NCBI GenBank assembly: GCA_000818095.1
Contig: CP009416.1
Location: 569,501-633,500 of the forward strand
Direction: 5' to 3'
DNA length: 64,000 nt
Source: Jeotgalibacillus malaysiensis
GTDB lineage: Bacteria; Bacillota; Bacilli; Bacillales; Jeotgalibacillaceae
Below are positions 1 through 64,000 of the stretch, piece after piece. Every line of letters starts with the position of its first letter. Within the stretch, counting starts at the first letter, position 1. The notes beneath the pieces are model-generated. The model searched no databases. It had not been told where the DNA came from and saw only the letters and a list, made by a program, of their open reading frames with translations. The position numbers were made by a program, and so were the translations under genes.

Positions 1-759
1 GTGATTGTAGATACACCAACAACGATGCATAAAGAAATTATTGAACAAGCGGCGGCGCACGGAAAGCACATTTTTTCTGAAAAGGTACTTGGCCTGACAG
101 AACAGGAATGTGAAGAGATCTTTCAAGCGGTTGATCAGGCAGGTGTGCACTTGATGTTGTCCCTGCCAAGACTTTCTGCAAATTATTATCTTCTCGGACA
201 GCAGCTCGCAGACGAAGGAAAGCTCGGGAAAATCTCGTCTGTCAGATGCCGGGTTGCGCATGATGGTGCTGTACCAAAAGACGGCGGAAAAGGGTGGCTG
301 CCGCCTCATTTCTTAAAGCAGGAAGGGACTGCCGGTGGTTCTCTGATTGACCTTGGTGCACACCCGATCTATCTTGCAAACCGCCTGTGCGGTGAGCCGG
401 TTGAAGTCAAAGCGATGTTTCAGCATGTATATCGGCATGAAGTGGATGATCAGTCAGCGGTGCTCGTGAAATATGAAAGCGGGCAAATGGCTGTGCTTGA
501 GACAGGCTTTGTCACAAGCGGATTATTTCAGCTGGAGATCCACGGCTCAGAAGGAATTTATCTGGTTGAGGATAAAACAGCAAGGTATAAGAACCTTGAG
601 ACAGGCGGTGAATGGCAGGAAGCAATACTGCCTGAAGGACTTCCTAGTGCGATGGAGCAATGGGTGTCTCAGATTGAAAAAGGTCAAATGCCATTTATCA
701 CAAGACAGGATATGCGCAGACTCACAAAAGTCAATGAGCTCGCCTATCAGCAGGATTAA
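1..759 (+). CDS. Gfo/Idh/MocA family oxidoreductase (5' partial)
   Basis: This is the C-terminal 252 residues of an NAD(P)-dependent sugar or sugar-acid dehydrogenase-like protein. The N-terminal Rossmann GxGxxG segment is missing because the window begins inside the gene; the GTG at base 1 is an internal Val codon in a 'VIVDTPTTMHKE' stretch typical of the end of the Rossmann domain. The usual EKP motif reads EKV here. A D-L-G-A-H-P segment near residue 118 matches the family's substrate-side histidine region. The gene ends just before a bidirectional terminator shared with the convergent EamA gene. The substrate cannot be told from sequence. A second family member lies at 49585-50565. Confidence 0.85.
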   Translation: MIVDTPTTMHKEIIEQAAAHGKHIFSEKVLGLTEQECEEIFQAVDQAGVHLMLSLPRLSANYYLLGQQLADEGKLGKISSVRCRVAHDGAVPKDGGKGWLPPHFLKQEGTAGGSLIDLGAHPIYLANRLCGEPVEVKAMFQHVYRHEVDDQSAVLVKYESGQMAVLETGFVTSGLFQLEIHGSEGIYLVEDKTARYKNLETGGEWQEAILPEGLPSAMEQWVSQIEKGQMPFITRQDMRRLTKVNELAYQQD

Positions 760-763
760 TCAG

Positions 764-801
764 ACAGAAGCAAGGCTTATTAAATCCTTGCTTCTGTTTT
801 T
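764..801. terminator. Bidirectional intrinsic terminator
   Basis: ACAGAAGCAAGG (764-775) pairs with CCTTGCTTCTGT (786-797) and a T-run follows. It lies between convergent genes and overlaps the last codons of the EamA gene. Confidence 0.8.
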
Positions 802-1658
802 CGTTTGAACGACAGGATGACAATGGACATCATTAATAATAAAACGCCTGTCCATGAGAGCAGTGACAGCGTTTCTCCGACAAGCATGACGCCTAAAAGA
901 GCAGCTGTCATCGGTTCTGCAAGCGACAGGGTAACGGCAGTAGAGGATTTAATACCTGTCAGGCCTCTGGCGAAAAGCAGATAAGCGAATGCAGTTGCGA
1001 TGATGCCGATATAAAGGCCTGTTCCGATCCCGGCAGGCGTTGCAATCCAGCTCAGGTCAAAGAATAAAAGAGCCGGTGCCAAAATGATCGCAGCAAGTGT
1101 GAATACGACTGCAGTGACGGTGTCGGGTGGATGTGTATGTAACAGCTCCTTGCTGACAATCGTATAAGTCGCGAATGCCGTTCCCGCACCAAGTGCCAGC
1201 AGCATGCCGATCGGATCAACTGTAATGGCTTCAGGGTTTGCAAACAATAAAACGCATCCTGTAATAGCAGTGATTGTAGCAATCCACCATTTACGAGCAG
1301 GGATTCTTTTATATAAAATCCATTCCAGCAGTCCGGCAATGACCGGTGCAGAGCCGATTGCCGTCACTGTTCCGACTGCAACCCCTGTCATCAGCACCGC
1401 TGAAAAAAAGAAGGGCTGATAAAACGCCATGCATAATGCAGCAGCAATCAGTGACTGCAGCGGCCAGCCTGACAAAGAAAAGTTCTTTTGCAGCATTGAA
1501 AACAAAAGTAGTGCCGCGCCGCCAATACATAACCTGAAAGCACCAAACGCAACGGGATGCGTACCTTCAGGCGCAAACGATTGAGCCGTCCCGGTTGTAC
1601 CCCATAGAACGGCAGCCAGTAGTACCAATAAAATAGAAGCAGATCGCATGTAACTCAC
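780..1658 (-). CDS. EamA-type DMT superfamily transporter
   Basis: A 292-residue, very hydrophobic protein with about ten predicted membrane segments arranged as two EamA halves. The first helix carries the W-G-T-T motif common near the start of EamA permeases, and the C-terminal half has the usual 'LSLAEPMTAALLG' type segment. These proteins export metabolites or drugs across the plasma membrane; the substrate is not predictable. The start is GTG at 1658, preceded by a purine-rich GAGAGGAAAAGGA. The gene is monocistronic and divergent from the acetyltransferase at 1719. Confidence 0.85.
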   Translation of the reverse strand: MSYMRSASILLVLLAAVLWGTTGTAQSFAPEGTHPVAFGAFRLCIGGAALLLFSMLQKNFSLSGWPLQSLIAAALCMAFYQPFFFSAVLMTGVAVGTVTAIGSAPVIAGLLEWILYKRIPARKWWIATITAITGCVLLFANPEAITVDPIGMLLALGAGTAFATYTIVSKELLHTHPPDTVTAVVFTLAAIILAPALLFFDLSWIATPAGIGTGLYIGIIATAFAYLLFARGLTGIKSSTAVTLSLAEPMTAALLGVMLVGETLSLLSWTGVLLLMMSIVILSFKRKTEARI

Positions 1659-1718
1659 CCGGATTTCCTTTTCCTCTCAGTATACGGGACATTAAGACGA
1701 TCTGTAAGAGGTGATAAC

Positions 1719-2258
1719 ATGAAAATTAAGATGGATCGAATCACATTGAGACCGTTTGAAAAAGAAGATTTTGAAGAATATAAAAAGCAGATCAGCAGCA
1801 GGAAACCTGCCAAGCATCAATATGATGAAGGGTTTGTTGATCTGAGAGGCTTTACTGCTGATCAATTTGAAGAGAAAATCATCCGCTTTAATAAATGGGC
1901 GGAGGATGATCATATTTATGTATTTGCAGTTGTGAGAAATGAGGATCAGGCAATACTTGGGCACGTTGATATGCTGATTTTACAGCGGGATGAGACACAA
2001 TGGGCATCAGGTGGATACGCGCTGCACAACCAGTTTTGGGGGCAGGGCTATGGTGTTGAAAGTCTAAAGGGCCTGATCCGCATGGCTTTTGAAAAGCTGA
2101 ACTTGCACAGACTCGAGGCGCAGATCAATCTCGATAATACAGTCTCAGTCAAAACAGCTGAAAAAGCGGGAATGACATATGAATGTACACGGAAAAAGTT
2201 TATTCATGAAAATGGGGAATGGACAGATCATCTCATTTACGTGATCTATGCAGATTAA
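1719..2258 (+). CDS. GNAT N-acetyltransferase, RimJ/RimL type
   Basis: A 179-residue single-domain acetyltransferase. The N-terminus ITLRPFEKEDFEEY and the acetyl-CoA loop W-G-Q-G-Y-G-V-E near residue 107, followed by N-L-H-R-L-E-A and 'SVKTAEKAGM', are typical of RimJ/RimL-type GNATs that modify protein N-termini or small amines. The start is set by GAGGTGAT eight bases upstream. It ends at a strong terminator whose stem also carries the 3' end of the convergent broken gene 2268-2642. Confidence 0.85.
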   Translation: MKIKMDRITLRPFEKEDFEEYKKQISSRKPAKHQYDEGFVDLRGFTADQFEEKIIRFNKWAEDDHIYVFAVVRNEDQAILGHVDMLILQRDETQWASGGYALHNQFWGQGYGVESLKGLIRMAFEKLNLHRLEAQINLDNTVSVKTAEKAGMTYECTRKKFIHENGEWTDHLIYVIYAD

Positions 2259-2284
2259 AAAAAGCGCCTACGCGGCGCTTTTTT
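2257..2284. terminator. Bidirectional intrinsic terminator
   Basis: AAAAAAGCGCC and GGCGCTTTTTT pair around a short TACGC loop, serving the acetyltransferase on + and the broken gene on -. Confidence 0.85.
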
Positions 2285-2642
2285 CTCTGTCTTTCTTATT
2301 TTTTCGTGTTCTTTTAATATCCAGCCAGATTCCAAGAGCAATCGCAATCCATAAAAATGGCTGATCAATGCTGAGCGGGGTATCGGTTTCGCCACCGATC
2401 AGCTGCAAGAAGACCACCAGCACTGAAAAGTAGATCGTGACCGGCAGACCGACCAGTTCGTCACGCTTTGAGGCTTTGGGATCAAAGGTTACAATAGATA
2501 CGGCTAAAAAGATGAAGAATAAAATAAACAGCAGTCCCGTTGTAAAAAACGGCGTAACATCCGGAAAGAAAAATCACACAAATACCATTGTAAGTGCAGC
2601 AAGTGCGAGTATTGAGCTAATTCGGTTCGTCCATAATTTCAT
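2268..2642 (-). pseudogene. Small membrane protein gene interrupted by in-frame TGA
   Basis: Reading the minus strand from ATG at 2642, with a perfect AGGAGG seven bases upstream, gives 22 residues ending in V-F-V, then TGA (2574-2576). The same frame then stays open for another 101 codons to TAG at 2268. The downstream part encodes hydrophobic segments ('FFTTGLLFILFFIFLAV', then 'TIYFSVLVVFLQLI' and 'FLWIAIALGIWLDI') and a Lys/Arg-rich tail, so the whole frame looks like one 124-codon membrane protein with three or four helices. TGA is one base from TGG (Trp). It could be a true nonsense mutation, a sequencing error, or an upstream-truncated gene. I do not recognise the family. Confidence 0.7.
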
Positions 2643-2711
2643 GATTTGTCCTCCTGATATTTCTACAATCAGTATAGAAGAAAAAAGGGGCAATACGCAA
2701 AAACTTTCCGC

Positions 2712-2740
2712 TTGACTATATGCCCCTAGGGGTATAATAT
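2712..2740 (+). promoter_or_regulatory. Promoter with embedded CstR-type operator (rhodanese operon)
   Basis: TTGACT (2712-2717) is followed 17 bases later by TAATAT (2735-2740); a TATAAT overlaps it at 2733. The spacer is filled by the palindrome ATGCCCCTAGGGGTAT (2720-2735), matching the ATACCC-N4-GGGTAT sites near cstR at 27.4 and 27.7 kb. A repressor bound here would cover both promoter elements. Known CsoR/CstR operators have this G/C-tract dyad form. Confidence 0.8.
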
Positions 2741-2772
2741 AATCAATGTAAACTTAAAGAGGTGGTGTTGGA

Positions 2773-3144
2773 GTGGAATTTTTACTCATTGCAGCAATCG
2801 TCATTGCACTTATTTCATTTTATAAACGCTATGCCCCGGTAAACGGTGTTGAATGTGTGCCTGAAGATCAGATGAATCAGTCTGAAATCATCGTTGATCT
2901 GAGACCGTATAATGATTCAACCGTTAATAGATATTCAACGTTTCAGCATATTCCTTATGCATACTTGAAACGATTTTATAAAGAATTGCCAAAAGAAAAT
3001 ATTCATATCATTGCTTCAGACCAGGTAGACCTGAAGCTTGGAATCCGGTTTTTGAAAAGAAAAGGGTATCAGGTCAGCAAAATGACTTTGCTGCAGCAGT
3101 CTCAGGCTGGACTCATTAAACTTAAAAAATGTGGAGGTTACTAA
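2773..3144 (+). CDS. Membrane-anchored rhodanese-like protein without catalytic Cys
   Basis: A 123-residue protein with an N-terminal membrane helix (residues 2-16) followed by a short rhodanese fold: 'IIVDLRPYND' near residue 38 and 'GIRFLKRKGYQV' near residue 85. In active rhodaneses a Cys loop precedes that helix; here the position reads I-I-A-S-D-Q, with no Cys, so sulfur transfer by the usual persulfide is unlikely. It may act as a scaffold or binding partner for the active rhodanese encoded immediately downstream. The start is GTG after AAAGAGGTGG. It is the first gene of the operon under the CstR-type operator. Confidence 0.8.
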   Translation: MEFLLIAAIVIALISFYKRYAPVNGVECVPEDQMNQSEIIVDLRPYNDSTVNRYSTFQHIPYAYLKRFYKELPKENIHIIASDQVDLKLGIRFLKRKGYQVSKMTLLQQSQAGLIKLKKCGGY

Positions 3145-3145
3145 A

Positions 3146-3442
3146 ATGAAATCAATTATGCCAACAGAAGTAGAACAAAAGTTAAATGCAAACGAAGAGT
3201 TGAATATCCTTGATGTAAGAGAAGCTGAAGAAGTACAGGGCGGCAAGATTCCTGGCGCGGTTAATATTCCGCTTGGCCTGCTTGAATTCCGTAAGCAGGA
3301 GCTTGATAAGTCGAAGGAATATATCGTTGTCTGTGCATCAGGCGGGCGCAGTACGATGGGCACGCAGTATCTTGAGGGCCAGGGGTATAATGTGACAAAT
3401 ATGTCAGGCGGAATGATGAACTGGCAGGGGAAGACGGAATAA
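3146..3442 (+). CDS. Single-domain rhodanese (sulfurtransferase)
   Basis: A 98-residue cytoplasmic single-domain rhodanese, which carries sulfane sulfur as a Cys persulfide. The CH2A-like segment 'ILDVREAEEVQGGKIPGAVN' is followed by the active-site loop C-A-S-G-G-R-S with Cys63. The start is ATG 3146 after GGAGG; an upstream GTG in frame has no ribosome binding site. One base separates it from the inactive membrane-anchored rhodanese, so the two are co-transcribed from the CstR-type promoter at 2712. This indicates a role in handling persulfides or reactive sulfur. Confidence 0.9.
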   Translation: MKSIMPTEVEQKLNANEELNILDVREAEEVQGGKIPGAVNIPLGLLEFRKQELDKSKEYIVVCASGGRSTMGTQYLEGQGYNVTNMSGGMMNWQGKTE

Positions 3443-3448
3443 TTTTGA

Positions 3449-3484
3449 ATAAGAGCCCGGGGAACTTCCCAGGCTCTTATTTTA
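3449..3484 (+). terminator. Intrinsic terminator of the rhodanese operon
   Basis: ATAAGAGCC and GGCTCTTAT pair around a short inner stem and are followed by a T-rich tail. Array A1 begins seven bases further on. Confidence 0.85.
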
Positions 3485-3490
3485 TATTGC

Positions 3491-3598
3491 CGATTGTAGC
3501 AGTGTGGTCAGAATTTGTAGCGATAGTCCGGTGATTTGTAGCGATACACCTGGCGATTTGTAGCAATCTCCTCTGGATTTGTAGCAATCAGCGCTGAC
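3491..3598 (+). repeat. Word array A1 (five units, about 21-bp period)
   Basis: Five degenerate copies of GATTTGTAGCAATC plus about seven variable bases. GTAGC cores begin at 3496, 3517, 3538, 3560 and 3581 (steps 21, 21, 22, 21). The array lies between the rhodanese terminator and the convergent dehydrogenase gene. The same word family returns as A2 and A3 at 17.8 and 18.0 kb, with units in the same order. Confidence 0.85.
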
Positions 3599-3641
3599 TA
3601 TGTCACAATCCATTATTTTTAATGTGGGGACGCTTATAGTA

Positions 3642-4598
3642 TTAGTAACCTTTCTGATAATCCACTTCATTCACACTCAGTTTTTTATCTTCTGTAAAGG
3701 ACTTCAGATTAGGAATCAGGATATCCTTAATGACGCGATCATTATAGTATTCCGTTGCCCCTGCAGTGTGCGGTGTAATGATGACATTATCCATTTCCCA
3801 CAGCGGGCTTTCTTCAGGCAGTGGCTCTGTTGCAAATACATCGAGTCCGGCGCCGGCGATTTTACCACCTTTCAGCGCTTGAATCATCGCTTCTTCATCA
3901 ATAATTTCCCCACGGCCAATATTGACTAGGAAGCTTTCAGATTTCATTCTGTTAAAAGTTTCTTCAGTGAAGAGATTGTTCGTTTCTTTTGTCAGTGGCA
4001 GTGTAATCACGACATAATCACATTCAGGCAGAATGTCATGAAGTTGATCGAGCTTATACATCTGATCAAAGTACTGTTCTTTTTCACCGCTTCTGCGGAA
4101 CCCGGCAACTTCCATTCCAAATGCTTTTGCAATCTTTGCCGTTTCTTTCCCAATGGCTCCGGCTCCTAAAAGAGCAAGCTTCTTCCCATGTAATTCAAGC
4201 TTTAAACCGGCATGATGCCATTTCTTCTCCTGCTGCTGGCGGGTGTATGTATGAATATGTCTTGTCCAGCCAAGCATCATGGCAAAGATCGTTTCAGCAA
4301 TCGGGAAGGCGTGCACGCCGTTAGCACTGGTCAGTTTAATATTGTGCTTTTCAAAATCTTCAAGTGGATGGCTGTCAATGCCGGCACTCCATGATTGAAC
4401 CCACTCAAGGTTTTCGGCCTGATCAAGGTAAGGCGTCATTGCTTTTTTCCAGCCAGCCACAACGGATGCATCCTTCATATGCTGACCCCATTGTTCTTCA
4501 TCTTTTCCTGTTACAATGGTCCATTCTGGTGCGGCTTCTTGTGCTGCAGTCAGCAATTCCTTTTCGATGTCATGTGCAATAATCAATTTTTTCTCCAT
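3642..4598 (-). CDS. D-2-hydroxyacid dehydrogenase
   Basis: A 318-residue NAD-dependent D-isomer-specific 2-hydroxyacid dehydrogenase. The nucleotide motif GAGAIG is at residues 145-150, the catalytic Arg at 229 in N-I-G-R-G-E, Glu258 in A-T-E-P-L, and the catalytic His277 in T-P-H-T-A-G. Length and domain order are normal. Family members reduce 2-oxoacids or act on phosphoglycerate- or glyoxylate-like substrates; this one is closest in style to the glyoxylate/hydroxypyruvate group, but substrate is inferred only. It lies 11 bases downstream of the phosphoesterase gene on the same strand, so the two may form an operon. Confidence 0.85.
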   Translation of the reverse strand: MEKKLIIAHDIEKELLTAAQEAAPEWTIVTGKDEEQWGQHMKDASVVAGWKKAMTPYLDQAENLEWVQSWSAGIDSHPLEDFEKHNIKLTSANGVHAFPIAETIFAMMLGWTRHIHTYTRQQQEKKWHHAGLKLELHGKKLALLGAGAIGKETAKIAKAFGMEVAGFRRSGEKEQYFDQMYKLDQLHDILPECDYVVITLPLTKETNNLFTEETFNRMKSESFLVNIGRGEIIDEEAMIQALKGGKIAGAGLDVFATEPLPEESPLWEMDNVIITPHTAGATEYYNDRVIKDILIPNLKSFTEDKKLSVNEVDYQKGY

Positions 4599-4609
4599 GT
4601 TAATTCCCC

Positions 4610-5107
4610 CTAAGTTTTGCTGTCATAATAGATCAATTCCACATCTAACGTTTCTTCAACCGTCAATACGACAAAAGAAAATTGCTTTTGCCTTCTTTTA
4701 TCTGTCGGTGAGCCCGGATTTAATATCTGAAGCCCATCTATCTTTTTAAAAGAAGGGATATGCGAATGTCCATAGATCAGCAGGTCAATTTGATCATTTG
4801 AAAATGCTTCAATTGCTCTTTTTTCAGTGGTTTTTCCTTTGCCATGCCCATGAACCAGCCCGATTCTAAAAGACCCTGCTTGTATAATCTGCTTTTCAGG
4901 CAGCGCCTTGATCACCTCTTGTTGATCTGCGTTACCGTATACGGCTTTGACCGAGGCAAACTGTTCAAGTTCATGGAGGACATCGATTGTGTTAAAGTCA
5001 CCTGTATGCAGAATCAGATCAGCAGACACTAATTCTTTCAATAGACGGGGTGGCAAAGACTTCGCCATCCGGGGCATATGCGTGTCTGAGAGTACAATGA
5101 TTTTCAA
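4610..5107 (-). CDS. YfcE-type metallophosphoesterase
   Basis: A roughly 165-residue calcineurin-like phosphodiesterase. Metal-binding motifs appear in order: L-S-D-T-H near the N-terminus, H-T-G-D-F, Y-G-N-A-D, V-H-G-H-G and Y-G-H-S-H. This is the short YfcE/MJ0936 group, which hydrolyses phosphodiesters with Mn or similar metals; the natural substrate is often unknown. I place the start at TTG 5107, eight bases after AAAGGTG, giving the family-typical MKIIVLSDTH; a GTG at 5116 is in frame but overlaps the ribosome binding site. Confidence 0.85.
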   Translation of the reverse strand: MKIIVLSDTHMPRMAKSLPPRLLKELVSADLILHTGDFNTIDVLHELEQFASVKAVYGNADQQEVIKALPEKQIIQAGSFRIGLVHGHGKGKTTEKRAIEAFSNDQIDLLIYGHSHIPSFKKIDGLQILNPGSPTDKRRQKQFSFVVLTVEETLDVELIYYDSKT

Positions 5108-5189
5108 ATCTTTCACACCTTTGATTTTTACGTGTTAAACTAACATTAATTATCAATCAATTCATATGGAACGTAAAGGAGATCAACTT

Positions 5190-5909
5190 ATGGAGTTATA
5201 TCAGGGAGAAGCTGTCCGCAAAACTGACAATGTGAAAATAAATTACATCATGCGGCAGCTGACAGACAATCAATTTGATGAATTCAAATCATTTCAGCAT
5301 AAAATTGTGGCTGGCCTTGAAGATCAGGTGACACTTCAGCCATTGACAGATGAAGAAATCCAATATGTTTTAGCAGAGGGCGGGATTCTGATCGGTGTAT
5401 ACGTGGAAGAGCAGCTGGTTGCCGCCCGTGCACTGCTGTTCCCGGGTGATGACGATGAAAATCTCGGCCGGGATCTTGGTCTTTCATATGAAGAACAGAT
5501 GAAAGTCGTTCATCAGGAAATCTCACTGGTGGATTCGGATTATCGGGGTAACGGCCTTCAACAGACGATGGCAAAAGTGATTATGCAGGAGCTTAAGTTC
5601 ACTAATCCATTTTTTGAACACGTCTGCTGTACCGTTTCACCTGGGAATCTGCCAAGCATGCGTGATAAATTCAAGCAGGAAATGGTTGTTGTCGAAGTGA
5701 AAAATAAGTATGGTAACATGCCGCGCTATATATTCTATAAACCACTGAAGCAGAAGCTTTTTGTCGATAAAGATTCGTATATTTTTGTCAGAACAGATAA
5801 GACTGACAGACAAAAAGATTTCATGGCAGCAGGGTATGTCGGCGTTGGGATCAGCAGGACAGAACTTGGCGTCTGGCTTGCCATGGCAAGGCTGAAAGAA
5901 TCAGTCTGA
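5190..5909 (+). CDS. GNAT-fold N-acetyltransferase
   Basis: A 239-residue protein with one GNAT domain in its first 150 residues; 'ISLVDSDYRGNGLQQTMAKV' resembles the acetyl-CoA-binding strand and R-G-N-G-L loop. The C-terminal 90 residues are family-specific ('NKYGNMPRYIFYK'). I choose ATG 5190 because AAAGGAG lies ten bases before it, whereas the in-frame ATG at 5166 has none. The substrate is unknown. It is divergent from the phosphoesterase and followed by a SigB-type promoter for ytxH. Confidence 0.75.
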   Translation: MELYQGEAVRKTDNVKINYIMRQLTDNQFDEFKSFQHKIVAGLEDQVTLQPLTDEEIQYVLAEGGILIGVYVEEQLVAARALLFPGDDDENLGRDLGLSYEEQMKVVHQEISLVDSDYRGNGLQQTMAKVIMQELKFTNPFFEHVCCTVSPGNLPSMRDKFKQEMVVVEVKNKYGNMPRYIFYKPLKQKLFVDKDSYIFVRTDKTDRQKDFMAAGYVGVGISRTELGVWLAMARLKESV

Positions 5910-5911
5910 AT

Positions 5912-5936
5912 GTTTAAATGAGATCGAGAGGGGTAG
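5912..5936 (+). promoter_or_regulatory. SigB-type promoter for the YtxH gene
   Basis: GTTTAA (5912-5917), a 13-base spacer and GGGTAG (5931-5936) match the Bacillus SigB consensus GTTTAA-N12-15-GGGTAT in all but the last base. It lies 42 bases upstream of the ytxH-type start codon. Confidence 0.7.
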
Positions 5937-5977
5937 ACTCCTAAATATACAAAAACTTCTTAGGAGGCTATTTAATC

Positions 5978-6526
5978 ATGGCGCAAAACTACAATACTAA
6001 AAATGAAGGCAGCAGCAAATTATTAATGGGTGTATTAGTCGGTGCAGCAGTTGGTGCAGCAATCGCTCTTCTGGACACAAACACAAGAGATCAGGTGAAA
6101 ACGGGAAGTAAAAACCTCGGTTCATCTACGAGCGGTTTCGTACGCAACGTAAAAGATAACCCAGGAGAATTCAAAAATGATCTTTCAGGCCGCTTCCAGT
6201 CAGCTGTATCTACGCTGAAAAATGCAATGAATGAAGCACAGTCTCTATACGAAAAAGTTAACGAAGACGTTGTGCCACAAGTAGAATCAATCCGAGAAAG
6301 TGCATCTGAAATCGTTGAAACAGCTAAAGAAGCAAAAGAAGACGCTAAAGATATTGGTGGTCAGGTTGCTGACGCAGGATCTGAAGTCAAAGAAGGCGTT
6401 TCTTCACAGGCAGGCTCAACAGAATCTTCAAATGATTCAGTTGTCCAGCTGAATAAAAAAAGTCAAAACACAGTGGATGCATCACCGCAGGGAGATATCC
6501 CGGGTGAAGTTGGCCGCGACAAATAA
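5978..6526 (+). CDS. YtxH-domain general stress protein
   Basis: A 182-residue protein with an N-terminal glycine/alanine-rich hydrophobic segment (residues 15-32, 'LLMGVLVGAAVGAAIALL') typical of the YtxH (Gas vesicle/GvpP-like) family. A long hydrophilic region rich in Glu, Lys, Ala and Ser follows, likely helical. Bacillus homologues are general stress proteins whose biochemical role is unknown. AGGAGG precedes the start. The SigB-type promoter just upstream agrees with stress induction, and a strong terminator follows. Confidence 0.85.
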   Translation: MAQNYNTKNEGSSKLLMGVLVGAAVGAAIALLDTNTRDQVKTGSKNLGSSTSGFVRNVKDNPGEFKNDLSGRFQSAVSTLKNAMNEAQSLYEKVNEDVVPQVESIRESASEIVETAKEAKEDAKDIGGQVADAGSEVKEGVSSQAGSTESSNDSVVQLNKKSQNTVDASPQGDIPGEVGRDK

Positions 6527-6530
6527 TGAA

Positions 6531-6565
6531 TGAAAAAAGGAACCGCTGTGGCGGTTCCTTTTTTA
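6531..6565 (+). terminator. Intrinsic terminator of the YtxH gene
   Basis: AAAAAAGGAACCGC pairs with GCGGTTCCTTTTTT around a TGTG loop. Confidence 0.9.
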
Positions 6566-6606
6566 GGTGGTTTAGCGGGGGAGGAGTTTTAGAATGATTA
6601 CAAAAT

Positions 6607-6634
6607 GGCGCACTGGGGACGGAGTTCAGTGCGC
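6607..6634. repeat. Short hairpin element with GGGGACGGAGTT loop
   Basis: GGCGCACTG and CAGTGCGCC form a stem around GGGGACGGAGTT. A related copy in inverted orientation, AACTCCGTCCCC between GGTGCACC and GGTGTGCC, lies at 8142-8168 just beyond the insertion sequence, so the pair flanks it. Hairpins with this loop are scattered in other Bacillaceae genomes as far as I recall. Confidence 0.6.
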
Positions 6635-6701
6635 CAAAATTAGAACCATTACAAAAACGAATCAGTCAACTTGATGTGACCCCCAAAAGTTAGAGTTTTT
6701 A

Positions 6702-7517
6702 TTAAGCAGCCATTTGGCTGGTATGCAGACGATATTGAACCGGACTCATGCCAGCCAACTTTTGTTTGATTCGATCATGGTTGTAATAATGGATATACGT
6801 TTCAATATCTTTTTTAAGTTCTTCGTATGTGCGTAACTTCTCTCCATAATACATTTCCTGCTTTAGTAAACCAAAAAAGTTCTCCATAAGGGCATTGTCG
6901 ATACAATTTCCTTTTCGGGACATACTTTGAAATACCTTTTGCCCTTTCAGGGCCTTGACCCATGTATAGTGCTGATAATGCCATCCTTGATCAGAGTGAA
7001 TAGTTGTACGGTATTTTGCATACTTAACAAGGTTCAGAGCTTCTTCTAATGGTTTCATAACGAAATCCAATGTCGGATGTTGACTGACGCCAAATGAAAT
7101 CACTTCACTATTATGCATATCCAGGATCGGGCTCAGGTACAACTTTCCGCCACCTAAGCATTTGAATTCAGTAATATCGGTTGCCAGCTTTTGAAGAGGA
7201 TGAGCTGTTTGAAAACGGCGATTCAACCTGTTCTTGGCCACGTTACCTACGGTACCTTTGTAAGAGCTATAGCTTCTAGATTTCCTTCTGAACTTTAAGC
7301 CTTTTAAGCCAAGCTTTTTCATAATCCGTTGAACCTTTTTATGATTGATGATCAGCCCGTCACTCTTAAGTGCCGCCTGGATTCGACGGTACCCATAGTT
7401 GCCATTGTGGGCATCGAAGATGAATCGAATCTGATCTTCAAGCTCCTGATCCGGATTAACATTATGCATCCGTTTAATATGATAATGATAGGAAGCTTCA
7501 GGAATGCCTACAACCAT
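6702..7517 (-). CDS. IS3-family transposase OrfB (DDE catalytic part)
   Basis: A 271-residue retroviral-type integrase core. An HTH_21-like N-terminus ('FDAHNGNYGYRRIQAALK') precedes the DDE residues: D in T-D-I-T-E-F, D in H-S-D-Q-G, and E in 'NALMENFFGLLKQE'. The length fits the stand-alone OrfB of IS150-like elements. The ATG lies 11 bases after the orfA stop, in the -1 frame, with AAAGGA eight bases upstream. Separate translation or a programmed -1 frameshift giving OrfAB are both possible; I see no clear A6G slippery site at the overlap. Confidence 0.9.
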   Translation of the reverse strand: MVVGIPEASYHYHIKRMHNVNPDQELEDQIRFIFDAHNGNYGYRRIQAALKSDGLIINHKKVQRIMKKLGLKGLKFRRKSRSYSSYKGTVGNVAKNRLNRRFQTAHPLQKLATDITEFKCLGGGKLYLSPILDMHNSEVISFGVSQHPTLDFVMKPLEEALNLVKYAKYRTTIHSDQGWHYQHYTWVKALKGQKVFQSMSRKGNCIDNALMENFFGLLKQEMYYGEKLRTYEELKKDIETYIHYYNHDRIKQKLAGMSPVQYRLHTSQMAA

Positions 7518-7528
7518 TAATACATCCT

Positions 7529-8095
7529 TTAGTCTGAATGTTTCTTTGAGTTCGAACGATAGCGCTGCTTGTGCTTTTCGAGATAGTTGTTCGGATCCTT
7601 CTGAAAAGCTTTTAACTTTTTTAAATAAGCAACCTCAAGACGTAATAACTCGTTTTCTCTCTCTAATTCTTTTTCTCTGTTAGACGCTTCATTTTGATTA
7701 GAGGCTGTCTCGTTTTGACCATTCTTCTTTTTATCTGACATGGTTGATTGTCCTCTCGGGTTCTCTAGTGCTTCATAACCCCCTTCAAGGAACTTTTTCT
7801 TCCATTCGCCAATTAACGATGGGTTCGTTAGTCTAAATTGAAGGGCTGTTTCAGTTTGGGAAGCACCTGTTCTGTCCATAAAGCTTATTACATCCAGTTT
7901 AAATTGAACAGAATAAAATGCCTTTTTCTTTTTCTTCAACCCTTCTTCACCAAAGTGCCGATAGATATTCACCCAATTAAAGATCTGCGTTTTAGATTGA
8001 ATACCATGCTTACGTGCTAAAATTCTAATACCATGAGGACCGTTCAAATATTCTTTCACAATCATCAATTTAAACTTCTCATTGTATTTAACCAT
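7529..8095 (-). CDS. IS3-family OrfA (DNA-binding protein)
   Basis: A 188-residue helix-turn-helix protein with two Tc1/IS150-type HTH units (about residues 5-55 and 60-110, 'GIRILARKHGIQSKTQIFNW' and 'LDVISFMDRTGASQTETAL'). They are followed by a low-complexity linker and a C-terminal leucine-zipper-like coiled coil ('RENELLRLEVAYLKKL'). It binds the terminal repeats and forms the transposase with OrfB. The start lies 55 bases inside the right inverted repeat. Confidence 0.9.
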   Translation of the reverse strand: MVKYNEKFKLMIVKEYLNGPHGIRILARKHGIQSKTQIFNWVNIYRHFGEEGLKKKKKAFYSVQFKLDVISFMDRTGASQTETALQFRLTNPSLIGEWKKKFLEGGYEALENPRGQSTMSDKKKNGQNETASNQNEASNREKELERENELLRLEVAYLKKLKAFQKDPNNYLEKHKQRYRSNSKKHSD

Positions 8096-8174
8096 AATAA
8101 ATGCACCCCTAAAGTTAGTTTTTGAACTCTAACTTTAGGGGTGCACCACAACTCCGTCCCCGGTGTGCCGCTCC

Positions 8175-9344
8175 CTACAAAAACAACAACCCTGCAACAG
8201 CCCCGGTCAACACGACTACCCATGGCGGAAGCTTCCAGTATACAAGCATACTGAACAAGAAGGCCGCGAGTACGAAATGGATCGGTTCTAAGATAGAGCT
8301 TGTCCAGATTGGGAAGTAGAAGGCAGAGATCAGAATGCCGACTACTGCTGCGTTTACACCCATGAAGGCTGCTTTCATTTTCGGATTTGTTCGGAGTGCA
8401 TTCCAGAATGGGAGTGCCCCAAGGATTAGTAGAAATGCTGGAAGGAAGATCGCTGCAGTTGCAAGCAGTCCGCCTTGCCATCCACCGATCACTGCGCCAA
8501 TATAAGCTGCGAATGTGAACAATGGTCCAGGAACCGCCTGAGCAGCACCGTAACCGGCAAGGAATTCTTCTTCAGTGAGCCAGCCTGTTGGAACAAATTC
8601 ACGCTCCAGTAACGGAAGGACAACGTGTCCTCCACCAAACACGAGTGAACCTGAACGGTAAAAGCTGTCGAACATTGCAATCCAGTTTGCCGACGTTATT
8701 TCCCGGGCAATAGGCAAAACAGCCAGTAAAACAAAGAATAGTGTCAGAAAGGCTGCACCAAGCTTTTTAGATACCGGGAAAGTAAACTGAGGATTCTTTT
8801 CTGAAGTATCACCTTTAAACAGAAAGAACCCGGCAATTCCAGCAATCACAATAACTACGACCTGACTGATTGTTGTCTGCCACAGCAGTGTAACAGAAAG
8901 TGCGAGCAGCGCCATTGCTTTACGCTGGAGGTCAGGTGTCAGGTTCTTTGCCATTCCCATGATGGCATGTGCAACAACTGCTACAGCAACAATTTTCAGC
9001 CCCTGCAGCCATCCTGCATCTGCTACATCGAAGCTTGAGACGATCATGGCAAAGATGATTAATACAATGACAGATGGCATCGTAAATCCGATAAAGGAAA
9101 TAAGTCCGCCAAGCAGTCCGCCTCTCATCACCCCTATACCGATTCCTACCTGGGAACTTGCAGGTCCGGGAAGAAATTGACTGAGCGCGACCAGGTCGGC
9201 ATAGGTTTTATCAGACATCCATTTTCTTCTTTCAATATATTCATCTCTGAAATAACCAAGGTGGGCGATCGGTCCGCCGAATGAGGTTAATCCGAGACGG
9301 AGTGAAACGAGTAAGATTTCAAGTAATGATCCCTGACTTTTCAT
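8175..9344 (-). CDS. chrA: Chromate transporter, long-chain ChrA
   Basis: A 389-residue membrane protein with two homologous CHR halves. The N-terminal half has 'LTSFGGPIAHLGYFRDEYI' and 'LSQFLPGPASSQVGIGIG'; the C-terminal half has the matching 'FGGGHVVLPLLEREFV' and 'AAQAVPGPLFTFAAYIG'. Known members export chromate, lowering its toxicity; some may act on sulfate-like anions. GAAAGGAGAT precedes the ATG. It lies 13 bases downstream of a PadR-family gene, which suggests a padR-chrA operon, as often found for this family. The insertion sequence ends 25 bases beyond its stop codon. Confidence 0.9.
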   Translation of the reverse strand: MKSQGSLLEILLVSLRLGLTSFGGPIAHLGYFRDEYIERRKWMSDKTYADLVALSQFLPGPASSQVGIGIGVMRGGLLGGLISFIGFTMPSVIVLIIFAMIVSSFDVADAGWLQGLKIVAVAVVAHAIMGMAKNLTPDLQRKAMALLALSVTLLWQTTISQVVVIVIAGIAGFFLFKGDTSEKNPQFTFPVSKKLGAAFLTLFFVLLAVLPIAREITSANWIAMFDSFYRSGSLVFGGGHVVLPLLEREFVPTGWLTEEEFLAGYGAAQAVPGPLFTFAAYIGAVIGGWQGGLLATAAIFLPAFLLILGALPFWNALRTNPKMKAAFMGVNAAVVGILISAFYFPIWTSSILEPIHFVLAAFLFSMLVYWKLPPWVVVLTGAVAGLLFL

Positions 9345-9357
9345 TTGTATCTCCTTT

Positions 9358-9666
9358 CTAATCTTTAATTTCCTTAAAAAGTTCGTATGCTTTGGTGCGA
9401 GCTTCTTTTAATACTTCTGCACCACGCGGGGTGGCTGTGTAATACTTTCTAATGTGCCCGTCTACATTTTTTTCTTCTTTTAGGAGAAGTCCATCTGCTT
9501 CCATTGAATGGAGAATTGGATAAAGCGTGCCGGCGCTGATCTGATAACCATGCTCACGTAATTCCTCAGTCATCCAGGCACCGTAGATCGGATGTTCAAG
9601 TGCGTGGTGAAGAATATGGATCTGTATAAAACCAAGAAACAGTTTTCGCAGTACTTTATCATCCAT
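9358..9666 (-). CDS. PadR-family transcriptional regulator
   Basis: A 102-residue winged-helix regulator: 'HPIYGAWMTEELREHGYQI', 'AGTLYPILHSMEADGLL' and 'RKYYTATPRGAEVL' are the classic PadR signature. The start is taken as ATG 9666, nine bases after AAGGAG; in-frame codons further upstream would run through the operator-like palindromes. It is probably an autorepressor of the padR-chrA operon, with chromate or another effector releasing it; the effector is inference. Confidence 0.88.
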   Translation of the reverse strand: MDDKVLRKLFLGFIQIHILHHALEHPIYGAWMTEELREHGYQISAGTLYPILHSMEADGLLLKEEKNVDGHIRKYYTATPRGAEVLKEARTKAYELFKEIKD

Positions 9667-9680
9667 AAGCATATCTCCTT

Positions 9681-9715
9681 TTTGAAATCGTATTTCGATA
9701 TCGAAAATCGATATT
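9681..9715. promoter_or_regulatory. PadR operator-like palindromes
   Basis: TTTCGATATCGAAA (9693-9706) is a perfect dyad, flanked by the related half-sites GAAATCG and AAATCGATAT. It overlaps the region just upstream of the padR start, where an autoregulatory site is expected. Confidence 0.6.
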
Positions 9716-9789
9716 AGCATTTTAGCAGGGAGGATGTTCGTTTGTGAAGGGGTGGATGTGGATCTTAACATTAAATTTACAAAGTCCTA

Positions 9790-9818
9790 TAAAAAAGCCC
9801 CGCAATGTCTGCGGGACC
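9790..9818 (-). terminator. Intrinsic terminator of the DUF3243 gene
   Basis: On the minus strand CCCGCAGACATTGCGGGGCTTTTTT forms a stem with a T-tail directly after the DUF3243 stop. Confidence 0.8.
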
Positions 9819-9829
9819 TTAGCTGTTAA

Positions 9830-10138
9830 TTAGTTCGTTGATTGTGCCAGTCTTACGAGCATATGTGCGAGCTGGTGACGCTGTTCTTTATCGCCAAGCT
9901 TCCACAGTTCCTGAAGAAGCTTTTCTTCACGGTTACGGGGTTCTTCATTTTTAGCCAGGTAATCTCCGACTCTTTCAGCGCCTTTTGCTAGCGCTTCTTC
10001 GCCGAGGCCGAGTTTTTCACCTTTAGATACCTGGTCACCTAAGTAATCTTTAAAGCGGTCAAAGCTTTGTAAAATCTCTTCTTTCTTTTCAGGCTCAGTC
10101 TGACGTGCTTCTTTTTCTACTTTGTTTTCGATATCCAT
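9830..10138 (-). CDS. DUF3243 family protein
   Basis: A 102-residue acidic, Lys/Glu-rich helical protein matching the DUF3243 (YmfJ-like) family: 'FDRFKDYLGDQVSKGEKLGL', then 'AERVGDYLAKNEEPRNREEK' and 'LGDKEQRHQLAHMLVRL'. Its function is unknown. No membrane segment or signal peptide is seen. AGGAGG precedes the ATG. A SigB-type promoter lies 45 bases upstream, suggesting stress control like ytxH. It is divergent from moeB. Confidence 0.8.
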   Translation of the reverse strand: MDIENKVEKEARQTEPEKKEEILQSFDRFKDYLGDQVSKGEKLGLGEEALAKGAERVGDYLAKNEEPRNREEKLLQELWKLGDKEQRHQLAHMLVRLAQSTN

Positions 10139-10182
10139 GATAAAACCTCCTGTAAAAATTTACTTCTTGTTCTAGTTGGTGG

Positions 10183-10207
10183 TTTCCCGTGTCACATTCT
10201 TTTAAAC
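10183..10207 (-). promoter_or_regulatory. SigB-type promoter for the DUF3243 gene
   Basis: On the minus strand GTTTAA (10207-10202), a 13-base spacer and GGGAAA (10188-10183) fit the SigB form GTTTAA-N12-15-GGGWAW. Confidence 0.65.
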
Positions 10208-10249
10208 ATCAGTAAAAATAAGAATTATATGAATTATTAAGCCATTACC

Positions 10250-10278
10250 TTGTCGTAACATGTAATAACTGCTATCTT
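10250..10278 (+). promoter_or_regulatory. Possible SigA promoter of moeB
   Basis: TTGTCG, a 17-base spacer and TATCTT lie 36 bases before the moeB start. Each hexamer matches the consensus at four positions. Confidence 0.4.
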
Positions 10279-10314
10279 AGTAAAAAACTAATTTGCAAGA
10301 AGGGGGCGGATCAG

Positions 10315-11337
10315 TTGCAGCAGGACCGATACTCACGACAGGAGCTTTTTAAGCCGATCGGGTCTCCCGGCCAGGAAGAACTCAGCCGGAAGCATGTACT
10401 CGTTATTGGCGCTGGTGCGCTCGGCACAGGGGCTTCAGAAGCACTGGTAAGAGCCGGTGTTGGTAAGATCACAATTATTGATAGAGACTACGTTGAATGG
10501 AGTAATCTTCAGCGTCAGTCATTATATAGTGAAGAAGATGCGCGCAGAAAGATGCCAAAAGCGATCGCTGCTAAATACAGACTTGAGCAGGTCAACAGCT
10601 ATGTGGAGATTCAGGCAGTTGTAGCGGATATCACATATGAGGATCTGCTGAAGTATGCAGAAAAAAGTGACTTGATGATTGATGCAACCGACAACTTTGA
10701 AACGAGGTTTGTCATTAATGATGTAGCACAAAAATTAGCGCTGCCGTGGATTTATGGCGCATGTGTCGGCAGTACGGGTATGAGTTTCACGGTTGTACCG
10801 GGTGTTACACCGTGCTTTAACTGTCTGTGGGAGACGACTCCCCCAACCGGTCAGACGTGTGATACAGCAGGCATCATTAGCCCGGCTGTGACGATGGTGA
10901 CGGCTCACCAGACAGCAGACGCATTAAAGATTCTGAGTGGAAATACTGAAGCGCTCAGCGGAAAGCTTGTTACATTTGATGTGTGGCAGAATGATTATCA
11001 GGCAGTGGGTGTAGCAAGACTGAAGAAATCAGCTTGTCCATCATGCGGAGAAGAGCCGACTTATCCATATTTATCAATGGAAACGGCGATGAAAACGGCT
11101 GTGTTATGCGGACGCGATACTGTACAGATCAGACCGGCTGAAAAAAAGAATGTGGATCTTGGCGATTTACATACAATCTTTTCAACGCAGGGGCTGCCTG
11201 TTCAATACAATCAGTTTCTGATCAGTATTACATTTGATCCTTATAGAATGGTGATCTTTAAAGATGGACGCGTACTGATTCATGGAACGAATGACAAAAC
11301 TGAAGCTAAAAAAGTGTACCATCGAGTGTTCAGCTGA
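10315..11337 (+). CDS. moeB: ThiF/MoeB family adenylyltransferase, probably MoeB
   Basis: A 340-residue E1-like enzyme that adenylates the C-terminal Gly-Gly of a sulfur-carrier protein. GAGALG (32-37) binds ATP; 'SNLQRQSLY' and 'IDATDNFETRF' are typical. Two zinc-binding pairs appear as C167-F-N-C170 and C241-P-S-C244, and C182 in T-C-D-T-A-G is the position after which G-I-I-S-P follows in the family. About 80 residues extend beyond the E1 domain. The start is TTG after AGAAGGGGGC. ThiF is the alternative, but the moa/moe genes that follow and moaD at 15.4 kb favour MoaD activation in molybdopterin synthesis. Confidence 0.8.
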   Translation: MQQDRYSRQELFKPIGSPGQEELSRKHVLVIGAGALGTGASEALVRAGVGKITIIDRDYVEWSNLQRQSLYSEEDARRKMPKAIAAKYRLEQVNSYVEIQAVVADITYEDLLKYAEKSDLMIDATDNFETRFVINDVAQKLALPWIYGACVGSTGMSFTVVPGVTPCFNCLWETTPPTGQTCDTAGIISPAVTMVTAHQTADALKILSGNTEALSGKLVTFDVWQNDYQAVGVARLKKSACPSCGEEPTYPYLSMETAMKTAVLCGRDTVQIRPAEKKNVDLGDLHTIFSTQGLPVQYNQFLISITFDPYRMVIFKDGRVLIHGTNDKTEAKKVYHRVFS

Positions 11338-11340
11338 GAA

Positions 11341-11382
11341 TAAGCGGATTCCCATATGTATCTCAGGGGAATCCGCTTTTTA
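11341..11382 (+). terminator. Intrinsic terminator of moeB
   Basis: AAGCGGATTCCC pairs with GGGAATCCGCTT and a T-run follows. Confidence 0.85.
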
Positions 11383-11464
11383 TGATGCGCTTTGAAGTGC
11401 TGTGTTTTCACAAATCGATTAAGGGAATGGTAAGATTAACTTATAGTATAAGCAGAAAGAAGAT

Positions 11465-12598
11465 ATGACCATGACTAAGATTATTTACTTTATCATTATC
11501 GTGACATTTATTGATACATTCATTCAGCTGCCTGTGATGACGCCTTATGCGATCAGCCTGGGTGCAACTGAAACAATGGCCGGTCTGATTATTGCTGTTT
11601 ATTCAGCTTTGAATGTCGTCGGTAATATCGCAGGCGGTTATGCAGTGGACCGATATGGCAGGAAGCCGGTTCTGGTAATAGGAACAGTGCTTTCTGCTGC
11701 GGTTCTTTTATTTTATCCGCTGGCACAGGATGTAGGACAATTGCTTGCAGTCAGAGCGGTTCATGGCATCGTTAGTGGTATTTTGATCCCCTGTGTGTTT
11801 GCGATAGCCGGTGATTACGCGGCGAAAAGAAGCACAAAACCAATGGCATATATCGGTGCCGGAATTGGGAGTGCAGCAATTTTGGGACCGGCAGCAGGCG
11901 GGATACTTGCTGCTAATGGTTTGACGGATGCAGTGTTCTATTCAGTAGCAGTTCTTTTTGCAATCTGTATTTGGCTTACAGTCAGGTATGTGTCCGAGTC
12001 TTTTAGGGAAAGAGAGAGAAGAGTTGTGAAGGGCGCACCGATTATGGAGTTGCTCAGGCATAAAAAGCTGCAGCAGGCCTCGCTCGCAGCGTTTGCGCTG
12101 ATGGTCAGCAACGGTACGCTTGCATTTGCACTGCCGTTAAAAGCAGAGGACCTTGGACTGACGCAGGCTTCTGCCGGCATCTGGCTAAGCGTATTTGGTG
12201 TCACAGCAGTGATTATTTTTGTGACTAAGCTGAATAAGATCTATGACCTTTATACGTCAGAAAAGCTGACAGGAACAGGGCTAATTACAATCGGTTTGAT
12301 TCTTGGTCTGATTCAGTGGGTTACACTGCCCGGGATCGTTCCGGTGCTGATGTTTATTTACGGGATTGGATTTGCCCTGATTTTCCCATCTATGAATCAG
12401 ATGGTGACAGATATGTCCAACAAAGCAACAAGGGGGAAGGCATTCGGGATTTTTTACTCGTTCTTTTCAGGAGGGGTAGTTGCCGGGTCCAGCTTAGCAG
12501 GCTTTGTCAGTGAACAAGCAGGCCTGCCGTTTGCCGGCGGCGCTGCTTTGATTCTGACAGTCAGTCTTACCTTTATTGCAATTGGCAGACTGCATTAA
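11465..12598 (+). CDS. MFS transporter
   Basis: A 377-residue major facilitator with about 12 membrane helices. The loop 2-3 motif '[17 protein letters not shown]' is the MFS signature, and '[18 protein letters not shown]' resembles helix 4 of drug:H+ antiporters. The substrate is unknown. The start at 11465 has only a weak AAGAAG upstream; an ATG two codons later is possible. Its last codons overlap the convergent moaC stop by four bases. Its place inside the molybdenum-cofactor island may be accidental. Confidence 0.8.
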
Positions 12599-13095
12599 AG
12601 CTTCATCTCTGGGCTTCTGTCACGCTTGAAATCACCGTTTTTTCCACCGGTTTTCTCTGCGAGGAAGGTTGGACCAATCACCATACCTTTATCAGAAGCC
12701 TTGCACATATCATAGATCGTCAGGGCGCACACTGAAGCGGCTGTGAGTGCTTCCATTTCAACGCCTGTGCTACCTTTTGTTTTGACTGAAGCTGAGATTT
12801 TCAGTTCATAGCGTGAAGTAATATCCCATTCAAACGTGAGGTCAATGCCGCTTAAAGAAAGCGGATGACACATCGGGATAATGGTTGACGTCTGTTTGGC
12901 AGCCATAATACCCGCTACCTGTGCAACTGCGAGTACGTCGCCTTTTTTGGATGTGCCGTTTTGAATATGCTGATAGATTTCTTCATTTACAACAATGCTT
13001 GAATGCGCCACTGCGATTCTGACGGTTTCCTGTTTTTCTGAAATATCGACCATTCTGGCGCGGCCCTGGTCATTAAAATGTGTTAAATCTGACAC
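12595..13095 (-). CDS. moaC: Cyclic pyranopterin monophosphate synthase MoaC
   Basis: A 166-residue MoaC, which converts the MoaA product (a GTP-derived 8-cyclo intermediate) to cyclic pyranopterin monophosphate. Diagnostic segments are '[14 protein letters not shown]', '[20 protein letters not shown]', '[10 protein letters not shown]' and '[20 protein letters not shown]'. I choose GTG 13095, which has AGGTGAT close upstream; the in-frame GTG at 13104 overlaps it. moaC stands alone on the minus strand, divergent by 60 bases from moeA, unlike the other cofactor genes, so the two sides probably share a regulatory region. Confidence 0.93.
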
Positions 13096-13155
13096 TGCGA
13101 TCACCTCATTAAATTAATATATCTATTGTAGCACGACCTGAAAGGAGCAAATAAA

Positions 13156-14412
13156 ATGGTAGAACAACGTAAACCGATTCCCGTTGCTGAAGCGGTTCAG
13201 CGCGTAATCGACAAACAAGTTTTTTCTAAAACAGAAAAAGTACATATTGAGAAAGCACTCGGCAGAAGGCTCGCTGAAGATTTGGTCGCTACGCATGCAG
13301 TGCCGCCTTTTGACCGTTCACCCTATGACGGATTTGCGGTCCGCTCTGCAGACACTAAAAAAGCTTCGAGAGAAAACCCGGTTGATTTTAACGTAACAGA
13401 AACGATTGGTGCCGGAGCTGTGCAAAGTATGCCGGTTGGAGCATTTGAAGCAGCCCGGATCATGACTGGTGCAATGATGCCCGCTGAGTGCGATGCAGTG
13501 GTCATGCTGGAGCTGACGTCAGAGCCTGAACCTGGTGTGATGCGCCTTAAGCGTGCATTTAATAAAGGAGATAATATTTCTTTTAAGGGTGAGGATGCCG
13601 TGGAAGGCACCGTACTCGTTGAAAAAGGAACACTGATCAACCCCGGAACCATTGCACTCCTCGCAACCTTTGGATATGAATACATAACGGTTGCCGTTAA
13701 ACCGGTTGTCGGGCTACTTGCAACCGGATCTGAACTGCTTGAAGTAGGTGAGCCGCTTGAACCGGGCAAAATCAGAAACAGCAATGCGCTGATGGCAGCT
13801 GCTCAAATCGAAAGAGCCGGAGCAGAAGTGAAAATGCTCGGTAAGCTGTCAGATGACCTTGAAGCATGCTATGAGTCAGTAAGAAAAGCGATGCAGGAAG
13901 TGGATATTCTGATTACAACAGGCGGGGTATCAGTTGGCGACTTTGATTTTCTGCCGGAAGTCTATAAGCGTCTTGAGGCAGAGGTGCTATTTAATAAAGT
14001 TGCAATGCGTCCGGGAAGTGTCACAACCGTTGCCCATAAAGACGGACAATTTTTATTCGGACTTTCAGGAAATCCTTCTGCCTGCTACGTCGGCTTTGAG
14101 CTTTTCACAAGACCTGTGATTCAGCAGATGCTCGGGAATCCAAAGCCGCATTTACCACTGGAGGATGCAGTACTCGGAGCCGACTTTACAAAACCAAATC
14201 CGTTTACGCGCTTTGTCAGAGGGACGCTTGCGATCAGAAATGGTCAGCTTGAAGCGAGCCCGTCAGGTTTTAATAAATCAAGTGCAGTCAGCTCACTTGC
14301 TGCAACGAATTGTCTAATCGTTCTGCCTGGCGGAACAAGAGGGTTTACAGCAGGGGATCATGTAAAAGTAGCACTTCTTGAAACAGCTGAAAGCAGTGAA
14401 ATGCCTTGGTAA
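13156..14412 (+). CDS. moeA: Molybdopterin molybdotransferase MoeA
   Basis: A 418-residue MoeA, which inserts molybdenum into adenylated molybdopterin. The MoeA N-domain ('PPFDRSPYDGFAVRSADT', 'MTGAMMPAECDAVVMLE') is followed by the MoCF/MogA-like domain ('PGKIRNSNALMAAA', 'TTGGVSVGDFDFLPE', 'FGLSGNPSACYVGFE') and the C-terminal MoeA_C domain. AAAGGAG precedes the ATG. It opens a seven-gene operon; its TAA shares a base with the mobB ATG (TAATG), showing translational coupling. Confidence 0.95.
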   Translation: MVEQRKPIPVAEAVQRVIDKQVFSKTEKVHIEKALGRRLAEDLVATHAVPPFDRSPYDGFAVRSADTKKASRENPVDFNVTETIGAGAVQSMPVGAFEAARIMTGAMMPAECDAVVMLELTSEPEPGVMRLKRAFNKGDNISFKGEDAVEGTVLVEKGTLINPGTIALLATFGYEYITVAVKPVVGLLATGSELLEVGEPLEPGKIRNSNALMAAAQIERAGAEVKMLGKLSDDLEACYESVRKAMQEVDILITTGGVSVGDFDFLPEVYKRLEAEVLFNKVAMRPGSVTTVAHKDGQFLFGLSGNPSACYVGFELFTRPVIQQMLGNPKPHLPLEDAVLGADFTKPNPFTRFVRGTLAIRNGQLEASPSGFNKSSAVSSLAATNCLIVLPGGTRGFTAGDHVKVALLETAESSEMPW

Positions 14413-14921
14413 TGCCTATTTTGCAAGTCGTAGGCTATCAGAACAGCGGGAAGACGACTGTGATGAATCAATTATTGAAGGCGGTTGCAGAAAATGGTCT
14501 GAAGGCTGGAACGATTAAACACCATGGTCATGGCGGTGTCCCTGACTATCACCATTCCGGGAAAGACAGCAGCCGCCATTTTCAGGCAGGTGCTGCAATC
14601 AGCGCAGTAGAAGGAGAAGGGGCAATTGTGATAGAGTCAGAGAACGGATTGTCAGATTTAGAGAGTCTGCTCACTTTTTACAGCACCCTCCCTCTTCATG
14701 TTATTCTTGTAGAAGGATATAAAAGAGAGTCGTACAGCAAAGTCATTGTCATTCGAAACGAAAAAGACAGCACACTGCTCGATCAGTGTGAAAATATAGC
14801 AGCAGTCATTACTGAAGTGCCGATTCACCGTCCGGATTTGAACGTATTTACATTTCAGGACGTGTCAGGTTATACAGGCTGGTTTAATAACTGGTTAAAG
14901 GAGTGTCAAAGCGATGTTTGA
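14412..14921 (+). CDS. mobB: Molybdopterin-guanine dinucleotide adapter MobB
   Basis: A 169-residue P-loop GTP-binding protein that assists MobA in making the guanine dinucleotide cofactor. Walker A is G-Y-Q-N-S-G-K-T-T (residues 8-16); 'IKHHGHGG', the conserved 'DSSRHFQAGA' and 'VEGYKRESYSKVIVIR' are family hallmarks. ATG 14412 overlaps the moeA stop; a TTG at 14406 in frame is less likely. The 3' end overlaps moaE by eight bases. Confidence 0.93.
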   Translation: MPILQVVGYQNSGKTTVMNQLLKAVAENGLKAGTIKHHGHGGVPDYHHSGKDSSRHFQAGAAISAVEGEGAIVIESENGLSDLESLLTFYSTLPLHVILVEGYKRESYSKVIVIRNEKDSTLLDQCENIAAVITEVPIHRPDLNVFTFQDVSGYTGWFNNWLKECQSDV

Positions 14922-15363
14922 AGTTACATCTGAGCCGCTGTCGATTGAAGCGATCTCACAGAAAGTAGTACGTCCTGAGGCGGGCGCAGTCGTTACATTT
15001 ACAGGAACAGTCAGAGAGTTCACTAAAGGGAAACGTACGCTGTATCTGACCTATGAAGCGTATGCTTCTATGGCGGAAAAGCAGCTTAAAAAAATTGGAG
15101 ATGAAATCGCTTCACGCTGGCCGGATGCTGTAACAGCGATCTCGCACAGAACCGGAAAACTAGGCATCTCTGATATTGCAGTTGTGATCGCCGTGTCCAC
15201 ACCTCATAGAAAAGATGCTTATGAGGCAAATGAATATGCGATTGAACGGATCAAGCAGATTGTACCTATCTGGAAAAAAGAGAAGTGGGAAGACGGGGAA
15301 GAATGGATTGGTGATCAGCTCGAAACCAATGCCGGCGTTCCTGAAAAGGAGGAAATGAAATGA
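14914..15363 (+). CDS. moaE: Molybdopterin synthase catalytic subunit MoaE
   Basis: A 149-residue large subunit of molybdopterin synthase, which uses MoaD thiocarboxylate to put the dithiolene sulfurs into the pterin. 'GAVVTFTGTVREFTKGKRT', 'LTYEAYASMAEKQL', 'HRTGKLGISDIAVVIAVSTPH', 'VPIWKKEKWEDG' and the catalytic Lys region are all present. It overlaps mobB upstream and moaD downstream by four bases. Confidence 0.95.
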   Translation: MFEVTSEPLSIEAISQKVVRPEAGAVVTFTGTVREFTKGKRTLYLTYEAYASMAEKQLKKIGDEIASRWPDAVTAISHRTGKLGISDIAVVIAVSTPHRKDAYEANEYAIERIKQIVPIWKKEKWEDGEEWIGDQLETNAGVPEKEEMK

Positions 15364-15590
15364 TTAAAGTAAATTGTTTTGCTCACCTGAAGGAGCTTGC
15401 AGGCGGCAATCATATTGAGATTGACCGTCAGGAGATGACAGTGAAAGAACTGCTTGAAGAAGTACAGAAGCAGTATCAGATACAGTCTGACAGCATTTTA
15501 GTGGCAATCAATGAAGAGTATGCGCTACCTGAAGATCAGGTAACAGAGCGTGATACAGTGGCGCTGATCCCTCCGGTAAGTGGGGGGTGA
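15360..15590 (+). CDS. moaD: Molybdopterin synthase sulfur carrier MoaD
   Basis: A 76-residue ubiquitin-fold sulfur carrier ending in 'LIPPVSGG'. The terminal Gly-Gly is adenylated by MoeB and then thiocarboxylated. It overlaps moaE and mobA by four bases each. Confidence 0.94.
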   Translation: MIKVNCFAHLKELAGGNHIEIDRQEMTVKELLEEVQKQYQIQSDSILVAINEEYALPEDQVTERDTVALIPPVSGG

Positions 15591-16198
15591 AGATACTCGG
15601 AGCTGTCATGGCAGGCGGAGAATCACGGCGATTTGGACGTCCGAAAGCCTTTGCCACCTGGAGGGACAGCCGCTTTTATGAAAGAGCTGTGACAGCACTT
15701 GAGTCTGTGTGTGATGAAGTCGTGCTGTCTGTCAGAGAAGACCAGTTGAATGACTTTCCTGATTTTACAGGCAAACTTGTGACAGATCTCACACCTTATC
15801 AATCGCGCGGACCGTTGGGCGGATTATATGCACTGATGTCTCAAACGGATGCTGACATTTTAGTCACGCTGCCATGTGACATGCCGATTTTTCAAAAAGA
15901 GGATACGAAACGGATGCTGTCCGCTTTTGGAAAGCACCAGGCGCTTGTGCCTTCAGTAAACGGCAGGCTGCAGCCGCTGTCAGCGATATATTCATACAGT
16001 TGTCTGCCGGTGGTTAAAGCGCAGCTTGAAGCAGGTAACTTCCGGATGAGAAGCTTTTATGATCAGATTGACTGGATAGACATGCCGCACACTGAACTTC
16101 AGATCAGTGAAGAAGCCTTCAGCAATATTAACGACCAGGAGGCATACAGGCAATTATTACAGCACGCACAGAGGAGGACAACGGATGGAACCGATTAA
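15587..16198 (+). CDS. mobA: Molybdenum cofactor guanylyltransferase MobA
   Basis: A 203-residue nucleotidyltransferase that joins GMP to the molybdenum pterin, giving the bis-MGD cofactor that formate dehydrogenase needs. The G-loop '[16 protein letters not shown]' and '[11 protein letters not shown]' match MobA. GTG 15587 overlaps the moaD stop. Its last 14 bases overlap the moaA start region. Confidence 0.93.
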
Positions 16199-17192
16199 AG
16201 ATTTTTATCAGCGGCCACTGCATGATATCCGGATTTCCGTTACAGACCAGTGTAACTTCCGGTGCGGATACTGTATGCCGGCAGAAATATTCGGACCTGA
16301 CTTTGCATTTATGCCAAAAGAGCACTATCTGACGTTTGATGAAATTGAAAAGCTTGTCAGAGCGATGAGCGAAATGGGCGTCGAAAAAGTCAGACTGACA
16401 GGAGGAGAACCGCTCCTCAGAAAAGATCTGCATGAGCTGATTGAAAAGCTCACTGCAATCGAAGGGATCAAAGATATTGCACTCACTACAAATGCAATGA
16501 TGCTGCCAAAGCTTGCAGAAAAACTGAAAGCTGCAGGACTGCAGCGTGTGAATATTAGTATGGATGCAATTGAAGAAGACGTATTTAAAAAAATGAACGG
16601 CAGAAACGTCAGCACAAAACCAGTGATTAAAGGAATCGATGCTGCACTTGAAGCAGGACTCGAAGTAAAGATTAATATGGTCGTGCAAAAAGGTGTGAAT
16701 GATGATCAGATTCTTCCAATGGCACGCTATTTTAAAGAACGGGGCATCATGCTCAGATTCATTGAGTTCATGGATGTCGGCAGCACAAACGGCTGGAAGA
16801 TGTCTTCAGTCGTTACCAAAAAAGAAATCATTGATCTTTTAAACGAAGAATTCGAAGTGGCGCCTGCGGATCCAAATTATTATGGTGAAGTGGCTGACCG
16901 CTATATTTATAAAGGAACAGACACTGAAGTCGGCGTGATCTCTTCCGTATCAGATTCATTCTGTTCAACCTGTACACGTGCAAGGCTGTCAGCTGACGGC
17001 AAAATGTATACGTGTCTCTTTGCAACAGAAGGACATGACCTGAAGGAAGCCGTCCAGACGAAAAACCATCCTGAACTGGTTGAAGCCGTATCATCAATCT
17101 GGCGCGTGAGAAAAGATCGCTACTCTGACGAAAGAACAGAGGAAACGGCGAAGAACCGTCCGAAAATCGAGATGTCCTATATCGGCGGCTAA
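16185..17192 (+). CDS. moaA: GTP 3',8-cyclase MoaA
   Basis: A 335-residue radical SAM enzyme that performs the first step of molybdopterin synthesis from GTP. The SAM cluster motif is C23-N-F-R-C27-G-Y-C30, followed by LTGGEPLLR (71-79). The second cluster uses C260, C263 and C277. The C-terminus ends in Gly-Gly as required for activity in known MoaA proteins. ATG 16185 follows GAGGAGG; an in-frame codon at 16107 would add 26 residues inside mobA and is rejected. Confidence 0.95.
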
Positions 17193-17207
17193 AGGAGCTG
17201 AAATCAT

Positions 17208-17714
17208 TTGCATGAAGAACATAAAAAACAGGCGCCACGCTCAGTTGCTTGTAAAGTCATCACAGTGAGTGATACGAGAACTGAAGAAACAGATAAAAGC
17301 GGCAGGAAAATGAAAGAGATGCTCGAGGCATCCGGTCATGAAATTGCAGCTTATGAAATTGTCACAGATGAAATCATCCTGATTCAGCAGGCAGTAAAAG
17401 CAGGGCTGATGGATGACAGTGTTCAGGCGGTACTGATCAATGGCGGAACCGGGCTCGCTGCTCGGGACGTCACCATTGAAGCAGTGACCCCATTATTTGA
17501 TAAAGAAATTCCAGGCTTCGGTGAACTGTTCAGGTTTTTAAGCTACACTGAAGACATCGGTTCAGCTGCAATGATGTCACGCGCCGTAGCTGGTGTTGCC
17601 GGCAGAACTGCAGTATTTTCAACGCCCGGCTCAACCGGTGCAGTGAAGCTTGCGATGGAAAAGCTGATTCTGCCTGAGCTTGGACATGTGATGCGTGAAT
17701 TGAATAAGGATTAG
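17208..17714 (+). CDS. moaB: Molybdenum cofactor biosynthesis protein MoaB
   Basis: A 168-residue MoaB/MogA-family protein, which adenylates molybdopterin before metal insertion. 'VITVSDTRTEETDKSGRKM', 'VLINGGTGLAARDVTIEAV', 'PGFGELFRFLSY' and 'FSTPGSTGAVKLAM' are its markers. The start is TTG, read from the AAAGGAGCTG site nine bases upstream; the nearby ATG at 17212 is in another frame. It closes the operon, and a terminator follows. Confidence 0.93.
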   Translation: MHEEHKKQAPRSVACKVITVSDTRTEETDKSGRKMKEMLEASGHEIAAYEIVTDEIILIQQAVKAGLMDDSVQAVLINGGTGLAARDVTIEAVTPLFDKEIPGFGELFRFLSYTEDIGSAAMMSRAVAGVAGRTAVFSTPGSTGAVKLAMEKLILPELGHVMRELNKD

Positions 17715-17716
17715 AA

Positions 17717-17745
17717 TGAAACCGTAGCCCGGGGCTGCGGTTTTT
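17717..17745 (+). terminator. Intrinsic terminator of the moeA-moaB operon
   Basis: AAACCGTAGCC and GGCTGCGGTTTTT pair around CGG. Array A2 starts 18 bases beyond. Confidence 0.8.
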
Positions 17746-17762
17746 GTTTTGGAGCGGGGGGA

Positions 17763-17883
17763 GTTTGTTGGTGTTGTGTTCGAGTTTGTTGCAATTGTCG
17801 CCTGAATTGTCGCGATACACCCGGGCGTTTGTACCAATCCCCCGGGTGTGCGGTAGCAATCCACGCTGAATTTGATTCAGTCC
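17763..17883 (+). repeat. Word array A2 (five units)
   Basis: Five degenerate units with core positions 17767, 17788, 17809, 17831 and 17853 (steps 21, 21, 22, 22). The words are variants of TTTGTAGCAAT. Its last 101 bases are repeated with two mismatches in A3. Confidence 0.85.
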
Positions 17884-17993
17884 CCACCCAAACCATGCAT
17901 TTCCCAAGCATTATGATCGCACTCCCCACTCTTGATGCCCTTAAGAAATAAAAGACTGTTACCTAAGTGCATGAAGATGAATTCGTTTTATGC

Positions 17994-18115
17994 AAATGTC
18001 GGTGTTTTATGCTGGTTTGTTGCAATTGTCTCCTGAATTGTCGCGATACACCCGGGCGTTTGTACCAATCCCCCGGGTGTGCGGTAGCAATCCACGCTGA
18101 ATTTGATCCAGTCCC
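17994..18115 (+). repeat. Word array A3, near-identical copy of A2
   Basis: Bases 18015-18115 repeat 17783-17883 with two differences (G/T and T/C), and the first unit is also recognisable at 17998. The spacer between the two copies (17884-17993) holds no gene. The near identity points to a recent duplication of the whole array. Confidence 0.9.
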
Positions 18116-18184
18116 TCCACTCCAAACTCCTCTCCCACACCCGCAAAAAAATTGTCGAAATTATGTCTTTTTTTAGAGAATCTA

Positions 18185-18210
18185 GTTTTGCGAAACATTC
18201 GATAGGGTAT
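18185..18210 (+). promoter_or_regulatory. SigB-type promoter for the formate dehydrogenase operon
   Basis: GTTTTG (18185-18190), 14 bases, then a perfect GGGTAT (18205-18210), 79 bases before the start codon. The related B. subtilis yjgC-yjgD operon is SigB-dependent as far as I recall, which supports the call. Confidence 0.6.
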
Positions 18211-18289
18211 TTATGACCAGGTGCGAAAACTGAATATTTCTAAAAAAGCTGCTTTCTGAGCAGAAATCCATTACGGGGGAGAGATCGAT

Positions 18290-21253
18290 GTGTCAGGTCA
18301 AATTAACGTAACGATTAACGGCAAACCGGCTGTTATCAGTGAACATCTGTCTGCAATGCAGGCATTAGAAGATCACCAGACTGAAGTGCCTTCTGTGTGT
18401 TATCACCCGAGTCTCGGAGCAATTGAGACTTGTGATACGTGTATTGTAAAAGTAAACGGTGAGTTCGTCCGTTCCTGCTCTACACAGCTGAAAGAAGGGG
18501 ACGCAATTGATGGCGTATCTGCAGACGTAAAAGAAGCGCAGGTCGTCGGAATGGACAGGATTCTCAGAAATCACGAGCTGTACTGTACAGTGTGTGATTA
18601 CAACAATGGTACGTGCGAAATACATAACACCGTCAAGGACATGAAAGTCAATCATCAGAGCATGCCATTTGAAGAAAAGCCTTATGAAGTTGATGATTCA
18701 AATCCATTTTACCGCTATGATCCGGACCAGTGTATTTTATGCGGACGCTGCGTGGAAGCTTGTCAGGACGTTCAGGTAACTGAAACACTGACAATTGACT
18801 GGACACTGAAAAAGCCCCGTGTGATCTGGGATAAAAACTCTAAAATCAATGAATCTTCATGTGTATCATGCGGCCACTGTTCAACAGTCTGCCCATGTAA
18901 CGCAATGATGGAAAAAGGGATGGAAGGCGAGGCAGGATTCCTGACGGGTCTTGCGAAAAATACGCTTCGTCCAATGATTGAAATTACGAAAAATGTCGAA
19001 ACGGGCTATGGCTCAATTCTTGCAATTTCAGATGCAGAATCTGCAATGCGTGAAGACCGGATTAAAAAGACGAAAACTGTCTGCACATACTGTGGAGTCG
19101 GCTGCAGCTTTGATATCTGGACGAAGGACCGTAAAATCCTGAAAGTCGAACCTTCCGTTGACGCGCCGGCAAATGGAATCTCTACGTGTGTGAAGGGTAA
19201 GTTCGGCTGGGATTTCGTTAATAGTGAATCAAGAATTACGAAACCTTTGATCCGTGAAGGAGACGCATTCAGAGAAGCTGAATGGGATGAGGCGCTGAAT
19301 CTGGTTGCTTCAAAAATGAAAGAGCATAAGAAAAACAATGGTGCAGACTCAATGGCTTTCATCAGTTCTTCTAAATGCACGAATGAAGAGTCTTACGTCA
19401 TGCAGAAACTTGCGCGTGGTGTCATCGGGACAAATAACGTGGATAACTGTTCAAGATACTGTCAGACACCTGCAACAATGGGTCTTTTCAGAACGGTTGG
19501 CCACGGCGGTGACTCAGGTTCGATTACTGATATCGCCCAGGCAGGACTTGTGCTGATTGTCGGATCGAATACAGCTGAATCACATCCCGTTCTCGCTACC
19601 CGTGTGAAGCGTGCTCATAAGCTTCACGGACAGCGTTTACTCGTATCTGATATTAGAAAACATGAAATGGCAGATCGCGCGGACCTGTTTTTCCAGCCGA
19701 AGCCTGGATCAGACCTCGTATGGCTGTCAGCAGTTACAAAGTATATTGTTGATCAGGGCTGGGCGGATGAAACGTTCCTGAATAACCGTGTTAATGGCCT
19801 TCAGGAATATGTAGACAGTCTTGAAAAATTCACACTGGACTATGCTTCAGAAGCAACCGGCTTATCAAAAGAAACACTAATCCAGATTGCTGAAGAAGTA
19901 CACAATGCGAAAACAACCTCAGTCCTTTGGGCAATGGGTGTTACCCAGCACTCAGGCGGAAGTGATACGAGTACAGCGATCTCCAACCTGCTGTTAATCA
20001 CAGGTAACTATGGTAAGCCTGGTGCAGGAAGCTATCCGCTGCGCGGTCACAACAACGTACAGGGAGCCAGTGACTTTGGCAGCATGCCTGACCGCTTCCC
20101 TGGTTATGAAAAAGTGGCTGATGATGACGTCAGAACGAAATATGAAAAAGCATGGAATACAACCATTCCTGCTGAACCTGGCCTCAACAACCATGAGATG
20201 ATCGATGCGATCCATGACGGCAACCTGAAGATGATGTACCTGAAGGGTGAAGACATGGGTATTGTCGACTCTAACATCAACTATGTGCACGAAGCATTTG
20301 AAAAGCTCGATTTCTTCGTTGTACAGGATATCTTCCTTTCGAAAACGGCAGAATTTGCAGACGTGGTACTGCCTGCAAGCCCGAGTCTTGAAAAGGACGG
20401 TACATTTACCAACACTGAAAGACGTGTGCAGCGTCTGTATCAGGCACTTGAGCCGCTTGGCGATTCAAGACCTGACTGGGAAATTATTCAGGACCTTGCA
20501 AACCGTCTCGGTGCAGAGTGGAACTACACGCATCCAAGTGAAATCATGGAGGAAGCTGCATCACTTGCACCGCTATACGCAGGTGTCACATATGAGCGTC
20601 TGGAAGGATACAAGAGCCTTCAATGGCCTGTTGCAGCTGATGGTACTGACTCACCGCTTCTATTCCTTGAAGACTTCCCGTTCCCGGATGGAAAAGCACG
20701 ACTGTTCCCGGTGGACTGGACAAAGCCGCTTGAATTTGAAGAGGAGTATGATATTCACGTCAATAATGGCCGTCTGCTTGAACATTTCCATGAAGGCAAC
20801 ATGACTTATAAGTCAGAAGGAATTGCTTCAAAAACGCCTAACGTCTTCCTGGAAGTATCTGAAGAGCTGGCGAAAGATCGGGGACTGGAAGATGGCACGC
20901 TTGTCAGACTCACGTCACCATACGGCGCTGTGAAGGTAGAGTGTCTGGTCACTGACCGCGTAAAAGGAAAAGAAGTCTATCTGCCAATGAACGATAACGC
21001 AGAAGGTGCGATTAACTATCTGACCAGCTCACAGGCAGATAAAGACACGGATACACCTGCTTATAAGGAAATCAGCGCAAAGATGGAAGTACTGAAGCCA
21101 AAAGGTGAAAGACCGATTCCAAGAACGAATCACAGAAACGGTAACCCTCAGCCGCAGCTTGGCGTCAGAGTGGATAAGAAGTGGGCACGTAAAGACTACG
21201 TGTTCCCTGGAGACCTTGTGAAACTTCGGAAGGAGGCGTCTAAGCGTGGCTAA
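18290..21253 (+). CDS. Formate dehydrogenase, alpha subunit (YjgC/YrhE type)
   Basis: A 987-residue molybdenum enzyme oxidising formate to CO2. In order: a 2Fe-2S domain (C37, C48, C51, C63), a NuoG-type 4Fe-4S site (H95, C99, C102, C109), two ferredoxin clusters (C148/151/154/158 and C191/194/197/201), the catalytic domain's 4Fe-4S site (C265, C268, C272, C300), then the bis-MGD domain and molydopterin-binding C-terminus. C391 in D-N-C-S-R-Y-C-Q stands where E. coli FdhF has selenocysteine, so this is a Cys enzyme. There is no signal peptide, so it is cytoplasmic. GTG 18290 follows GGGGGAGAG. The N-terminal clusters suggest electron transfer to NAD or another soluble partner; no separate diaphorase gene is seen. 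Confidence 0.93.
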
Positions 21254-21953
21254 AGCGACAAAAGTAATTCACCGTATGGAAATCAGTGAAGAAGAAATCC
21301 GCCAAAGAGATTTAGAGGAACTGAAAACACGGCTCCTTGAAAACAAAGATGCGATCCATGAGATCTTTGACATGATTGAGCATATGCAAAAAAGAGGTGT
21401 GCTTGATATGGGCACTTCACTATTTGCAGAAGGGGATAAAGTGCTTGATGTGATCGTCAAAACACTTGATTCTAAAGAAACAACTAACAGTATTAAAAAT
21501 CTTCTTTTAATGGTTGGTACGCTCGGTACACTGAATGTCCAGCAGCTTGAACCGCTGATTCTGAAAGTGAATGCAGGTATTGCTAAAGTTGCAGAGCTCG
21601 ATGAAAAGCGCGAACAGAAAGGGTACTTCACCCTTCTTCGTTCACTGAATGATCCGGAAGTAAAACGTGCGATGGCAGTAGGTGCAGCATTTTTAAAAGG
21701 GCTTGGCGTAAAGCAGGATGATTATGAGCGAACAACTCAAAAGCCTGAAGATCAGAAAATGGAGGATGACAGTGAACAAGAAGAAAACGAAGACTGGAAT
21801 GGTGATATTTTCACTACTGAATATCATGAGCTGAGTGGTGGTCCGTCTCCTGCGAAAAATGAGTCGCGTTCCTCCAGTAAGAGCAGCTGGCTTGTGCCTG
21901 CAGGGCTTGCACTAGCAGCAATTCCGCTCTACTTCTTAAACAAAAAATCATAA
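21246..21953 (+). CDS. DUF1641 protein, formate dehydrogenase partner (YjgD/YrhD-like)
   Basis: A 235-residue protein whose first 155 residues are a DUF1641 domain ('[20 protein letters not shown]', '[18 protein letters not shown]'). An acidic linker and a C-terminal hydrophobic segment ('[18 protein letters not shown]') ending N-K-K-S follow. The family is regularly encoded beside this type of formate dehydrogenase, but its role is not known. The tail segment could anchor the complex to the membrane, an extension beyond the shorter B. subtilis relatives. GTG 21246 overlaps the dehydrogenase gene by eight bases. Confidence 0.85.
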
Positions 21954-21960
21954 TTCAACG

Positions 21961-21982
21961 CCCCGGGCGCAAAAGCCCGGGG
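21961..21982 (+). other. Strong GC hairpin without T-tail
   Basis: CCCCGGGC and GCCCGGGG form an eight-pair stem around GCAAAA, but GGAATAAATTGAGG follows instead of a T-run. It lies between the DUF1641 gene and the transporter and may moderate read-through or protect an mRNA end. Confidence 0.6.
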
Positions 21983-22004
21983 AATAAATTGAGGGGGAAC
22001 AACA

Positions 22005-23279
22005 ATGGCTGGAAAAAAGCTTAAAAACCGCTGGCTGATTGCTGCGTCAGCGGTAGGAATTCATATTTCAATCGGTTCTGTTTATTCATGGAGTGTATTT
22101 TCAAACCCATTAAATGAAAAGCATGGGTGGGCAGCAAGTGATATTGCCCTGATTTTTAGTATCGCAATCTTATTTTTAGGTCTTTCAGCTGCTTTTATGG
22201 GACACTTTGTTGAAAAACATGGTCCAAGAAAATCCGGAATGATTGCAGCAATCAGTTTTGGACTCGGGATGATCGGGTCTGGATTTGCAGATGGAATCGG
22301 AAATCTGTACTTGCTGTATTTCTTTTATGGTGTACTTGGTGGTATTGGACTAGGGATCGGTTATATTACACCGGTTTCTACACTGGTCAAATGGTTCCCG
22401 GACAGACGCGGACTGGCAACTGGTCTTGCCATCATGGGGTTTGGTTTTGCGTCAATGATTGCAAGTCCGGTTATGGAAGCGTTAATTAACAACATCGGTA
22501 TTTCAGGAACATTTTATTTACTTGGTGCCATCTATTTTGTAGTTATGTTCAGTTCTTCTCTTTATCTTGAAAAACCACCTGCTGATTATGTGCCTAAGGG
22601 TATGACGCAGGAAGAAAAGAAAGAAAAAGAGGAAAACAAAGATACTGGAGATCTTGCTCAACTGACAGCAAATGAAGCTGTTAAGACAGTTCGTTTCTGG
22701 GCGCTGTGGATTATGCTTTTCATCAATGTAACATGCGGAATCGCCATTATCTCAGTAGCTTCTCCAATGGCTCAATCCATTGCAGGTATGACCGCTGGAG
22801 CAGCTGCTATAATGGTAGGGATCATGGGTGTGTTTAACGGGCTTGGAAGGCTTGGGTGGGCTTCCGCTTCAGATTATATCGGCCGCCCTAATACGTATAC
22901 TACATTTTTTGTTTTACAAATCGCAGCATTTGTTCTCTTACCAAACGTCACAAATGCGCTTATTTTCCAGATTTTAATTTTCGTTATCCTGTCTTGTTAT
23001 GGTGGAGGCTTTGCTTCAATTCCTGCATTCATTGGAGACCTGTTTGGTACAAAACAGCTTGGTGCGATCCACGGCTACATTTTAACAGCCTGGGCAGCAG
23101 CTGGCCTTGTCGGACCTAGCGTTGTAACGAGAATCGAAGAAGCAACGAACAGCTATGCCCTGACCATGTACATTTTTACAGGTGCATTCGTCGTCGCATT
23201 AATTGTATCTCTGCTGATCCGTGTTAATATTAAGAAAATACGTGAAGAAAATGCTGCACCGGCTGAAGCAACAAGCTGA
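22005..23279 (+). CDS. OFA-family MFS transporter (oxalate/formate antiporter type)
   Basis: A 424-residue protein with 12 membrane helices. The N-terminus 'IHISIGSVYSWSVFSNPL', the loop 'FVEKHGPRKSGM', 'GIGLGIGYITPVSTLVKWFPDRRGLATG' (in parts) and the C-terminal 'GSIPAF'-like GGGFASIPAFIGDLFG are typical of OFA transporters. Its place between formate dehydrogenase and fdhD makes formate, or a carboxylate that yields formate, the likely substrate; this is inference from context. It has its own AGGGGGAA ribosome binding site and a terminator behind it. Confidence 0.87.
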   Translation: MAGKKLKNRWLIAASAVGIHISIGSVYSWSVFSNPLNEKHGWAASDIALIFSIAILFLGLSAAFMGHFVEKHGPRKSGMIAAISFGLGMIGSGFADGIGNLYLLYFFYGVLGGIGLGIGYITPVSTLVKWFPDRRGLATGLAIMGFGFASMIASPVMEALINNIGISGTFYLLGAIYFVVMFSSSLYLEKPPADYVPKGMTQEEKKEKEENKDTGDLAQLTANEAVKTVRFWALWIMLFINVTCGIAIISVASPMAQSIAGMTAGAAAIMVGIMGVFNGLGRLGWASASDYIGRPNTYTTFFVLQIAAFVLLPNVTNALIFQILIFVILSCYGGGFASIPAFIGDLFGTKQLGAIHGYILTAWAAAGLVGPSVVTRIEEATNSYALTMYIFTGAFVVALIVSLLIRVNIKKIREENAAPAEATS

Positions 23280-23288
23280 TGCTGTCGG

Positions 23289-23317
23289 TCCGGGCTATCT
23301 CAGCCCGGACTTTTCTT
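23289..23317 (+). terminator. Intrinsic terminator after the OFA gene
   Basis: GTCCGGGC and GCCCGGAC pair around TATCTCA, followed by TTTTCTT. Confidence 0.8.
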
Positions 23318-23339
23318 ACTTGAAAGGGAAGGATGCTGG

Positions 23340-24152
23340 ATGAGCGCTGATTCCGTGAAAAAAAGAAAGATTTTAAAAGTAACAGATGGGGAAGCATCTT
23401 GGGTGGAAGATTCAATTGTCACTGAGCAGGTGCTGACGATCAAACTGAATGGAGAGGAATTTGTCACTGTTGTCTGTTCCCCTGAATATATGGAGGATCT
23501 TGCTGTAGGATACCTGACAGCAGAGGGCGTTATCCGTTCAGCAAAAGATATCAGCTCGGTCAGATTGGATCAAAAAGGCGGATTTATTCATGTGATGGCT
23601 GATCACCTTAATCCACTCTATGGTTCTCTGCAAAATAAACGCTACATCACATCATGCTGCGGAGGAAGCCGTCAGGGGTTTGTCTTTGCAAGTGATGCAA
23701 TGACCGCAAAAACTATGACGGAGCAAAGTGTGAAATTAAAACCTGAACAATGTTTTAATCTCATGAAAAAGCTGCAGCATTCCGCCGACACCTTTAAAGA
23801 AACAGGGGGCGTGCATAATGCGGCATTATGTACAGAAGATGACATTGTCCTGAGCCGGATGGATATCGGTCGTCACAATGCGCTCGATAAAATATACGGA
23901 CACTGCCTGCGCAACGATATTTCCGTTAAAAACAAAGTCATCGTCTTCAGTGGCAGACTGTCATCTGAAATCCTCCTCAAGGTCGCAAAAATCGGCTGCG
24001 AGATGGTTATCTCAAAATCAGCTCCAACCGAACGCGCACTGGATCTCGCAGAAGAACTGAACATGACCACCGTCGGCTTTGTCAGAGGAAACTCTTTCAA
24101 CGTCTACACATGTCCTGAGAGAATCCGTCTGAAAGAAGCGCCTGTGTATTAA
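23340..24152 (+). CDS. fdhD: Formate dehydrogenase sulfurtransferase FdhD
   Basis: A 270-residue accessory protein that passes sulfur from a cysteine desulfurase to the molybdenum cofactor of formate dehydrogenase. The sulfur-carrying C-C-G-G-S-R loop is near residue 107; 'TGGVHNAALCTED', 'MDIGRHNALDKIYG', 'FSGRLSSEILLKVA', 'SKSAPTERALDLAEEL' and 'FVRGNSFNVYTCPERI' are conserved. GGAAGG lies upstream of the ATG. It completes the formate island. Confidence 0.94.
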   Translation: MSADSVKKRKILKVTDGEASWVEDSIVTEQVLTIKLNGEEFVTVVCSPEYMEDLAVGYLTAEGVIRSAKDISSVRLDQKGGFIHVMADHLNPLYGSLQNKRYITSCCGGSRQGFVFASDAMTAKTMTEQSVKLKPEQCFNLMKKLQHSADTFKETGGVHNAALCTEDDIVLSRMDIGRHNALDKIYGHCLRNDISVKNKVIVFSGRLSSEILLKVAKIGCEMVISKSAPTERALDLAEELNMTTVGFVRGNSFNVYTCPERIRLKEAPVY

Positions 24153-24212
24153 AGAGATATAAAACAAAACAATCCTATTTTATTAATGAGATGTTATATC
24201 TATTTGAAAACT

Positions 24213-24341
24213 TAGTGCAGCGGAGCGTAAGGCGGCGACTCTGGGACGATAAGTTGGAAGCTGAGACCCCGCAGCCAGGAGGCGAGGAGGCTCAGCAACA
24301 ACCGTCCGGAAAGCGTCCGCCTGAAGCGCAGCGGAACGAGT
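24213..24341 (+). repeat. GC-rich interspersed repeat, copy 1
   Basis: A GC-rich stretch beginning GTGCAGCGGAGCG and ending GAAGCGCAGCGGAACG, with the central hallmark GCTGAGACCCCGCAG and GAGGAGGCTCAGC. It can fold into long stems. Related copies occur at 27151, 40116 (opposite strand), 42962, 45434 and 56174. Such repeats are widespread between genes in Bacillaceae; their role is unknown to me. Confidence 0.8.
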
Positions 24342-24343
24342 AA

Positions 24344-24376
24344 AGGGTGAGACATTTATTGTCCCACCCTGTTTTG
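24344..24376 (+). terminator. Possible terminator after fdhD
   Basis: AGGGTGAGACA pairs with TGTCCCACCCT, then TGTTTTGC. The T-tail is short, and it lies about 190 bases after fdhD, beyond the GC-rich repeat. Confidence 0.5.
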
Positions 24377-24378
24377 CA

Positions 24379-24765
24379 TTATTCAGCCTTCAATTCATCA
24401 TGGTCAATATACTGCACCTGATCCTCAAAAATCAGCTTCGTTCTGAAGCGGTAGCGGCACTGATCACTTTTATCTTTTAAATGCTCAGGAATCGTATAAG
24501 AAAAAGGGATTTCCCTGAAAAAATCACGGTCAATTTCCTTTGACATATAAATTGTTGTTGCAATTTCAACAGGTTTTTCATTTAAATGTTTCGGGTCAAA
24601 CGCCATCAGGTCACATTCAAGACGCGATACTTTTTTCCGCTTCTTCGGCCCCTGTAAATAAAACGTTCCCGTAATAAGAGCACCTGGAATCAGCACATCC
24701 TGATCTAATACCAGATCAACCTTTCCTTTACCTGGAGATAACATATTTGTCAGTTTCTTAATCAT
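24379..24765 (-). CDS. Spo0M-like arrestin-fold protein (short form)
   Basis: A 128-residue protein resembling the N-terminal domain of Spo0M: 'KVDLVLDQDVLIPGALITGT' and 'VSRLECDLMAF', then 'FFREIPFSYTIPEHL'. Spo0M of B. subtilis, about twice as long, affects sporulation and cell division control; here only the first arrestin-like domain is present. The ATG at 24765 follows AAAGGATGTG; an in-frame ATG at 24816 lies inside the upstream gene and has no clear site. It is probably co-transcribed with the MFS gene just upstream. Confidence 0.7.
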   Translation of the reverse strand: MIKKLTNMLSPGKGKVDLVLDQDVLIPGALITGTFYLQGPKKRKKVSRLECDLMAFDPKHLNEKPVEIATTIYMSKEIDRDFFREIPFSYTIPEHLKDKSDQCRYRFRTKLIFEDQVQYIDHDELKAE

Positions 24766-24812
24766 GGTGTCACATCCTTTGAATACTATACGAATGATCT
24801 GCCTTACAGGTT

Positions 24813-26030
24813 TCACTTAATCATACCACCGGGTGTTGCTGCAAGTTTCTCACTGTTTTGCAGTCTGTTGAACCTCATATAAAATACCCCGGTCAGGGCA
24901 AGAGAAAACACGCCAAAGACGATCACCATATAGACAAGACCAATTAAATCAAGGAAAAGCCCTGTCATCAGAAGGACAATCTGAAAAACGATCCGGTCAA
25001 GCATATTCCTGAATGAAAAGAACCTCCCATGAAATTCTTTAGGAATACGCGTCTGAAAAATAGTTGCAGCGGTTGGGAAAAAGCAGCCGACTGCAAAACC
25101 GAAAATGATAAACGAAAGTATTGTAAGAAACGGAATCTCAGCGAAAAATAAAATCAGCTGAGAGAAGCCGATCACAAAAGAGAAAGTAAATAAAATGCTG
25201 TAAGGAGAAAAAGCTTCTCCAAGCTTTTTAATGACAAAAGCGCCTGCCATAAACGCAATACCCTCAGCAGTGTAGATCCATCCCTTTATCGCCGCACTAT
25301 CCTGAATCTCACTAATATTGATCACCACCAGGTTAAATCCACCAATAAATAATAGCGGTACAAGTGTTAAGATCAATGTCATCATCACGATCGGCAAGCC
25401 TTTGATAATTGGAAAAACTTCCTTAAACCCGGCGCTCTTTTTCCCTTCAGAAGGAAGACGCGTAGGCTGGTGTTCCTCAATAACAAGCAGCCATGTCAAT
25501 CCGAACAAAATAAGATAGGACACGAGCGACAATAGATAGACATTAGATAGAGGGAGCTGAACGACCAGTACACCTGCGATCGCTGTACCGAGCACCCTTG
25601 ATAATGTCGCTACATTCATATGAATGCCATTTAGCTGAAGAAGATCTCTCTCAGCGACGACGAGCGGAAGTGCAGCTTGTAAAGCGGGAAAATAAAAAGC
25701 CGCAGCCACCTGTATAAAAACTAAAAAGACAATCATCCAGACAATTGAATCCTGCTGGATCGCAATTAACATAAAAATAACGCTCACTGCCCTGACAAAT
25801 CCTGAAGCAAGCATGACAGTTTTCTTATGCAGTTGATCTATCAGCCTGCCGGCAAGCGGTCCGATTAGAATACTTGCTAAAAGTCCGGCGCCAAGAATCA
25901 GTGATTTTACAAAATCAGATGGAACTTTTTCCTGCATAAACTCCAGATTCCCAATAATACCAAGCCACAATCCAACCCCTGCAATAAACTCACCTGCAAG
26001 CAGGATCCATACATTACGATTACGAAGCAT
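24813..26030 (-). CDS. MFS transporter (efflux type)
   Basis: A 405-residue major facilitator with 12 predicted helices; 'GPLAGRLIDQLHKKTVMLAS' is the loop 2-3 signature, and 'FPTAATIFQTRIPKEFHGRFFSFRNML' (in two parts) resembles the MFS_3 (EntS-like) group. The likely role is export of a drug or siderophore-like compound; substrate unknown. It is the first gene of a two-gene minus-strand unit with the Spo0M-like gene and is divergent from the RsbR paralogue. Confidence 0.8.
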   Translation of the reverse strand: MLRNRNVWILLAGEFIAGVGLWLGIIGNLEFMQEKVPSDFVKSLILGAGLLASILIGPLAGRLIDQLHKKTVMLASGFVRAVSVIFMLIAIQQDSIVWMIVFLVFIQVAAAFYFPALQAALPLVVAERDLLQLNGIHMNVATLSRVLGTAIAGVLVVQLPLSNVYLLSLVSYLILFGLTWLLVIEEHQPTRLPSEGKKSAGFKEVFPIIKGLPIVMMTLILTLVPLLFIGGFNLVVINISEIQDSAAIKGWIYTAEGIAFMAGAFVIKKLGEAFSPYSILFTFSFVIGFSQLILFFAEIPFLTILSFIIFGFAVGCFFPTAATIFQTRIPKEFHGRFFSFRNMLDRIVFQIVLLMTGLFLDLIGLVYMVIVFGVFSLALTGVFYMRFNRLQNSEKLAATPGGMIK

Positions 26031-26177
26031 AACGAACCTTCTTTCTGATCTTTACCTATGTAAAAAGTATGGGGTAAACTATTTCGTTTGTCTATATAAT
26101 AATTAGCATTTACTTTTCAGTTGAAATAGGAGAACATTATATGTAAAGATTCGACAACACCAGGGAGGGAAGCGTGA

Positions 26178-26990
26178 ATGAAGGCTTATGAGCAACTCGG
26201 TTCGTACATACTTGAAAAAAGACACGAATTAGCAATGAAGCTTGATGGGGGAAGCCCTGACTTGTTACTGTCGAAAAACGATGAACAAAAACTGCTTGAC
26301 CTGCAAAGCGATCTGATTTCCTATATCGGTACAGCTATACAGCAAAATGATGCGTCAGGACTTGAGGAACAGGTAATAGACTGGGCCCGTAAAACCGGTG
26401 AATCAGCTGTGCAGCGGGGCATTGACCTTGATGACGGACTCAGCATCCTTTCCCAGCTGAGAATGCTCATATGGGAGCTGATGACAGAAAAGCAGGCTGA
26501 ATTCAATTTTACTGCTGAAGAAATTACAGAAATCAACTTCAATATTGAGCCGGTTATCAATAAAGCAGGACGGGAATTCTGTATGGCATATGTAGAAGAC
26601 TACCGACAATATATGAAAAAAGCCCAAAGCAGCGTCATGGAATATTCAGTACCTGTCGTCGGCTTAAATGATCATGTTGCCATTTTGCCGCTGATCGGAG
26701 AACTTGATGATGAGCGCGCAAAAATATTGAAGGAAGTCGCACTTCACAAGTGTATTGAACTTCGGAATTCCACTTTAATTCTGGACCTTTCAGGCGTTCC
26801 AACGGTAGACACGATGGTAGCAAATGAACTGTCCCAAGTCATTGACTCACTCAAACTGATCGGCGTTCAAACGATCCTGACCGGTCTGCGCCCCGAAATC
26901 GCCCAGGCAGTCGTTGAAATCGGCATCAAATTCGAAGGCATGACAATCCGCAAAAACTTAAAAACTGCGATAGAAGGATTATCGATCTAA
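26178..26990 (+). CDS. RsbR-family stressosome co-antagonist (STAS protein)
   Basis: A 270-residue protein with an N-terminal variable sensor-like domain (about 1-150, helical, as in RsbRA paralogues) and a C-terminal STAS domain (about 160-270). 'LILDLSGVPTVDTMVANEL' contains the Thr/Asp region phosphorylated by RsbT in known RsbR proteins. Such proteins form the cytoplasmic stressosome that releases SigB. This agrees with the SigB-type promoters elsewhere in the window. The rest of the rsb operon is not in the window, so this is a stand-alone paralogue. GGGAGGGAAG precedes the start. Confidence 0.85.
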   Translation: MKAYEQLGSYILEKRHELAMKLDGGSPDLLLSKNDEQKLLDLQSDLISYIGTAIQQNDASGLEEQVIDWARKTGESAVQRGIDLDDGLSILSQLRMLIWELMTEKQAEFNFTAEEITEINFNIEPVINKAGREFCMAYVEDYRQYMKKAQSSVMEYSVPVVGLNDHVAILPLIGELDDERAKILKEVALHKCIELRNSTLILDLSGVPTVDTMVANELSQVIDSLKLIGVQTILTGLRPEIAQAVVEIGIKFEGMTIRKNLKTAIEGLSI

Positions 26991-26995
26991 CTCAT

Positions 26996-27030
26996 TAAGA
27001 GCCTGGGACAATGCCCCAGGCTCTTAAATT
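26996..27030 (+). terminator. Intrinsic terminator of the RsbR-type gene
   Basis: AAGAGCCTGGG and CCCAGGCTCTT pair around ACAATGC, followed by an AT-rich tail. Confidence 0.8.
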
Positions 27031-27150
27031 ATTTTGCTGTGATTTTCCAGTGGCTCAACTACTAAAATAGTCTTTAAAAACTTAACTTTTTGAAAAACCG
27101 ATATAAAAAGTTCATTTTTTATCTAAAACATTATTTATTTTATAATCTAA

Positions 27151-27275
27151 GTGCAGCGGAGCGGAAGGCGGGGACTCCGGAGCGATTAGTGGGACAGCTG
27201 AGACCCCGCAGGCGAAGCCGAGGAGGCTCAGCGACCACCGCTCGGAAAGCCTCCGCCTGAAGCGCAGCGAAACGA
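27151..27275 (+). repeat. GC-rich interspersed repeat, copy 2
   Basis: The same element as at 24213, with complete GCTGAGACCCCGCAGGCG and GAGGAGGCTCAGCG segments and matching ends. It is the best-preserved copy here. Confidence 0.85.
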
Positions 27276-27354
27276 TTTAGGGCAGTCCAAGATCCTATAT
27301 TATAGACTATATTTTTGTATGAAAACAAGACCAGAAAAAAGTCAATCACACCCC

Positions 27355-27383
27355 TTGACTTTATACCCCAATGGGTATATTAT
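27355..27383 (+). promoter_or_regulatory. Promoter with CstR operator of cstR
   Basis: TTGACT (27355-27360), 17 bases, TATTAT (27378-27383). The spacer contains ATACCCCAATGGGTAT (27363-27378). The arrangement is the same as at the rhodanese operon. Confidence 0.85.
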
Positions 27384-27426
27384 GAGTCGTGTAATCAATT
27401 ATGAACAAGCAAGGGAGGTTCACTTC

Positions 27427-27690
27427 ATGGATTACTCAAAACAATCAGTTCACCGGTTAAAAAGAGTAGAAGGTCAGCTTCGCGGTGTACTTGCAATGAT
27501 GGAAGAAGAAAAAGATTGTAAGGATGTTGTCACACAGCTTTCAGCAATCCGCACAGCCATTGACCGGACAATTGGATTAGTCGTGAGTGAAAACCTGGTA
27601 TCGTGTGTCAGAGAAGCAAGAGAAGACGACGATCGCGAACCGGATGATGTAATCAAGGAAGCGGTGAACCTGCTTGTGAAAAGCAGGTAA
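27427..27690 (+). CDS. cstR: CsoR-family persulfide-sensing repressor CstR
   Basis: An 87-residue DUF156 all-helical repressor. Cys31 and Cys60 are present at the same numbers as the two sensing cysteines of S. aureus CstR. The His that copper-sensing CsoR has four residues before the second Cys is Asn56 here, so copper binding is unlikely and persulfide sensing is favoured. 'VHRLKRVEGQLRGVLAMM' is the N-terminal DNA-binding helix. ATG 27427 follows AAGGGAGG; longer in-frame starts at 27319 and 27381 lie upstream of or inside the promoter. It likely represses itself, dsrE-tauE, the rhodanese pair and perhaps DUF302. Confidence 0.92.
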   Translation: MDYSKQSVHRLKRVEGQLRGVLAMMEEEKDCKDVVTQLSAIRTAIDRTIGLVVSENLVSCVREAREDDDREPDDVIKEAVNLLVKSR

Positions 27691-27707
27691 TTTTTTTGAA
27701 ATACAAT

Positions 27708-27723
27708 ATACCCTATGGGGTAA
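27708..27723 (+). promoter_or_regulatory. Second CstR operator, upstream of dsrE
   Basis: ATACCCTATGGGGTAA lies between cstR and the DsrE gene. TTGAAA at 27696 may mark an internal promoter, but no good -10 is seen at standard spacing. It may serve repressor looping or a second start for the downstream genes. Confidence 0.75.
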
Positions 27724-27747
27724 TTAATCTTAGGAGGATTTTAATTC

Positions 27748-28224
27748 ATGGAAAAGAAAAGAACAACGATTGTATTATTCAGCGGTGACTACGATAAAGC
27801 GATGGCTGCTTATATTATTGCAAACGGAGCAGCAGCTTATGATCATGAAGTAACGATATTCCACACTTTTTGGGGACTGAATGCGCTCCGTAAAGATGGA
27901 GATGTTGAAATCCAGAAGAGCGGTATGGAAAAAATGTTTGGAAAAATGATGCCTAAGGGTGCAGATAAAATGGGGCTCTCTAAAATGAACTTTGGCGGTC
28001 TTGGACAAAAAATGATTAAAGGCGTTATGAAAAAGCATAATGCAATGGAACTGCCTAACCTGATTGAAATGGCGCAGGAGCAGGATGTAAAGCTTGTAGC
28101 ATGCACAATGACAATGGATCTATTAGGTCTTCATAAAGAAGAATTGCTTGAAGAAATTGAATATGCAGGCGTTGCAGCTTACCTGGCAGATGCAGAAGAC
28201 GGGAATGTGAATCTGTTTATCTAA
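27748..28224 (+). CDS. DsrE2-type sulfur-transfer protein
   Basis: A 158-residue DsrE/DsrF-like protein. 'IVLFSGDYDKAMAAYIIANG' opens the fold and the conserved Cys119 in V-A-C-T-M-T-M-D-L-L-G is the expected persulfide carrier. The N-terminal hydrophobicity is modest, so it may be membrane-associated, as some DsrE2 proteins are. Its place between cstR and the TauE exporter indicates cytoplasmic sulfane-sulfur handling. TAGGAGG precedes the ATG. Confidence 0.87.
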   Translation: MEKKRTTIVLFSGDYDKAMAAYIIANGAAAYDHEVTIFHTFWGLNALRKDGDVEIQKSGMEKMFGKMMPKGADKMGLSKMNFGGLGQKMIKGVMKKHNAMELPNLIEMAQEQDVKLVACTMTMDLLGLHKEELLEEIEYAGVAAYLADAEDGNVNLFI

Positions 28225-28254
28225 ATCCAAAAGGACAGCCGGGAGGTGTAAGGT

Positions 28255-29034
28255 TTGAGTATTGAATTATTTATCGTATTATTTCTAATCGGATTTGTCG
28301 GTTCTTATATTTCCGGCATGCTGGGCATTGGCGGATCAATTATCAAATATCCAATGCTGCTTTATATTCCGCCTTTATTCGGACTGGCAGCATTTTCAGC
28401 TCACGAGGTTGCAGGAATTTCGGCGGTTCAGGTATTCTTTGCCACAATCGGCGGTGTGTGGGCTTATCGTAAAGGCGGTTATTTGAACAAAACATTGATC
28501 ATCTATATGGGAATCAGCGTCCTGATCGGAAGTCTGATCGGCGGTGTCGGTTCGGATGCAATGTCTGAAGCTGCCATTAATACTGTATATGGTATACTCG
28601 CGCTGATCGCAGCAGTTATGATGTTTGTACCTAAAAAGGGTCGTGAGGATATTCCTTTTGATCAGATCACTTTTAATAAATGGCTTGCAGCAGTGCTAGC
28701 CTTTATTGTGGGGATTAGTGCAGGGATTGTTGGTGCAGCGGGGGCATTTTTACTTGTGCCGATTATGCTGGTTGTACTTAAAATTCCAACGCGTGTTACA
28801 ATCGCTTCATCACTTGCAATTACCTTTATTGCGTCAATCGGGACAACAATCGGTAAAGTGACAACTGGCCAGGTCGACTATCTGCCTGCACTGGTCATGG
28901 TTATTGCTAGCCTGATCGCAGCGCCTCTTGGTGCTAAATTGGGTAAAAATATGAATACAAAAATACTGCAGATTCTGCTGGCGCTGATTATTTTAGCGAC
29001 TGCCATCAAAATCTGGCTGGATATTTTATTGTAA
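28255..29034 (+). CDS. TauE/SafE family sulfite/anion exporter
   Basis: A 259-residue membrane protein with about eight helices in two TSUP repeats: '[20 protein letters not shown]' in the first and '[20 protein letters not shown]' in the second. Family members export sulfite, sulfonates or related anions. S. aureus also has a tauE gene in its CstR-controlled cst operon, which supports a role in ridding the cell of sulfite or thiosulfate made during persulfide detoxification. The start is TTG after GGGAGGTG. Confidence 0.87.
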
Positions 29035-29045
29035 AAACGATCTGG

Positions 29046-29084
29046 TGATCCTGGAACTTTAATTTCCGGGGATCCGGATTTTTT
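29046..29084 (+). terminator. Weak intrinsic terminator of the cstR operon
   Basis: GATCCTGGAA and TTTCCGGGGATC form an interrupted stem, with T7 after CCGGA. Confidence 0.55.
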
Positions 29085-29122
29085 TGCGGTAAATGGTTGG
29101 GGAGTTATGCAGGTTAAATGGC

Positions 29123-29249
29123 ATGATTTCATGAACAGCCTTGTTAATCTCAGGGACCCCTGTTGAAATTTCCTGAACCACCAAAGTAATGTCATGAACC
29201 AGCCACAAAATGTTCTGAACTTAAAAGGTAATCTCCTGAACGTCCTCCA
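29123..29249 (+). repeat. Word array D (six units, exact 21-bp period)
   Basis: Six units with consensus AATNTCCTGAACC plus variable bases; aligned core positions 29130, 29151, 29172, 29193, 29214 and 29235 give a constant 21-bp step. It lies 39 bases beyond the cstR-operon terminator and just before the ABC-F promoter. Confidence 0.85.
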
Positions 29250-29258
29250 AAAACCCAC

Positions 29259-29288
29259 TTGACAAAAAATAACTGCTTCCCATAAGAT
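29259..29288 (+). promoter_or_regulatory. SigA promoter of the ABC-F leader
   Basis: A perfect TTGACA (29259-29264) with TAAGAT 18 bases later (29283-29288). Transcription would start near 29295, about 265 bases before the ABC-F start codon. Confidence 0.7.
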
Positions 29289-29325
29289 TAAGCTAACAAA
29301 CAACGGAAGGGTGACCCGGGAGAAT

Positions 29326-29448
29326 GTGGAACTAATTCTATTTTTGAAAACAAAGATGAATGCAGTGATGAAAGACAAACGCAACCAGTCTGTCTTCGTA
29401 CTGATCATCCGTTTTCCAAATAGGATTAGGCATTTCTCATCGGGTTAA
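29326..29448 (+). CDS. Leader peptide of the ABC-F attenuator
   Basis: A 40-codon frame from GTG 29326 (GGGAG four bases upstream) to TAA; the in-frame GTG at 29311 would add five codons. It encodes M-E-L-I-L-F-L near the start and S-V-F-V-L-I-I-R-F-P at codons 22-31. S-V-F-V-L-I resembles the S-I-F-V-I arrest motif of the ErmC leader. Its last third overlaps the RNA arm (29409-29433) that pairs with the terminator. A ribosome stalling on antibiotic would change that pairing. Translation is inferred, not proven. Confidence 0.6.
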   Translation: MELILFLKTKMNAVMKDKRNQSVFVLIIRFPNRIRHFSSG

Positions 29449-29527
29449 TACGTATCGCGGCAGCTGCCGTGGTCTATTTGCGTATGCCCATGCCTCCTAT
29501 TCGGTAAACGGATAGGGGGCATTTTTT
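29409..29527 (+). promoter_or_regulatory. Transcription attenuator of the ABC-F gene
   Basis: The terminator is a 14-pair stem, ATGCCTCCTATTCG (29490-29503) with CGGATAGGGGGCAT (29509-29522), loop GTAAA, then six Ts. An upstream arm at 29409-29433, containing CCGTTTTCC, AATAGGA and GGCAT, is complementary to 29490-29511, so it can form an antiterminator by capturing the terminator's 5' half. Free movement of ribosomes through the leader peptide would cover this arm and allow termination; stalling earlier would free it. This is the logic known for vmlR- and erm-type resistance genes. Confidence 0.8.
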
Positions 29528-29560
29528 GTCCCCGTCATGATGAAAACAGGGGATGATTTT

Positions 29561-31126
29561 ATGACAATACTTTGCCAGATTAAAGATATAAGCTATTCAG
29601 TCAGGGAAAGAGAGCTATTTCAGATAAAAGAACTTGAAATTAGAAAAGGTGACCGGATCGGGCTAGTCGGAAAAAACGGTTCAGGTAAATCCACTCTTTT
29701 ACACCTGATCAGTGGGCAGTTGAAGCCGGATGCAGGAGAGATCTTTAGAAATGGCCACATTACGCTTCTTCCACAGCTGAAAAATACAGATACCGTTCAA
29801 AGCGGTGGCGAAGTAACGCAGGCTTATATTAATCAGGCATTTGCCGAGGATCCTGAATTACTGCTTGCCGATGAACCGACTACAAATCTTGATGTGGAAC
29901 GTGTGCGTACACTTGAACAGCATCTTAAACGCTTTAAGGGATCGATGGTGCTGGTTTCGCATGATCGTACATTTCTAGACCTGCTTTGTACAAAAATCTG
30001 GGAAATCAGCGACGGCAGCCTGAAGGAGTACAAAGGTAATTATCAGGATTATGCTGATCAAAAGCAGCTTGAAGTGCGCCAGGCAGAAGCAGCACATGAG
30101 CAATACGAGCGGAAGAAAAAACAGCTTGAGGATGCGATCGAAGAAAAGGAAAAGCGGGCTAGACGTGCAACAAAAAAACCGACTGATGGCACAGCTTCTG
30201 AACATAAAAATGCAAAGCCCTACTTTGCAAAAAAGCAGAAAAAGCTGAGGCAGACTGCAAAAGCACTTGAAACAAGGCTGGGGCAGATGGAAAAGGTGGA
30301 GCGCCCGAAAGAAGCACCGCCCATAAAAATGACGCTGCCGAATGAATCTGATATGAAAGGCAGACCGATTATCAGGTTTGAGGAGCAAGTCATGAAAGCA
30401 GGCAGTAAGAGACTATTTGATATGCAGCCTTTTTATCTGAAGGGTGGTCAGAAAACTGCGCTGATCGGGGGGAACGGAACCGGAAAAACAACGCTGATCA
30501 AATCGATTCTTGCAAGGCGAGAAGGAATCACTGTTTCACCGGCAGTTAAATTCGGTTACTTCAGTCAGAACCTTGATATCCTGAAACCTGATAAAACTAT
30601 TCTTGAAAATGTAATGGAAGATGCGATTCAGACTGAAGATATTGTGAGAACAATTCTGGCACGGCTACATTTTTACAGAGATGACGTGTTCAAACCGGTT
30701 CACGTTCTCTCTGGTGGGGAGCGGGTAAAAGTCGCGTTTGCTAAGATCTTTGTCAGTGATTTAAATGTGCTCGTGATGGATGAGCCTACCAATTTCCTTG
30801 ATATTGACGCAGTTGAAGCGCTTGAAGAACTGTTAAAGGATTATCGTGGAACCGTATTATTTATTTCGCATGACCGGAAAATGGTTGCGAAGCTTGCAGA
30901 AAGAGTGCTTGAGATTAAAAATGGCAGGCTGACGATTTTTGATGGAAACCTGCAGGAATTTACGCAGCATGAACCGAAAAAACAAAATGATACTGCGGAT
31001 GAATTATTAAAGATTGAAACGAAAATAACTGAAGTGCTGAGCCGTCTGAGTATAGAGCCAAATCCGGAACTTGATCTGGAATTTCAGCAGCTGCTAAAGA
31101 AAAAGCGTGCCCTGATTTCTGATTAA
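29561..31126 (+). CDS. ABC-F ribosome-protection protein (VmlR/Vga-like)
   Basis: A 521-residue protein with two ABC domains and no membrane part. Walker A: GKNGSGKST and GGNGTGKTT; Walker B: LLADEPTTNLD and LVMDEPTNFLD. The signature is S-G-G-E-V-T in the first half and L-S-G-G-E-R in the second. A charged interdomain linker (about 190-255) and a C-terminal extension with 'ITEVLSRLSIEPNPELDLEF' resemble VmlR. ABC-F proteins of this kind bind the ribosomal E site and dislodge lincosamide, streptogramin A or pleuromutilin drugs; the spectrum here is inference. ATG 29561 follows AGGGGATG; ATGs at 29537 and 29540 have no site. The attenuator upstream supports drug-inducible expression. Confidence 0.85.
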   Translation: MTILCQIKDISYSVRERELFQIKELEIRKGDRIGLVGKNGSGKSTLLHLISGQLKPDAGEIFRNGHITLLPQLKNTDTVQSGGEVTQAYINQAFAEDPELLLADEPTTNLDVERVRTLEQHLKRFKGSMVLVSHDRTFLDLLCTKIWEISDGSLKEYKGNYQDYADQKQLEVRQAEAAHEQYERKKKQLEDAIEEKEKRARRATKKPTDGTASEHKNAKPYFAKKQKKLRQTAKALETRLGQMEKVERPKEAPPIKMTLPNESDMKGRPIIRFEEQVMKAGSKRLFDMQPFYLKGGQKTALIGGNGTGKTTLIKSILARREGITVSPAVKFGYFSQNLDILKPDKTILENVMEDAIQTEDIVRTILARLHFYRDDVFKPVHVLSGGERVKVAFAKIFVSDLNVLVMDEPTNFLDIDAVEALEELLKDYRGTVLFISHDRKMVAKLAERVLEIKNGRLTIFDGNLQEFTQHEPKKQNDTADELLKIETKITEVLSRLSIEPNPELDLEFQQLLKKKRALISD

Positions 31127-31129
31127 TTA

Positions 31130-31148
31130 ATACTCATAAGGGTATTGT
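31130..31148 (+). promoter_or_regulatory. CstR-operator-like site before DUF302
   Basis: ATACTCATAAGGGTAT (31130-31145) matches the other three sites at most positions, and TATTGT (31143-31148) overlaps its end like their -10 elements. The left half-site is imperfect (ACTC for ACCC). Confidence 0.5.
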
Positions 31149-31183
31149 AAGGATGTGACTTACATTCAGAAAGGGGACCTATC

Positions 31184-31567
31184 ATGTTTCATTACACAGT
31201 GGAAACAAAGCAGTCAGTTGAAGAAGCAATGACAACACTTGAGAACAATCTGAAAGAGGAACAATTCGGGGTTCTATGGCAGTTTGATATTAAAAACAAG
31301 CTGCAGGAAAAAGGACTGGACTTTGAACAGACGTTTCATGTGCTTGAAGTATGTAACCCGAAAGAAGCAAAAAATGTACTTGAAAAGAATTTGCTCGCGG
31401 GCTATTTTCTGCCATGTAAGATGGTGGTGTATGACGAAAATGGTACAACAAAAATAGGCATGCCAAAACCGACTTCTCTGATTCAGATGGTAGAAGATGA
31501 AGACATTAAAACACTCGCAGCCGATATTGAAGAAAGACTGATCGGGTGTATGGATAAGAGCGTGTAA
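31184..31567 (+). CDS. DUF302 domain protein
   Basis: A 127-residue cytoplasmic protein of the DUF302 family: 'VETKQSVEEAMTTLENNLKE', 'FGVLWQFDIKNKLQEKGLDF', 'VLEVCNPKEAKNVLEKN' and 'LPCKMVVYDENGTTKIGMPK'. The fold is known from structures but the function is not. Two conserved Cys occur in V-C-N-P and L-P-C-K. A CstR-like operator in its promoter suggests a link to sulfur stress. GAAAGGGG precedes the ATG. Confidence 0.85.
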   Translation: MFHYTVETKQSVEEAMTTLENNLKEEQFGVLWQFDIKNKLQEKGLDFEQTFHVLEVCNPKEAKNVLEKNLLAGYFLPCKMVVYDENGTTKIGMPKPTSLIQMVEDEDIKTLAADIEERLIGCMDKSV

Positions 31568-31575
31568 AACAAAAC

Positions 31576-31611
31576 AAAGGGACGGCAGCGCTCTTTTGCG
31601 CTGCCTTTTTT
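31576..31611 (+). terminator. Intrinsic terminator of the DUF302 gene
   Basis: GGCAGCGC and GCGCTGCC pair around TCTTTT and are followed by six Ts. Confidence 0.9.
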
Positions 31612-31628
31612 AATGGGGGAAATATTGA

Positions 31629-32459
31629 ATGGAAAGTCAAATAAAATTAGTAAAAGCAGAGGAATCAATGGTAAGGGAGCTTACAGCATTATCTTCAGCA
31701 GTTTTCAGTAAAGAAGCTGATCTGTGGCTCGCTGATAGGGAAGAAGATGCGAATATACGGCCGCCGGGATATGACTCAGAAGATATGATGACTTATATGG
31801 TGACGCACCTTGATACATACGGGATATACGAAGGTGACCGCTTAATCGGCGGAGTGATATTGACCGTTCCGGCTTCTGGTTATGCAAGGGTCGACCGGAT
31901 TTTCATTCACCCTGACCTTCAGGGGAAAGGGTATGGTAAAGAAGCGATCCGTGTCATAGAAGATATGTATCCTGACATTACACGCTGGCAGCTTGAAACA
32001 TCAGCCAGGCAGATCAACAATCGTTATTTTTATGAAGCGGCAGGATATGAGTGTGTATGGGAAACAGAGGAGCTCATGTTTGAAAAGAAACGTCCTGATA
32101 GCGGGGCTGTAACAAAAGAGTATTTCCATAGGCAGGATCAGGATTATTCGCACGCAGAATTGATTTCTCTTACAGCACCGCAAGTGAAAGTGGCAGATGC
32201 AAATATCAGGTCATTATCTGTATCAAATGCTGCCATGCAGGAATCGAAATTTCAAAATGTGAATTTATCTGACAGCCTGTTAGCGGATTCAACCGTTCAA
32301 CATGCTACATTTTGGTTCACCGATTTAAGTGGCACTCTTTTCAGAACAGCGAATTTGTCCAACGTTAAACTTGAAAACTGTGACATATCCGGGATGACAA
32401 TAGACGGGATCCCGGTCGATGAACTAATCAAAGCTTATAAAGAGGGGGAATCAAAATGA
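31629..32459 (+). CDS. GNAT acetyltransferase with pentapeptide-like C-terminus
   Basis: A 276-residue two-part protein. Residues 1-155 form a GNAT domain, with 'VDRIFIHPDLQGKGYGKEAI' binding acetyl-CoA and 'NNRYFYEAAGYECVWETEEL' closing the fold. Residues 180-265 are a run of pentapeptide-like units (A-N-I-R-S, A-M-Q-E-S, V-N-L-S-D, A-T-F-W-F, A-N-L-S-N, C-D-I-S-G). The fusion is unusual; the beta-helix may bind a partner or the substrate. The gene overlaps the next acetyltransferase by four bases, so both are probably made together. Confidence 0.8.
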   Translation: MESQIKLVKAEESMVRELTALSSAVFSKEADLWLADREEDANIRPPGYDSEDMMTYMVTHLDTYGIYEGDRLIGGVILTVPASGYARVDRIFIHPDLQGKGYGKEAIRVIEDMYPDITRWQLETSARQINNRYFYEAAGYECVWETEELMFEKKRPDSGAVTKEYFHRQDQDYSHAELISLTAPQVKVADANIRSLSVSNAAMQESKFQNVNLSDSLLADSTVQHATFWFTDLSGTLFRTANLSNVKLENCDISGMTIDGIPVDELIKAYKEGESK

Positions 32460-32902
32460 TCTATCTCAAAAAAATCGATAAAGATAACTGGCTCCAGGCA
32501 ATCAGCCTGAAAGTAAGAGAAGATCAGCAAACCTTTGTGGCATCCAATGCGGTCTCACTCGCACAGCTGAATTTTCTGCCTGACGGATTTCACGCACAGG
32601 GCATCTATGCAGATGATGAAATGGTCGGCTTTACTTTGTACGGAATTGATGAAGATGACGGTGAATACTGGATGTACAGAATGATGATTGATGAGAAATA
32701 TCAGGGGAAGGGTTATGGCAAAGCAGCCATTGAGCGGGTTATTGAAGAGATCAGACAGCGTAAAGAAGAGCGTCACGCAACGCTGACGCTTTCCTATGAG
32801 CCTGAAAATACATTTGCCAGAGATCTGTATACAAAAATGGGCTTTAAAGAAGTGCCAGGTTTTATGGTTGATGGCGAACAGGTAGCCCGCTATACGTTCT
32901 AA
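32456..32902 (+). CDS. GNAT acetyltransferase, BltD-like (possible polyamine acetyltransferase)
   Basis: A 148-residue GNAT with the layout of spermine/spermidine acetyltransferases such as BltD: 'MVGFTLYGIDEDDGEYWMYR', 'MIDEKYQGKGYGKAAIERVI' and 'TLSYEPENTFARDLYTKMGF'. It would acetylate polyamines in the cytoplasm and lower their toxicity. The assignment is by resemblance only. It is translationally coupled to the pentapeptide-fused acetyltransferase. Confidence 0.75.
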   Translation: MIYLKKIDKDNWLQAISLKVREDQQTFVASNAVSLAQLNFLPDGFHAQGIYADDEMVGFTLYGIDEDDGEYWMYRMMIDEKYQGKGYGKAAIERVIEEIRQRKEERHATLTLSYEPENTFARDLYTKMGFKEVPGFMVDGEQVARYTF

Positions 32903-32949
32903 TCCGCTAACCCCGCGCATATAATGCCTGGTGAAAGGCGGTGGGGTTT

Positions 32950-34785
32950 ATGTGTGGCATTACTGGCTGGATCAGCTGGAAACGTCCGCTGACAAGTGAA
33001 TGGGAGACGATTGAAAAGATGGTCAGGACCCTTCATAAAAGAGGTCCTGATGCTTTTGGCATCAAATCCATGCATCATGCATTATTCGGACATACCCGTC
33101 TTACAGTCATTGATCCTGCAGGCGGAGCGCAGCCGATGAGTGTCAAAACAGAATCGGGAGAGTACACATTAATCTACAACGGAGAACTATACAATACAGA
33201 TGAAATCAGAGCTGAATTAAAAAGAAACGGGCATTTATTTTCAACAAGATCTGACACGGAGGTTGTACTGAGGGCTTATATTGAGTGGAGAGAAAATTGT
33301 CCGAAGTATTTTAACGGAATATTTGCTTTTGCGGTTTGGGATCACAAGCGGGAAGTGTGCTTTGGGGCACGGGACAGACTTGGGGTGAAGCCGTTTTTTT
33401 ATGCGGAAAAAGAAGGTGAACTTCTCTTTGGGTCAGAGCTGAAAGCAATTCTCGCGCACCCGGATCAGCAGGCTCTGATCACACTTGAAGGTCTGCAGGA
33501 ATTACTCAGTATGGGCCCGTCTCGCAGGCCTGGGAGCGGTGTCTTTAAAGGAATAGAAGAACTCAGACCGGCTTATGCATTTAAATATACAAGGTCCGGT
33601 TTAAAAAAGTGGCGTTACTGGAATGTGAAAAGTGAAAACCATCCGCATACTGAGCAGGAAACAGCGGTATATTTGAGAGAGCTTTTTGAAGATACAGTCA
33701 GCAGACAGCTCGTATCTGATAAGCCGATCTGCACGTTTTTATCTGGTGGTGTGGATTCAAGTGCAATCAGTGCGGCAGCCGCCCTACAGATTGAAGAAAA
33801 GCTTCATTCGTGTTCAATCAGCTATGAGGAGAATGATCTGCATTACCAGCCGGATCTCTTTAAGCCAAGTGATGACGGACCATGGATTCAAAAGATGTCA
33901 GCTCACCTTTCTTCTGCTCATCATGACCGGGTCATTTCGCAGGCTGAGCTTGCAGGAAGACTGAAGGATGCCGTGCGTGCCCGTGACCTGCCCGGGATGG
34001 CTGATATTGACTCTTCTTTATTATGGTTTTGTGAGCAGATTAAAAAGGATTTTACCGTCGCACTCAGCGGGGAATGCGCAGATGAGATCTTCGGCGGGTA
34101 TCCGTGGTTTCAGCAGGAAAGGCTTTTAATGAATGAGGGTTTTCCGTGGATTACTTCTGTAAAGGAAAGAGAAGCATTCATGCTTCCTGACTGGCATAAA
34201 AAGCTTGAGCTTGAGCAGTACCTGCTTGACCAAAGCCGCGCAATCAGAGTGGAAACACCCCAGCAGGAAGGGGAAACACTTATTACACAAAAGCGCAGGG
34301 AAATGGCGTACCTCAATATGATCAGTTTTATGACCACACTGTTGGACCGCAAAGACCGTATGAGTATGGCGGCAGGACTTGAAGTACGCGTGCCGTTTGC
34401 CGACCATAGAATCGTAGAGTACGCCTGGAACATTCCATGGCGCATGAAGCAGCTCGGCGGCAGTGAGAAGGGCATTCTGCGCAAAGCACTCGAGGGGCTG
34501 CTGCCTGACGAAGTCCTTTACCGTAAGAAGAGTCCTTATCCAAAAACGTACCATCCCGCTTACACAGAAGCGGTAAAACAGATGCTCAAAGGTCGTATTG
34601 CAAACAGCAGCTCGGTTCTGCCTGAACTTTTCGAGCGAAGCAAACTCGAGGAGCTGATCCAGACAGACGGTGCTTCATTTAAAGTTCCGTGGTTCGGGCA
34701 GCTGATGAAAGGCCCACAGCTGATCGCCTATCTTGTTCAGCTCGATGAATGGTTTGAGATCTACGGCGTGAAAATGGATATATAG
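32950..34785 (+). CDS. Asparagine synthetase (glutamine-hydrolysing), AsnB/AsnO type
   Basis: A 611-residue enzyme making asparagine from aspartate, ATP and glutamine. The start is ATG 32950 because the next codon gives Cys2, the glutaminase nucleophile exposed after Met removal (M-C-G-I-T-G-W); an in-frame ATG nine bases upstream would block it. The glutaminase domain (1-200: 'HKRGPDAFG', 'YNGELYN', 'SDTEVVL') is followed by the synthetase domain with the PP-loop 'FLSGGVDSSAIS' and 'MSMAAGLEVRVPFADHRIVE'. The length resembles B. subtilis AsnO (614). A terminator follows. Confidence 0.92.
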   Translation: MCGITGWISWKRPLTSEWETIEKMVRTLHKRGPDAFGIKSMHHALFGHTRLTVIDPAGGAQPMSVKTESGEYTLIYNGELYNTDEIRAELKRNGHLFSTRSDTEVVLRAYIEWRENCPKYFNGIFAFAVWDHKREVCFGARDRLGVKPFFYAEKEGELLFGSELKAILAHPDQQALITLEGLQELLSMGPSRRPGSGVFKGIEELRPAYAFKYTRSGLKKWRYWNVKSENHPHTEQETAVYLRELFEDTVSRQLVSDKPICTFLSGGVDSSAISAAAALQIEEKLHSCSISYEENDLHYQPDLFKPSDDGPWIQKMSAHLSSAHHDRVISQAELAGRLKDAVRARDLPGMADIDSSLLWFCEQIKKDFTVALSGECADEIFGGYPWFQQERLLMNEGFPWITSVKEREAFMLPDWHKKLELEQYLLDQSRAIRVETPQQEGETLITQKRREMAYLNMISFMTTLLDRKDRMSMAAGLEVRVPFADHRIVEYAWNIPWRMKQLGGSEKGILRKALEGLLPDEVLYRKKSPYPKTYHPAYTEAVKQMLKGRIANSSSVLPELFERSKLEELIQTDGASFKVPWFGQLMKGPQLIAYLVQLDEWFEIYGVKMDI

Positions 34786-34793
34786 GTATAGTA

Positions 34794-34825
34794 AAAAGCG
34801 GAAGCGTGGTGCTTCCGCTTTTTTT
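34794..34825 (+). terminator. Intrinsic terminator of the asparagine synthetase gene
   Basis: AAAAGCGGAAGC pairs with GCTTCCGCTTTT, with T8 tail. Array C1 starts 10 bases later. Confidence 0.92.
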
Positions 34826-34834
34826 TCGATGGAT

Positions 34835-35012
34835 CAGGCGCATTCAATTAGTCCTGGAGGTGATAGAATTAATTCGTTTGGTGATCCAATTATGAAGATT
34901 GATGTAACAATTATCCTGTGCTGAACCGGGGGTGTATCAAATCATTTGAAAGATGAATCAATTATCTATCGTGCTGATACATAAAAATCAAAAGGTGATC
35001 CAATTAATCGCC
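34835..35012 (+). repeat. Word array C1 (4 + 4 units)
   Basis: Units resembling GGTGATCCAATTA start at 34837, 34859, 34880 and 34901, then after 30 bases at 34931, 34952, 34973 and 34994. Steps are 22, 21, 21, 30, 21, 21, 21. It lies between a terminator and the 3' end of a convergent gene. Confidence 0.85.
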
Positions 35013-35066
35013 CGTCTCCGCATCACTTTTTAACATCGTCCGGCCTCGGTCCCCAGCCGCACCACT

Positions 35067-35558
35067 TCACTTCAAAATCAGCTGATAAAAATGCACATCC
35101 TGCCATTCCCCGAACTTATGACCAACCTCTTTAAAATTCCCTACAAACTCAAATCCAAATCGCTCATGAAGACGGACGCTTACTTCGTTTCCGCCAGTGA
35201 TCCCACTGATAATCGTATGGAAACCGCGTTTTTTCCCTTCTTCGATTAATACATTCATCATTTTCTTTCCAAGTCCGTTGCCCTGAAAACGCGGTGATAA
35301 GTAAATGGATAGCTCTACTGTATCTTTATAAGCTTCTTTATCGCGAAACGGACTCAGACTGCCGTAACCTGCAACCTCTCCATCAATTTCTGCAGTAAAG
35401 AGCGGGTAGCGGTCCTGGTAACGGCTGAACCAGTCTGTGCGCTGTTCAATCGTATGTGGATTTAAATCAAATGTTGCGACGGTATCAAGCACCGCCTGGT
35501 TGTAGATGTCGTTCATCGCCGGAATATCGGCTGCATTTGCTTTTCTGATGACTGTCAT
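35067..35558 (-). CDS. GNAT acetyltransferase, phosphinothricin-type (YwnH-like)
   Basis: A 163-residue GNAT of the PAT/YwnH group: 'IRKANAADIPAMNDIYNQAV', 'FTAEIDGEVAGYGSLSPFR', 'VELSIYLSPRFQGNGLGKKM' and 'ITGGNEVSVRLHERFGFEFV'. Members N-acetylate phosphinothricin, methionine sulfoximine or related amino acids. The true substrate is unknown. GGAGGGTATT (minus strand) precedes the ATG. Confidence 0.85.
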   Translation of the reverse strand: MTVIRKANAADIPAMNDIYNQAVLDTVATFDLNPHTIEQRTDWFSRYQDRYPLFTAEIDGEVAGYGSLSPFRDKEAYKDTVELSIYLSPRFQGNGLGKKMMNVLIEEGKKRGFHTIISGITGGNEVSVRLHERFGFEFVGNFKEVGHKFGEWQDVHFYQLILK

Positions 35559-35682
35559 AATACCCTCCGGAATTTCACTTTTTTATCTATCTTAAAACAC
35601 TTCGCAGAAATTGAACAGAGAAGGAGGAGAATCTGCTGTATGTAAGGAAATGGTACTCAATGACGATAAAGGAGGAACACGT

Positions 35683-36048
35683 ATGAAGAACCCGATTCAG
35701 CCGAAAATTGGTGCAACATTTATCCCTGTAAAAGATGTCGAATCAGCAAGGGACTGGTATTGCGGACTATTAAGCATTGAACCGACAGAAGAAATTGTTA
35801 ACGGACATCTCTATGTACTCAGGCTGCAGGATGGTCATAATCTTGTACTGGATCAGAAAATATATAAAAAGTACCGTAAACACCGGGCACCATTATTTCA
35901 CTTTAATACAACTGATATTCAGGAGAGTTATACGTATGTTCAGGATTTTGAAGCAGATAATATTGGTGAGATCGAATTTGGGGAGTTCTTTACGTTTGAA
36001 GATCCGGATGGAAATGTGCTGATGGTTTGTGAGTGTGATAATGGCTGA
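35683..36048 (+). CDS. VOC (glyoxalase/bleomycin-resistance fold) protein
   Basis: A 121-residue VOC-fold protein: 'IGATFIPVKDVESARDWYCG', a central strand ending in LVLDQ, then 'PLFHFNTTDIQESYTYV' and 'EFFTFEDPDGNVLMVCE'. ATG 35683 follows AAAGGAGG; a longer frame from 35611 lacks a site and adds non-family residues. The family includes glyoxalases, dioxygenases and drug-binding proteins; the function here is unknown. Confidence 0.8.
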   Translation: MKNPIQPKIGATFIPVKDVESARDWYCGLLSIEPTEEIVNGHLYVLRLQDGHNLVLDQKIYKKYRKHRAPLFHFNTTDIQESYTYVQDFEADNIGEIEFGEFFTFEDPDGNVLMVCECDNG

Positions 36049-36160
36049 CGTCTAATTTCACATTTAGCACATCAATTGAACTAAATATAAGCACATATGC
36101 ATTTTCTGTCGAATTTAGGGGAAAGGACAGGTATCAGAATAAAAAGACAGGGGATGACAC

Positions 36161-37675
36161 ATGCTTATTCATTTAAATGAATTCTCATTTATAACTGCTT
36201 ATTATAACGACCCGGTAAAGCAGGTAACACATATTAGCTACGATTCAAGACAAATAAAGAAGGACAGTGCTTTTTTCTGTATGAAGGGTGAACATTCAAA
36301 TGGCCATCATCATTTAGAAGAAGCGGTCTTAAACGGTGCTTCAGTCATTATTGGTACCGATCAAAAGCTGATTGAACGCGCAGCTGCACGCTATCCGGAT
36401 TGTTCATTTGGCTTAGTCGAAGATGACAGGGAGGCGCTCGCTCAGTTCTCTATTCATTTTTACCGTGAGCCTGATCGTAAAATCAAAACGATCGGTGTAA
36501 CAGGTACAAATGGAAAGACAACTGTCGCTGCTTTTGTGAAATCACTGCTGACACAATGCGGGATTAAAACCGGTTCGATTGGGACCAATGGCATTTTCTC
36601 CTCGCAAGAAGAGATAGTCTACAAAAAGAGCACGCCGACTACACCGGAAGCATCAGATCTGCACGCGATTTTCAGTGAGCTCGTGAACAGGCAGAATGAT
36701 GCAGTAGTGATGGAGGTCTCTTCCATTGCGATTGATCAGAAAAGAGTGGCGGGCATAGAATTTGATACAGCCATTCACACGAATATTTCCACTGAACATC
36801 TTGAATACCATAAGACATTTGCACGCTACAAAGAAGCGAAAATGAAGCTCTTTGATCAGGCGCACACAGCCGTTGTCAATATTGATGATGAGATGGGAAG
36901 AGATCTTGTTGAGCGGTTTACGGGGGATCTGATCACCTGCAGTCTGGACCGTCACTCAGGGGCCGATCTGATTGCAGATAACTGCCACGTGTCAGAAGAA
37001 GGCACGATGTTTGAGCTGATTGTAAATGGTCAGTCTTATCTAGTGAACTCATCCGTCTATGGTAATTACAACGTACACAATCTGCTGAGTGCAATTGGAA
37101 CTGCTTTGCACCATGGTCTGGAACTGAATGAAATCATTCCTGTTCTGAAAAATATTGAAAATCCAAAAGGACGTTTTCAGGTCATCGAGCAATACGGCGG
37201 ACGTAAGATTATCATTGATTACGCTCATACGCCGGTTGCCCTGAACAGTCTGCTGATTGAGGCTAAAAAACTGCCGCATAACAACATGATTGCCATGATC
37301 GCAGGGATTGGCATTCGCGATTTTAATAAGATGCCTAAGATGGCTGGGACTGCAGAAGGACAGGCTGACAGCATTATTGTCACTGTTGACCATCCCGGTG
37401 ACCATGATCCGCAAAAAGTGGTTGATCAGGTGATGACCGGATTCAAAAATCCATATGATCAGTCCATCTTTACTTCTTTAACGAGAAAAGAAGGCGTGCT
37501 AAAGGCGCTCGCCCAATCTGAAGAAGGAGATGTCATTCTGCTGACGAGCGGCTGTATTAACGGCGCACAGATTGTAAAGGGAGAATACATTCCGCACTCA
37601 GATGAAACGATCATCAAGGATTATTTTGAACGGCTTGAAAAAACGAAAAGTCCGGGAATCGAGCAGTGCAAATAG
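36161..37675 (+). CDS. MurE-like UDP-MurNAc-tripeptide ligase paralogue
   Basis: A 504-residue Mur ligase. GVTGTNGKTT (112-121) binds ATP, 'NISTEHLEYHKTFARYKEAK' and 'NYNVHNLLSAIG' belong to the central domain, and 'IIDYAHTPVALNSLL' to the C-domain. The DNPR motif that selects diaminopimelate in most Bacillus MurE reads D410-H-P-G and continues D-H-D-P; S. aureus lysine-adding MurE has D-N-P-A-N-D-D-P in the same place. The later K-G-x-E motif is also replaced (S-G-C-I-N-G). So it may add lysine or another residue, or act outside main wall synthesis. It stands alone, not in a dcw cluster. Confidence 0.8.
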   Translation: MLIHLNEFSFITAYYNDPVKQVTHISYDSRQIKKDSAFFCMKGEHSNGHHHLEEAVLNGASVIIGTDQKLIERAAARYPDCSFGLVEDDREALAQFSIHFYREPDRKIKTIGVTGTNGKTTVAAFVKSLLTQCGIKTGSIGTNGIFSSQEEIVYKKSTPTTPEASDLHAIFSELVNRQNDAVVMEVSSIAIDQKRVAGIEFDTAIHTNISTEHLEYHKTFARYKEAKMKLFDQAHTAVVNIDDEMGRDLVERFTGDLITCSLDRHSGADLIADNCHVSEEGTMFELIVNGQSYLVNSSVYGNYNVHNLLSAIGTALHHGLELNEIIPVLKNIENPKGRFQVIEQYGGRKIIIDYAHTPVALNSLLIEAKKLPHNNMIAMIAGIGIRDFNKMPKMAGTAEGQADSIIVTVDHPGDHDPQKVVDQVMTGFKNPYDQSIFTSLTRKEGVLKALAQSEEGDVILLTSGCINGAQIVKGEYIPHSDETIIKDYFERLEKTKSPGIEQCK

Positions 37676-37783
37676 AGTAGCCATCAAGAATAGGAAAGTA
37701 TTGTGAACATTCGCTCATTTTTTTCCTTCTCAGCAAAAGTATGCAATAATAATAAAAAATGACTTAAACAGGAGGAAAAGAAT

Positions 37784-38413
37784 GTGGCACTGATATTATT
37801 TGATCTTGATGGCACCATCATTGATTCCACAGACTATTTACTTCAGGCTCTGCATCTGGCAGTAGAAGACATGCCTCATATCCAGGAGCCGTCCAAAGAA
37901 ACGCTTCAGTCTGCCTACGGACTGACAGGCAGCGCCTTTTGGGCAAAAGTAGTGCCGGACGCTTCTCCCCAGGAGATTACAATCATCAGACGGCGGAGAA
38001 GCGAATTCCTTGATCAGCTGGTAAAAGGGAAAGACCTTTTGTTTCCCGGTGTAAAAGAAACGCTGCAACAGTTGAAGGAAGATGGTCATACGCTCTCTAC
38101 AGCATCAAACTGCGGAACGCATTATCTTGATATGATTCTCGATTCACAGGGCATCAGGCATTATTTTTCACAGCCGATCTGTCTTGGTACGATTCATGGT
38201 GAGAAAAAGGGAGAAGTGTTAGCGGCTAATTTTGAGAGATTCGGAAAATCCGAAGCCTATCTGGTGGGCGATCGTTATTCTGATATAGAAGCTGCAAAAG
38301 AACATGATATCCCTGTGATTTACTGTACATACGGGTTCGGCACTGATGAAGAAGCTGCTCAGGCGGACTACCGGATCAACAGGATTGATGAAGTACGTTC
38401 AATTATCAGTTAA
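37784..38413 (+). CDS. HAD-superfamily hydrolase (phosphoglycolate phosphatase-like)
   Basis: A 209-residue HAD phosphatase. Motif I is 'ILFDLDGTIIDST' with Asp7 and Asp9, motif II S-T-A-S-N near residue 107, and motif IV 'AYLVGDRYSDIEAAKEHDI'. A helical cap occupies about 15-80. Substrate unknown; the Gph/PpaX group is the closest in form. GTG 37784 follows AGGAGG; an ATG two bases earlier stops after three codons. Confidence 0.85.
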   Translation: MALILFDLDGTIIDSTDYLLQALHLAVEDMPHIQEPSKETLQSAYGLTGSAFWAKVVPDASPQEITIIRRRRSEFLDQLVKGKDLLFPGVKETLQQLKEDGHTLSTASNCGTHYLDMILDSQGIRHYFSQPICLGTIHGEKKGEVLAANFERFGKSEAYLVGDRYSDIEAAKEHDIPVIYCTYGFGTDEEAAQADYRINRIDEVRSIIS

Positions 38414-38415
38414 TA

Positions 38416-38454
38416 AAAACGGTCATTCCGGATGTGGAATGACCGTTTTTTCGT
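38416..38454 (+). terminator. Intrinsic terminator of the HAD gene
   Basis: AAAACGGTCATTCC and GGAATGACCGTTTT pair, with T-tail. Array B1 starts about 50 bases beyond. Confidence 0.9.
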
Positions 38455-38502
38455 TTGTATTGCAGAGGATAGGGCTGGCCACATTCGAAGGGATGATCGC
38501 AT

Positions 38503-38684
38503 GCAATTTGAGGTCATAGTCGCTGAAATTGAGGTCACCTTTAGTCAAACTGAGGTCACGTTTTCAATTTTTCGGGTCACAATATGCTTAACTGTGAAAT
38601 TTCAGGTCACGTTGTGAAATTTTCGGGTCAGGTCGCAAAAAACTCAGGTCACGTGCCAGCATTTTACGGTCACCCTGCCCGCCC
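38503..38684 (+). repeat. Word array B1 (4 + 4 units)
   Basis: Units AAATTTCAGGTCAC plus variable bases. GGT cores at 38512, 38533, 38554, 38575, then 38605, 38626, 38647, 38668: steps 21, 21, 21, 30, 21, 21, 21. It has the same plan as C1 and C3 although the word is unrelated. Confidence 0.9.
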
Positions 38685-38709
38685 GCTTCAGATCCTCTAT
38701 ACGCACTAT

Positions 38710-39249
38710 TCAATAAACCACAGGTCCCTCATCAGGCCGCTCCCCGCGCTTCAGCTCGCGAATCGATAACCCAAACCGCATTTCAAAATGAGGATAATCC
38801 TTAAATCCTCTGAAATCACCGCCCCAGGCAAAGCCGAGGTCTTTAGCGATCTCGACCACTTCCATCCAGTCTGACTCACCGTTTCCATTGCCATCGTATT
38901 CAAGATCCCAAATCACATCGTCCTCAGTCTGAAGGGCGAAGTCAATCGCGAGGCCGTAGTTGTGATAGGATTCACCGCCTTGTGCATAGGACACAATACT
39001 TCCTTCGCGCGTCCTGCCCTGTGCGTAGATTTCATCCTGCTCCTCAAAGGAACGGAAGCCGTCTGTAATAATAATCTGAATATCCTGTTCGGATGCCCGC
39101 TCAACCAGTTCATCACTTTTTTTCTGAACGATGGGGTGCAGGCCCTGAGGCAGTGGACGGTTCCGCAGTTCTTCACGATGCTCGAGTTCCCGGTAGATCA
39201 GCCAGCCGGCAACCCCTGCAATGAATAAAAATAAAATCAATTTTTTCAA
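38710..39249 (-). CDS. cwlK: M15 peptidoglycan endopeptidase, CwlK-like
   Basis: A 179-residue protein with an N-terminal signal-anchor helix (3-19) and an M15B/VanY-like domain. Zinc ligands are in 'SYHNYGLAIDF' (S-x-H-x4-A-x2-D form) and D-Y-P-H-F-E; 'IITDGFRSFEEQDEIYAQGR' is the substrate-binding strand. B. subtilis CwlK cuts the L-Ala-D-Glu bond of wall peptides. It acts outside the membrane. The start overlaps the glycosylase stop by four bases, so both genes are one unit. Confidence 0.85.
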   Translation of the reverse strand: MKKLILFLFIAGVAGWLIYRELEHREELRNRPLPQGLHPIVQKKSDELVERASEQDIQIIITDGFRSFEEQDEIYAQGRTREGSIVSYAQGGESYHNYGLAIDFALQTEDDVIWDLEYDGNGNGESDWMEVVEIAKDLGFAWGGDFRGFKDYPHFEMRFGLSIRELKRGERPDEGPVVY

Positions 39250-40079
39250 TGTGTATCCTCAATCCTTTGGCACGTCGGACAGAAGTAAAGCCTTCTTGAA
39301 GAAGCCACAATCTTTTCGATTGGGGTCCCATCAATCCGGCAGGACTGTCCGGCACGGTTAAACACCCAGTGTCTATACTGCGGCCGTTTTTTACCTTCAG
39401 CTTTTAGACGATTCGCAAGCTCAAGGTCATTTGTAATCCCGCCTGTCTCATAGGATTGGACAGAAAGCTGAATAATGGCTTCAGCAGCCGCCTGTATTTG
39501 CTCCTCTGTACAGTCTTTCGGGCGGAGCGAGGGGTGAATGCCTGCTTTAAATAAAATCTCGCTGCGCAGGTAATTGCCGTTTCCTGCGACAAACCCCTGA
39601 TCAAGCAAAAGGGCTGTCCATCTTCTGCCGCTGAATTTCTTGCTGTTAATACGTTCAATAAGCTGCTCAGGCGTCACTGAATCATTTAATACATCAGGAC
39701 CTGCACGCTGGATAAACGGGTGCAGGTGCACTTCCTCATCCCGTATTACTTCGATATCTGATGAGCTGTAAAGAAGCGCAGATTTCTTTTCGTTATGCAC
39801 AGCAAATCTGAGCTGTCTGTTCGTTTTTGGGTAGTTATAGGCATTCCTGATAACCCATTTGCCATAGAGCTGATTATGGCTGTATACAGTGTAACCGTTG
39901 GAAAAGCGGATCAGCATCGCTTTGCCGACGGTATCCACCTTTAATACGTCAGCCCCTGTGAAAAAATCTTCATAATCCTTCAGGTGTTCAAAAGCAAAGT
40001 GAACCTCCATAATTTTTCTGCCTGTTAACGCTTTTTCAACCTGGTCGGCTGCGCGTCTGATTTCAGGACCTTCCGGCAT
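39246..40079 (-). CDS. Nei/MutM-family DNA glycosylase (endonuclease VIII-like)
   Basis: A 277-residue base-excision repair enzyme. The mature N-terminus is Pro2-Glu3 (M-P-E-G-P-E-I), the Schiff-base nucleophile and its partner. The helix-two-turn-helix segment 'GFVAGNGNYLRSEILFKAGI' follows, and a C-terminal zinc finger uses the C-R-I-D-G and C-P-T-C cysteines. It resembles Nei (oxidised pyrimidines) more than MutM, but substrate is inference. GGAAGATG lies upstream of the start. It is coupled to the cwlK-like gene. Confidence 0.87.
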   Translation of the reverse strand: MPEGPEIRRAADQVEKALTGRKIMEVHFAFEHLKDYEDFFTGADVLKVDTVGKAMLIRFSNGYTVYSHNQLYGKWVIRNAYNYPKTNRQLRFAVHNEKKSALLYSSSDIEVIRDEEVHLHPFIQRAGPDVLNDSVTPEQLIERINSKKFSGRRWTALLLDQGFVAGNGNYLRSEILFKAGIHPSLRPKDCTEEQIQAAAEAIIQLSVQSYETGGITNDLELANRLKAEGKKRPQYRHWVFNRAGQSCRIDGTPIEKIVASSRRLYFCPTCQRIEDTH

Positions 40080-40115
40080 AGTGCATCTTCCTTTTTGATT
40101 AAGTTATTCTTATGC

Positions 40116-40222
40116 ATAATGGCTTCCGATTTCCGCGCCAGGGGGACATCACGACCGGGCGATGAGCCAGCAGACCTCAACCTGTCCCTTCCTGCGAGAC
40201 TTCAATCTCGAGCTATGCAGGG
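40116..40222 (-). repeat. GC-rich interspersed repeat, copy 3 (degenerate, reverse)
   Basis: On this strand CTTCCGATTTCCGCGCCAGG, GATGAGCC and CCTGTCCC match the reverse complement of the element at 27151, but the central GGAGGCTTCG/CCCCGCAGG part is deleted. It fills the spacer between the glycosylase and the M50-like gene. Confidence 0.6.
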
Positions 40223-40284
40223 AAAATATTAGTCTTTGTGACTTTGAAGTTTAAAGTTTGTTACTGTCACTTACTATAAGTTAG

Positions 40285-40764
40285 TTAATTCTCAAGCTGT
40301 AATTCTTCCCCGTATCTCATAATGCGGTAAGCGGCATAGCCGTCGCTGAATTTCCCATTGCCGAAGTTGACCGGCAGGAGTGAAAAGGCAGCGAAATATA
40401 ATGAGAAGTAGGAGTATTGATAAAAGAATATATCCGGTCCAATGATATCCTGCATGATAGACAGGTTAATCAGGAAAATAGAACCGAAATTAAAAATGAC
40501 GCCTCCGAGATGGACAAGGGTATTAGTAACGCGGTTATTATATTTCAATGACGTATATTTACAAAAAGAGTCGAGGAAATAAATGCTGTGAATACTGATC
40601 CCGCCAAATTTAATCAGGCATTTTCCTCTGCCAAGGGCAAAGTTCGATGTACCGCCAAATATTCTGGCGAAAAACGCATGACCAAGCTGATGTACAAGGG
40701 AAACGGTTGGAAATACAATTAAGAATGACCATAAAAAGGTCCATATATCTTTAAGTTGAAACAT
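40285..40764 (-). CDS. M50-like membrane protein with HQxxH instead of HExxH
   Basis: A 159-residue integral membrane protein with four or so helices. 'VSLVHQLGHAFFARIFGGTS' matches the first active-site helix of site-2-type (M50) proteases, but the catalytic Glu is Gln26 (H25-Q-L-G-H29). The second motif, usually N-x-x-P-x-x-x-L-D-G, reads 'LLPVNFGNGKFSDGYAAYR' and keeps N and D-G. The metal site may persist without peptide hydrolysis. ATG 40764 follows GAGGTG; in-frame ATGs at 40806 and 40791 are less likely. It is monocistronic. Confidence 0.7.
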   Translation of the reverse strand: MFQLKDIWTFLWSFLIVFPTVSLVHQLGHAFFARIFGGTSNFALGRGKCLIKFGGISIHSIYFLDSFCKYTSLKYNNRVTNTLVHLGGVIFNFGSIFLINLSIMQDIIGPDIFFYQYSYFSLYFAAFSLLPVNFGNGKFSDGYAAYRIMRYGEELQLEN

Positions 40765-40912
40765 ATTAGCACCTCTAACATTATTTTTCATGTATTGTCT
40801 AGACATGTTTCCCGGGATATGATTCAGTAAACCTAAATGAAAGAATCGATTGGACAGAAGGGAAACAGTAGCGTACGATTGAAAAAATTGAATGTTAAAG
40901 GAAGATTAAGGA

Positions 40913-41839
40913 ATGGACATACAAACAGTCGTCTCCACCATTATTGTGATGGGTCTCATGATTGCAACCGGGTCATTATTTGCACTCAGAGTCAATGTCA
41001 CAGGTGAAGTGAAATCAGTACTCATATTACTCATATTAAATATTGCGGTTCCGGCTGTCATCTTAAATGGTGTTTTCAGTGTGGATCTGACAGGAGATGC
41101 CTTAGCGGAAGCCGGTTTAATTTTCGGGATATCAATCGTCTATCATATAGGCGCACTCATTTTCGTGAAAATCCTGACTGTTTTATTGAAGATCAGGTCC
41201 ATGTTCGGTAAGAAAATGATGATCCTTGGCGCATTAGGTAATACCGGATTTCTTGGTATTCCGCTGGCTGCAACGATTTTTGGTCCGGCGGGAGGATTTC
41301 TTGCAGCAATTTTTGACGCAGGATTATCACTGACGGTTTATACAGTTGTCATTTATCTGCTGCAGGCAGAAGGGAAATTCCATATCAGTCAGCTGAAGGC
41401 TGTCATTAATATGCCGGTTCTTTCAATCGTGATTGGCATAATTGTAGCCTTAAGCGGATTCAGACCGCCCGGCATGATGATACAGTTTGTTGAAATGCTT
41501 GCAGCACTCGCAGCTCCGATGGCGATGCTGTATGTCGGCATGCTGCTGCCACCGCTGATTAAGAGAGGAAAGAAAGTCCTTTTTCCAATGCTCTGGTTTC
41601 CAGTCACAGTCAGACTGCTGGTCATTCCGCTGATTGTCATGACGGTCTTATCTGTCTTTTCATTTACCGGATGGACTGCACAGCTGATTGTTCTGCAAAC
41701 TGCGATGCCGGCAGCTATGATCACAGCAGTTTTATTCTCTAAATTTACAAGTGAAGAGGAAACGGCGATTGTGACGATCTTCGCTTCTACACTGCTGAGC
41801 CTGATCACAATTCCATTTATCGCATGGCTCTTAATTTGA
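40913..41839 (+). CDS. AEC-family (auxin efflux carrier-like) transporter
   Basis: A 308-residue membrane protein with about ten helices. 'LLILNIAVPAVILNGVFSVD' and 'LGNTGFLGIPLAATIFGPAG' in the N-half and 'LQTAMPAAMITAVLFSKFTS' in the C-half match bacterial AEC carriers, which transport carboxylates such as malate or malonate. The substrate is not predictable. It has a weak AAGATTAAGG site before the ATG. Confidence 0.85.
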   Translation: MDIQTVVSTIIVMGLMIATGSLFALRVNVTGEVKSVLILLILNIAVPAVILNGVFSVDLTGDALAEAGLIFGISIVYHIGALIFVKILTVLLKIRSMFGKKMMILGALGNTGFLGIPLAATIFGPAGGFLAAIFDAGLSLTVYTVVIYLLQAEGKFHISQLKAVINMPVLSIVIGIIVALSGFRPPGMMIQFVEMLAALAAPMAMLYVGMLLPPLIKRGKKVLFPMLWFPVTVRLLVIPLIVMTVLSVFSFTGWTAQLIVLQTAMPAAMITAVLFSKFTSEEETAIVTIFASTLLSLITIPFIAWLLI

Positions 41840-41898
41840 TTTTTGGGTTTCTCTCATTGAAAATAAGGAAAGATACTATTATGAGAGGAGCGATTACG

Positions 41899-42930
41899 AT
41901 GACAAAATATAAAGGTTTTATTGGTACATATACCAAAAAGTCCAGTAAAGGTGTCTATGAGATCGAACTGGATACAGCAAAGGAAGAATTAACAGTTAAA
42001 GGGGTGGCGGCAGAAGGTAAGAGCCCTACCTATGTCAACATGGATGCAGAGCAGGAATATCTATACACAGTTGCACCGGGCGGCATGGCTTCTTTTAAAA
42101 TCGGTGAAGCGCTTGAGCAGATCGGTCACGTCGATGAAAAGGACGGCTCTCCGTGTCACGTGAGCGTCAGTCCTGATGGTGCATTTGCAGCGTCAGCCAC
42201 TTATCTCGATGGTACCATCGCGTTATACAGCCGTGACAAGGAGTCAGGGAAGGTAACAGAACAGCTGTCAGTCGTTCAGCATGAAGGCGGAGGTCCTCAT
42301 GAGCGTCAGGATGCAGCCCATGCCCATTTCAGCGGCTTTACACCGGATGGTAAATATCTTGTTGCTGTTGACCTTGGAACCGATGAAATCATCTCCTACA
42401 GCTATCAGAGCGGAGAACTTCAGCAAGCTTCAGTTTTTAACGCAGAGCCGGGCGCAGGTCCGAGACATCTGACATTCCACCCGGAAAAGCCGCTTGCATA
42501 CGTTATGACAGAGCTGAGTAACGAGGTACTAACGCTTGCCTATGACAGCTCTACAGGGGCATTCAGGCAGCTTCAGTCTATTCCTGCAATTCCAGGTGAT
42601 TTTAACGAAAACAGTCAGGGAAGTGCCATTCATATCTCATCTGACGGCCGCTTCGTTTATGCAGGCAACAGAGGGCATAACTCAATTGCTGTCTTTGCAG
42701 CGGATGAAGAAAATGGCGAGCTGACGCATATCGAATACGTTGAGACAGAAGGAAACTGGCCGCGGGATTTTGTGCTTGATCCATCTGAATCATTCGTCGT
42801 TGCAGCCAATCAGGAAAGTGACACGCTTGTTCTATTCAAGCGAGATAAAGAAACTGGCCGTTTGTCGAGTAAAGGTATAAAAGTCGAAGTGCCGGAGCCG
42901 GTTTGTGTAAAATTTGTTTCTAAATCATAA
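41899..42930 (+). CDS. Lactonase family beta-propeller (6-phosphogluconolactonase-like, YkgB)
   Basis: A 343-residue seven-bladed propeller: 'FIGTYTKKSSKGVYEIELD', 'SPCHVSVSPDGAFAASATYL', 'HAHFSGFTPDGKYLVAVDLG', 'GAGPRHLTFHPEKPLAYV' and 'NWPRDFVLDPSESFVVAANQ'. The family includes 6-phosphogluconolactonase (pentose phosphate pathway). AGAGGAG lies upstream of ATG 41899; longer frames to 41824 overlap the AEC gene end and lack a site. Probably cytoplasmic. Confidence 0.87.
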   Translation: MTKYKGFIGTYTKKSSKGVYEIELDTAKEELTVKGVAAEGKSPTYVNMDAEQEYLYTVAPGGMASFKIGEALEQIGHVDEKDGSPCHVSVSPDGAFAASATYLDGTIALYSRDKESGKVTEQLSVVQHEGGGPHERQDAAHAHFSGFTPDGKYLVAVDLGTDEIISYSYQSGELQQASVFNAEPGAGPRHLTFHPEKPLAYVMTELSNEVLTLAYDSSTGAFRQLQSIPAIPGDFNENSQGSAIHISSDGRFVYAGNRGHNSIAVFAADEENGELTHIEYVETEGNWPRDFVLDPSESFVVAANQESDTLVLFKRDKETGRLSSKGIKVEVPEPVCVKFVSKS

Positions 42931-42961
42931 GCTATGTTAAAGACCAATGTTATTTTCGCAC

Positions 42962-43107
42962 AGCAGTTGATTGCAGTGAAAGGGGAGACTCCAGCAGGAG
43001 AAGCGTGACAGATGAGACCCCGCAGGCGAAGCCGAGGAGGCGGGGATGGCGCCACAAACCGGCGCACCTGCTAAAAAGCGCCCCCCTGTAGCGGAAATCA
43101 ACAGCCA
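42962..43107 (+). repeat. GC-rich interspersed repeat, copy 4 (variant)
   Basis: It contains GATGAGACCCCGCAGGCGAA and GCCGAGGAGG, like copies 1 and 2, but the outer parts differ and its ends AGTTGATT and AATCAAC are inverted. It belongs to a second sub-type with its own terminal repeats. Confidence 0.7.
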
Positions 43108-43140
43108 CCTTTAACAAAGCTAAATCATAAAAACCTTTTA

Positions 43141-43176
43141 GAAAACTGCAGCTTGTCACAGGTTGCAGTTTTCAAT
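43141..43176 (+). terminator. Hairpin, probable terminator
   Basis: AAAACTGCA and TGCAGTTTT pair around about 12 bases; it follows the repeat, some 210 bases after the lactonase gene. The remaining bases up to 43380 are very AT-rich, and I see no gene in them. Confidence 0.5.
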
Positions 43177-43389
43177 ATGACATTTTATTTGAAATGATCT
43201 TTTTCATGTTTAAAACATATATGAAAAATAGTTCTTTCTATAATATGTGACCAATTTAAGATTACAAATTGTAAAATTTTTCGACACGCGAAGAAAAAGA
43301 TTGAAAAATTCAAAAAAAAATATTTATAATTAAATCCTATTAGAATAAGGACTTAAGACAATTTTGGCGTTAGTGGATAAAATTTCTAA

Positions 43390-43418
43390 TTGACAAAACT
43401 ACCCTTCTATCCATTATA
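43390..43418 (+). promoter_or_regulatory. Possible SigA promoter
   Basis: TTGACA (43390-43395) and ATTATA after 17 bases (43413-43418), about 100 bases before the hypothetical gene at 43516. Confidence 0.5.
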
Positions 43419-43515
43419 CTGAAAAAGTCCTCTGAACTTTTCATTTTATTGGTAATGAATGGATCTAGGTGGAATAATATACATATAGAACAAGAGAGAG
43501 AGGGTCTGCAGAAGA

Positions 43516-43896
43516 ATGAGGATTACGATTGACCTTAAAGTAGTGCATGTAAAACCCCGGGTTAAGTCACATTTATCTAATGTTGTTCATTTCGTCGATT
43601 CTGCAAACAATCGCTTTATCTGGACAACTGCTGTCGATAAAGGATTGACGGAAGGCGAAAAAGTCAAAGCACAAATCAGTGTGAACGAAGAGCTTTACGA
43701 TGAAGACGGAAAATACGTCAGAATCAGTCATGTAGCCATTTTGGAGAGTATTTCCGATCTTAGCGCAACCACTTACACCAAGAAGCCATTCAGCATCATG
43801 GACCGTCCTGCTAAAAAAGAGGAGAAAAAACAGGTGCCAGATCAAGAGCTGCTAAATAATATCGAGAAGACACTGGAGCTGCTAAGAAAAAAATAA
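43516..43896 (+). CDS. Hypothetical protein, unrecognised family
   Basis: A 126-residue protein I do not recognise. Residues 1-85 alternate beta-like stretches ('ITIDLKVVHVKP', 'NRFIWTTAVDKGLTEGEKVK', 'GKYVRISHVAILESI'), which could be a small OB-like barrel. The rest is a Lys-rich linker and a C-terminal helix ('ELLNNIEKTLELLRKK'). There is no membrane segment and no Cys. GAGAGGG lies about 13 bases before the ATG. A long AT-rich leader precedes it. Codon use looks like its neighbours. Confidence 0.7.
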   Translation: MRITIDLKVVHVKPRVKSHLSNVVHFVDSANNRFIWTTAVDKGLTEGEKVKAQISVNEELYDEDGKYVRISHVAILESISDLSATTYTKKPFSIMDRPAKKEEKKQVPDQELLNNIEKTLELLRKK

Positions 43897-43938
43897 CGGC
43901 TATTTTTTTGCTGTTACATTTAGTAACTCGAAAGGAAA

Positions 43939-43963
43939 AGGGCGCCAGTGCGCTCTTTTTTGC
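43939..43963 (+). terminator. Intrinsic terminator
   Basis: GGGCGC and GCGCTC pair around CAGT and are followed by six Ts. Confidence 0.7.
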
Positions 43964-44004
43964 GTTGTGTGGGTGTGTGTCTGAAGGCCGGCGTCCGGGC
44001 AGAA

Positions 44005-44165
44005 AAAGTGAGAAGGTGATGGGATAATGGTGAAAGGTGATCGATATAATCAAAAAGCTGACCGAAATATCCACTGCACCCGAACACATAGCTGAATTAA
44101 TTAAAAGGTAACATAATAAGGCCAATAGGTGATAGATAAATCACAAAAGGTGATACAAAAAACGC
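44005..44165 (+). repeat. Word array C2 (degenerate 4 + 4 plan)
   Basis: AAAGGTGAT-type units at 44015, 44036, 44057, then 44107, 44128 and 44149. The gap of 50 equals one lost 21-bp unit plus a 29-base step, so the array fits the plan of C1 and C3 with worn units. A terminator ends 42 bases upstream; ppaC begins 160 bases downstream. Confidence 0.7.
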
Positions 44166-44327
44166 TGCGACCCCAAGCGCCGCCATATATTACTTTTCAA
44201 CCGGGCTCACCCTCCGCCCCCCAATATGATATTTACACGCCCTCTTTTGAATAACACTTCAATGATTGAGGTAAAATTGATAGAATAGAAGAGGCGTTTA
44301 AAATCACTCGAATAAAGGAGTAATCTT

Positions 44328-45263
44328 ATGACTAAAGCATTGGTTTTTGGACATAAAAGTCCTGATACAGATACAATTACAGCGGCAATTGCCTATGCAC
44401 ATTTAAAGAACGAAATCGGTATGGAAGCGGAGGCAGTTCGCCTTGGTGAGATCAACGGGGAAACAGCTTACGCACTTGAGCACTTCAACGCTGAAGCACC
44501 GCGTCTGATTGAAAAAGCGGCAGGAGAAACAGACCGCGTGATTCTTGTTGACCATAACGAGCGTCAGCAAAGTGTGGATGATATTGATGAGGTAAGCGTA
44601 ATTGAAGTGATCGACCACCACAGAATTGCGAACTTTGAAACAAGTGATCCTGTCTATTTCCGTGCTGAACCGGTTGGCTGTACAGCGACAATCCTCCTTA
44701 AGCTTTATAAGGAGCACGGCGTAGAGATTCCGAAAAATATTGCCGGCTTGATGCTGTCTGCGATCATCTCAGATTCACTTCTGTTCAAATCGCCAACATG
44801 CACAGATGAAGATGTAAAAGCAGCAAAAGAGCTTGAAGCAATTGCAGGCGTCAACGCTGAGGAATATGGTCTTGAAATGCTGAAAGCCGGAGCAGACCTG
44901 AGCGGTAAAACAGCTGAAGAATTGATCGCACTTGATGCGAAAGTATTCGAAATGGGTGGCCAGCATGTCAAAATTGCACAGGTTAATGCAGTAGATCCGC
45001 AGGACATCATGAGCCGTCAGGAAGAGATCGAAAAAGCAGTTGAAGCTGCAATCGAAGAAGAGAAACTGGCACTATTCACAGTAGCAGTAACTGATATTCT
45101 GAACAGCAACTCTACAATTATCGTAAAAGGCTCTCACGTTTCACTTGCTGAAAAAGCATTTAACGTAACATTATCTAACCATACAGCGCTTCTTGAAGGC
45201 GTCGTATCCCGTAAAAAACAAATCGTCCCTGTTTTAACAGAGACATTTAACGAAGAAGTTTAA
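44328..45263 (+). CDS. ppaC: Manganese-dependent inorganic pyrophosphatase
   Basis: A 311-residue family II pyrophosphatase (DHH fold), which splits pyrophosphate to drive biosynthesis in the cytoplasm. Metal ligands lie in '[10 protein letters not shown]' (H9, D13, D15), 'ILVDHNE', D-H-H-R and '[15 protein letters not shown]'; the C-terminal domain has the substrate-binding 'NSTIIVKG' and 'SRKKQIVP' (R-K-K). AAAGGAG precedes the ATG. A terminator follows. Confidence 0.95.
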
Positions 45264-45273
45264 TATGATTGAA

Positions 45274-45309
45274 GTAGCCTGGGATTATTGCTTCCCGGGC
45301 TATTTTTAA
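45274..45309 (+). terminator. Intrinsic terminator of ppaC
   Basis: TAGCCTGGGA and TCCCGGGCTA pair around TTATTGCT, with T5 tail. Confidence 0.8.
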
Positions 45310-45433
45310 ATCATTTCGCTGTGCTTCACCAGATCGTATACCAGGTAAGTAGTACTTGAATCTTGCTAAAGGGCATGAAAAGCAGCTGAATGCTAACTTA
45401 ATAAAAGTCCACTTGGGTGTTAAATTCATCATA

Positions 45434-45563
45434 GCTGCCTGTTGGAGTGAGGGGCGGAGACTCCTGCACCGGGAAAGGGCAGGCGAGACCCCGGAAATGC
45501 GGAGCATTGAGGAGGCTTGCCGCCCGGGTGCGGAAAGCGCAGCCCCTTACGGAAACAGGCAGC
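45434..45563 (+). repeat. GC-rich interspersed repeat, copy 5 (variant)
   Basis: The ends GCTGCCTGTT and AACAGGCAGC are perfect inverted repeats; inside are GGCGGAGACTCC, GGCGAGACCCC and GAGGAGGCTTGCC. With copy 4 it shows a sub-type whose whole length can fold into one long imperfect hairpin. Confidence 0.75.
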
Positions 45564-45642
45564 GTTTATAAAGGAAAACTCTTATATAAACAGTTTTGAA
45601 ACGTAACATTCAAGGGAATGCAAAAGCATGGAGGTGCTTTTC

Positions 45643-46305
45643 ATGAGAATACCTGAATCACTCGCAAAACAGGGAAAAGAACGCATAAAAGATTATCCGG
45701 TAGAAGGCTTTGTCTACGGCGAAGGGCCGGACAATCCTGTGATCATGCTCGTTGGGGAAGCGCCGGGAGAAACCGAGATACATAACGGCATCCCATTTAG
45801 CGGGAGGGCTGGTAAGGAACTGATGCAGTCGCTTGAGTTTCTAGGGCTGACCAGGGATGATGTCTATATTACGAGTGCAGTGAGAAGCCGGCCGTATAAA
45901 TGGGGGCAAAAGAAGGACCGTAAAAGTGGAGAGATGATTGACCGGAAATATAACCGTGCCCCTACTGCAAAAGAGATTGTGGCACATGCGCCTATCCTTG
46001 ATTATGAAGTGAAAAATGTTCATGCGCCGCTGATCGTCACGCTTGGGAATATTGGGCTTCAGAGGCTCGCAGGTAAGGATAAAAAAGTCACACAGATTCA
46101 TGGACAGCTGTTAAAGCAGCCGGTTCAATATTTGGAAACGATGGATGATACGAAGTTCAAATGGACAGAAGAAGACTATGAGATCTTCCCGACTTTTCAT
46201 CCGGCAGCAATCTTTTATAACCGGAGCCTGGAAGAAAAGCTGAAGGAGGATCTGGAGAAGTTGAAAAAACTGATTGAGGAACGGGGATTGAAGCAAAAGA
46301 ATTAG
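45643..46305 (+). CDS. Family 4-like uracil-DNA glycosylase lacking Fe-S cysteines
   Basis: A 220-residue protein that should remove uracil from DNA. Motif A is GEAPGE (38-43), 'NGIPFSGRAGKELMQSL' and 'DDVYITSAVRSRP' follow, and motif B is F-H-P-A-A near residue 188. Family 4 enzymes hold a 4Fe-4S cluster with four Cys, yet this protein has no Cys at all, and the usual K-C-R-P is R-S-R-P. A Lys/Asp-rich insert ('GQKKDRKSGEMIDRKYN') occupies the cluster region. ATG 45643 follows GGAGGTG; an in-frame ATG at 45628 lies inside the site. Confidence 0.82.
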   Translation: MRIPESLAKQGKERIKDYPVEGFVYGEGPDNPVIMLVGEAPGETEIHNGIPFSGRAGKELMQSLEFLGLTRDDVYITSAVRSRPYKWGQKKDRKSGEMIDRKYNRAPTAKEIVAHAPILDYEVKNVHAPLIVTLGNIGLQRLAGKDKKVTQIHGQLLKQPVQYLETMDDTKFKWTEEDYEIFPTFHPAAIFYNRSLEEKLKEDLEKLKKLIEERGLKQKN

Positions 46306-46361
46306 CCTAATAGGTTTCAAAATATGCGAGCTATGGTATATTAGTAGAAACGAATAAGTCC

Positions 46362-46514
46362 CTAAAAAGGGGAGTAGCGACCTTCACTGGTCAATGAATC
46401 GTCATTACGGCAGGCTGACTGCTCGGTTCATTGAGCTCTGTATACAGAACAGAGTACGCAAGACCTTTTTATGAGTACTCAAATGGATGAGCGCTCATAA
46501 AAGGGTCTTTTTTC
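46362..46514 (+). ncRNA. yybP-ykoY (Mn2+) riboswitch with terminator
   Basis: CTAAAAAGGGGAGTAGCGACC opens and GAGTACGCAAGACCTTT closes the aptamer, both signatures of the manganese-sensing yybP-ykoY class. The closing strand is also part of a terminator, AAGACC-TTTTATGAG (46460-46475) with CTCATAAAA-GGGTCTT (46494-46510) and T6. Mn2+ binding should stabilise the aptamer and prevent termination, raising expression of the exchanger downstream. Confidence 0.85.
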
Positions 46515-46541
46515 GTTAACAGTATTTGAGGAGGAATTTCT

Positions 46542-47540
46542 TTGGTTTTTGTATGGTTTCTATTAGCGGCAGTCGTAACTGTCTACGCAGCAATTAAATT
46601 ATCAACTTACGCAGATGTAATCAGTACGAAGACAGCGATGGGCGGCATGCTTGTCGGAACACTGCTGTTAGCTGGTGCAACATCTTTACCGGAAGTGACA
46701 ACAAGTTTATCTGCTGTTGTCATTGATAACCCGGATATTGCAATCGGAAATATGCTTGGGTCAAACCTGTTCAACTTATTTATCATTGCAGGATTTGATT
46801 TGTTTTTCCGTAAAAAGCGTCTGTTTTTAGATGCAAGTAACAGTCATTTGCATACAGCAAGCCTTGGACTGCTGCTGACTGTTCTGACGCTGATTGCACT
46901 TTATTTGAGAATTGATACGACATTTTTAGGAATCGGGCTTGATGCATTTATCATTGCCGGTGCTTATGCGATCGGTATGATTATCATTAGTAAGCTGCCT
47001 GAAAACAGCGGCGTTGAGCAGACAATTCCGGTAGAAGAAGATAAGGAAGTTGCAGCCAGCTTCTCAATGAGCGTTAAGCATGCTGTGATCGGATTTATCA
47101 TTGCCGCGCTTGTGATTATGGGTGCGGGTACAGTGCTGTCAATTATGGGTGATGAGATTGCGGTCGTGACTGGGCTTGGATCAAGCTTTGTCGGAAGCTT
47201 CCTGATCGCAGCAACCACATCGCTGCCTGAAGCAGTTGCCGTTTTTGTTGCGCTGCGCCTGAAGAATGTGAATCTGGCACTTGGATCGATTCTCGGAAGT
47301 AACATTTTCAATATGCTGATTATTGCAGGGTCTGATATCTTCTATCGCGGTGGCTCTATTCTATCAGCCGTTTCAGATTCTCACATTTTCACTGCGATCG
47401 GTGTAACACTGCTTTCGACCATTGTGATGTTCTCAGTCGTGAAGAAAAAAGCGAGTTCAACGTTTACGTATATTCTCCCTTCACTGCTGATTGTTATTGG
47501 CTACTTTGTTGTATCTTATCTGATTTTTACAGGATCATAA
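46542..47540 (+). CDS. CaCA-family cation exchanger, probable Mn2+ exporter
   Basis: A 332-residue membrane protein with about ten helices. The two alpha repeats of Na+/Ca2+ exchangers are 'LLAGATSLPEVTTSLSAVVI' with 'GNMLGSNLFNLFII', and 'LIAATTSLPEAVAVFVALRL' with 'GSILGSNIFNMLII'. Control by a manganese riboswitch points to Mn2+ (or Ca2+/Mn2+) efflux rather than sodium-calcium exchange; this is inference from the leader. TTG 46542 follows GAGGAGG. Confidence 0.85.
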   Translation: MVFVWFLLAAVVTVYAAIKLSTYADVISTKTAMGGMLVGTLLLAGATSLPEVTTSLSAVVIDNPDIAIGNMLGSNLFNLFIIAGFDLFFRKKRLFLDASNSHLHTASLGLLLTVLTLIALYLRIDTTFLGIGLDAFIIAGAYAIGMIIISKLPENSGVEQTIPVEEDKEVAASFSMSVKHAVIGFIIAALVIMGAGTVLSIMGDEIAVVTGLGSSFVGSFLIAATTSLPEAVAVFVALRLKNVNLALGSILGSNIFNMLIIAGSDIFYRGGSILSAVSDSHIFTAIGVTLLSTIVMFSVVKKKASSTFTYILPSLLIVIGYFVVSYLIFTGS

Positions 47541-47578
47541 GAAAAGCTCGCTGGTATTTGATCCAGCGAGCTTTTTTC
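47541..47578. terminator. Bidirectional intrinsic terminator
   Basis: AAAAGCTCGCTGG and CCAGCGAGCTTTT pair around TATTTGAT between convergent genes. Confidence 0.9.
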
Positions 47579-48255
47579 TATAAGTATTCCTCATATCTCT
47601 TCTCTAAATAATTCTGGAACACAGTCATCAGTGAGCAGATGCCCCAGTAGATCAGTGCAACGACAATATACATCGTCATAAAATCAAATTCACGGCCGCC
47701 GACAATACGGGCGCGCTGGAAAATTTCAGGCACTGTAATGATGGCTGCGAGGGAAGTTGCCTTGATGATATCGAGATATACATTTGCAAGCGGCGGTGTG
47801 GCCGTTCTAATCGACTGCGGCAGAATAATACCGTACATTGTCTGCCAGTAAGTGAGACCGAGCGCTTTCGAGGATTCCCACTGCCCTTTATCAACAGACG
47901 ACAGAGACGACCTGATAATCTCTGCAATGTAGGCAGCACTGTTAATGCTGAATGCAATCAAAGCTGCGTACAAAGCAGGAATCTGAACACCAATCACAGG
48001 CATACCAAAGTATAGAAGAAACAAAATAACAAGAATTGGCACGCCGCGCATAAAGGAAATATATGTGCGGGCGGGCCAGCGCAGGAAGCCGAATTTTGAT
48101 GTTCGGGCAAGCGCAATAAAAAATCCGAGAATCAGACCGGCCGCCATACTGACAATCGAAATCAGCAGTGTATAACCGATCCCTGACATCACAAAAGGAA
48201 GAGATTCCCATGCGAGTTCAGGATCAAATAATAAGTCCCAGCGGATTCCATCCAT
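47578..48255 (-). CDS. Amino-acid ABC transporter permease
   Basis: A 225-residue inner-membrane subunit of the His/Glu/cystine type with five helices. The EAA loop 'SSLSSVDKGQWESSKALGLT' and 'ILPQSIRTATPPLANVYLDI' match the TcyB/GlnP group. It is encoded 25 bases downstream of its substrate-binding lipoprotein. No ATPase subunit gene is found in this operon or elsewhere in the window, although transport needs one. Confidence 0.9.
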   Translation of the reverse strand: MDGIRWDLLFDPELAWESLPFVMSGIGYTLLISIVSMAAGLILGFFIALARTSKFGFLRWPARTYISFMRGVPILVILFLLYFGMPVIGVQIPALYAALIAFSINSAAYIAEIIRSSLSSVDKGQWESSKALGLTYWQTMYGIILPQSIRTATPPLANVYLDIIKATSLAAIITVPEIFQRARIVGGREFDFMTMYIVVALIYWGICSLMTVFQNYLEKRYEEYL

Positions 48256-48280
48256 AGCGACCGCTCCTTTCAGTTAAAAA

Positions 48281-49126
48281 CTATTCTTCAAAATCAATAT
48301 CAGGCTGCTGTGTTACATCTTCGCCACCGAAGAACTCTGCTGAGATCTCAGAAATCGTTCCATCCTCAAGCATTTCTTCAAGTGTAGAATTTACTTGTTC
48401 AACAAGCTCTTCATTCTCATTGCTCATGACAAGACCAACCTCAGACGGGCTGTACTGAAGATCAGGGTGAATTACAATACCAAGGTCAGGGAAGGCTTGA
48501 AGTGCAAGTGTCTGCAGGTAATAGTCATTTAAAATAACATCCGTATTACCTACCGATACATCACGAAGATACTGCTCATTTGTTGCATTGTCATAGATGA
48601 CTTCTTCAGCACCGTATTCACGTGCAAGGTCCATGTAAACAGAAGTAGCAGCACCAGCCGCGCGTTTACCTTCTAGATCTTCAAACGTTTCAATCCCTGA
48701 AAGGTCATCTTCACGGACAATCGCTGTGCCGTATGAATATTTAATTGGTGTAGAAAAAGCGAATTGTTCAGCTCTTTCTTCAGTGATTTCAATATCGTTT
48801 GACGCAAGATCCACCTGACCTGTATTAACAGCTGTCAGCATGCCGTCAAATCCGATTTCCTCCCACTCAACTTCAAGGTCAAGACGGCTAGCAAGCTCTT
48901 TTACAACTTCAACTTCAAAGCCTGTCAGCTCATCAGTTTCATCATCATAATATGAAGTCGGGAAAAGTGTTCCTGAAGTCGCTACCTTCAGTACGCCTGC
49001 CTCCTGAATGTCATCCCATGCAGTTGTTTCCTCAGATGCTGAATCATCAGACCCGCAACCCGCAAGAACTGCTGCAGCTAAAAGACCGATCGAAACGGTA
49101 CGAATATTTAACTTTTTTATATTCAC
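48281..49126 (-). CDS. Amino-acid ABC transporter substrate-binding lipoprotein
   Basis: A 281-residue extracellular lipoprotein with a signal peptide ending in the lipobox L-A-G-C (Cys near 22), then a Ser/Glu-rich linker and an SBP_bac_3 domain: 'LKVATSGTLFPTSYYDDETD', 'GFEVEVVKELASRLDLEVEW', 'GFDGMLTAVNTGQVDLASND'. It resembles cystine or polar amino-acid receptors (TcyA). GTG 49126 follows AAGGAGG; the longer in-frame start at 49186 would place 20 odd residues before the signal peptide. Confidence 0.9.
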   Translation of the reverse strand: MNIKKLNIRTVSIGLLAAAVLAGCGSDDSASEETTAWDDIQEAGVLKVATSGTLFPTSYYDDETDELTGFEVEVVKELASRLDLEVEWEEIGFDGMLTAVNTGQVDLASNDIEITEERAEQFAFSTPIKYSYGTAIVREDDLSGIETFEDLEGKRAAGAATSVYMDLAREYGAEEVIYDNATNEQYLRDVSVGNTDVILNDYYLQTLALQAFPDLGIVIHPDLQYSPSEVGLVMSNENEELVEQVNSTLEEMLEDGTISEISAEFFGGEDVTQQPDIDFEE

Positions 49127-49310
49127 GTTCGTAATCCTCCTTAAAATTAATCCTTTAAAAACATAGCATTTTAACAAATATGACACAAGGGTTAAATCGG
49201 CAGGAAATATCCGGATAGCGCTTACATGGTGGGGGTATCTGGATCGGCGGTGTAAAGAGGATGGAAGAGATTGTGTGAATTGTTACATTGAAGTTGCGCG
49301 GCTGCCGGTT

Positions 49311-49486
49311 TGAAAAGGTGATCTAATTACTGAAAAGGTGAGTGAATAAAATTGAAAGGTGACTCAATAATGAGAAAGGTGTAGGAATTACTCCCGCCAC
49401 GGCAAAAGGTGATCTAATTCATTTAAAAGGTAATTGAATCTTTTAAAAGGTGATTGAATTAACCGCAAACGTGTAGGAAATAACCC
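49311..49486 (+). repeat. Word array C3 (4 + 4 units)
   Basis: AAAAGGTGATCTAATTA-type units with GGT cores at 49317, 49337, 49358, 49378, then 49408, 49429, 49449, 49470: steps 20, 21, 20, 30, 21, 20, 21. It lies upstream of the lipoprotein gene and 51 bases beyond the terminator of the minus-strand dehydrogenase gene. No gene is seen in 49127-49584. Confidence 0.9.
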
Positions 49487-49536
49487 CATCCATCGTCCGT
49501 GTCCAACCCCAACCCCAACCCACAAGTCTAAATCCC

Positions 49537-49575
49537 ATCAAAAAAAGCAATGAGCGTCTCCACTCATTGCCTCGC
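49537..49575 (-). terminator. Intrinsic terminator of the Gfo/Idh/MocA gene
   Basis: On the minus strand GGCAATGAG and CTCATTGC pair around TGGAGACG, with T7 tail. Confidence 0.85.
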
Positions 49576-49584
49576 GAAAATCAC

Positions 49585-50565
49585 TTACTCTCCATCAATC
49601 GGATACACAATACCCTGCTGCTTTCTGATCTCCTCCATTAATGTAACAGTCTGAAGTGAAATCTCATGTGTATTAATCTCCGACTCAATCTTACCGGCGC
49701 GCGCTGCTTTAATAAATTCTTCAATCTCATAAGACATCGAAGGCTTTGATTGCTCAACTGTATGATCCGTTGAACCATCTCTCGTCAACAGTGTCACTTT
49801 CCCGGGTGAACTGATATGGTCGATATGAATCGCACCCTTTTCACCGGCGATCTCACTTGGCAGGTAGCTGTCAGCGATTTTTGAGTAACCCGTTGTGACA
49901 TTCATTCCTTCGTAAGATAAAAGGACTGCGCCCTGACCATCCACGCCTGTATGAAGCACGGTGCTGTCAGACTGAACAGCGTCAGGCGTGCCGAATAGTG
50001 AAATGATCGGGTAAAGCGTATAGACGCCAAGGTCCATGAGAGAACCATTTGCCATATCAGGCTTGAATGCATTCAGAATTTCACCGGCTTTGAATTTATC
50101 GTAGCGGGAAGAATACTGACCGTATTGGAAGCGGACCTGTCTGATCGTACCGATCTCAGGCAGCAGTTCTTTTACACACTGAAAATTCGGCATTACTGTT
50201 GATTTCATGGCTTCCATCAGCAATACCTGGTGTTTGTTTGACGCTTCAATCATTTTTTCTGCAAGTGCTTTTGTGGCAGTCAGCGGCTTTTCACACAGGA
50301 CAGGAATTCCCTGTTCCAGGCAGGTCATTACCTGTTCGTGATGGACTGCATTCGGTGTTGCAAGATAGACTGCATCAATCTCACCGCTTTTGCACATGTC
50401 TTCAAGAGACGTATATGTATGAGCGAGCTGGTGCTTTTCAGCATAAGCCAGTGCAGTGTCTTCTTTTCGTGAACAGACAGCTGTTACGCTTGCCTCGTCT
50501 GCTGCAAGTGCTGCCTCTATAAATGTATCTGTAATCCAGTTTGTGCCGGTAACGCCAAATCTCAT
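49585..50565 (-). CDS. Gfo/Idh/MocA family oxidoreductase
   Basis: A 326-residue NAD(P)-dependent dehydrogenase, complete. 'MRFGVTGTNWITDTFIEAAL' is a Rossmann N-terminus with a G-V-T-G-T-N variant of GxGxxG; 'DAVYLATPNAVHHEQVMTCL' and C-E-K-P-L (the catalytic E-K-P) follow, and 'GSLMDLGVYTLYPI' corresponds to the family's D-x-G-x-H/Y site. The group includes trans-dihydrodiol and glucose-fructose-type oxidoreductases. Substrate unknown. It has its own terminator. Confidence 0.87.
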   Translation of the reverse strand: MRFGVTGTNWITDTFIEAALAADEASVTAVCSRKEDTALAYAEKHQLAHTYTSLEDMCKSGEIDAVYLATPNAVHHEQVMTCLEQGIPVLCEKPLTATKALAEKMIEASNKHQVLLMEAMKSTVMPNFQCVKELLPEIGTIRQVRFQYGQYSSRYDKFKAGEILNAFKPDMANGSLMDLGVYTLYPIISLFGTPDAVQSDSTVLHTGVDGQGAVLLSYEGMNVTTGYSKIADSYLPSEIAGEKGAIHIDHISSPGKVTLLTRDGSTDHTVEQSKPSMSYEIEEFIKAARAGKIESEINTHEISLQTVTLMEEIRKQQGIVYPIDGE

Positions 50566-50757
50566 AGTTCATCAATCCTTTTCATATCGTTTGTCCTCAG
50601 TGTACATACTAAAAGAAGAATATGCCAGTGCATTAAGCATGCGTCAAAATGTTCAAATTGGGGTATATGCATAAAGAAGTAAGTGATTCGTGAAACTATT
50701 CCAGGATTGATCCAGTATATAAAGTATAAGTTCAATTGAAGTAAAGGGGCTTTTCAA

Positions 50758-51390
50758 ATGGAGCAATTTATCTCTAATGAACAATTTAACGTGATAAAAT
50801 CTCAGATTATCGGGATGCACAGACAGGCGAGTGTGACGTCTGATGAAGGTGTGAAGACGGCTGTGAAGGAAGCGGCAGAAGCAAGGGTGCATGATGTATT
50901 TGATGAATTAACACCCGAGCAGGAAAAGCTGATATCAGGGGTTGCTTCACTGGAGACAGAAGAAGAGCGGACGAAATTTCTGATGGATCTCTCACCTTAC
51001 AGAAAAGCATTCCCGGATGTTACGCCGGCTGATTTGCGCGGACTATTCCCTAAGGTGAAAAAACTTCAGATTCCAAATCTCGAAGCAATTGATTTCAAAG
51101 CACTAACTTATCTGGGGTGGAAGGATATTGGTCAGAGTAAGCAGTATTTCGTGTACGTACAGAACGGGGAATTAACCGGTGTTCAAGGGAGATATGTAAT
51201 ATCAGCGCGAAAAGGAATCTGCAGTCTTTGTAACCGCTATGGTGACGTTGCGATGACAAGTATTCAAAACAAGCCAAAAGAATCAGAGGGCTTACGATCC
51301 TATGGACAGTATATTTGTTATGACAGTAAAGAATGCAATCAGGCCATTCAGGATACCGGACAACTTGAAGCCTTTCTTGGACAGGTTTAA
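50758..51390 (+). CDS. FusB/FusC-like EF-G-binding protein
   Basis: A 210-residue protein matching FusB-type proteins. The N-terminal helical bundle ('MHRQASVTSDEGVKTAVKEA') and a C-terminal treble-clef zinc domain ('GICSLCNRYGDVAMTS', then C-Y-D-S-K-E-C) are both present. FusB binds EF-G and frees it from ribosomes stalled by fusidic acid. Chromosomal homologues are common in Bacillales and may have a housekeeping role in ribosome clearance. AAAGGGG precedes the ATG. It may share a transcript with the DUF4003 gene 36 bases downstream. Confidence 0.87.
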   Translation: MEQFISNEQFNVIKSQIIGMHRQASVTSDEGVKTAVKEAAEARVHDVFDELTPEQEKLISGVASLETEEERTKFLMDLSPYRKAFPDVTPADLRGLFPKVKKLQIPNLEAIDFKALTYLGWKDIGQSKQYFVYVQNGELTGVQGRYVISARKGICSLCNRYGDVAMTSIQNKPKESEGLRSYGQYICYDSKECNQAIQDTGQLEAFLGQV

Positions 51391-51426
51391 TACGGAATTA
51401 CACAATAAGTCAAAAGGGTGGATGCA

Positions 51427-52416
51427 ATGAATACGAATGAACAAATTAAAGAATATCTCACAATCTACGAACAGCTTAGAAAGAAATACCGCTGGCGTGT
51501 CAACAGCACGTCACTGATGATGCTTGCAGGACAGCTTGCCACTGCTGAGAAGCCGTTTGAACTAAAGCACCTGATTTCTTTAAACGAGAAGATTAAAAAG
51601 GAGTCCAGTCAGTTTTCTTACATTCAGTCTGCTGATCTGAGACTGATGCTGACAGGTCTGCTTGTATCAAATTTTGACGATCCGAAAAAGTCATTTGACG
51701 ATATGATGCTTGTATATGAAAAGCTGATTGATTCAGGTTTCTCAAGAAGCCCTCATGCATATATTGCTGCTTATGCTTTGTATGTATCACTTGATTCTGT
51801 CTCAGATGAAGAGATTAATGAACATGTCGCGCGTGCAAAAAGCATGTATAGCGGCATGAAAAAGCAGCATTTCTTTTTAACGTCTCATGAAGACTATCCT
51901 TTATCTGTTCTTCTTGCTGAAGAAGAGGGAGAAGAGGAAGAGCTGCTTGATGATATGGCTTATTATTATGATCAGCTGCATATCGTGCTGGCAAAAGGCA
52001 ACAACCGCCAGTTTCTCTCACAGATCCTTACATACGGGCGACAGGATAACAGACAGCTGCTCGTACAAAATACAGTGACCTGGCTGGATGACCTGAAGAC
52101 AAATAAAATCAGACTCCGCGGCAACCACCTGCCGATCGTCGGCGTGCTGGCGCTGGCCGGAACACCTTCAGCACTGCTGAATGAGGTAAAAGAAACATAC
52201 GATGAACTGGTCAGCATCAAAGGCTTTAAGTGGCATAAGGACCTCTGTTTTATGACGGCTGTAAGGTTTGTGCTTCAGAAAAAAGTACAGGAAAACAACG
52301 TACTTGATGTCGGCCTCGCCTCTACAATCGAATCAATTCTGCAGGCGCAGCAGGCCGCTGTCCTTGCAGCAATGTCTGCAGGTGCAGCGGCTTCAGCAAG
52401 CTCATCTAACAATTAA
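51427..52416 (+). CDS. DUF4003 family protein
   Basis: A 329-residue cytoplasmic protein of DUF4003: 'YEQLRKKYRWRVNSTSLMML', 'GFSRSPHAYIAAYALYVSLD', 'HFFLTSHEDYPLSVLLA' and 'KGNNRQFLSQILTYGRQDN'. The C-terminus is Ala/Gln-rich (an 'AAVLAAMSAGAAASASSS' run). Function unknown. ATG 51427 lies six bases after AGGGTGG. It stands in the same direction as the FusB-like gene and the amidotransferase gene that follows, possibly one operon. Confidence 0.8.
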   Translation: MNTNEQIKEYLTIYEQLRKKYRWRVNSTSLMMLAGQLATAEKPFELKHLISLNEKIKKESSQFSYIQSADLRLMLTGLLVSNFDDPKKSFDDMMLVYEKLIDSGFSRSPHAYIAAYALYVSLDSVSDEEINEHVARAKSMYSGMKKQHFFLTSHEDYPLSVLLAEEEGEEEELLDDMAYYYDQLHIVLAKGNNRQFLSQILTYGRQDNRQLLVQNTVTWLDDLKTNKIRLRGNHLPIVGVLALAGTPSALLNEVKETYDELVSIKGFKWHKDLCFMTAVRFVLQKKVQENNVLDVGLASTIESILQAQQAAVLAAMSAGAAASASSSNN

Positions 52417-52448
52417 TGACCTAGCGTCATGGGAAAGAGGAATGCAAA

Positions 52449-53153
52449 ATGAGATTTATCTGTCTGCAGCACGTCTGGTATGACGACGCAGGTTACCTGG
52501 AAGAATGGGTAAAAGCCTGGGGTTGTGAGCTTCATTATATAGATGCCAAAAAACCGGACGATTATCCGGTTCTACAGGGAGATGACGTCCTCGTAGTACT
52601 TGGAGGGCCGAACAGTGTCCAGGAACTCCCTGAGAACAAATGGATGCAGCAGGAAGTTGACTATATCGAAAATGCCGTCAATGAAAAGCGCAAAATCATC
52701 GGCATCTGTCTGGGTTCACAAATGCTTGCGCATATTCTCGGTACAGAAGTCTCTACCCTGCCAAAATATGAAATGGGATGGGCGGAATTGAATTGGCATA
52801 CGTCTTTTCTTGAAGACTTCGACATCGATCAGCTGAATATCCCGATGTTCCACTGGCACAGTGATATTTATGATCTGCCAAAAGGAGCAAAGCCAATTGC
52901 TAAATCTGAGATCACACCCGTCCAGGGATTTTACACGGACCATATCCTGGCGTTTCAATTCCATCCGGAAATGACGGTGGAAGGGATTCAGAATCTAATT
53001 GATCACGATGATCAGGAAATTGAAAAGCGTGATAAAACCGTGGATATGGAAGGGCCAAGAGCGGACCCGGGCTATGTGGAACAAAGTCACAATCGTTTTC
53101 AGCCGATCCTGGAAAAGTTTTTAAATGTCCATGGTGAAAAAAAGATTGATTAA
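52449..53153 (+). CDS. Class I glutamine amidotransferase (GMP-synthase-like)
   Basis: A 234-residue stand-alone GATase1. The nucleophile is in 'IIGICLGSQMLAHILG' (Cys near 81), the His-Glu pair in 'FQFHPEMTVEG', and 'DVLVVLGGPNSV' is the oxyanion strand. Such proteins move ammonia from glutamine to an unknown acceptor, or hydrolyse gamma-glutamyl compounds. AAAGAGGAATG precedes the start. The sRNA-like locus begins 40 bases beyond its stop. Confidence 0.88.
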   Translation: MRFICLQHVWYDDAGYLEEWVKAWGCELHYIDAKKPDDYPVLQGDDVLVVLGGPNSVQELPENKWMQQEVDYIENAVNEKRKIIGICLGSQMLAHILGTEVSTLPKYEMGWAELNWHTSFLEDFDIDQLNIPMFHWHSDIYDLPKGAKPIAKSEITPVQGFYTDHILAFQFHPEMTVEGIQNLIDHDDQEIEKRDKTVDMEGPRADPGYVEQSHNRFQPILEKFLNVHGEKKID

Positions 53154-53157
53154 AGAC

Positions 53158-53206
53158 TGGACAAAGATTTGAATTGTGTATACAATAATAATGAGATTCA
53201 TTCTCA
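53158..53206 (+). promoter_or_regulatory. Promoter with Fur box
   Basis: TGGACA (53158-53163), 17 bases, TACAAT (53181-53186); each hexamer matches consensus at five of six positions. Directly after lies TGAGATTCATTCTCA (53192-53206), which matches the Fur 7-1-7 dyad TGATAAT-N-ATTATCA at 11 of 14 positions and covers the expected transcription start. Confidence 0.7.
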
Positions 53207-53348
53207 ATTAAAAATAAAAACGTCGCACTTACTATAAATGCCCGTAAACAGTCGATTCGCACCGGCTTTTTACACTGAAGGCACCCAAGAAAGCGACGCC
53301 CCCTCCCTTAACCGCACGCTGCCTGACACCAGCGTGCGGTTTTATTTT
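53193..53348 (+). ncRNA. Candidate Fur-regulated small RNA (FsrA-like in design)
   Basis: A short transcript of about 155 nt would run from the Fur-box promoter to a perfect 12-pair terminator (AACCGCACGCTG with CAGCGTGCGGTT, then TTTATTTT). No convincing ORF with a ribosome binding site lies inside. A single-stranded C-rich stretch, GCCCCCUCCCUU (53298-53309), just before the terminator could pair with GGGAGG-type ribosome binding sites. B. subtilis FsrA, the Fur-controlled iron-sparing RNA, uses C-rich segments in this manner. Homology to FsrA is not shown; the resemblance is of design. Confidence 0.55.
53310..53348 (+). terminator. Intrinsic terminator of the candidate sRNA
   Basis: A perfect 12-pair stem with the loop CCTGACAC and a T-rich tail. 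Array B2 starts about 50 bases on. Confidence 0.9.
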
Positions 53349-53396
53349 GGTTTTTGGGAGATGGGCTGGGGGCTCCGGGATGGTTATAGTAGAGTA

Positions 53397-53573
53397 GGGT
53401 CTCAGGCCACCTTCGTGGATTTTCGGGTCATCTTCGGCGGGTCTCGGGTCGCCTTCTTGGAATCTCAGGTCACGTCCGGAGCATAGCCAGTGATTTCGGG
53501 TCACCTCGAGAATTTTTCAGGTCACCTCCGCCACATCTCGGGTCACCTACACAAAATCTCAGTTCACATCGCG
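53397..53573 (+). repeat. Word array B2 (4 + 4 units)
   Basis: TTTCGGGTCACCT-type units with cores at 53405, 53426, 53447, 53468, then 53499, 53520, 53541, 53562: steps 21, 21, 21, 31, 21, 21, 21. It has the same word and plan as B1, 15 kb away. Confidence 0.9.
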
Positions 53574-53688
53574 CCGCCGCCCAACCCCACTTTTCCAAAT
53601 TCTTTCCTGAAAAATCTTGCACATTTACTCAATATGATGTAGTCTATACAACAACTATTATTTTCAGACAATTCCATAACTTATCAAG

Positions 53689-53816
53689 AGAAGTGGAGGG
53701 ACTGGCCCTTAGAAACTTCAGCAACCGGCAGTGCACGGTGCTAATTCCAGCAGGCGATCAGCCTGAAGATAAGAAGAACGTATTCAAAGACCTTCTCTTA
53801 TCAGAAGGTCTTTTCC
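53689..53816 (+). ncRNA. S-box (SAM-I) riboswitch upstream of metI-metC
   Basis: CTTATCAAGAGAAGTGGAGG, GGACTGGCCC, CAGCAACCGGC, GGTGCTAATTCCAGC and GAAGATAAG appear in the order of the SAM-I aptamer. A terminator, AAGACCTTCT (53788-53797) with AGAAGGTCTT (53802-53811), ends the leader. High SAM should terminate transcription before metI. TTGCAC near 53618 may be the -35 element. Confidence 0.93.
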
Positions 53817-53852
53817 TGTATATACAGAACGATTTTGAAGGAGCTGCATCAT

Positions 53853-54968
53853 ATGACGTCAATCCAAACCATCCTTGCTCAGCTTGGAAACAGAAGTGAA
53901 GAATCAACCGGGACCGTAAATCCCCCGATTTATTTATCAACAGCATACAGACATGAGGGGCTGGGTCAATCAACCGGCTATGACTACACAAGAACGAAGA
54001 ATCCGACAAGAGCGATCCTTGAAGAAGGTATTGCGGCACTTGAAGGAGCGGATCAGGGATTTGCCACTAGCTCGGGTATGGCCGCTGTACAGCTGGTCTT
54101 CTCTTTATACAAACCGGGGGATGTCATCATTGCATCTGATGACTTATATGGAGGCACCTATCGTTTATTTGATCATTACAGCGAGCACTATGGCATAGAG
54201 TTTGTGTATGTTAATACGAATAACCCTGATGAGCTTCAGCATGCCTGTACGGAGCGGGTGAAGGCAGTCTTTGTGGAGACGCCGACAAACCCGCTGATGA
54301 AAATAACGGATATCAGGCAGGTGGCTGATTTTACACAGGAGCAGAAGATTCATCTGATCGTAGACAATACGTTTTTGACCCCGTACCTTCAGCGGCCGAT
54401 TGAACTTGGTGCTGATATTGTCATCCACAGTGCAACAAAATATCTCGGAGGTCATAATGACGTACTGGCAGGGCTTGTAGCTGCTAAAGGTGAGTCGATT
54501 TGTGAAAAGCTTTTTGCCATTCATAACGGAGCGGGAGCGGTTTTATCACCGATGGACTCGTGGTTGTTAATTCGCGGAATGAAGACACTCGCACTTAGAA
54601 TGGACCGTCATCAGGCGAACGCTTCGGCAGTTGCAGCGTTCCTTGAAACACAGCCCCAGGTCGCAGACGTCATTTACCCGGGGATCGGTGGGATGGTTTC
54701 ATTCAGGCTGGAACAGGCGGAATGGATTGATTCATTTTTAAGGTCAATTAAAGTGATCTCATTTGCAGAAAGTCTTGGAGGGGTTGAAAGCTTTATTACG
54801 TACCCTGCGACCCAGACCCATGCAGATATTCCTGAAGCGGAGCGTGAAGCAAAAGGAATCTGCAGCAGACTACTGCGTTTCTCAGTTGGTATTGAACAGT
54901 CAGAGGACCTAATCACTGATCTGAAACAGGCGCTAGAAGCAGCCGGAAAAGGAGGAGATCATGTATGA
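53853..54968 (+). CDS. metI: Cystathionine gamma-synthase / O-acylhomoserine lyase MetI
   Basis: A 371-residue PLP enzyme of the Cys/Met metabolism family, joining cysteine to an O-acylhomoserine to give cystathionine. The PLP lysine is in 'HSATKYLGGHNDV'; 'YDYTRTKNPTRAILEEGIA', 'DDLYGGTYRLFDHY' and 'FAESLGGVESFITYPATQTH' are typical. ATG 53853 follows GAAGGAG; the in-frame codon at 53835 lies in the leader. It overlaps metC by four bases and is under the S-box. Confidence 0.9.
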   Translation: MTSIQTILAQLGNRSEESTGTVNPPIYLSTAYRHEGLGQSTGYDYTRTKNPTRAILEEGIAALEGADQGFATSSGMAAVQLVFSLYKPGDVIIASDDLYGGTYRLFDHYSEHYGIEFVYVNTNNPDELQHACTERVKAVFVETPTNPLMKITDIRQVADFTQEQKIHLIVDNTFLTPYLQRPIELGADIVIHSATKYLGGHNDVLAGLVAAKGESICEKLFAIHNGAGAVLSPMDSWLLIRGMKTLALRMDRHQANASAVAAFLETQPQVADVIYPGIGGMVSFRLEQAEWIDSFLRSIKVISFAESLGGVESFITYPATQTHADIPEAEREAKGICSRLLRFSVGIEQSEDLITDLKQALEAAGKGGDHV

Positions 54969-56134
54969 CACATCATTTTGATACAAAATTATTGCATCAG
55001 CCATCATATATCGATAAGCAGACAGGGGCTGTGAATGTCCCCTTACACTATTCCTCGACTTACCATCAGCAGTCGATTGATGAGTTCGGTCCTTATGATT
55101 ACAGCCGCTCAGGAAACCCCACGCGTGAAGCGCTGGAAGATACGATTGCTGATCTTGAAAATGGCCATGCGGGCTTTGCTTTTGCATCAGGTATGGCTGC
55201 GATCTCTTCTGCCTTCATGCTGCTGTCTGCTGGGGATCATGTACTCGTCTCAAAGGATGTCTACGGTGGTACGTACCGGATGATTACAGAAGTGCTGACG
55301 CGCTTTAATATCGATCACTCATTTATTGATATGACGGACCTTGATGAAACAGCGCGTAACGTTCAGCCAAATACAAAAGTCATCTATGTGGAGACACCAT
55401 CCAATCCAACGCTCAATATAACTGATATTGAAGGTGTAGCAAAAGTGGCAAAAGCACATGGGTGCCTGACGTTTGTAGATAATACGTTTATGACGCCGCT
55501 TTATCAAAAGCCGCTTGATCTCGGAGCGGATGTCGTCCTGCACAGTGCAACAAAGTTTCTGTCAGGTCACAGTGATGTCGTGGCAGGGCTTGCCGCTGTA
55601 AAAGATGAGGAGATTGCTGCCCAGCTGAAGTTTATTCAGAATTCATTCGGCTCAATCCTGGGTGTGCAGGACAGCTGGTTACTGCTTCGTGGGTTAAAAA
55701 CACTTAGCGTCAGACTAAAGCAGTCATCTGATTCAGCAAGAGAGATTGCGCAATTCCTTCATCATCACCCGCTGATTGATGAAGTCTATTACCCTGGCTT
55801 TTCATTCCATGCAGGCTACCATATCCACCAAAGACAATCCACCGGAGCCGGTGCAGTACTTTCTTTCAGACTGCCTGATAGAAAGAGTGCCGGCGTCCTT
55901 GTTGAAGCAATGAAAATTCCGGTTTTTGCCGTAAGCCTTGGTGCCGTTGAGTCAATTCTGTCCTATCCGGCAACGATGAGCCACGCTGCAATGCCGCCAT
56001 CAGAGCGTGAATCACGCGGCATCACTTCAGGCCTTCTGCGCCTCTCAGTCGGTCTTGAAGACACAGAAGACCTCCTCGCTGACCTGCGCCAGGCACTCGA
56101 TAAAGTCGGTGCATACCAGACGCTGCAGGTGTAA
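54965..56134 (+). CDS. metC: Cystathionine beta-lyase MetC
   Basis: A 389-residue PLP enzyme that splits cystathionine to homocysteine, pyruvate and ammonia. 'YDYSRSGNPTREALEDTIAD', 'KDVYGGTYRMITEVL', the PLP lysine in 'HSATKFLSGHSDV' and 'FAVSLGAVESILSYPATMSH' identify the family; assignment as lyase rather than synthase rests on the MetI-MetC order known in Bacillus. It overlaps metI by four bases. Confidence 0.88.
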   Translation: MTHHFDTKLLHQPSYIDKQTGAVNVPLHYSSTYHQQSIDEFGPYDYSRSGNPTREALEDTIADLENGHAGFAFASGMAAISSAFMLLSAGDHVLVSKDVYGGTYRMITEVLTRFNIDHSFIDMTDLDETARNVQPNTKVIYVETPSNPTLNITDIEGVAKVAKAHGCLTFVDNTFMTPLYQKPLDLGADVVLHSATKFLSGHSDVVAGLAAVKDEEIAAQLKFIQNSFGSILGVQDSWLLLRGLKTLSVRLKQSSDSAREIAQFLHHHPLIDEVYYPGFSFHAGYHIHQRQSTGAGAVLSFRLPDRKSAGVLVEAMKIPVFAVSLGAVESILSYPATMSHAAMPPSERESRGITSGLLRLSVGLEDTEDLLADLRQALDKVGAYQTLQV

Positions 56135-56173
56135 AAAAGATTATCTATACGGCAAAAATGATTTGTGAAATCT

Positions 56174-56265
56174 TAGTGTAGCGGAGAGTGGCGACTCCGG
56201 GACGAGTAGCGGAAGGCTAAGCAACCGCCGTCCGGAAAGCGTCCGCTCAAAGCGCAGCGAAACGG
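56174..56265 (+). repeat. GC-rich interspersed repeat, copy 6 (internally deleted)
   Basis: It begins GTGTAGCGGAGAG and ends AAGCGCAGCGAAACG like copies 1 and 2, but lacks the central GAGACCCCGCAGG...GAGGAGG block. Confidence 0.75.
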
Positions 56266-56268
56266 CTG

Positions 56269-56304
56269 AAAAGACTGAAACAAACTTGTTCCAGTCTTTT
56301 TTGT
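56269..56304 (+). terminator. Intrinsic terminator after metC
   Basis: AAAAGACTG and CAGTCTTTT pair around about 14 bases, with T-tail. Confidence 0.75.
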
Positions 56305-56359
56305 TTGCCTGCAAAAATCAGTGGTAAAGACTTCTAAACACTTTTTAGGAGGATGACCA

Positions 56360-57157
56360 ATGATTTTTGCACAGGATGGTATGAAAGATCAGCACATTTT
56401 AGTCACAGGCGCTACGGGCGGGATCGGCTGGCATACAGTTATAGAAGCACTCAAAACAGGCGCTTCAGTCACCGCAGCCGGACGTAATGTCGATAAGCTC
56501 GATGACTTGAAAGAAGAATGCCGCAAAGCAGGAATTGATGCAAAGCTGCTGATTGTTTCAGCAGATCTCAATGAATCTGAAGATAGAGAAAGACTGCTGC
56601 AAAAGGCAAAAGATCATGCAGGACCGGTTACCGGGTTGGTGAATTCAGCCGGTATTTCGGGAGGAGATACAGTTGAAGATCTGTCTGAAGACGATATGCG
56701 AAAAGTGATGGAGCTGAACTACTTTTCGACAGTCGCCCTCACACAGCTCGTCTATCCTGAAATGAAGACATCTAGATCGGGAGCAGTCGTTAATGTATCA
56801 TCTTTATCTGGACTCCGTGCGACACACGGAAATACAGCTTATGCAGCATCCAAATTTGCTATTATTGCTTTTACACAGGCATTTGCACATGAAGCAGCGG
56901 AACATGGCGTCAGAGTCAATGCTGTCTGTCCTGGATTTGTTGATACAGAGATGGGGCGTAATGCGATTAGCAAAAAAGGCAAGCGGGCGGGCCGTTCGTA
57001 TGAGGAACAGCTGAAAATTGTTGAGGAGGGTTTGCCATCAGGACGCATCACACAACCGGAAGAAGTAGCAAGAACCGTTTTATTTTTACTGTCTGATGCT
57101 GCAGAAAATATCATTGGAGAATCAGTTAAAATTTCAGGCGGTGCAGTCATGAGATAA
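56360..57157 (+). CDS. SDR-family oxidoreductase
   Basis: A 265-residue short-chain dehydrogenase. T-G-A-T-G-G-I-G (16-23) binds NAD(P), N-S-A-G is present near 94, the catalytic Ser is in 'VVNVSSLSGLRATHG' and the Tyr-Lys pair in Y-A-A-S-K. 'VCPGFVDTEMGR' and the C-terminal 'ENIIGESVKISGGAVM' complete the classical SDR. The 3-oxoacyl-reductase-like form is common; substrate unknown. AGGAGG precedes the ATG. Thirteen bases separate it from the antiporter gene, so they probably form an operon. Confidence 0.88.
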   Translation: MIFAQDGMKDQHILVTGATGGIGWHTVIEALKTGASVTAAGRNVDKLDDLKEECRKAGIDAKLLIVSADLNESEDRERLLQKAKDHAGPVTGLVNSAGISGGDTVEDLSEDDMRKVMELNYFSTVALTQLVYPEMKTSRSGAVVNVSSLSGLRATHGNTAYAASKFAIIAFTQAFAHEAAEHGVRVNAVCPGFVDTEMGRNAISKKGKRAGRSYEEQLKIVEEGLPSGRITQPEEVARTVLFLLSDAAENIIGESVKISGGAVMR

Positions 57158-57170
57158 GGAGGTGGGACAG

Positions 57171-58358
57171 ATGGAGCCAGTTCAGATTGTCGTTCTTCTA
57201 TTGATCGGCTATATCGTCTTTACAATTGATAAGCGGACGCAGGTATTTCCAAGACCTCCTGTATTAGTTGGTATTGGGATCCTGCTTTACTTTGTGCCGT
57301 TTTTTAGTGGCATTCAACTGTCGGAGAAAGCACTGTACGAAATCATTCTGCCCGCACTGTTATTTATTTCAGCATATAAGTTTTCTGTCGGTGCGCTGAA
57401 AACCAATAGCTGGGCGATTGCGATTTTAAGTACGGTCGGACTAGTGATCACGGTGCTTGGCTTAGGCGGAGCGATTTATGTGATCGCAACGTTATTTGTA
57501 CCGCTTAATTTTACTGAAGCGCTATTAATCGCAGCTGTTCTCACGCCGACTGATCCGGTCTCTGTCACATCGATTCTACATAAATCTCTGGATAATGAAA
57601 AAGTCGGTGACATCGTAGAAGGGGAATCGCTGATTAACGACGGGACAAGTTATGTCATTTTCGCAACACTGCTTTCAATCCATCAGGGACATGAAAGCTT
57701 TTCGTTTTTCTCGTTCATGGGCGAATTCTTATACGTGGCGATTGGCGGAGCGCTGATCGGAATTGTGTTTGGCTGGATTGTCAGTCAGGCTGTTCACTTT
57801 ACCCATCATCAGGAGTATCAGGTGATGCTAAGCATCGTGATGGCTTACGGTATTTTTATTCTGGCAGAATCATTCGGGATATCAGGCGTACTGGCGACCG
57901 TTGCCGCGGGATTAATGCTTTCCTGGGAATTCAACCGGATCAACCGTGAAGATCACTACAGGGAGTCACTTGATCATTTCTGGGATGTGGTTGAGCCTAC
58001 GCTGCTGTCACTCGTATTTCTGATGATTGGCTTTACAGCTGTTGATTATCTGAAATGGGAATGGTTCGGTTTTGCAGTCACTGTTTTTATACTCTCGCTT
58101 GTAATCAGAACATTGATCGTTGTTTTCACAGCTCAGAGCGTGCCCCCGATCAAAAAGACGCTTTCCTGGAAAGAGTCACTGCTGATTTCGTTTGGCGGTG
58201 TAAAAGGAACAATGTCAGTCGTCCTCCTGCTATTGCTCGAGGCATCAGATGCAGGAGATACAGGGACCGTCATGACCGTTTCATTTATTGCTGTACTGCT
58301 GTCTTTATTTATACAAAGCATAGGCGTTCACCCGCTGGCAAAGCTGTTAAAATCATAG
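57171..58358 (+). CDS. CPA1-family Na+(K+)/H+ antiporter
   Basis: A 395-residue membrane protein with about 12 helices. 'AAVLTPTDPVSVTSIL' carries the D-P-type ion site and 'VEGESLINDGTSYVIFATLL' the N-D motif of CPA1 exchangers; 'ILPALLFISAYKFSVGALK' is the F-x-x-G region. It would exchange Na+ or K+ for H+ at the plasma membrane. ATG 57171 lies eight bases after AAGGAGGTG; an in-frame GTG at 57162 is part of that site. No cytosolic TrkA-C domain is attached. Confidence 0.88.
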   Translation: MEPVQIVVLLLIGYIVFTIDKRTQVFPRPPVLVGIGILLYFVPFFSGIQLSEKALYEIILPALLFISAYKFSVGALKTNSWAIAILSTVGLVITVLGLGGAIYVIATLFVPLNFTEALLIAAVLTPTDPVSVTSILHKSLDNEKVGDIVEGESLINDGTSYVIFATLLSIHQGHESFSFFSFMGEFLYVAIGGALIGIVFGWIVSQAVHFTHHQEYQVMLSIVMAYGIFILAESFGISGVLATVAAGLMLSWEFNRINREDHYRESLDHFWDVVEPTLLSLVFLMIGFTAVDYLKWEWFGFAVTVFILSLVIRTLIVVFTAQSVPPIKKTLSWKESLLISFGGVKGTMSVVLLLLLEASDAGDTGTVMTVSFIAVLLSLFIQSIGVHPLAKLLKS

Positions 58359-58363
58359 CGTTT

Positions 58364-58395
58364 TGAAAACTGCACAGAGATTGTGCAGTTTTTTG
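58364..58395 (+). terminator. Intrinsic terminator of the antiporter gene
   Basis: AAAACTGCACA and TGTGCAGTTTT pair around GAGAT, with T6. Confidence 0.92.
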
Positions 58396-58425
58396 TTACG
58401 TAAAAGGGTGAGACTTTAGTCATGA

Positions 58426-58551
58426 AGCTGCGAACCGCTGGTGTTCTTCTAAGAACCAGTCCTTGTATGCTAAGAACAACAGCTTCTTTTCTATGAACAC
58501 GACCCATTTTTCTACGAACATCCCTCATCTTTCTAAGAACCACTTTCCCAT
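58426..58551 (+). repeat. Word array E (six units, exact 21-bp period)
   Basis: Six consecutive 21-base units beginning at 58426, 58447, 58468, 58489, 58510 and 58531, consensus TTCTAAGAACC plus ten variable bases. It starts 31 bases after the antiporter terminator. Confidence 0.92.
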
Positions 58552-58594
58552 CAAAATATTCCATACACCTATTGCCAAACATTAGAAAATACTA

Positions 58595-58624
58595 TATAGT
58601 ACATTACAACAGTAATGCACTATA
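58595..58624. promoter_or_regulatory. GntR (YtrA-type) operator dyad
   Basis: TATAGT-AC-ATTAC-AACA-GTAAT-GC-ACTATA is a two-part dyad of 30 bases, 25 bases before the regulator start. It overlaps a TATAGT that may serve as -10. An autorepressor site for the adjacent gene is expected here. Confidence 0.7.
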
Positions 58625-58649
58625 TCAGATAAAGGAGGTGACTGAGCTG

Positions 58650-59033
58650 ATGCTGAATGCAGACAGTACGAAACCGATTTATATACAAATTGCCGAATGG
58701 CTTGAGACTGAAATTTTACATGAACGATTTAAAGAGCATGAAAAAATGTTTTCGCAATACCAGCTGGCGGACCAGTTCAATATCAATCCGGCGACAGCTG
58801 CAAAGGGGCTCACAATACTTGCGGATGCAGGGATTTTATATAAGAAAAGGGGACTTGGCATGTTCGTGACAGAAGAGGCGGCAGAACAGATCCGCCACAG
58901 AAGAATCAACGAAACGTTAGCAGCACTTGTGTCAGACGTCGTAGCGGAAGCAGAACATCTGAACGTAAAAGAGCAGGACCTGATCCACATGATTCAGCTG
59001 GAGCAAAGTCGCCGGAAAGGGGAAACGTCATGA
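58650..59033 (+). CDS. GntR-family regulator, YtrA subfamily
   Basis: A 127-residue regulator with an N-terminal winged helix ('STKPIYIQIAEWLETEIL', 'FSQYQLADQFNINPATAAKG', 'LTILADAGILYKKRGLGMFV') and only a short helical C-terminus without a ligand domain, as in the YtrA subfamily. Such repressors control ABC transporter operons, often cell-envelope-stress related. ATG 58650 follows a perfect AAAGGAGGTG. The gene overlaps the ABC ATPase by four bases. Confidence 0.88.
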   Translation: MLNADSTKPIYIQIAEWLETEILHERFKEHEKMFSQYQLADQFNINPATAAKGLTILADAGILYKKRGLGMFVTEEAAEQIRHRRINETLAALVSDVVAEAEHLNVKEQDLIHMIQLEQSRRKGETS

Positions 59034-59935
59034 CGGTTATTGAATGCAGTCATCTTGAGAAACGATACAAAAACGGTGCTGGTGTGAAAGATGCTGATTT
59101 CATCATTCAGGAAAATACGATAACAGGTATTGTCGGCAGAAACGGATCCGGTAAAACAACTTTAATGAAAACGATCGCCGGCTACCTAAAAAAGACTGGC
59201 GGGGATATCAGTGTGTTCGGTGAAACACCATTTAACAGCCTGAAAGTATCCGCCAACAGCATGTACCTGGATGAATATACTGTGTTTTCAAATGCGCTGA
59301 CGACAAAGGATATCCTTCATCACCACGGTCGCTTTTACCCAAACTGGGACGCCGATCTTGCGAAAAAACTTGCAAACTATTTTGCGATTCCAATGAATGT
59401 CGGAACAGATTATTTGTCAAAGGGACAGAAAAATACGTTTTTCGGTATTCTTGGTCTTGCTGCGCGCTGTCCGCTGACCATTTTCGATGAACCGACTACA
59501 GGAATGGATGCTTCAGTCAGAAAAGACTTTTACCGGGCGCTGCTGAAGGATTATCTGGCACATCCGCGAACGATTCTGATCTCGAGTCATCATCTGGATG
59601 AAATTGATGAGTTAATTGAGGATCTATTGCTGATCGACGGGGGACGTTCAATTCTCCACCTCCCGATCGAAGAAGTAAAGGAGTACTCGATGGCCGTTTC
59701 CGGTCCGGCAATGCAAGTAGAGAACTGGTCAGCTCAGCAGGATGTCATTGCACGTCTTGAAGAAAAAGGCGGCTTTTCAACAGTCATTGTGAAAAATCAT
59801 TTTACAGCCGCTGAGAAAGCAGCTGCACGTGATCTCAGGTTTACACCGGTATCTGCAAGTGATTTGTGTGTGTACCTGACGAGAAGAAATATAGGGGGGA
59901 TTGATGATGTCTTTAGCAACAGTCAGCACGGGTGA
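59030..59935 (+). CDS. ABC transporter ATP-binding protein (YtrB-like)
   Basis: A 301-residue ATPase. Walker A is GRNGSGKTT near residue 37 and Walker B 'LTIFDEPTTGMD' near 147, followed by the H-loop S-S-H-H. The signature reads Y-L-S-K-G-Q-K instead of L-S-G-G-Q, a change also seen in YtrB-like proteins. The C-terminal 90 residues are accessory. It should pair with the permease encoded next. It overlaps both neighbours, giving a coupled operon. Confidence 0.87.
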   Translation: MTVIECSHLEKRYKNGAGVKDADFIIQENTITGIVGRNGSGKTTLMKTIAGYLKKTGGDISVFGETPFNSLKVSANSMYLDEYTVFSNALTTKDILHHHGRFYPNWDADLAKKLANYFAIPMNVGTDYLSKGQKNTFFGILGLAARCPLTIFDEPTTGMDASVRKDFYRALLKDYLAHPRTILISSHHLDEIDELIEDLLLIDGGRSILHLPIEEVKEYSMAVSGPAMQVENWSAQQDVIARLEEKGGFSTVIVKNHFTAAEKAAARDLRFTPVSASDLCVYLTRRNIGGIDDVFSNSQHG

Positions 59936-60647
59936 TGTGATTCGTCAGCAGGTAATTTATAAGTGGTATTCCTTTACTGAGCTGCTAAGAAGCCTGGTTT
60001 TTATGCAGGTCATTGCGATTATTTTTTCCGCTATTGGAACAGGTGGGATGGGTACGTCTGATGATATGTTTTCGCTTGAGGTCACAACTTATTCAGCAAA
60101 TATTGTGTTTGCATTTACCTTATTCTGGCTTCTCGTCACACCCGCCATGATTACATCGAAAAACTATATGTATGAGGATTTTTCCTATGTTACAACCCGT
60201 CTGATCACACAGATATCAAATGCAATTTTCTTTGTTGCAGTGACATTAATCGCTACAGTATTTACTGTATTGAGCAGCTATCTGATTTATCTCATTATGT
60301 CATTGACACGTCCCGCTCAATACTTTCCCGGTTTATCAACTGTTGGTTCGCCTGGAGAGCTGTTCATTGCAGGAGCTGGAATATTCGGATATTACTTGAT
60401 AGCTGTTGCGATTGGTTATTTATTCGGAGCGCTGTTAAAGATTAGTAAGCTGTTTTTTGTACTGATTCCGATGGTCTTATTTGTTCCCGGGCTATTAGAT
60501 GCTTACTTTTTTTATGAGTTTCTAAATATGTTTTATGTCCAGGAAAGCTCACTTCTGCTCTTTCTGTTTAAAGCAGTGTTAACCGCGCTAGCTGGGTACG
60601 GGGCAGCGGTACTGATTTTGAATAAAAGAGAGGTGAGAGAAGCATGA
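59904..60647 (+). CDS. ABC transporter permease
   Basis: A roughly 247-residue membrane protein with six predicted helices ('SLVFMQVIAIIFSAIG'-like first helix, 'ILVFAFTLFWLLVTPAM'-like second). There are no obvious soluble domains. GGGGGGATTG precedes ATG 59904; ATG 59907 is nearly as good. It overlaps the ATPase gene by 32 bases and the next gene by four. Family assignment rests mainly on the operon. Confidence 0.78.
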   Translation: MMSLATVSTGDVIRQQVIYKWYSFTELLRSLVFMQVIAIIFSAIGTGGMGTSDDMFSLEVTTYSANIVFAFTLFWLLVTPAMITSKNYMYEDFSYVTTRLITQISNAIFFVAVTLIATVFTVLSSYLIYLIMSLTRPAQYFPGLSTVGSPGELFIAGAGIFGYYLIAVAIGYLFGALLKISKLFFVLIPMVLFVPGLLDAYFFYEFLNMFYVQESSLLLFLFKAVLTALAGYGAAVLILNKREVREA

Positions 60648-61387
60648 CGATTTTGTTTCAGCTGATCCCATTTGCACTCATCCTGCTCGTTTTTACGTTC
60701 TTCTTTAGAAAAAGAGAACAGCCTCTGAAGCCGAAAAAATCAAAAATTTCTTTAAATCGCCTGGTGCAAACCCGCATGCTGTATATCATCTATGCAGGCG
60801 TTCTGACGGTTGCCATGGCCGCATATTATATTTTACCTGTTTCGGCTGATGGTGTCGGTAAAGCAGTTTTTGAGGAAGAGTCGCTCAGCTATTATGAAAA
60901 CCTGTATGAGCCGGCGCAGCAAAATCGCTTTGACGACATTTCACCAGAATTTCTTGCAGAGCAAAAACAGTATGATTTCTCAGGAGACAAGTTGATGATT
61001 CCAACACCGATGTATGGGTCATCTTATGGAGATACGCTATTTGCGATTACTAAAGATGAAGAAGTCGAGGGTGAAATTCTGATTGATATGTATGAAACAC
61101 CCGTAGTATTAAACGGTTATGATATTACAGATGCCATTAATAGAGCAGAAGTGAAAATTACTTATGATTCAGTGCATGTGGAAACACCGGTGGGGAGTGA
61201 TCGTTTAAAGTTTAACCAGTTTAACCCGCCCGCACCCGCTCAGCAGTTCTTAGAAGGAAAGCGTGCAGACCTGGCATCAGGTTTCAGCTTTGCGTATGGA
61301 ATACATGTGATACATCTGCGTGTCCCGGCACATGTTGATGTCCAGTATGCACCCGAAGCAAACGTAGTCGAATTCATCGCTCAATAA
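60644..61387 (+). CDS. Membrane protein of the YtrA-type ABC operon
   Basis: A 247-residue protein with two N-terminal membrane helices (3-20 and about 48-66) and an external domain of about 175 residues rich in beta-like segments. I do not recognise the family; YtrC/YtrD-like operon partners are the nearest idea. It has no Cys in the external part. As the last gene of the GntR-ATPase-permease operon it could be a sensor or accessory subunit of the transporter. Confidence 0.7.
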   Translation: MTILFQLIPFALILLVFTFFFRKREQPLKPKKSKISLNRLVQTRMLYIIYAGVLTVAMAAYYILPVSADGVGKAVFEEESLSYYENLYEPAQQNRFDDISPEFLAEQKQYDFSGDKLMIPTPMYGSSYGDTLFAITKDEEVEGEILIDMYETPVVLNGYDITDAINRAEVKITYDSVHVETPVGSDRLKFNQFNPPAPAQQFLEGKRADLASGFSFAYGIHVIHLRVPAHVDVQYAPEANVVEFIAQ

Positions 61388-61407
61388 AATAAATATTCAG
61401 AAAAAGG

Positions 61408-61436
61408 TTGACTTCCTTTTTCAGACTCTTTATAAT
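61408..61436 (+). promoter_or_regulatory. SigA promoter of the metY leader
   Basis: TTGACT (61408-61413), 17 bases, perfect TATAAT (61431-61436), 44 bases before the S-box aptamer. Confidence 0.85.
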
Positions 61437-61479
61437 CCTCAACAAGAGCAAATCACAACATGTACTTACAACTTTATAA

Positions 61480-61636
61480 CTCTTATCCAGAGTGGCGGAG
61501 GGACTAGGCCCTGCGATGCCCGGCAACCAACGTATCAAATCCTGATACGGAAAGGTGCTAATTCCTACAGATCCTTAAAAAGGTCTGAAAGATAAGAGGA
61601 GGATATATAACCCTCTTCTTATGAAGGGGGTTTTTT
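61480..61636 (+). ncRNA. S-box (SAM-I) riboswitch upstream of metY-metX
   Basis: CTCTTATCCAGAGTGGCGGAGG, GGACTAGGCCC, CCCGGCAACC, GGAAAGGTGCTAATTCC and GAAAGATAAGAG follow the SAM-I aptamer order; the P3 arm ACGTATCAAATCCTGATACG is longer than in the metI leader. A terminator, AACCCTCTTC (61609-61618) with GAAGGGGGTT (61623-61632) and T-tail, follows. Confidence 0.95.
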
Positions 61637-61712
61637 ATTTTCCCCTTTCACCTTCATCCAGTACACACTTCACTGAAAAAATCCATCAACCCATTAAAGG
61701 AGAGATTCACTC

Positions 61713-63014
61713 ATGACAAACAATCAGCCGCAATACAATATTGAGACGCTATTACTTCACGGTGCAACAGAATCAGATCCGACAACAAATTCAAGAGCGA
61801 TCCCGATCTATCAGACAACGTCTTACACATTTGACAGTGCTGAGCATGCTCAGAATCTATTTTCGCTTGCTGAAGAAGGAAATATTTATACGCGAATCGG
61901 GAATCCGACGGTTGCTGCTTTTGAAAACCGGATTGCCCTTTTAGAAGGCGGGGTTGGAGCAGTCGCAACAGCATCAGGTATGGCAGCGATCACCTATGCA
62001 GTGCTGAACTTAGCAGGTGCAGGAGATGAAATTGTCGCAGCTGCTAACCTTTACGGTGGCACGTACAATCTTTTCGCGCAGACGCTCCCGAGATACGGTG
62101 TGAACGTAAAATTCGTAGATGGCACTGACCCTGAAAACTTCAGAAAAGCAATTGGACCGAAAACGAAGGCTGTATTTGCAGAAGTGATTGGAAATCCGAG
62201 TTTGCACGTACTTGATACGGAAGCAGTAGCGAAAGTTGCGCATGAAGAAGGCGTACCGCTGATTGTAGACAGCACATTTGCAACGCCATACCTGAATAAA
62301 CCGATTGAACACGGGGCAGACATTGTTGTCCATTCAGCAACAAAATGGATTGGCGGACATGGCACAACGATTGGTGGTGTTGTTGTAGATGCCGGCACAT
62401 TTAATTACGATAACGGACGCTTCCCGGACTTTACAACGCCGGACCCGAGCTATAATGGATTACGTTTCGTAGATCTTGAAGCTGCAGCATTTATCGCTAA
62501 GCTGCGCGTGAACCTGCTGCGTGATACAGGTGCTTGCCTCAGTCCTCAAAATGCATTTTATTTACTGCAGGGACTTGAGACGCTGCATCTGAGATTGGAA
62601 CGTCATGTGGAGAATGCATTGAAGGTCGCTGAGTATCTTGATCAGCATCCTTCAGTTGACTGGGTGCAGTACCCGGGTCTTGAAAGCCATTCATCATATG
62701 AAGCGGCGAAAAAGTATCTGCCTAAAGGTGCCGGATCGATTATCGTATTTGGCATTAAAGGCGGACGCGAGACAGGACGAAAAGTGATTGACCACACGCA
62801 ATTATGGTCACACGTAGCAAACGTTGGTGATGCAAAGTCACTGATCATTCATCCGGCTTCAACAACGCACGCACAGCTGACAGATGCAGACCTCGAGGCA
62901 GCTGGCGTAAAGGAAGAACAAATCAGATTATCAGTCGGAATTGAATCCGTTGAAGATTTAATTAACGACTTGAATCAGGCGATTGAAAAAGCGGCAGTAC
63001 CGGCGCATTCGTAA
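61713..63014 (+). CDS. metY: O-acetylhomoserine sulfhydrylase MetY
   Basis: A 433-residue PLP enzyme that makes homocysteine directly from O-acetylhomoserine and sulfide. 'YTRIGNPTVAAFENRIALLE', 'NLYGGTYNLFAQTLPRYG', the PLP lysine in 'HSATKWIGGHGTTIGGVVVD' and the longer C-terminal half ('GLRFVDLEAAAFIAKLRVNL') separate it from the shorter MetI and MetC. AAAGGAG precedes the ATG. It is followed by metX after 13 bases. Confidence 0.92.
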   Translation: MTNNQPQYNIETLLLHGATESDPTTNSRAIPIYQTTSYTFDSAEHAQNLFSLAEEGNIYTRIGNPTVAAFENRIALLEGGVGAVATASGMAAITYAVLNLAGAGDEIVAAANLYGGTYNLFAQTLPRYGVNVKFVDGTDPENFRKAIGPKTKAVFAEVIGNPSLHVLDTEAVAKVAHEEGVPLIVDSTFATPYLNKPIEHGADIVVHSATKWIGGHGTTIGGVVVDAGTFNYDNGRFPDFTTPDPSYNGLRFVDLEAAAFIAKLRVNLLRDTGACLSPQNAFYLLQGLETLHLRLERHVENALKVAEYLDQHPSVDWVQYPGLESHSSYEAAKKYLPKGAGSIIVFGIKGGRETGRKVIDHTQLWSHVANVGDAKSLIIHPASTTHAQLTDADLEAAGVKEEQIRLSVGIESVEDLINDLNQAIEKAAVPAHS

Positions 63015-63027
63015 GGGAGGAATCAGC

Positions 63028-64000
63028 ATGGGAGAGACATTAACTGAGAAGGTCATGCATCATGAAGGAACAGTCGATATCGGTTCTTTGATACTTGAAT
63101 CCGGAAAAGTGATTAATGATGTCTCTCTCCGCTATGAGCGGTCAGGAGATCCGTCATTACCCGTGATCCTGATCTGCCATGCATTAACCGGAACCCACCA
63201 GTCAGTCGGAACAGAAGAGGATCCCGGCTGGTGGCGGGGATTTGCCGGAGAGCATGCTTACATTGATTTAACAAAATTTCAGGTGATCACGTTTAATGTG
63301 CTTGGCGGCTGCAGCGGTTCAACAGGTCCTGACTCGCTTAACCCATACGGCGAAAAGTACCGCACAGACTTCCCGTTTATTACGGTAAAAGATATGGTGA
63401 ATGCGCAATATCAGGCCTGCCTGAAGCTCGGCATTACAAAGCTTCACGGGATCATTGGCGGATCACTCGGGGGTATGCAGACACTTGAATGGTGTATCAG
63501 CTATCCGGATTTTATAGATAGAGCAGTCCTGCTTGCAGCGACCCCATCATTAAGTGATTATGGGATTGCCTTTAACCGGATCGGGATTCATGCGATTGAA
63601 AATGATCCATCATGGAATAACGGCCTGTATGAAAACCCTTCAGATGTAAAAGGATTTGAGGTTGCGAGAATGGTTGGGCTTGTTACTTACAGAAGTCCTT
63701 ATCTTTTTACTGGCAGATTTAACAGGGAAGAGAAAGAAGTAGGGGAAGAGCAGCCGTTCTATCAGGTAGAGTCCTATTTAAAATATCAGGGCGAAAAAAT
63801 TACAAAAAGATTTGATCCGAACAGCTACCTGACCCTGTTATATGCAATGAACCATCACGATATCAGCAGGCATTACGAAAGTATACAGGAAGCGGCAGGG
63901 AAGATTAAATCGAAACTGCTTGGCATTGGATTTAAGGGGGATCTCTTATATCCGCCGAATGAAATTAAGCAGTTCACCAGCTATGTACCTGAAGCTGATT
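63028..64000 (+). CDS. metX: Homoserine O-acetyltransferase MetX (3' partial)
   Basis: The frame opens at ATG 63028 after AAGGGAGG and stays open to the window edge (324 codons, about 85-90 percent of a usual MetX). 'LICHALTGTHQSVG', 'ITFNVLGGCSGSTGPDSLNP', the nucleophile elbow G-G-S-L-G-G-M-Q and 'FPFITVKDMVNAQ'-type segments identify the alpha/beta-hydrolase acyltransferase that activates homoserine for MetY and MetI. The last part, with the catalytic His, lies outside the window. Confidence 0.92.
   Translation, partial: MGETLTEKVMHHEGTVDIGSLILESGKVINDVSLRYERSGDPSLPVILICHALTGTHQSVGTEEDPGWWRGFAGEHAYIDLTKFQVITFNVLGGCSGSTGPDSLNPYGEKYRTDFPFITVKDMVNAQYQACLKLGITKLHGIIGGSLGGMQTLEWCISYPDFIDRAVLLAATPSLSDYGIAFNRIGIHAIENDPSWNNGLYENPSDVKGFEVARMVGLVTYRSPYLFTGRFNREEKEVGEEQPFYQVESYLKYQGEKITKRFDPNSYLTLLYAMNHHDISRHYESIQEAAGKIKSKLLGIGFKGDLLYPPNEIKQFTSYVPEAD

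What the first reader, a model, noticed from the sequence alone, without database searches (positions are those of the whole stretch)
3491..58551. A genome-wide class of helically phased 21-bp word arrays placed just beyond intrinsic terminators
Ten arrays (3491, 17763, 17994, 29123, 34835, 38503, 44005, 49311, 53397, 58426) consist of degenerate units, each a conserved word of about 11-14 bases plus 7-10 variable bases, at 20-22 bp steps. Five unrelated words are used (TTTGTAGCAAT, TTTCRGGTCACC, GGTGATCNAATTA, TCCTGAACC, TTCTAAGAACC), but every array is homogeneous. Nine lie 7 to about 51 bp outside a hairpin-T terminator; the tenth is a copy of its neighbour. Steps of 21 and 30-31 approximate two and three B-DNA turns, so all units face one side of the helix. 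This fits a protein-binding or insulating array better than a coding repeat, since steps of 20, 22 and 31 break frame.
Basis: seen in the sequence. Interest (0 to 1): 0.9.

Follow-up and report, generated by a model that had tools for sequence, protein, structure and literature searches.

The report
Phased binding-site arrays beyond bacterial genes
A marine bacterium carries scores of small DNA arrays, each a set of about six or eight short words spaced two helix turns apart just past the ends of genes; the words are kept while the DNA between them drifts, so an unknown protein probably binds them.

Summary
The window lies on the chromosome of a Jeotgalibacillus (C2 has the length of J. malaysiensis pJeoMA). 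In 970.5 kb of its 3.5-Mb chromosome I catalogued 68 arrays in eight word families; none in one shuffle of that DNA, none in 200 kb of the megaplasmid. Words are 84-94% identical between arrays, spacers 38-54%. Arrays sit beyond inward-pointing terminators (49 of 67; 40% expected in the same gaps) and avoid divergent promoters. Orthologous arrays persist in relatives, sometimes with another word but the same geometry. Tests for IS21 or Tn7-like ends were negative, for RNA hairpins weak. Best reading: dispersed extragenic elements, placed like REP/BIME, whose core is a fixed-geometry array for an unidentified, co-evolving DNA-binding protein. Whether it insulates, organises or merely parasitises the chromosome is open; no protein was found.

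The parts
3491..3613 (+). Family G array, 6 units (TTTGTAGCRATC), steps 21,21,22,21,21; terminator just left (about 3448-3483)
17762..17885 (+). Family G array, 6 units, first of a tandem pair
17993..18116 (+). Family G array, 6 units, second of the tandem pair; a REP-like hairpin lies between the two
29125..29245 (+). Family H array, 6 units at 21 bp (AATNTCCTGAACC); 6-unit arrays at the same site in G004 and G011
34838..35006 (+). Family F array, 8 units (GGTGATNNAATTA), central step 30; same site in G004, G011, G001
   Evidence: units 1 and 8 read by eye
38506..38678 (+). Family A array, 8 units (TTTCRGGTCACC), 21,21,21,30,21,21,21; the same site holds an F-like array in G004, G011, G001
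44011..44161 (+). Family F array; no array at this site in G001, G002, G006, G009, G011
49313..49482 (+). Family F array, 8 units, 20,21,20,30,21,20,21; the terminator to its right belongs to the minus-strand gene
53399..53572 (+). Family A array, 8 units, 21,21,21,31,21,21,21; G011 has 8 units of a TTTACNGGTCA-type word at the same site
58424..58546 (+). Family E array, 6 units at 21 bp (TTTTCTAMGAACC; first unit degenerate, seen, catalogue found 5); G011 has 6 units of a D-type word here

Best explanation
These are dispersed extragenic elements whose core is a protein-binding array of fixed geometry. Each family has its own word, usual unit number (6, or 4+4) and middle step, so a defined multi-subunit or multi-domain protein complex probably docks on one face of the DNA, one contact every two helix turns (inferred). 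They lie just past terminators because there a bound array does least harm to promoters and, possibly, stops read-through or separates neighbouring transcription units (inferred). Words mostly change together within a species while sites and geometry persist, as expected of co-evolution with a trans-acting DNA-binding protein (shown: the pattern at a few sites; inferred: the protein). Arrays spread by local tandem duplication and rare copying to other loci (shown in a few cases).
For: Geometry: all 16 A arrays have the 30/31 step, in 14 as the fourth step of an 8-unit array; 20 of 20 G arrays have a 22 step. Word identity .84-.94, spacers .38-.54, out-of-register spacers .35-.38 (arrays of exact geometry only). 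Between species, with word columns set by hand: 29123 word .79-.81, spacer .40-.54; 58426 G000/G004 .85 against .44; 49311 .79 against .61, 53397 G000/G011 .61 against .39. Versions of the GGTCAC word read by eye from listings: TTTCRGGTCAC in G000, mostly TTTACNGGTCAC in G001/G011, NCTTGGTCAC in G002/G009. Inward terminator within 70 bp in 49 of 67 against 40% expected; divergent gaps 5 of 67 against 49 of 191. Tandem copies: seven G pairs, a triple in G009; one dispersed pair.
Against: No binding protein was identified. In one search the word columns were chosen from matrices built on these same arrays, so high word identity is partly built in; the between-species comparison is free of that but small. 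At 34835 G000/G011 words are hardly better kept than spacers (.68 against .61), and G001 has one pair of the G000-type word. Words are not palindromic beyond chance except C and E (P about .02). Position-specific consensus could also mean descent from one mobile ancestor. Insulation is untested.
Confidence: 0.5

Rival explanations
1. They are non-autonomous mobile elements (MITE-like) or solo ends whose phased words are transposase-binding sites, as in Mu/Tn7/IS21-type ends.
For: A Tn7-like element in a congener (G003, right after glmS) has an end with 4 direct units at 20-bp steps, and about twenty of 30 Bacillales TnsA loci have such ends by my reading. Families are dispersed with a common geometry; 11 of 12 E arrays and 2 of 6 D arrays, one of them the hybrid, share an upstream box TAGGTC..T.ACACT, by eye. 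Presence differs between species.
Against: No A-H array at catalogue threshold in any of 34 transposon loci: 30 TnsA, 2 Mu-transpos_C, 2 IS21; Tn7-like ends step 20 bp and are AATAAAG-rich. G000 has no IS21 match above cut-off (two weak ones), no Mu-transpos_C, no TnsA-like domain, no Y1 transposase. Units all point one way; arms are not specifically complementary. Spacers are too decayed for recent movement in most pairs.
Confidence: 0.25
2. Chromosome-borne target-immunity decoys: arrays mimic transposon ends and so deter insertion of Mu/Tn7-type transposons nearby.
For: Same organisation as real ends; all 63 whole-genome hits of three word patterns lie on the chromosome, none on the megaplasmid; word turnover as in an arms race. 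Target immunity by solo Tn7 ends is recalled.
Against: No transposon with matching words found among 34 loci.
Confidence: 0.07
3. They are transcribed and act as RNA, for example a long periodic hairpin.
For: 5 of 30 folds (15 arrays, both strands) have z below -2 against simple shuffles; the strongest (-5.3) includes its terminator hairpin. Halves of one array pair better than swapped halves for family A bottom strand (permutation P .019) and marginally G (P .05.06).
Against: 25 of 30 z-scores lie between -1.7 and +0.9; A top strand P .12, E .95 and .51, D .49 and .33; arms not specifically complementary; Rfam at its curated cut-offs finds only two SAM riboswitches in the window.
Confidence: 0.07
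4. Neutral satellite-like tandem repeats left in tolerated places.
For: Local tandem duplication of whole arrays occurs; gaps past terminators are tolerant sites.
Against: Tandem duplication of units would make spacers alike; instead words are alike and spacers are not, and unit number is typical of the family.
Confidence: 0.05

Closest known systems
REP/BIME elements and their RAYT proteins
   Same: Many dispersed extragenic copies beyond gene ends, species-specific sequence families, mosaics with other repeats (REP/BIME description recalled; PMC1525189 seen only as a search listing with the opening of its abstract)
   Different: Not palindromic in most families; 6-8 direct, helix-phased units; no Y1 transposase in G000
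Tn7-like transposon right ends (TnsB sites)
   Same: About four direct sites at two-turn steps
   Different: 20-bp step, AATAAAG-type word, next to tnsA; none of families A-H there
Plasmid iterons and ParR/parC-type centromeres (recalled)
   Same: Arrays of about 20-bp direct repeats bound by one protein type
   Different: One origin or centromere per replicon versus scores of chromosomal arrays; the genes beside the arrays were not annotated here

Membership tests
IS21 ends | istA/istB transposase in the genome and these words at its ends | tested here: not met
   No IS21 match above cut-off in G000; one IS21 locus each of G001 and G005 carries no A-H array
Tn7-like right end | tnsA/tnsB next to the array and matching end words | tested here: not met
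   No TnsA-like domain or Mu-transpos_C in G000; 0 of 34 transposon loci with A-H words
MITE | terminal inverted repeats | tested here: not met
   Arms of 68 arrays no more complementary than swapped arms
MITE | target-site duplication | tested here: inconclusive
   None seen by eye at one site with and without the array (44005)
REP/BIME | imperfect palindrome | tested here: not met
   Dyad score not above column-shuffled in 6 of 8 families
REP/BIME | extragenic, beyond gene ends, multi-copy | tested here: met
REP/BIME | cognate Y1 (RAYT) transposase | tested here: not met
   No PF01797 match in G000; 9 of 12 genomes of the genus have one
Structured RNA | conserved secondary structure | tested here: inconclusive
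Protein-binding array | a bound protein | not testable with these tools
   needs pull-down

The most novel reading that the evidence does not exclude
A new kind of chromosomal element: fixed-geometry six- or eight-site docking arrays, several families per genome, each read by its own fast-evolving DNA-binding complex, set at gene ends of the chromosome and not seen on the megaplasmid, as transcription barriers, chromosome-organising sites or anti-transposon shields.
Probability: 0.35. Interest if true: 0.88.

Novelty: new variant of a known kind. Interest (0 to 1): 0.66.

Why it matters
If a protein family reads these arrays, it would be a so far unseen layer of chromosome organisation at gene ends, with a built-in record of protein-DNA co-evolution: the same sites, the same geometry, different words in sister species. 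The contrast between species (arrays in some Jeotgalibacillus, none found in sampled stretches of five others) makes the search for the protein practical.

Tried and rejected
Long RNA or DNA hairpin with unit i facing unit n+1-i: suggested by the middle step and by G-rich and C-rich arms; half-swapping gave a weak signal for A and G and none for E and D, arm-swapping none. IS21 and Tn7-like ends. REP/RAYT. Palindromic words. Coding repeats: the one hit of a public-genome scan for the E pair, which leaves out near relatives, lies in a repeat that reads as coding beside what looks like a Fic/HTH gene (by eye, family recalled). Viral scans gave 4, 6 and 8 hits for pairs of E, A and G words; several G hits look like coding heptads, a few others look non-coding (by eye); not pursued. 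In one search six genomes outside the genus hit the GGTCAC triple while the reversed control pattern hit four genomes, so spread beyond the genus rests on single arrays read by eye, not on that count. A plasmid search to name C2 found nothing. Literature: searches returned no paper, 81 and 82 three each, none on such arrays; titles and abstract openings seen only, open-access library only.

Limits. Stretches were partly chosen where words had been hit, so density is inflated. The eight families are those I recognised; others may exist. Gene and terminator calls are home-made. There 32 of 68 arrays overlapped a predicted ORF; ORFs under 700 bp that overlapped an array by more than 20 bp were then dropped as spurious, and one array inside a longer ORF was left out. 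One search used only arrays of exact geometry: 12 of 16 A, 6 of 12 E, 7 of 20 G, 4 of 6 D. One search compared 53397 and 49311 out of register (.30/.21 and .52/.50); one search realigned both and those values are quoted. The region 1.25-2.30 Mb in the depletion count (2 of 38 loci) was chosen after seeing the data.
Full report
What was checked. The window is G000:C1:569501-633500 of a 4.12-Mb genome in two contigs. Contig C2 is 603,070 bases, the length given for megaplasmid pJeoMA of Jeotgalibacillus malaysiensis (PMC5027565, passages seen), so the host is very probably that species. GC skew changes sign between the samples at 1.70 and 1.80 Mb of C1, which puts the terminus near there.

The arrays are real. 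All ten places hold words of about 11-14 bases at 20-22-bp steps. Lag 21 stands out in the window. A catalogue with eight word matrices in 970.5 kb of C1 gave 68 arrays (G 20, A 16, E 12, F 6, D 6, B 4, C 3, H 1), none in one 100-bp-block shuffle of the same DNA and none in 200 kb of C2. Some stretches were picked at word hits. Fairer comparisons with C2: nine C1 stretches outside the window picked by position hold 6 arrays in 180 kb, so about 6.7 would be expected in 200 kb of C2 against 0 seen; and all 63 whole-genome hits of three word patterns, about 38 loci, lie on C1, although C2 is 15% of the genome.

Geometry goes with the family. All 16 A arrays have the 30/31 step; 14 have eight units with it as the fourth step, and 12 are exactly 21,21,21,30,21,21,21. 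Six of 12 E arrays are exactly six units at 21 and most others fit that lattice with a weak or missing unit; 4 of 6 D arrays and the H array have six units at 21. All 20 G and all 4 B arrays contain a 22 step, usually the middle one. A 30 step shows in 3 of 6 F arrays and a 31 step in 2 of 3 C arrays; the rest matched over four units only. An upstream box TAGGTC..T.ACACT precedes 11 of 12 E arrays and 2 of 6 D arrays, and the array at C1:3002584 reads E,E,D,D,E,E (by eye).

Words are kept, spacers are not. Between arrays of one family with identical geometry (12 A, 6 E, 7 G, 4 D) word identity is .84.94.87.89 and spacer identity .41.40.54.38, against .35-.38 for spacers compared out of register. 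Word columns came from matrices built on these arrays, so the word figure is partly built in; G is raised by tandem copies.

Placement. Of 67 arrays outside predicted genes, 49 have an inward-pointing terminator within 70 bp and 18 an outward-pointing one; uniform placing in the same gaps gives 40% for inward, and 150-bp segments in 191 array-free gaps of 200 bp or more give 21% (binomial P 4e-8). Divergent gaps hold 5 of 67 arrays against 49 of those 191 gaps, convergent gaps 23 of 67 against 32 of 191 (Fisher P .0014 and .005). Words run with the terminated transcript in 29 of 43 arrays that have an inward terminator on one side only (P .03). The 60 bp before an array are G/T-rich (skew +.43 nearest, +.31 next) and the 60 bp after it C/A-rich (-.52, -.36), near zero further out. 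The two arms are not specifically complementary (P .11 and .31).

Relatives. Twelve genomes of the genus are held. At nine window sites I compared orthologous gaps where the fetched stretches covered them. 29123: G004 and G011 also have six units; G002, G006 and G009 have about 3 kb of other DNA there, not examined. 34835: G004, G011 and G001 have the F array, G002 and G009 a related word by eye, G006 and G005 none. 38503: G004, G011 and G001 have an F-like array where G000 has A; G006 has none. 58426: G004 has E, G011 six units of a D-type word, G006 none. 53397: G011 has eight units with a shifted word, G004 and G006 shorter A-type chains, G002 two arrays of a third word. 17763: G004 and G006 have G-type arrays, G002 two arrays of another word, G011 no clear one. 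49311: G004 has F, G006 a variant, G011 none. 44005: G004 shares the array by eye; G001, G002, G006, G009 and G011 lack it. 3491: G004 and G006 lack it. Word against spacer identity: 29123 .79-.81 against .40-.54; 58426 G000/G004 .85 against .44, but .58-.59 against .28-.41 with G011; 34835 .65-.76 against .46-.61; 49311 .79 against .61; 53397 .61 against .39. Listings read by eye show mostly one version of the GGTCAC word per species, with one G000-type pair in G001. With one setting, chains of 5 or more units number 28 in 968 kb of G000, 14 in 461 kb of G001, G002, G004, G006, G009 and G011 (none of them in G001; many of these stretches are window orthologues) and 0 in 340 kb of G003, G005, G007, G008 and G010.

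Wider occurrence. The E triple pattern hits 6 of 348 genomes of the order, five of them in this genus. The GGTCAC triple hits 11 of 348, five in the genus; outside it six genomes hit against four for the reversed control, so this count alone shows little. Single loci read by eye are similar arrays beside terminators, for example 17 units at 20-21 bp in G015 and 4 units at 20 bp between two terminators in G268.

What it is not, by the tests run. G000 has no IS21 match above cut-off, no Mu-transpos_C domain, no TnsA-like domain and no Y1 transposase. Of the 30 best TnsA loci in the order, 26 gave a chain of three or more units upstream; by eye about twenty are the 20-bp AATAAAG type. None of 34 transposon loci carries an A-H array at the catalogue threshold. 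The Tn7-like element of G003 lies right behind glmS with such a 4-unit end: same organisation, other word and step. Folding gave no consistent structure, Rfam only two SAM riboswitches in the window, and dyad symmetry exceeds chance only in C and E.

Spread. Whole arrays duplicate in tandem: seven G pairs 196-231 bp apart, three copies in G009. One dispersed pair, C1:639467 and about 726510, matches at 81% over 284 query bases; by eye the array itself is roughly nine in ten identical, with more diverged arms and a shared REP-like hairpin. That hairpin (CTTAAGGGCATGAAG, up to 5 mismatches in 21) had 18 hits in the sample, 12 of them within 40 bp of an array; no chance expectation was computed.

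Conclusion. Word conservation with spacer decay, family-typical helix-phased geometry and species versions of words at orthologous sites point to a trans-acting protein that reads the arrays. Insulation, chromosome organisation and transposon immunity remain possible roles; tolerance at gene ends explains the placement equally well. The protein was not found, and that is the gap to close.

Noticed in passing
C1:2586088, window 17925-17945 and other hits: A REP-like hairpin repeat (arm CTTAAGGGCATGAAGAGGGTG) lies within 40 bp of an array in 12 of 18 hits and also occurs alone.
   Followed up: partly
C1:639721-639967 and the matches: A further dispersed repeat of about 240 bp (query 555-801), with more than 30 matches in C1, lies directly beyond the array at 639467.
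   Followed up: no
L173 7140-10448: Tn7-like element (TnsA-like and TnsB-like ORFs) inserted right after glmS in Jeotgalibacillus G003, with a 4-unit, 20-bp-step end.
   Followed up: partly
L216 (G015): Array of 17 units at 20-21 bp with the word GTGACCGCGCGAATA just beyond what looks like a terminator, in another genus.
   Followed up: no
L220 / L248 (G009:C22): Three tandem copies of a whole array, 150 and 171 bp apart.
   Followed up: no
C1 1.25-2.30 Mb: Array words are scarce around the presumed terminus (2 of 38 loci; boundaries chosen after the fact).
   Followed up: partly
window 53678-53775 and 61480-61598: Two SAM riboswitches; the first lies downstream of the 53397 array.
   Followed up: no
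L112 1950-2050: In a Peptococcaceae MAG, a 21-bp repeat with the E word that reads as coding, beside what looks like a Fic/HTH gene (by eye).
   Followed up: no
L115, L118, L122, L130 (viral contigs): Short arrays or pairs of E, A or G words that look non-coding by eye.
   Followed up: no
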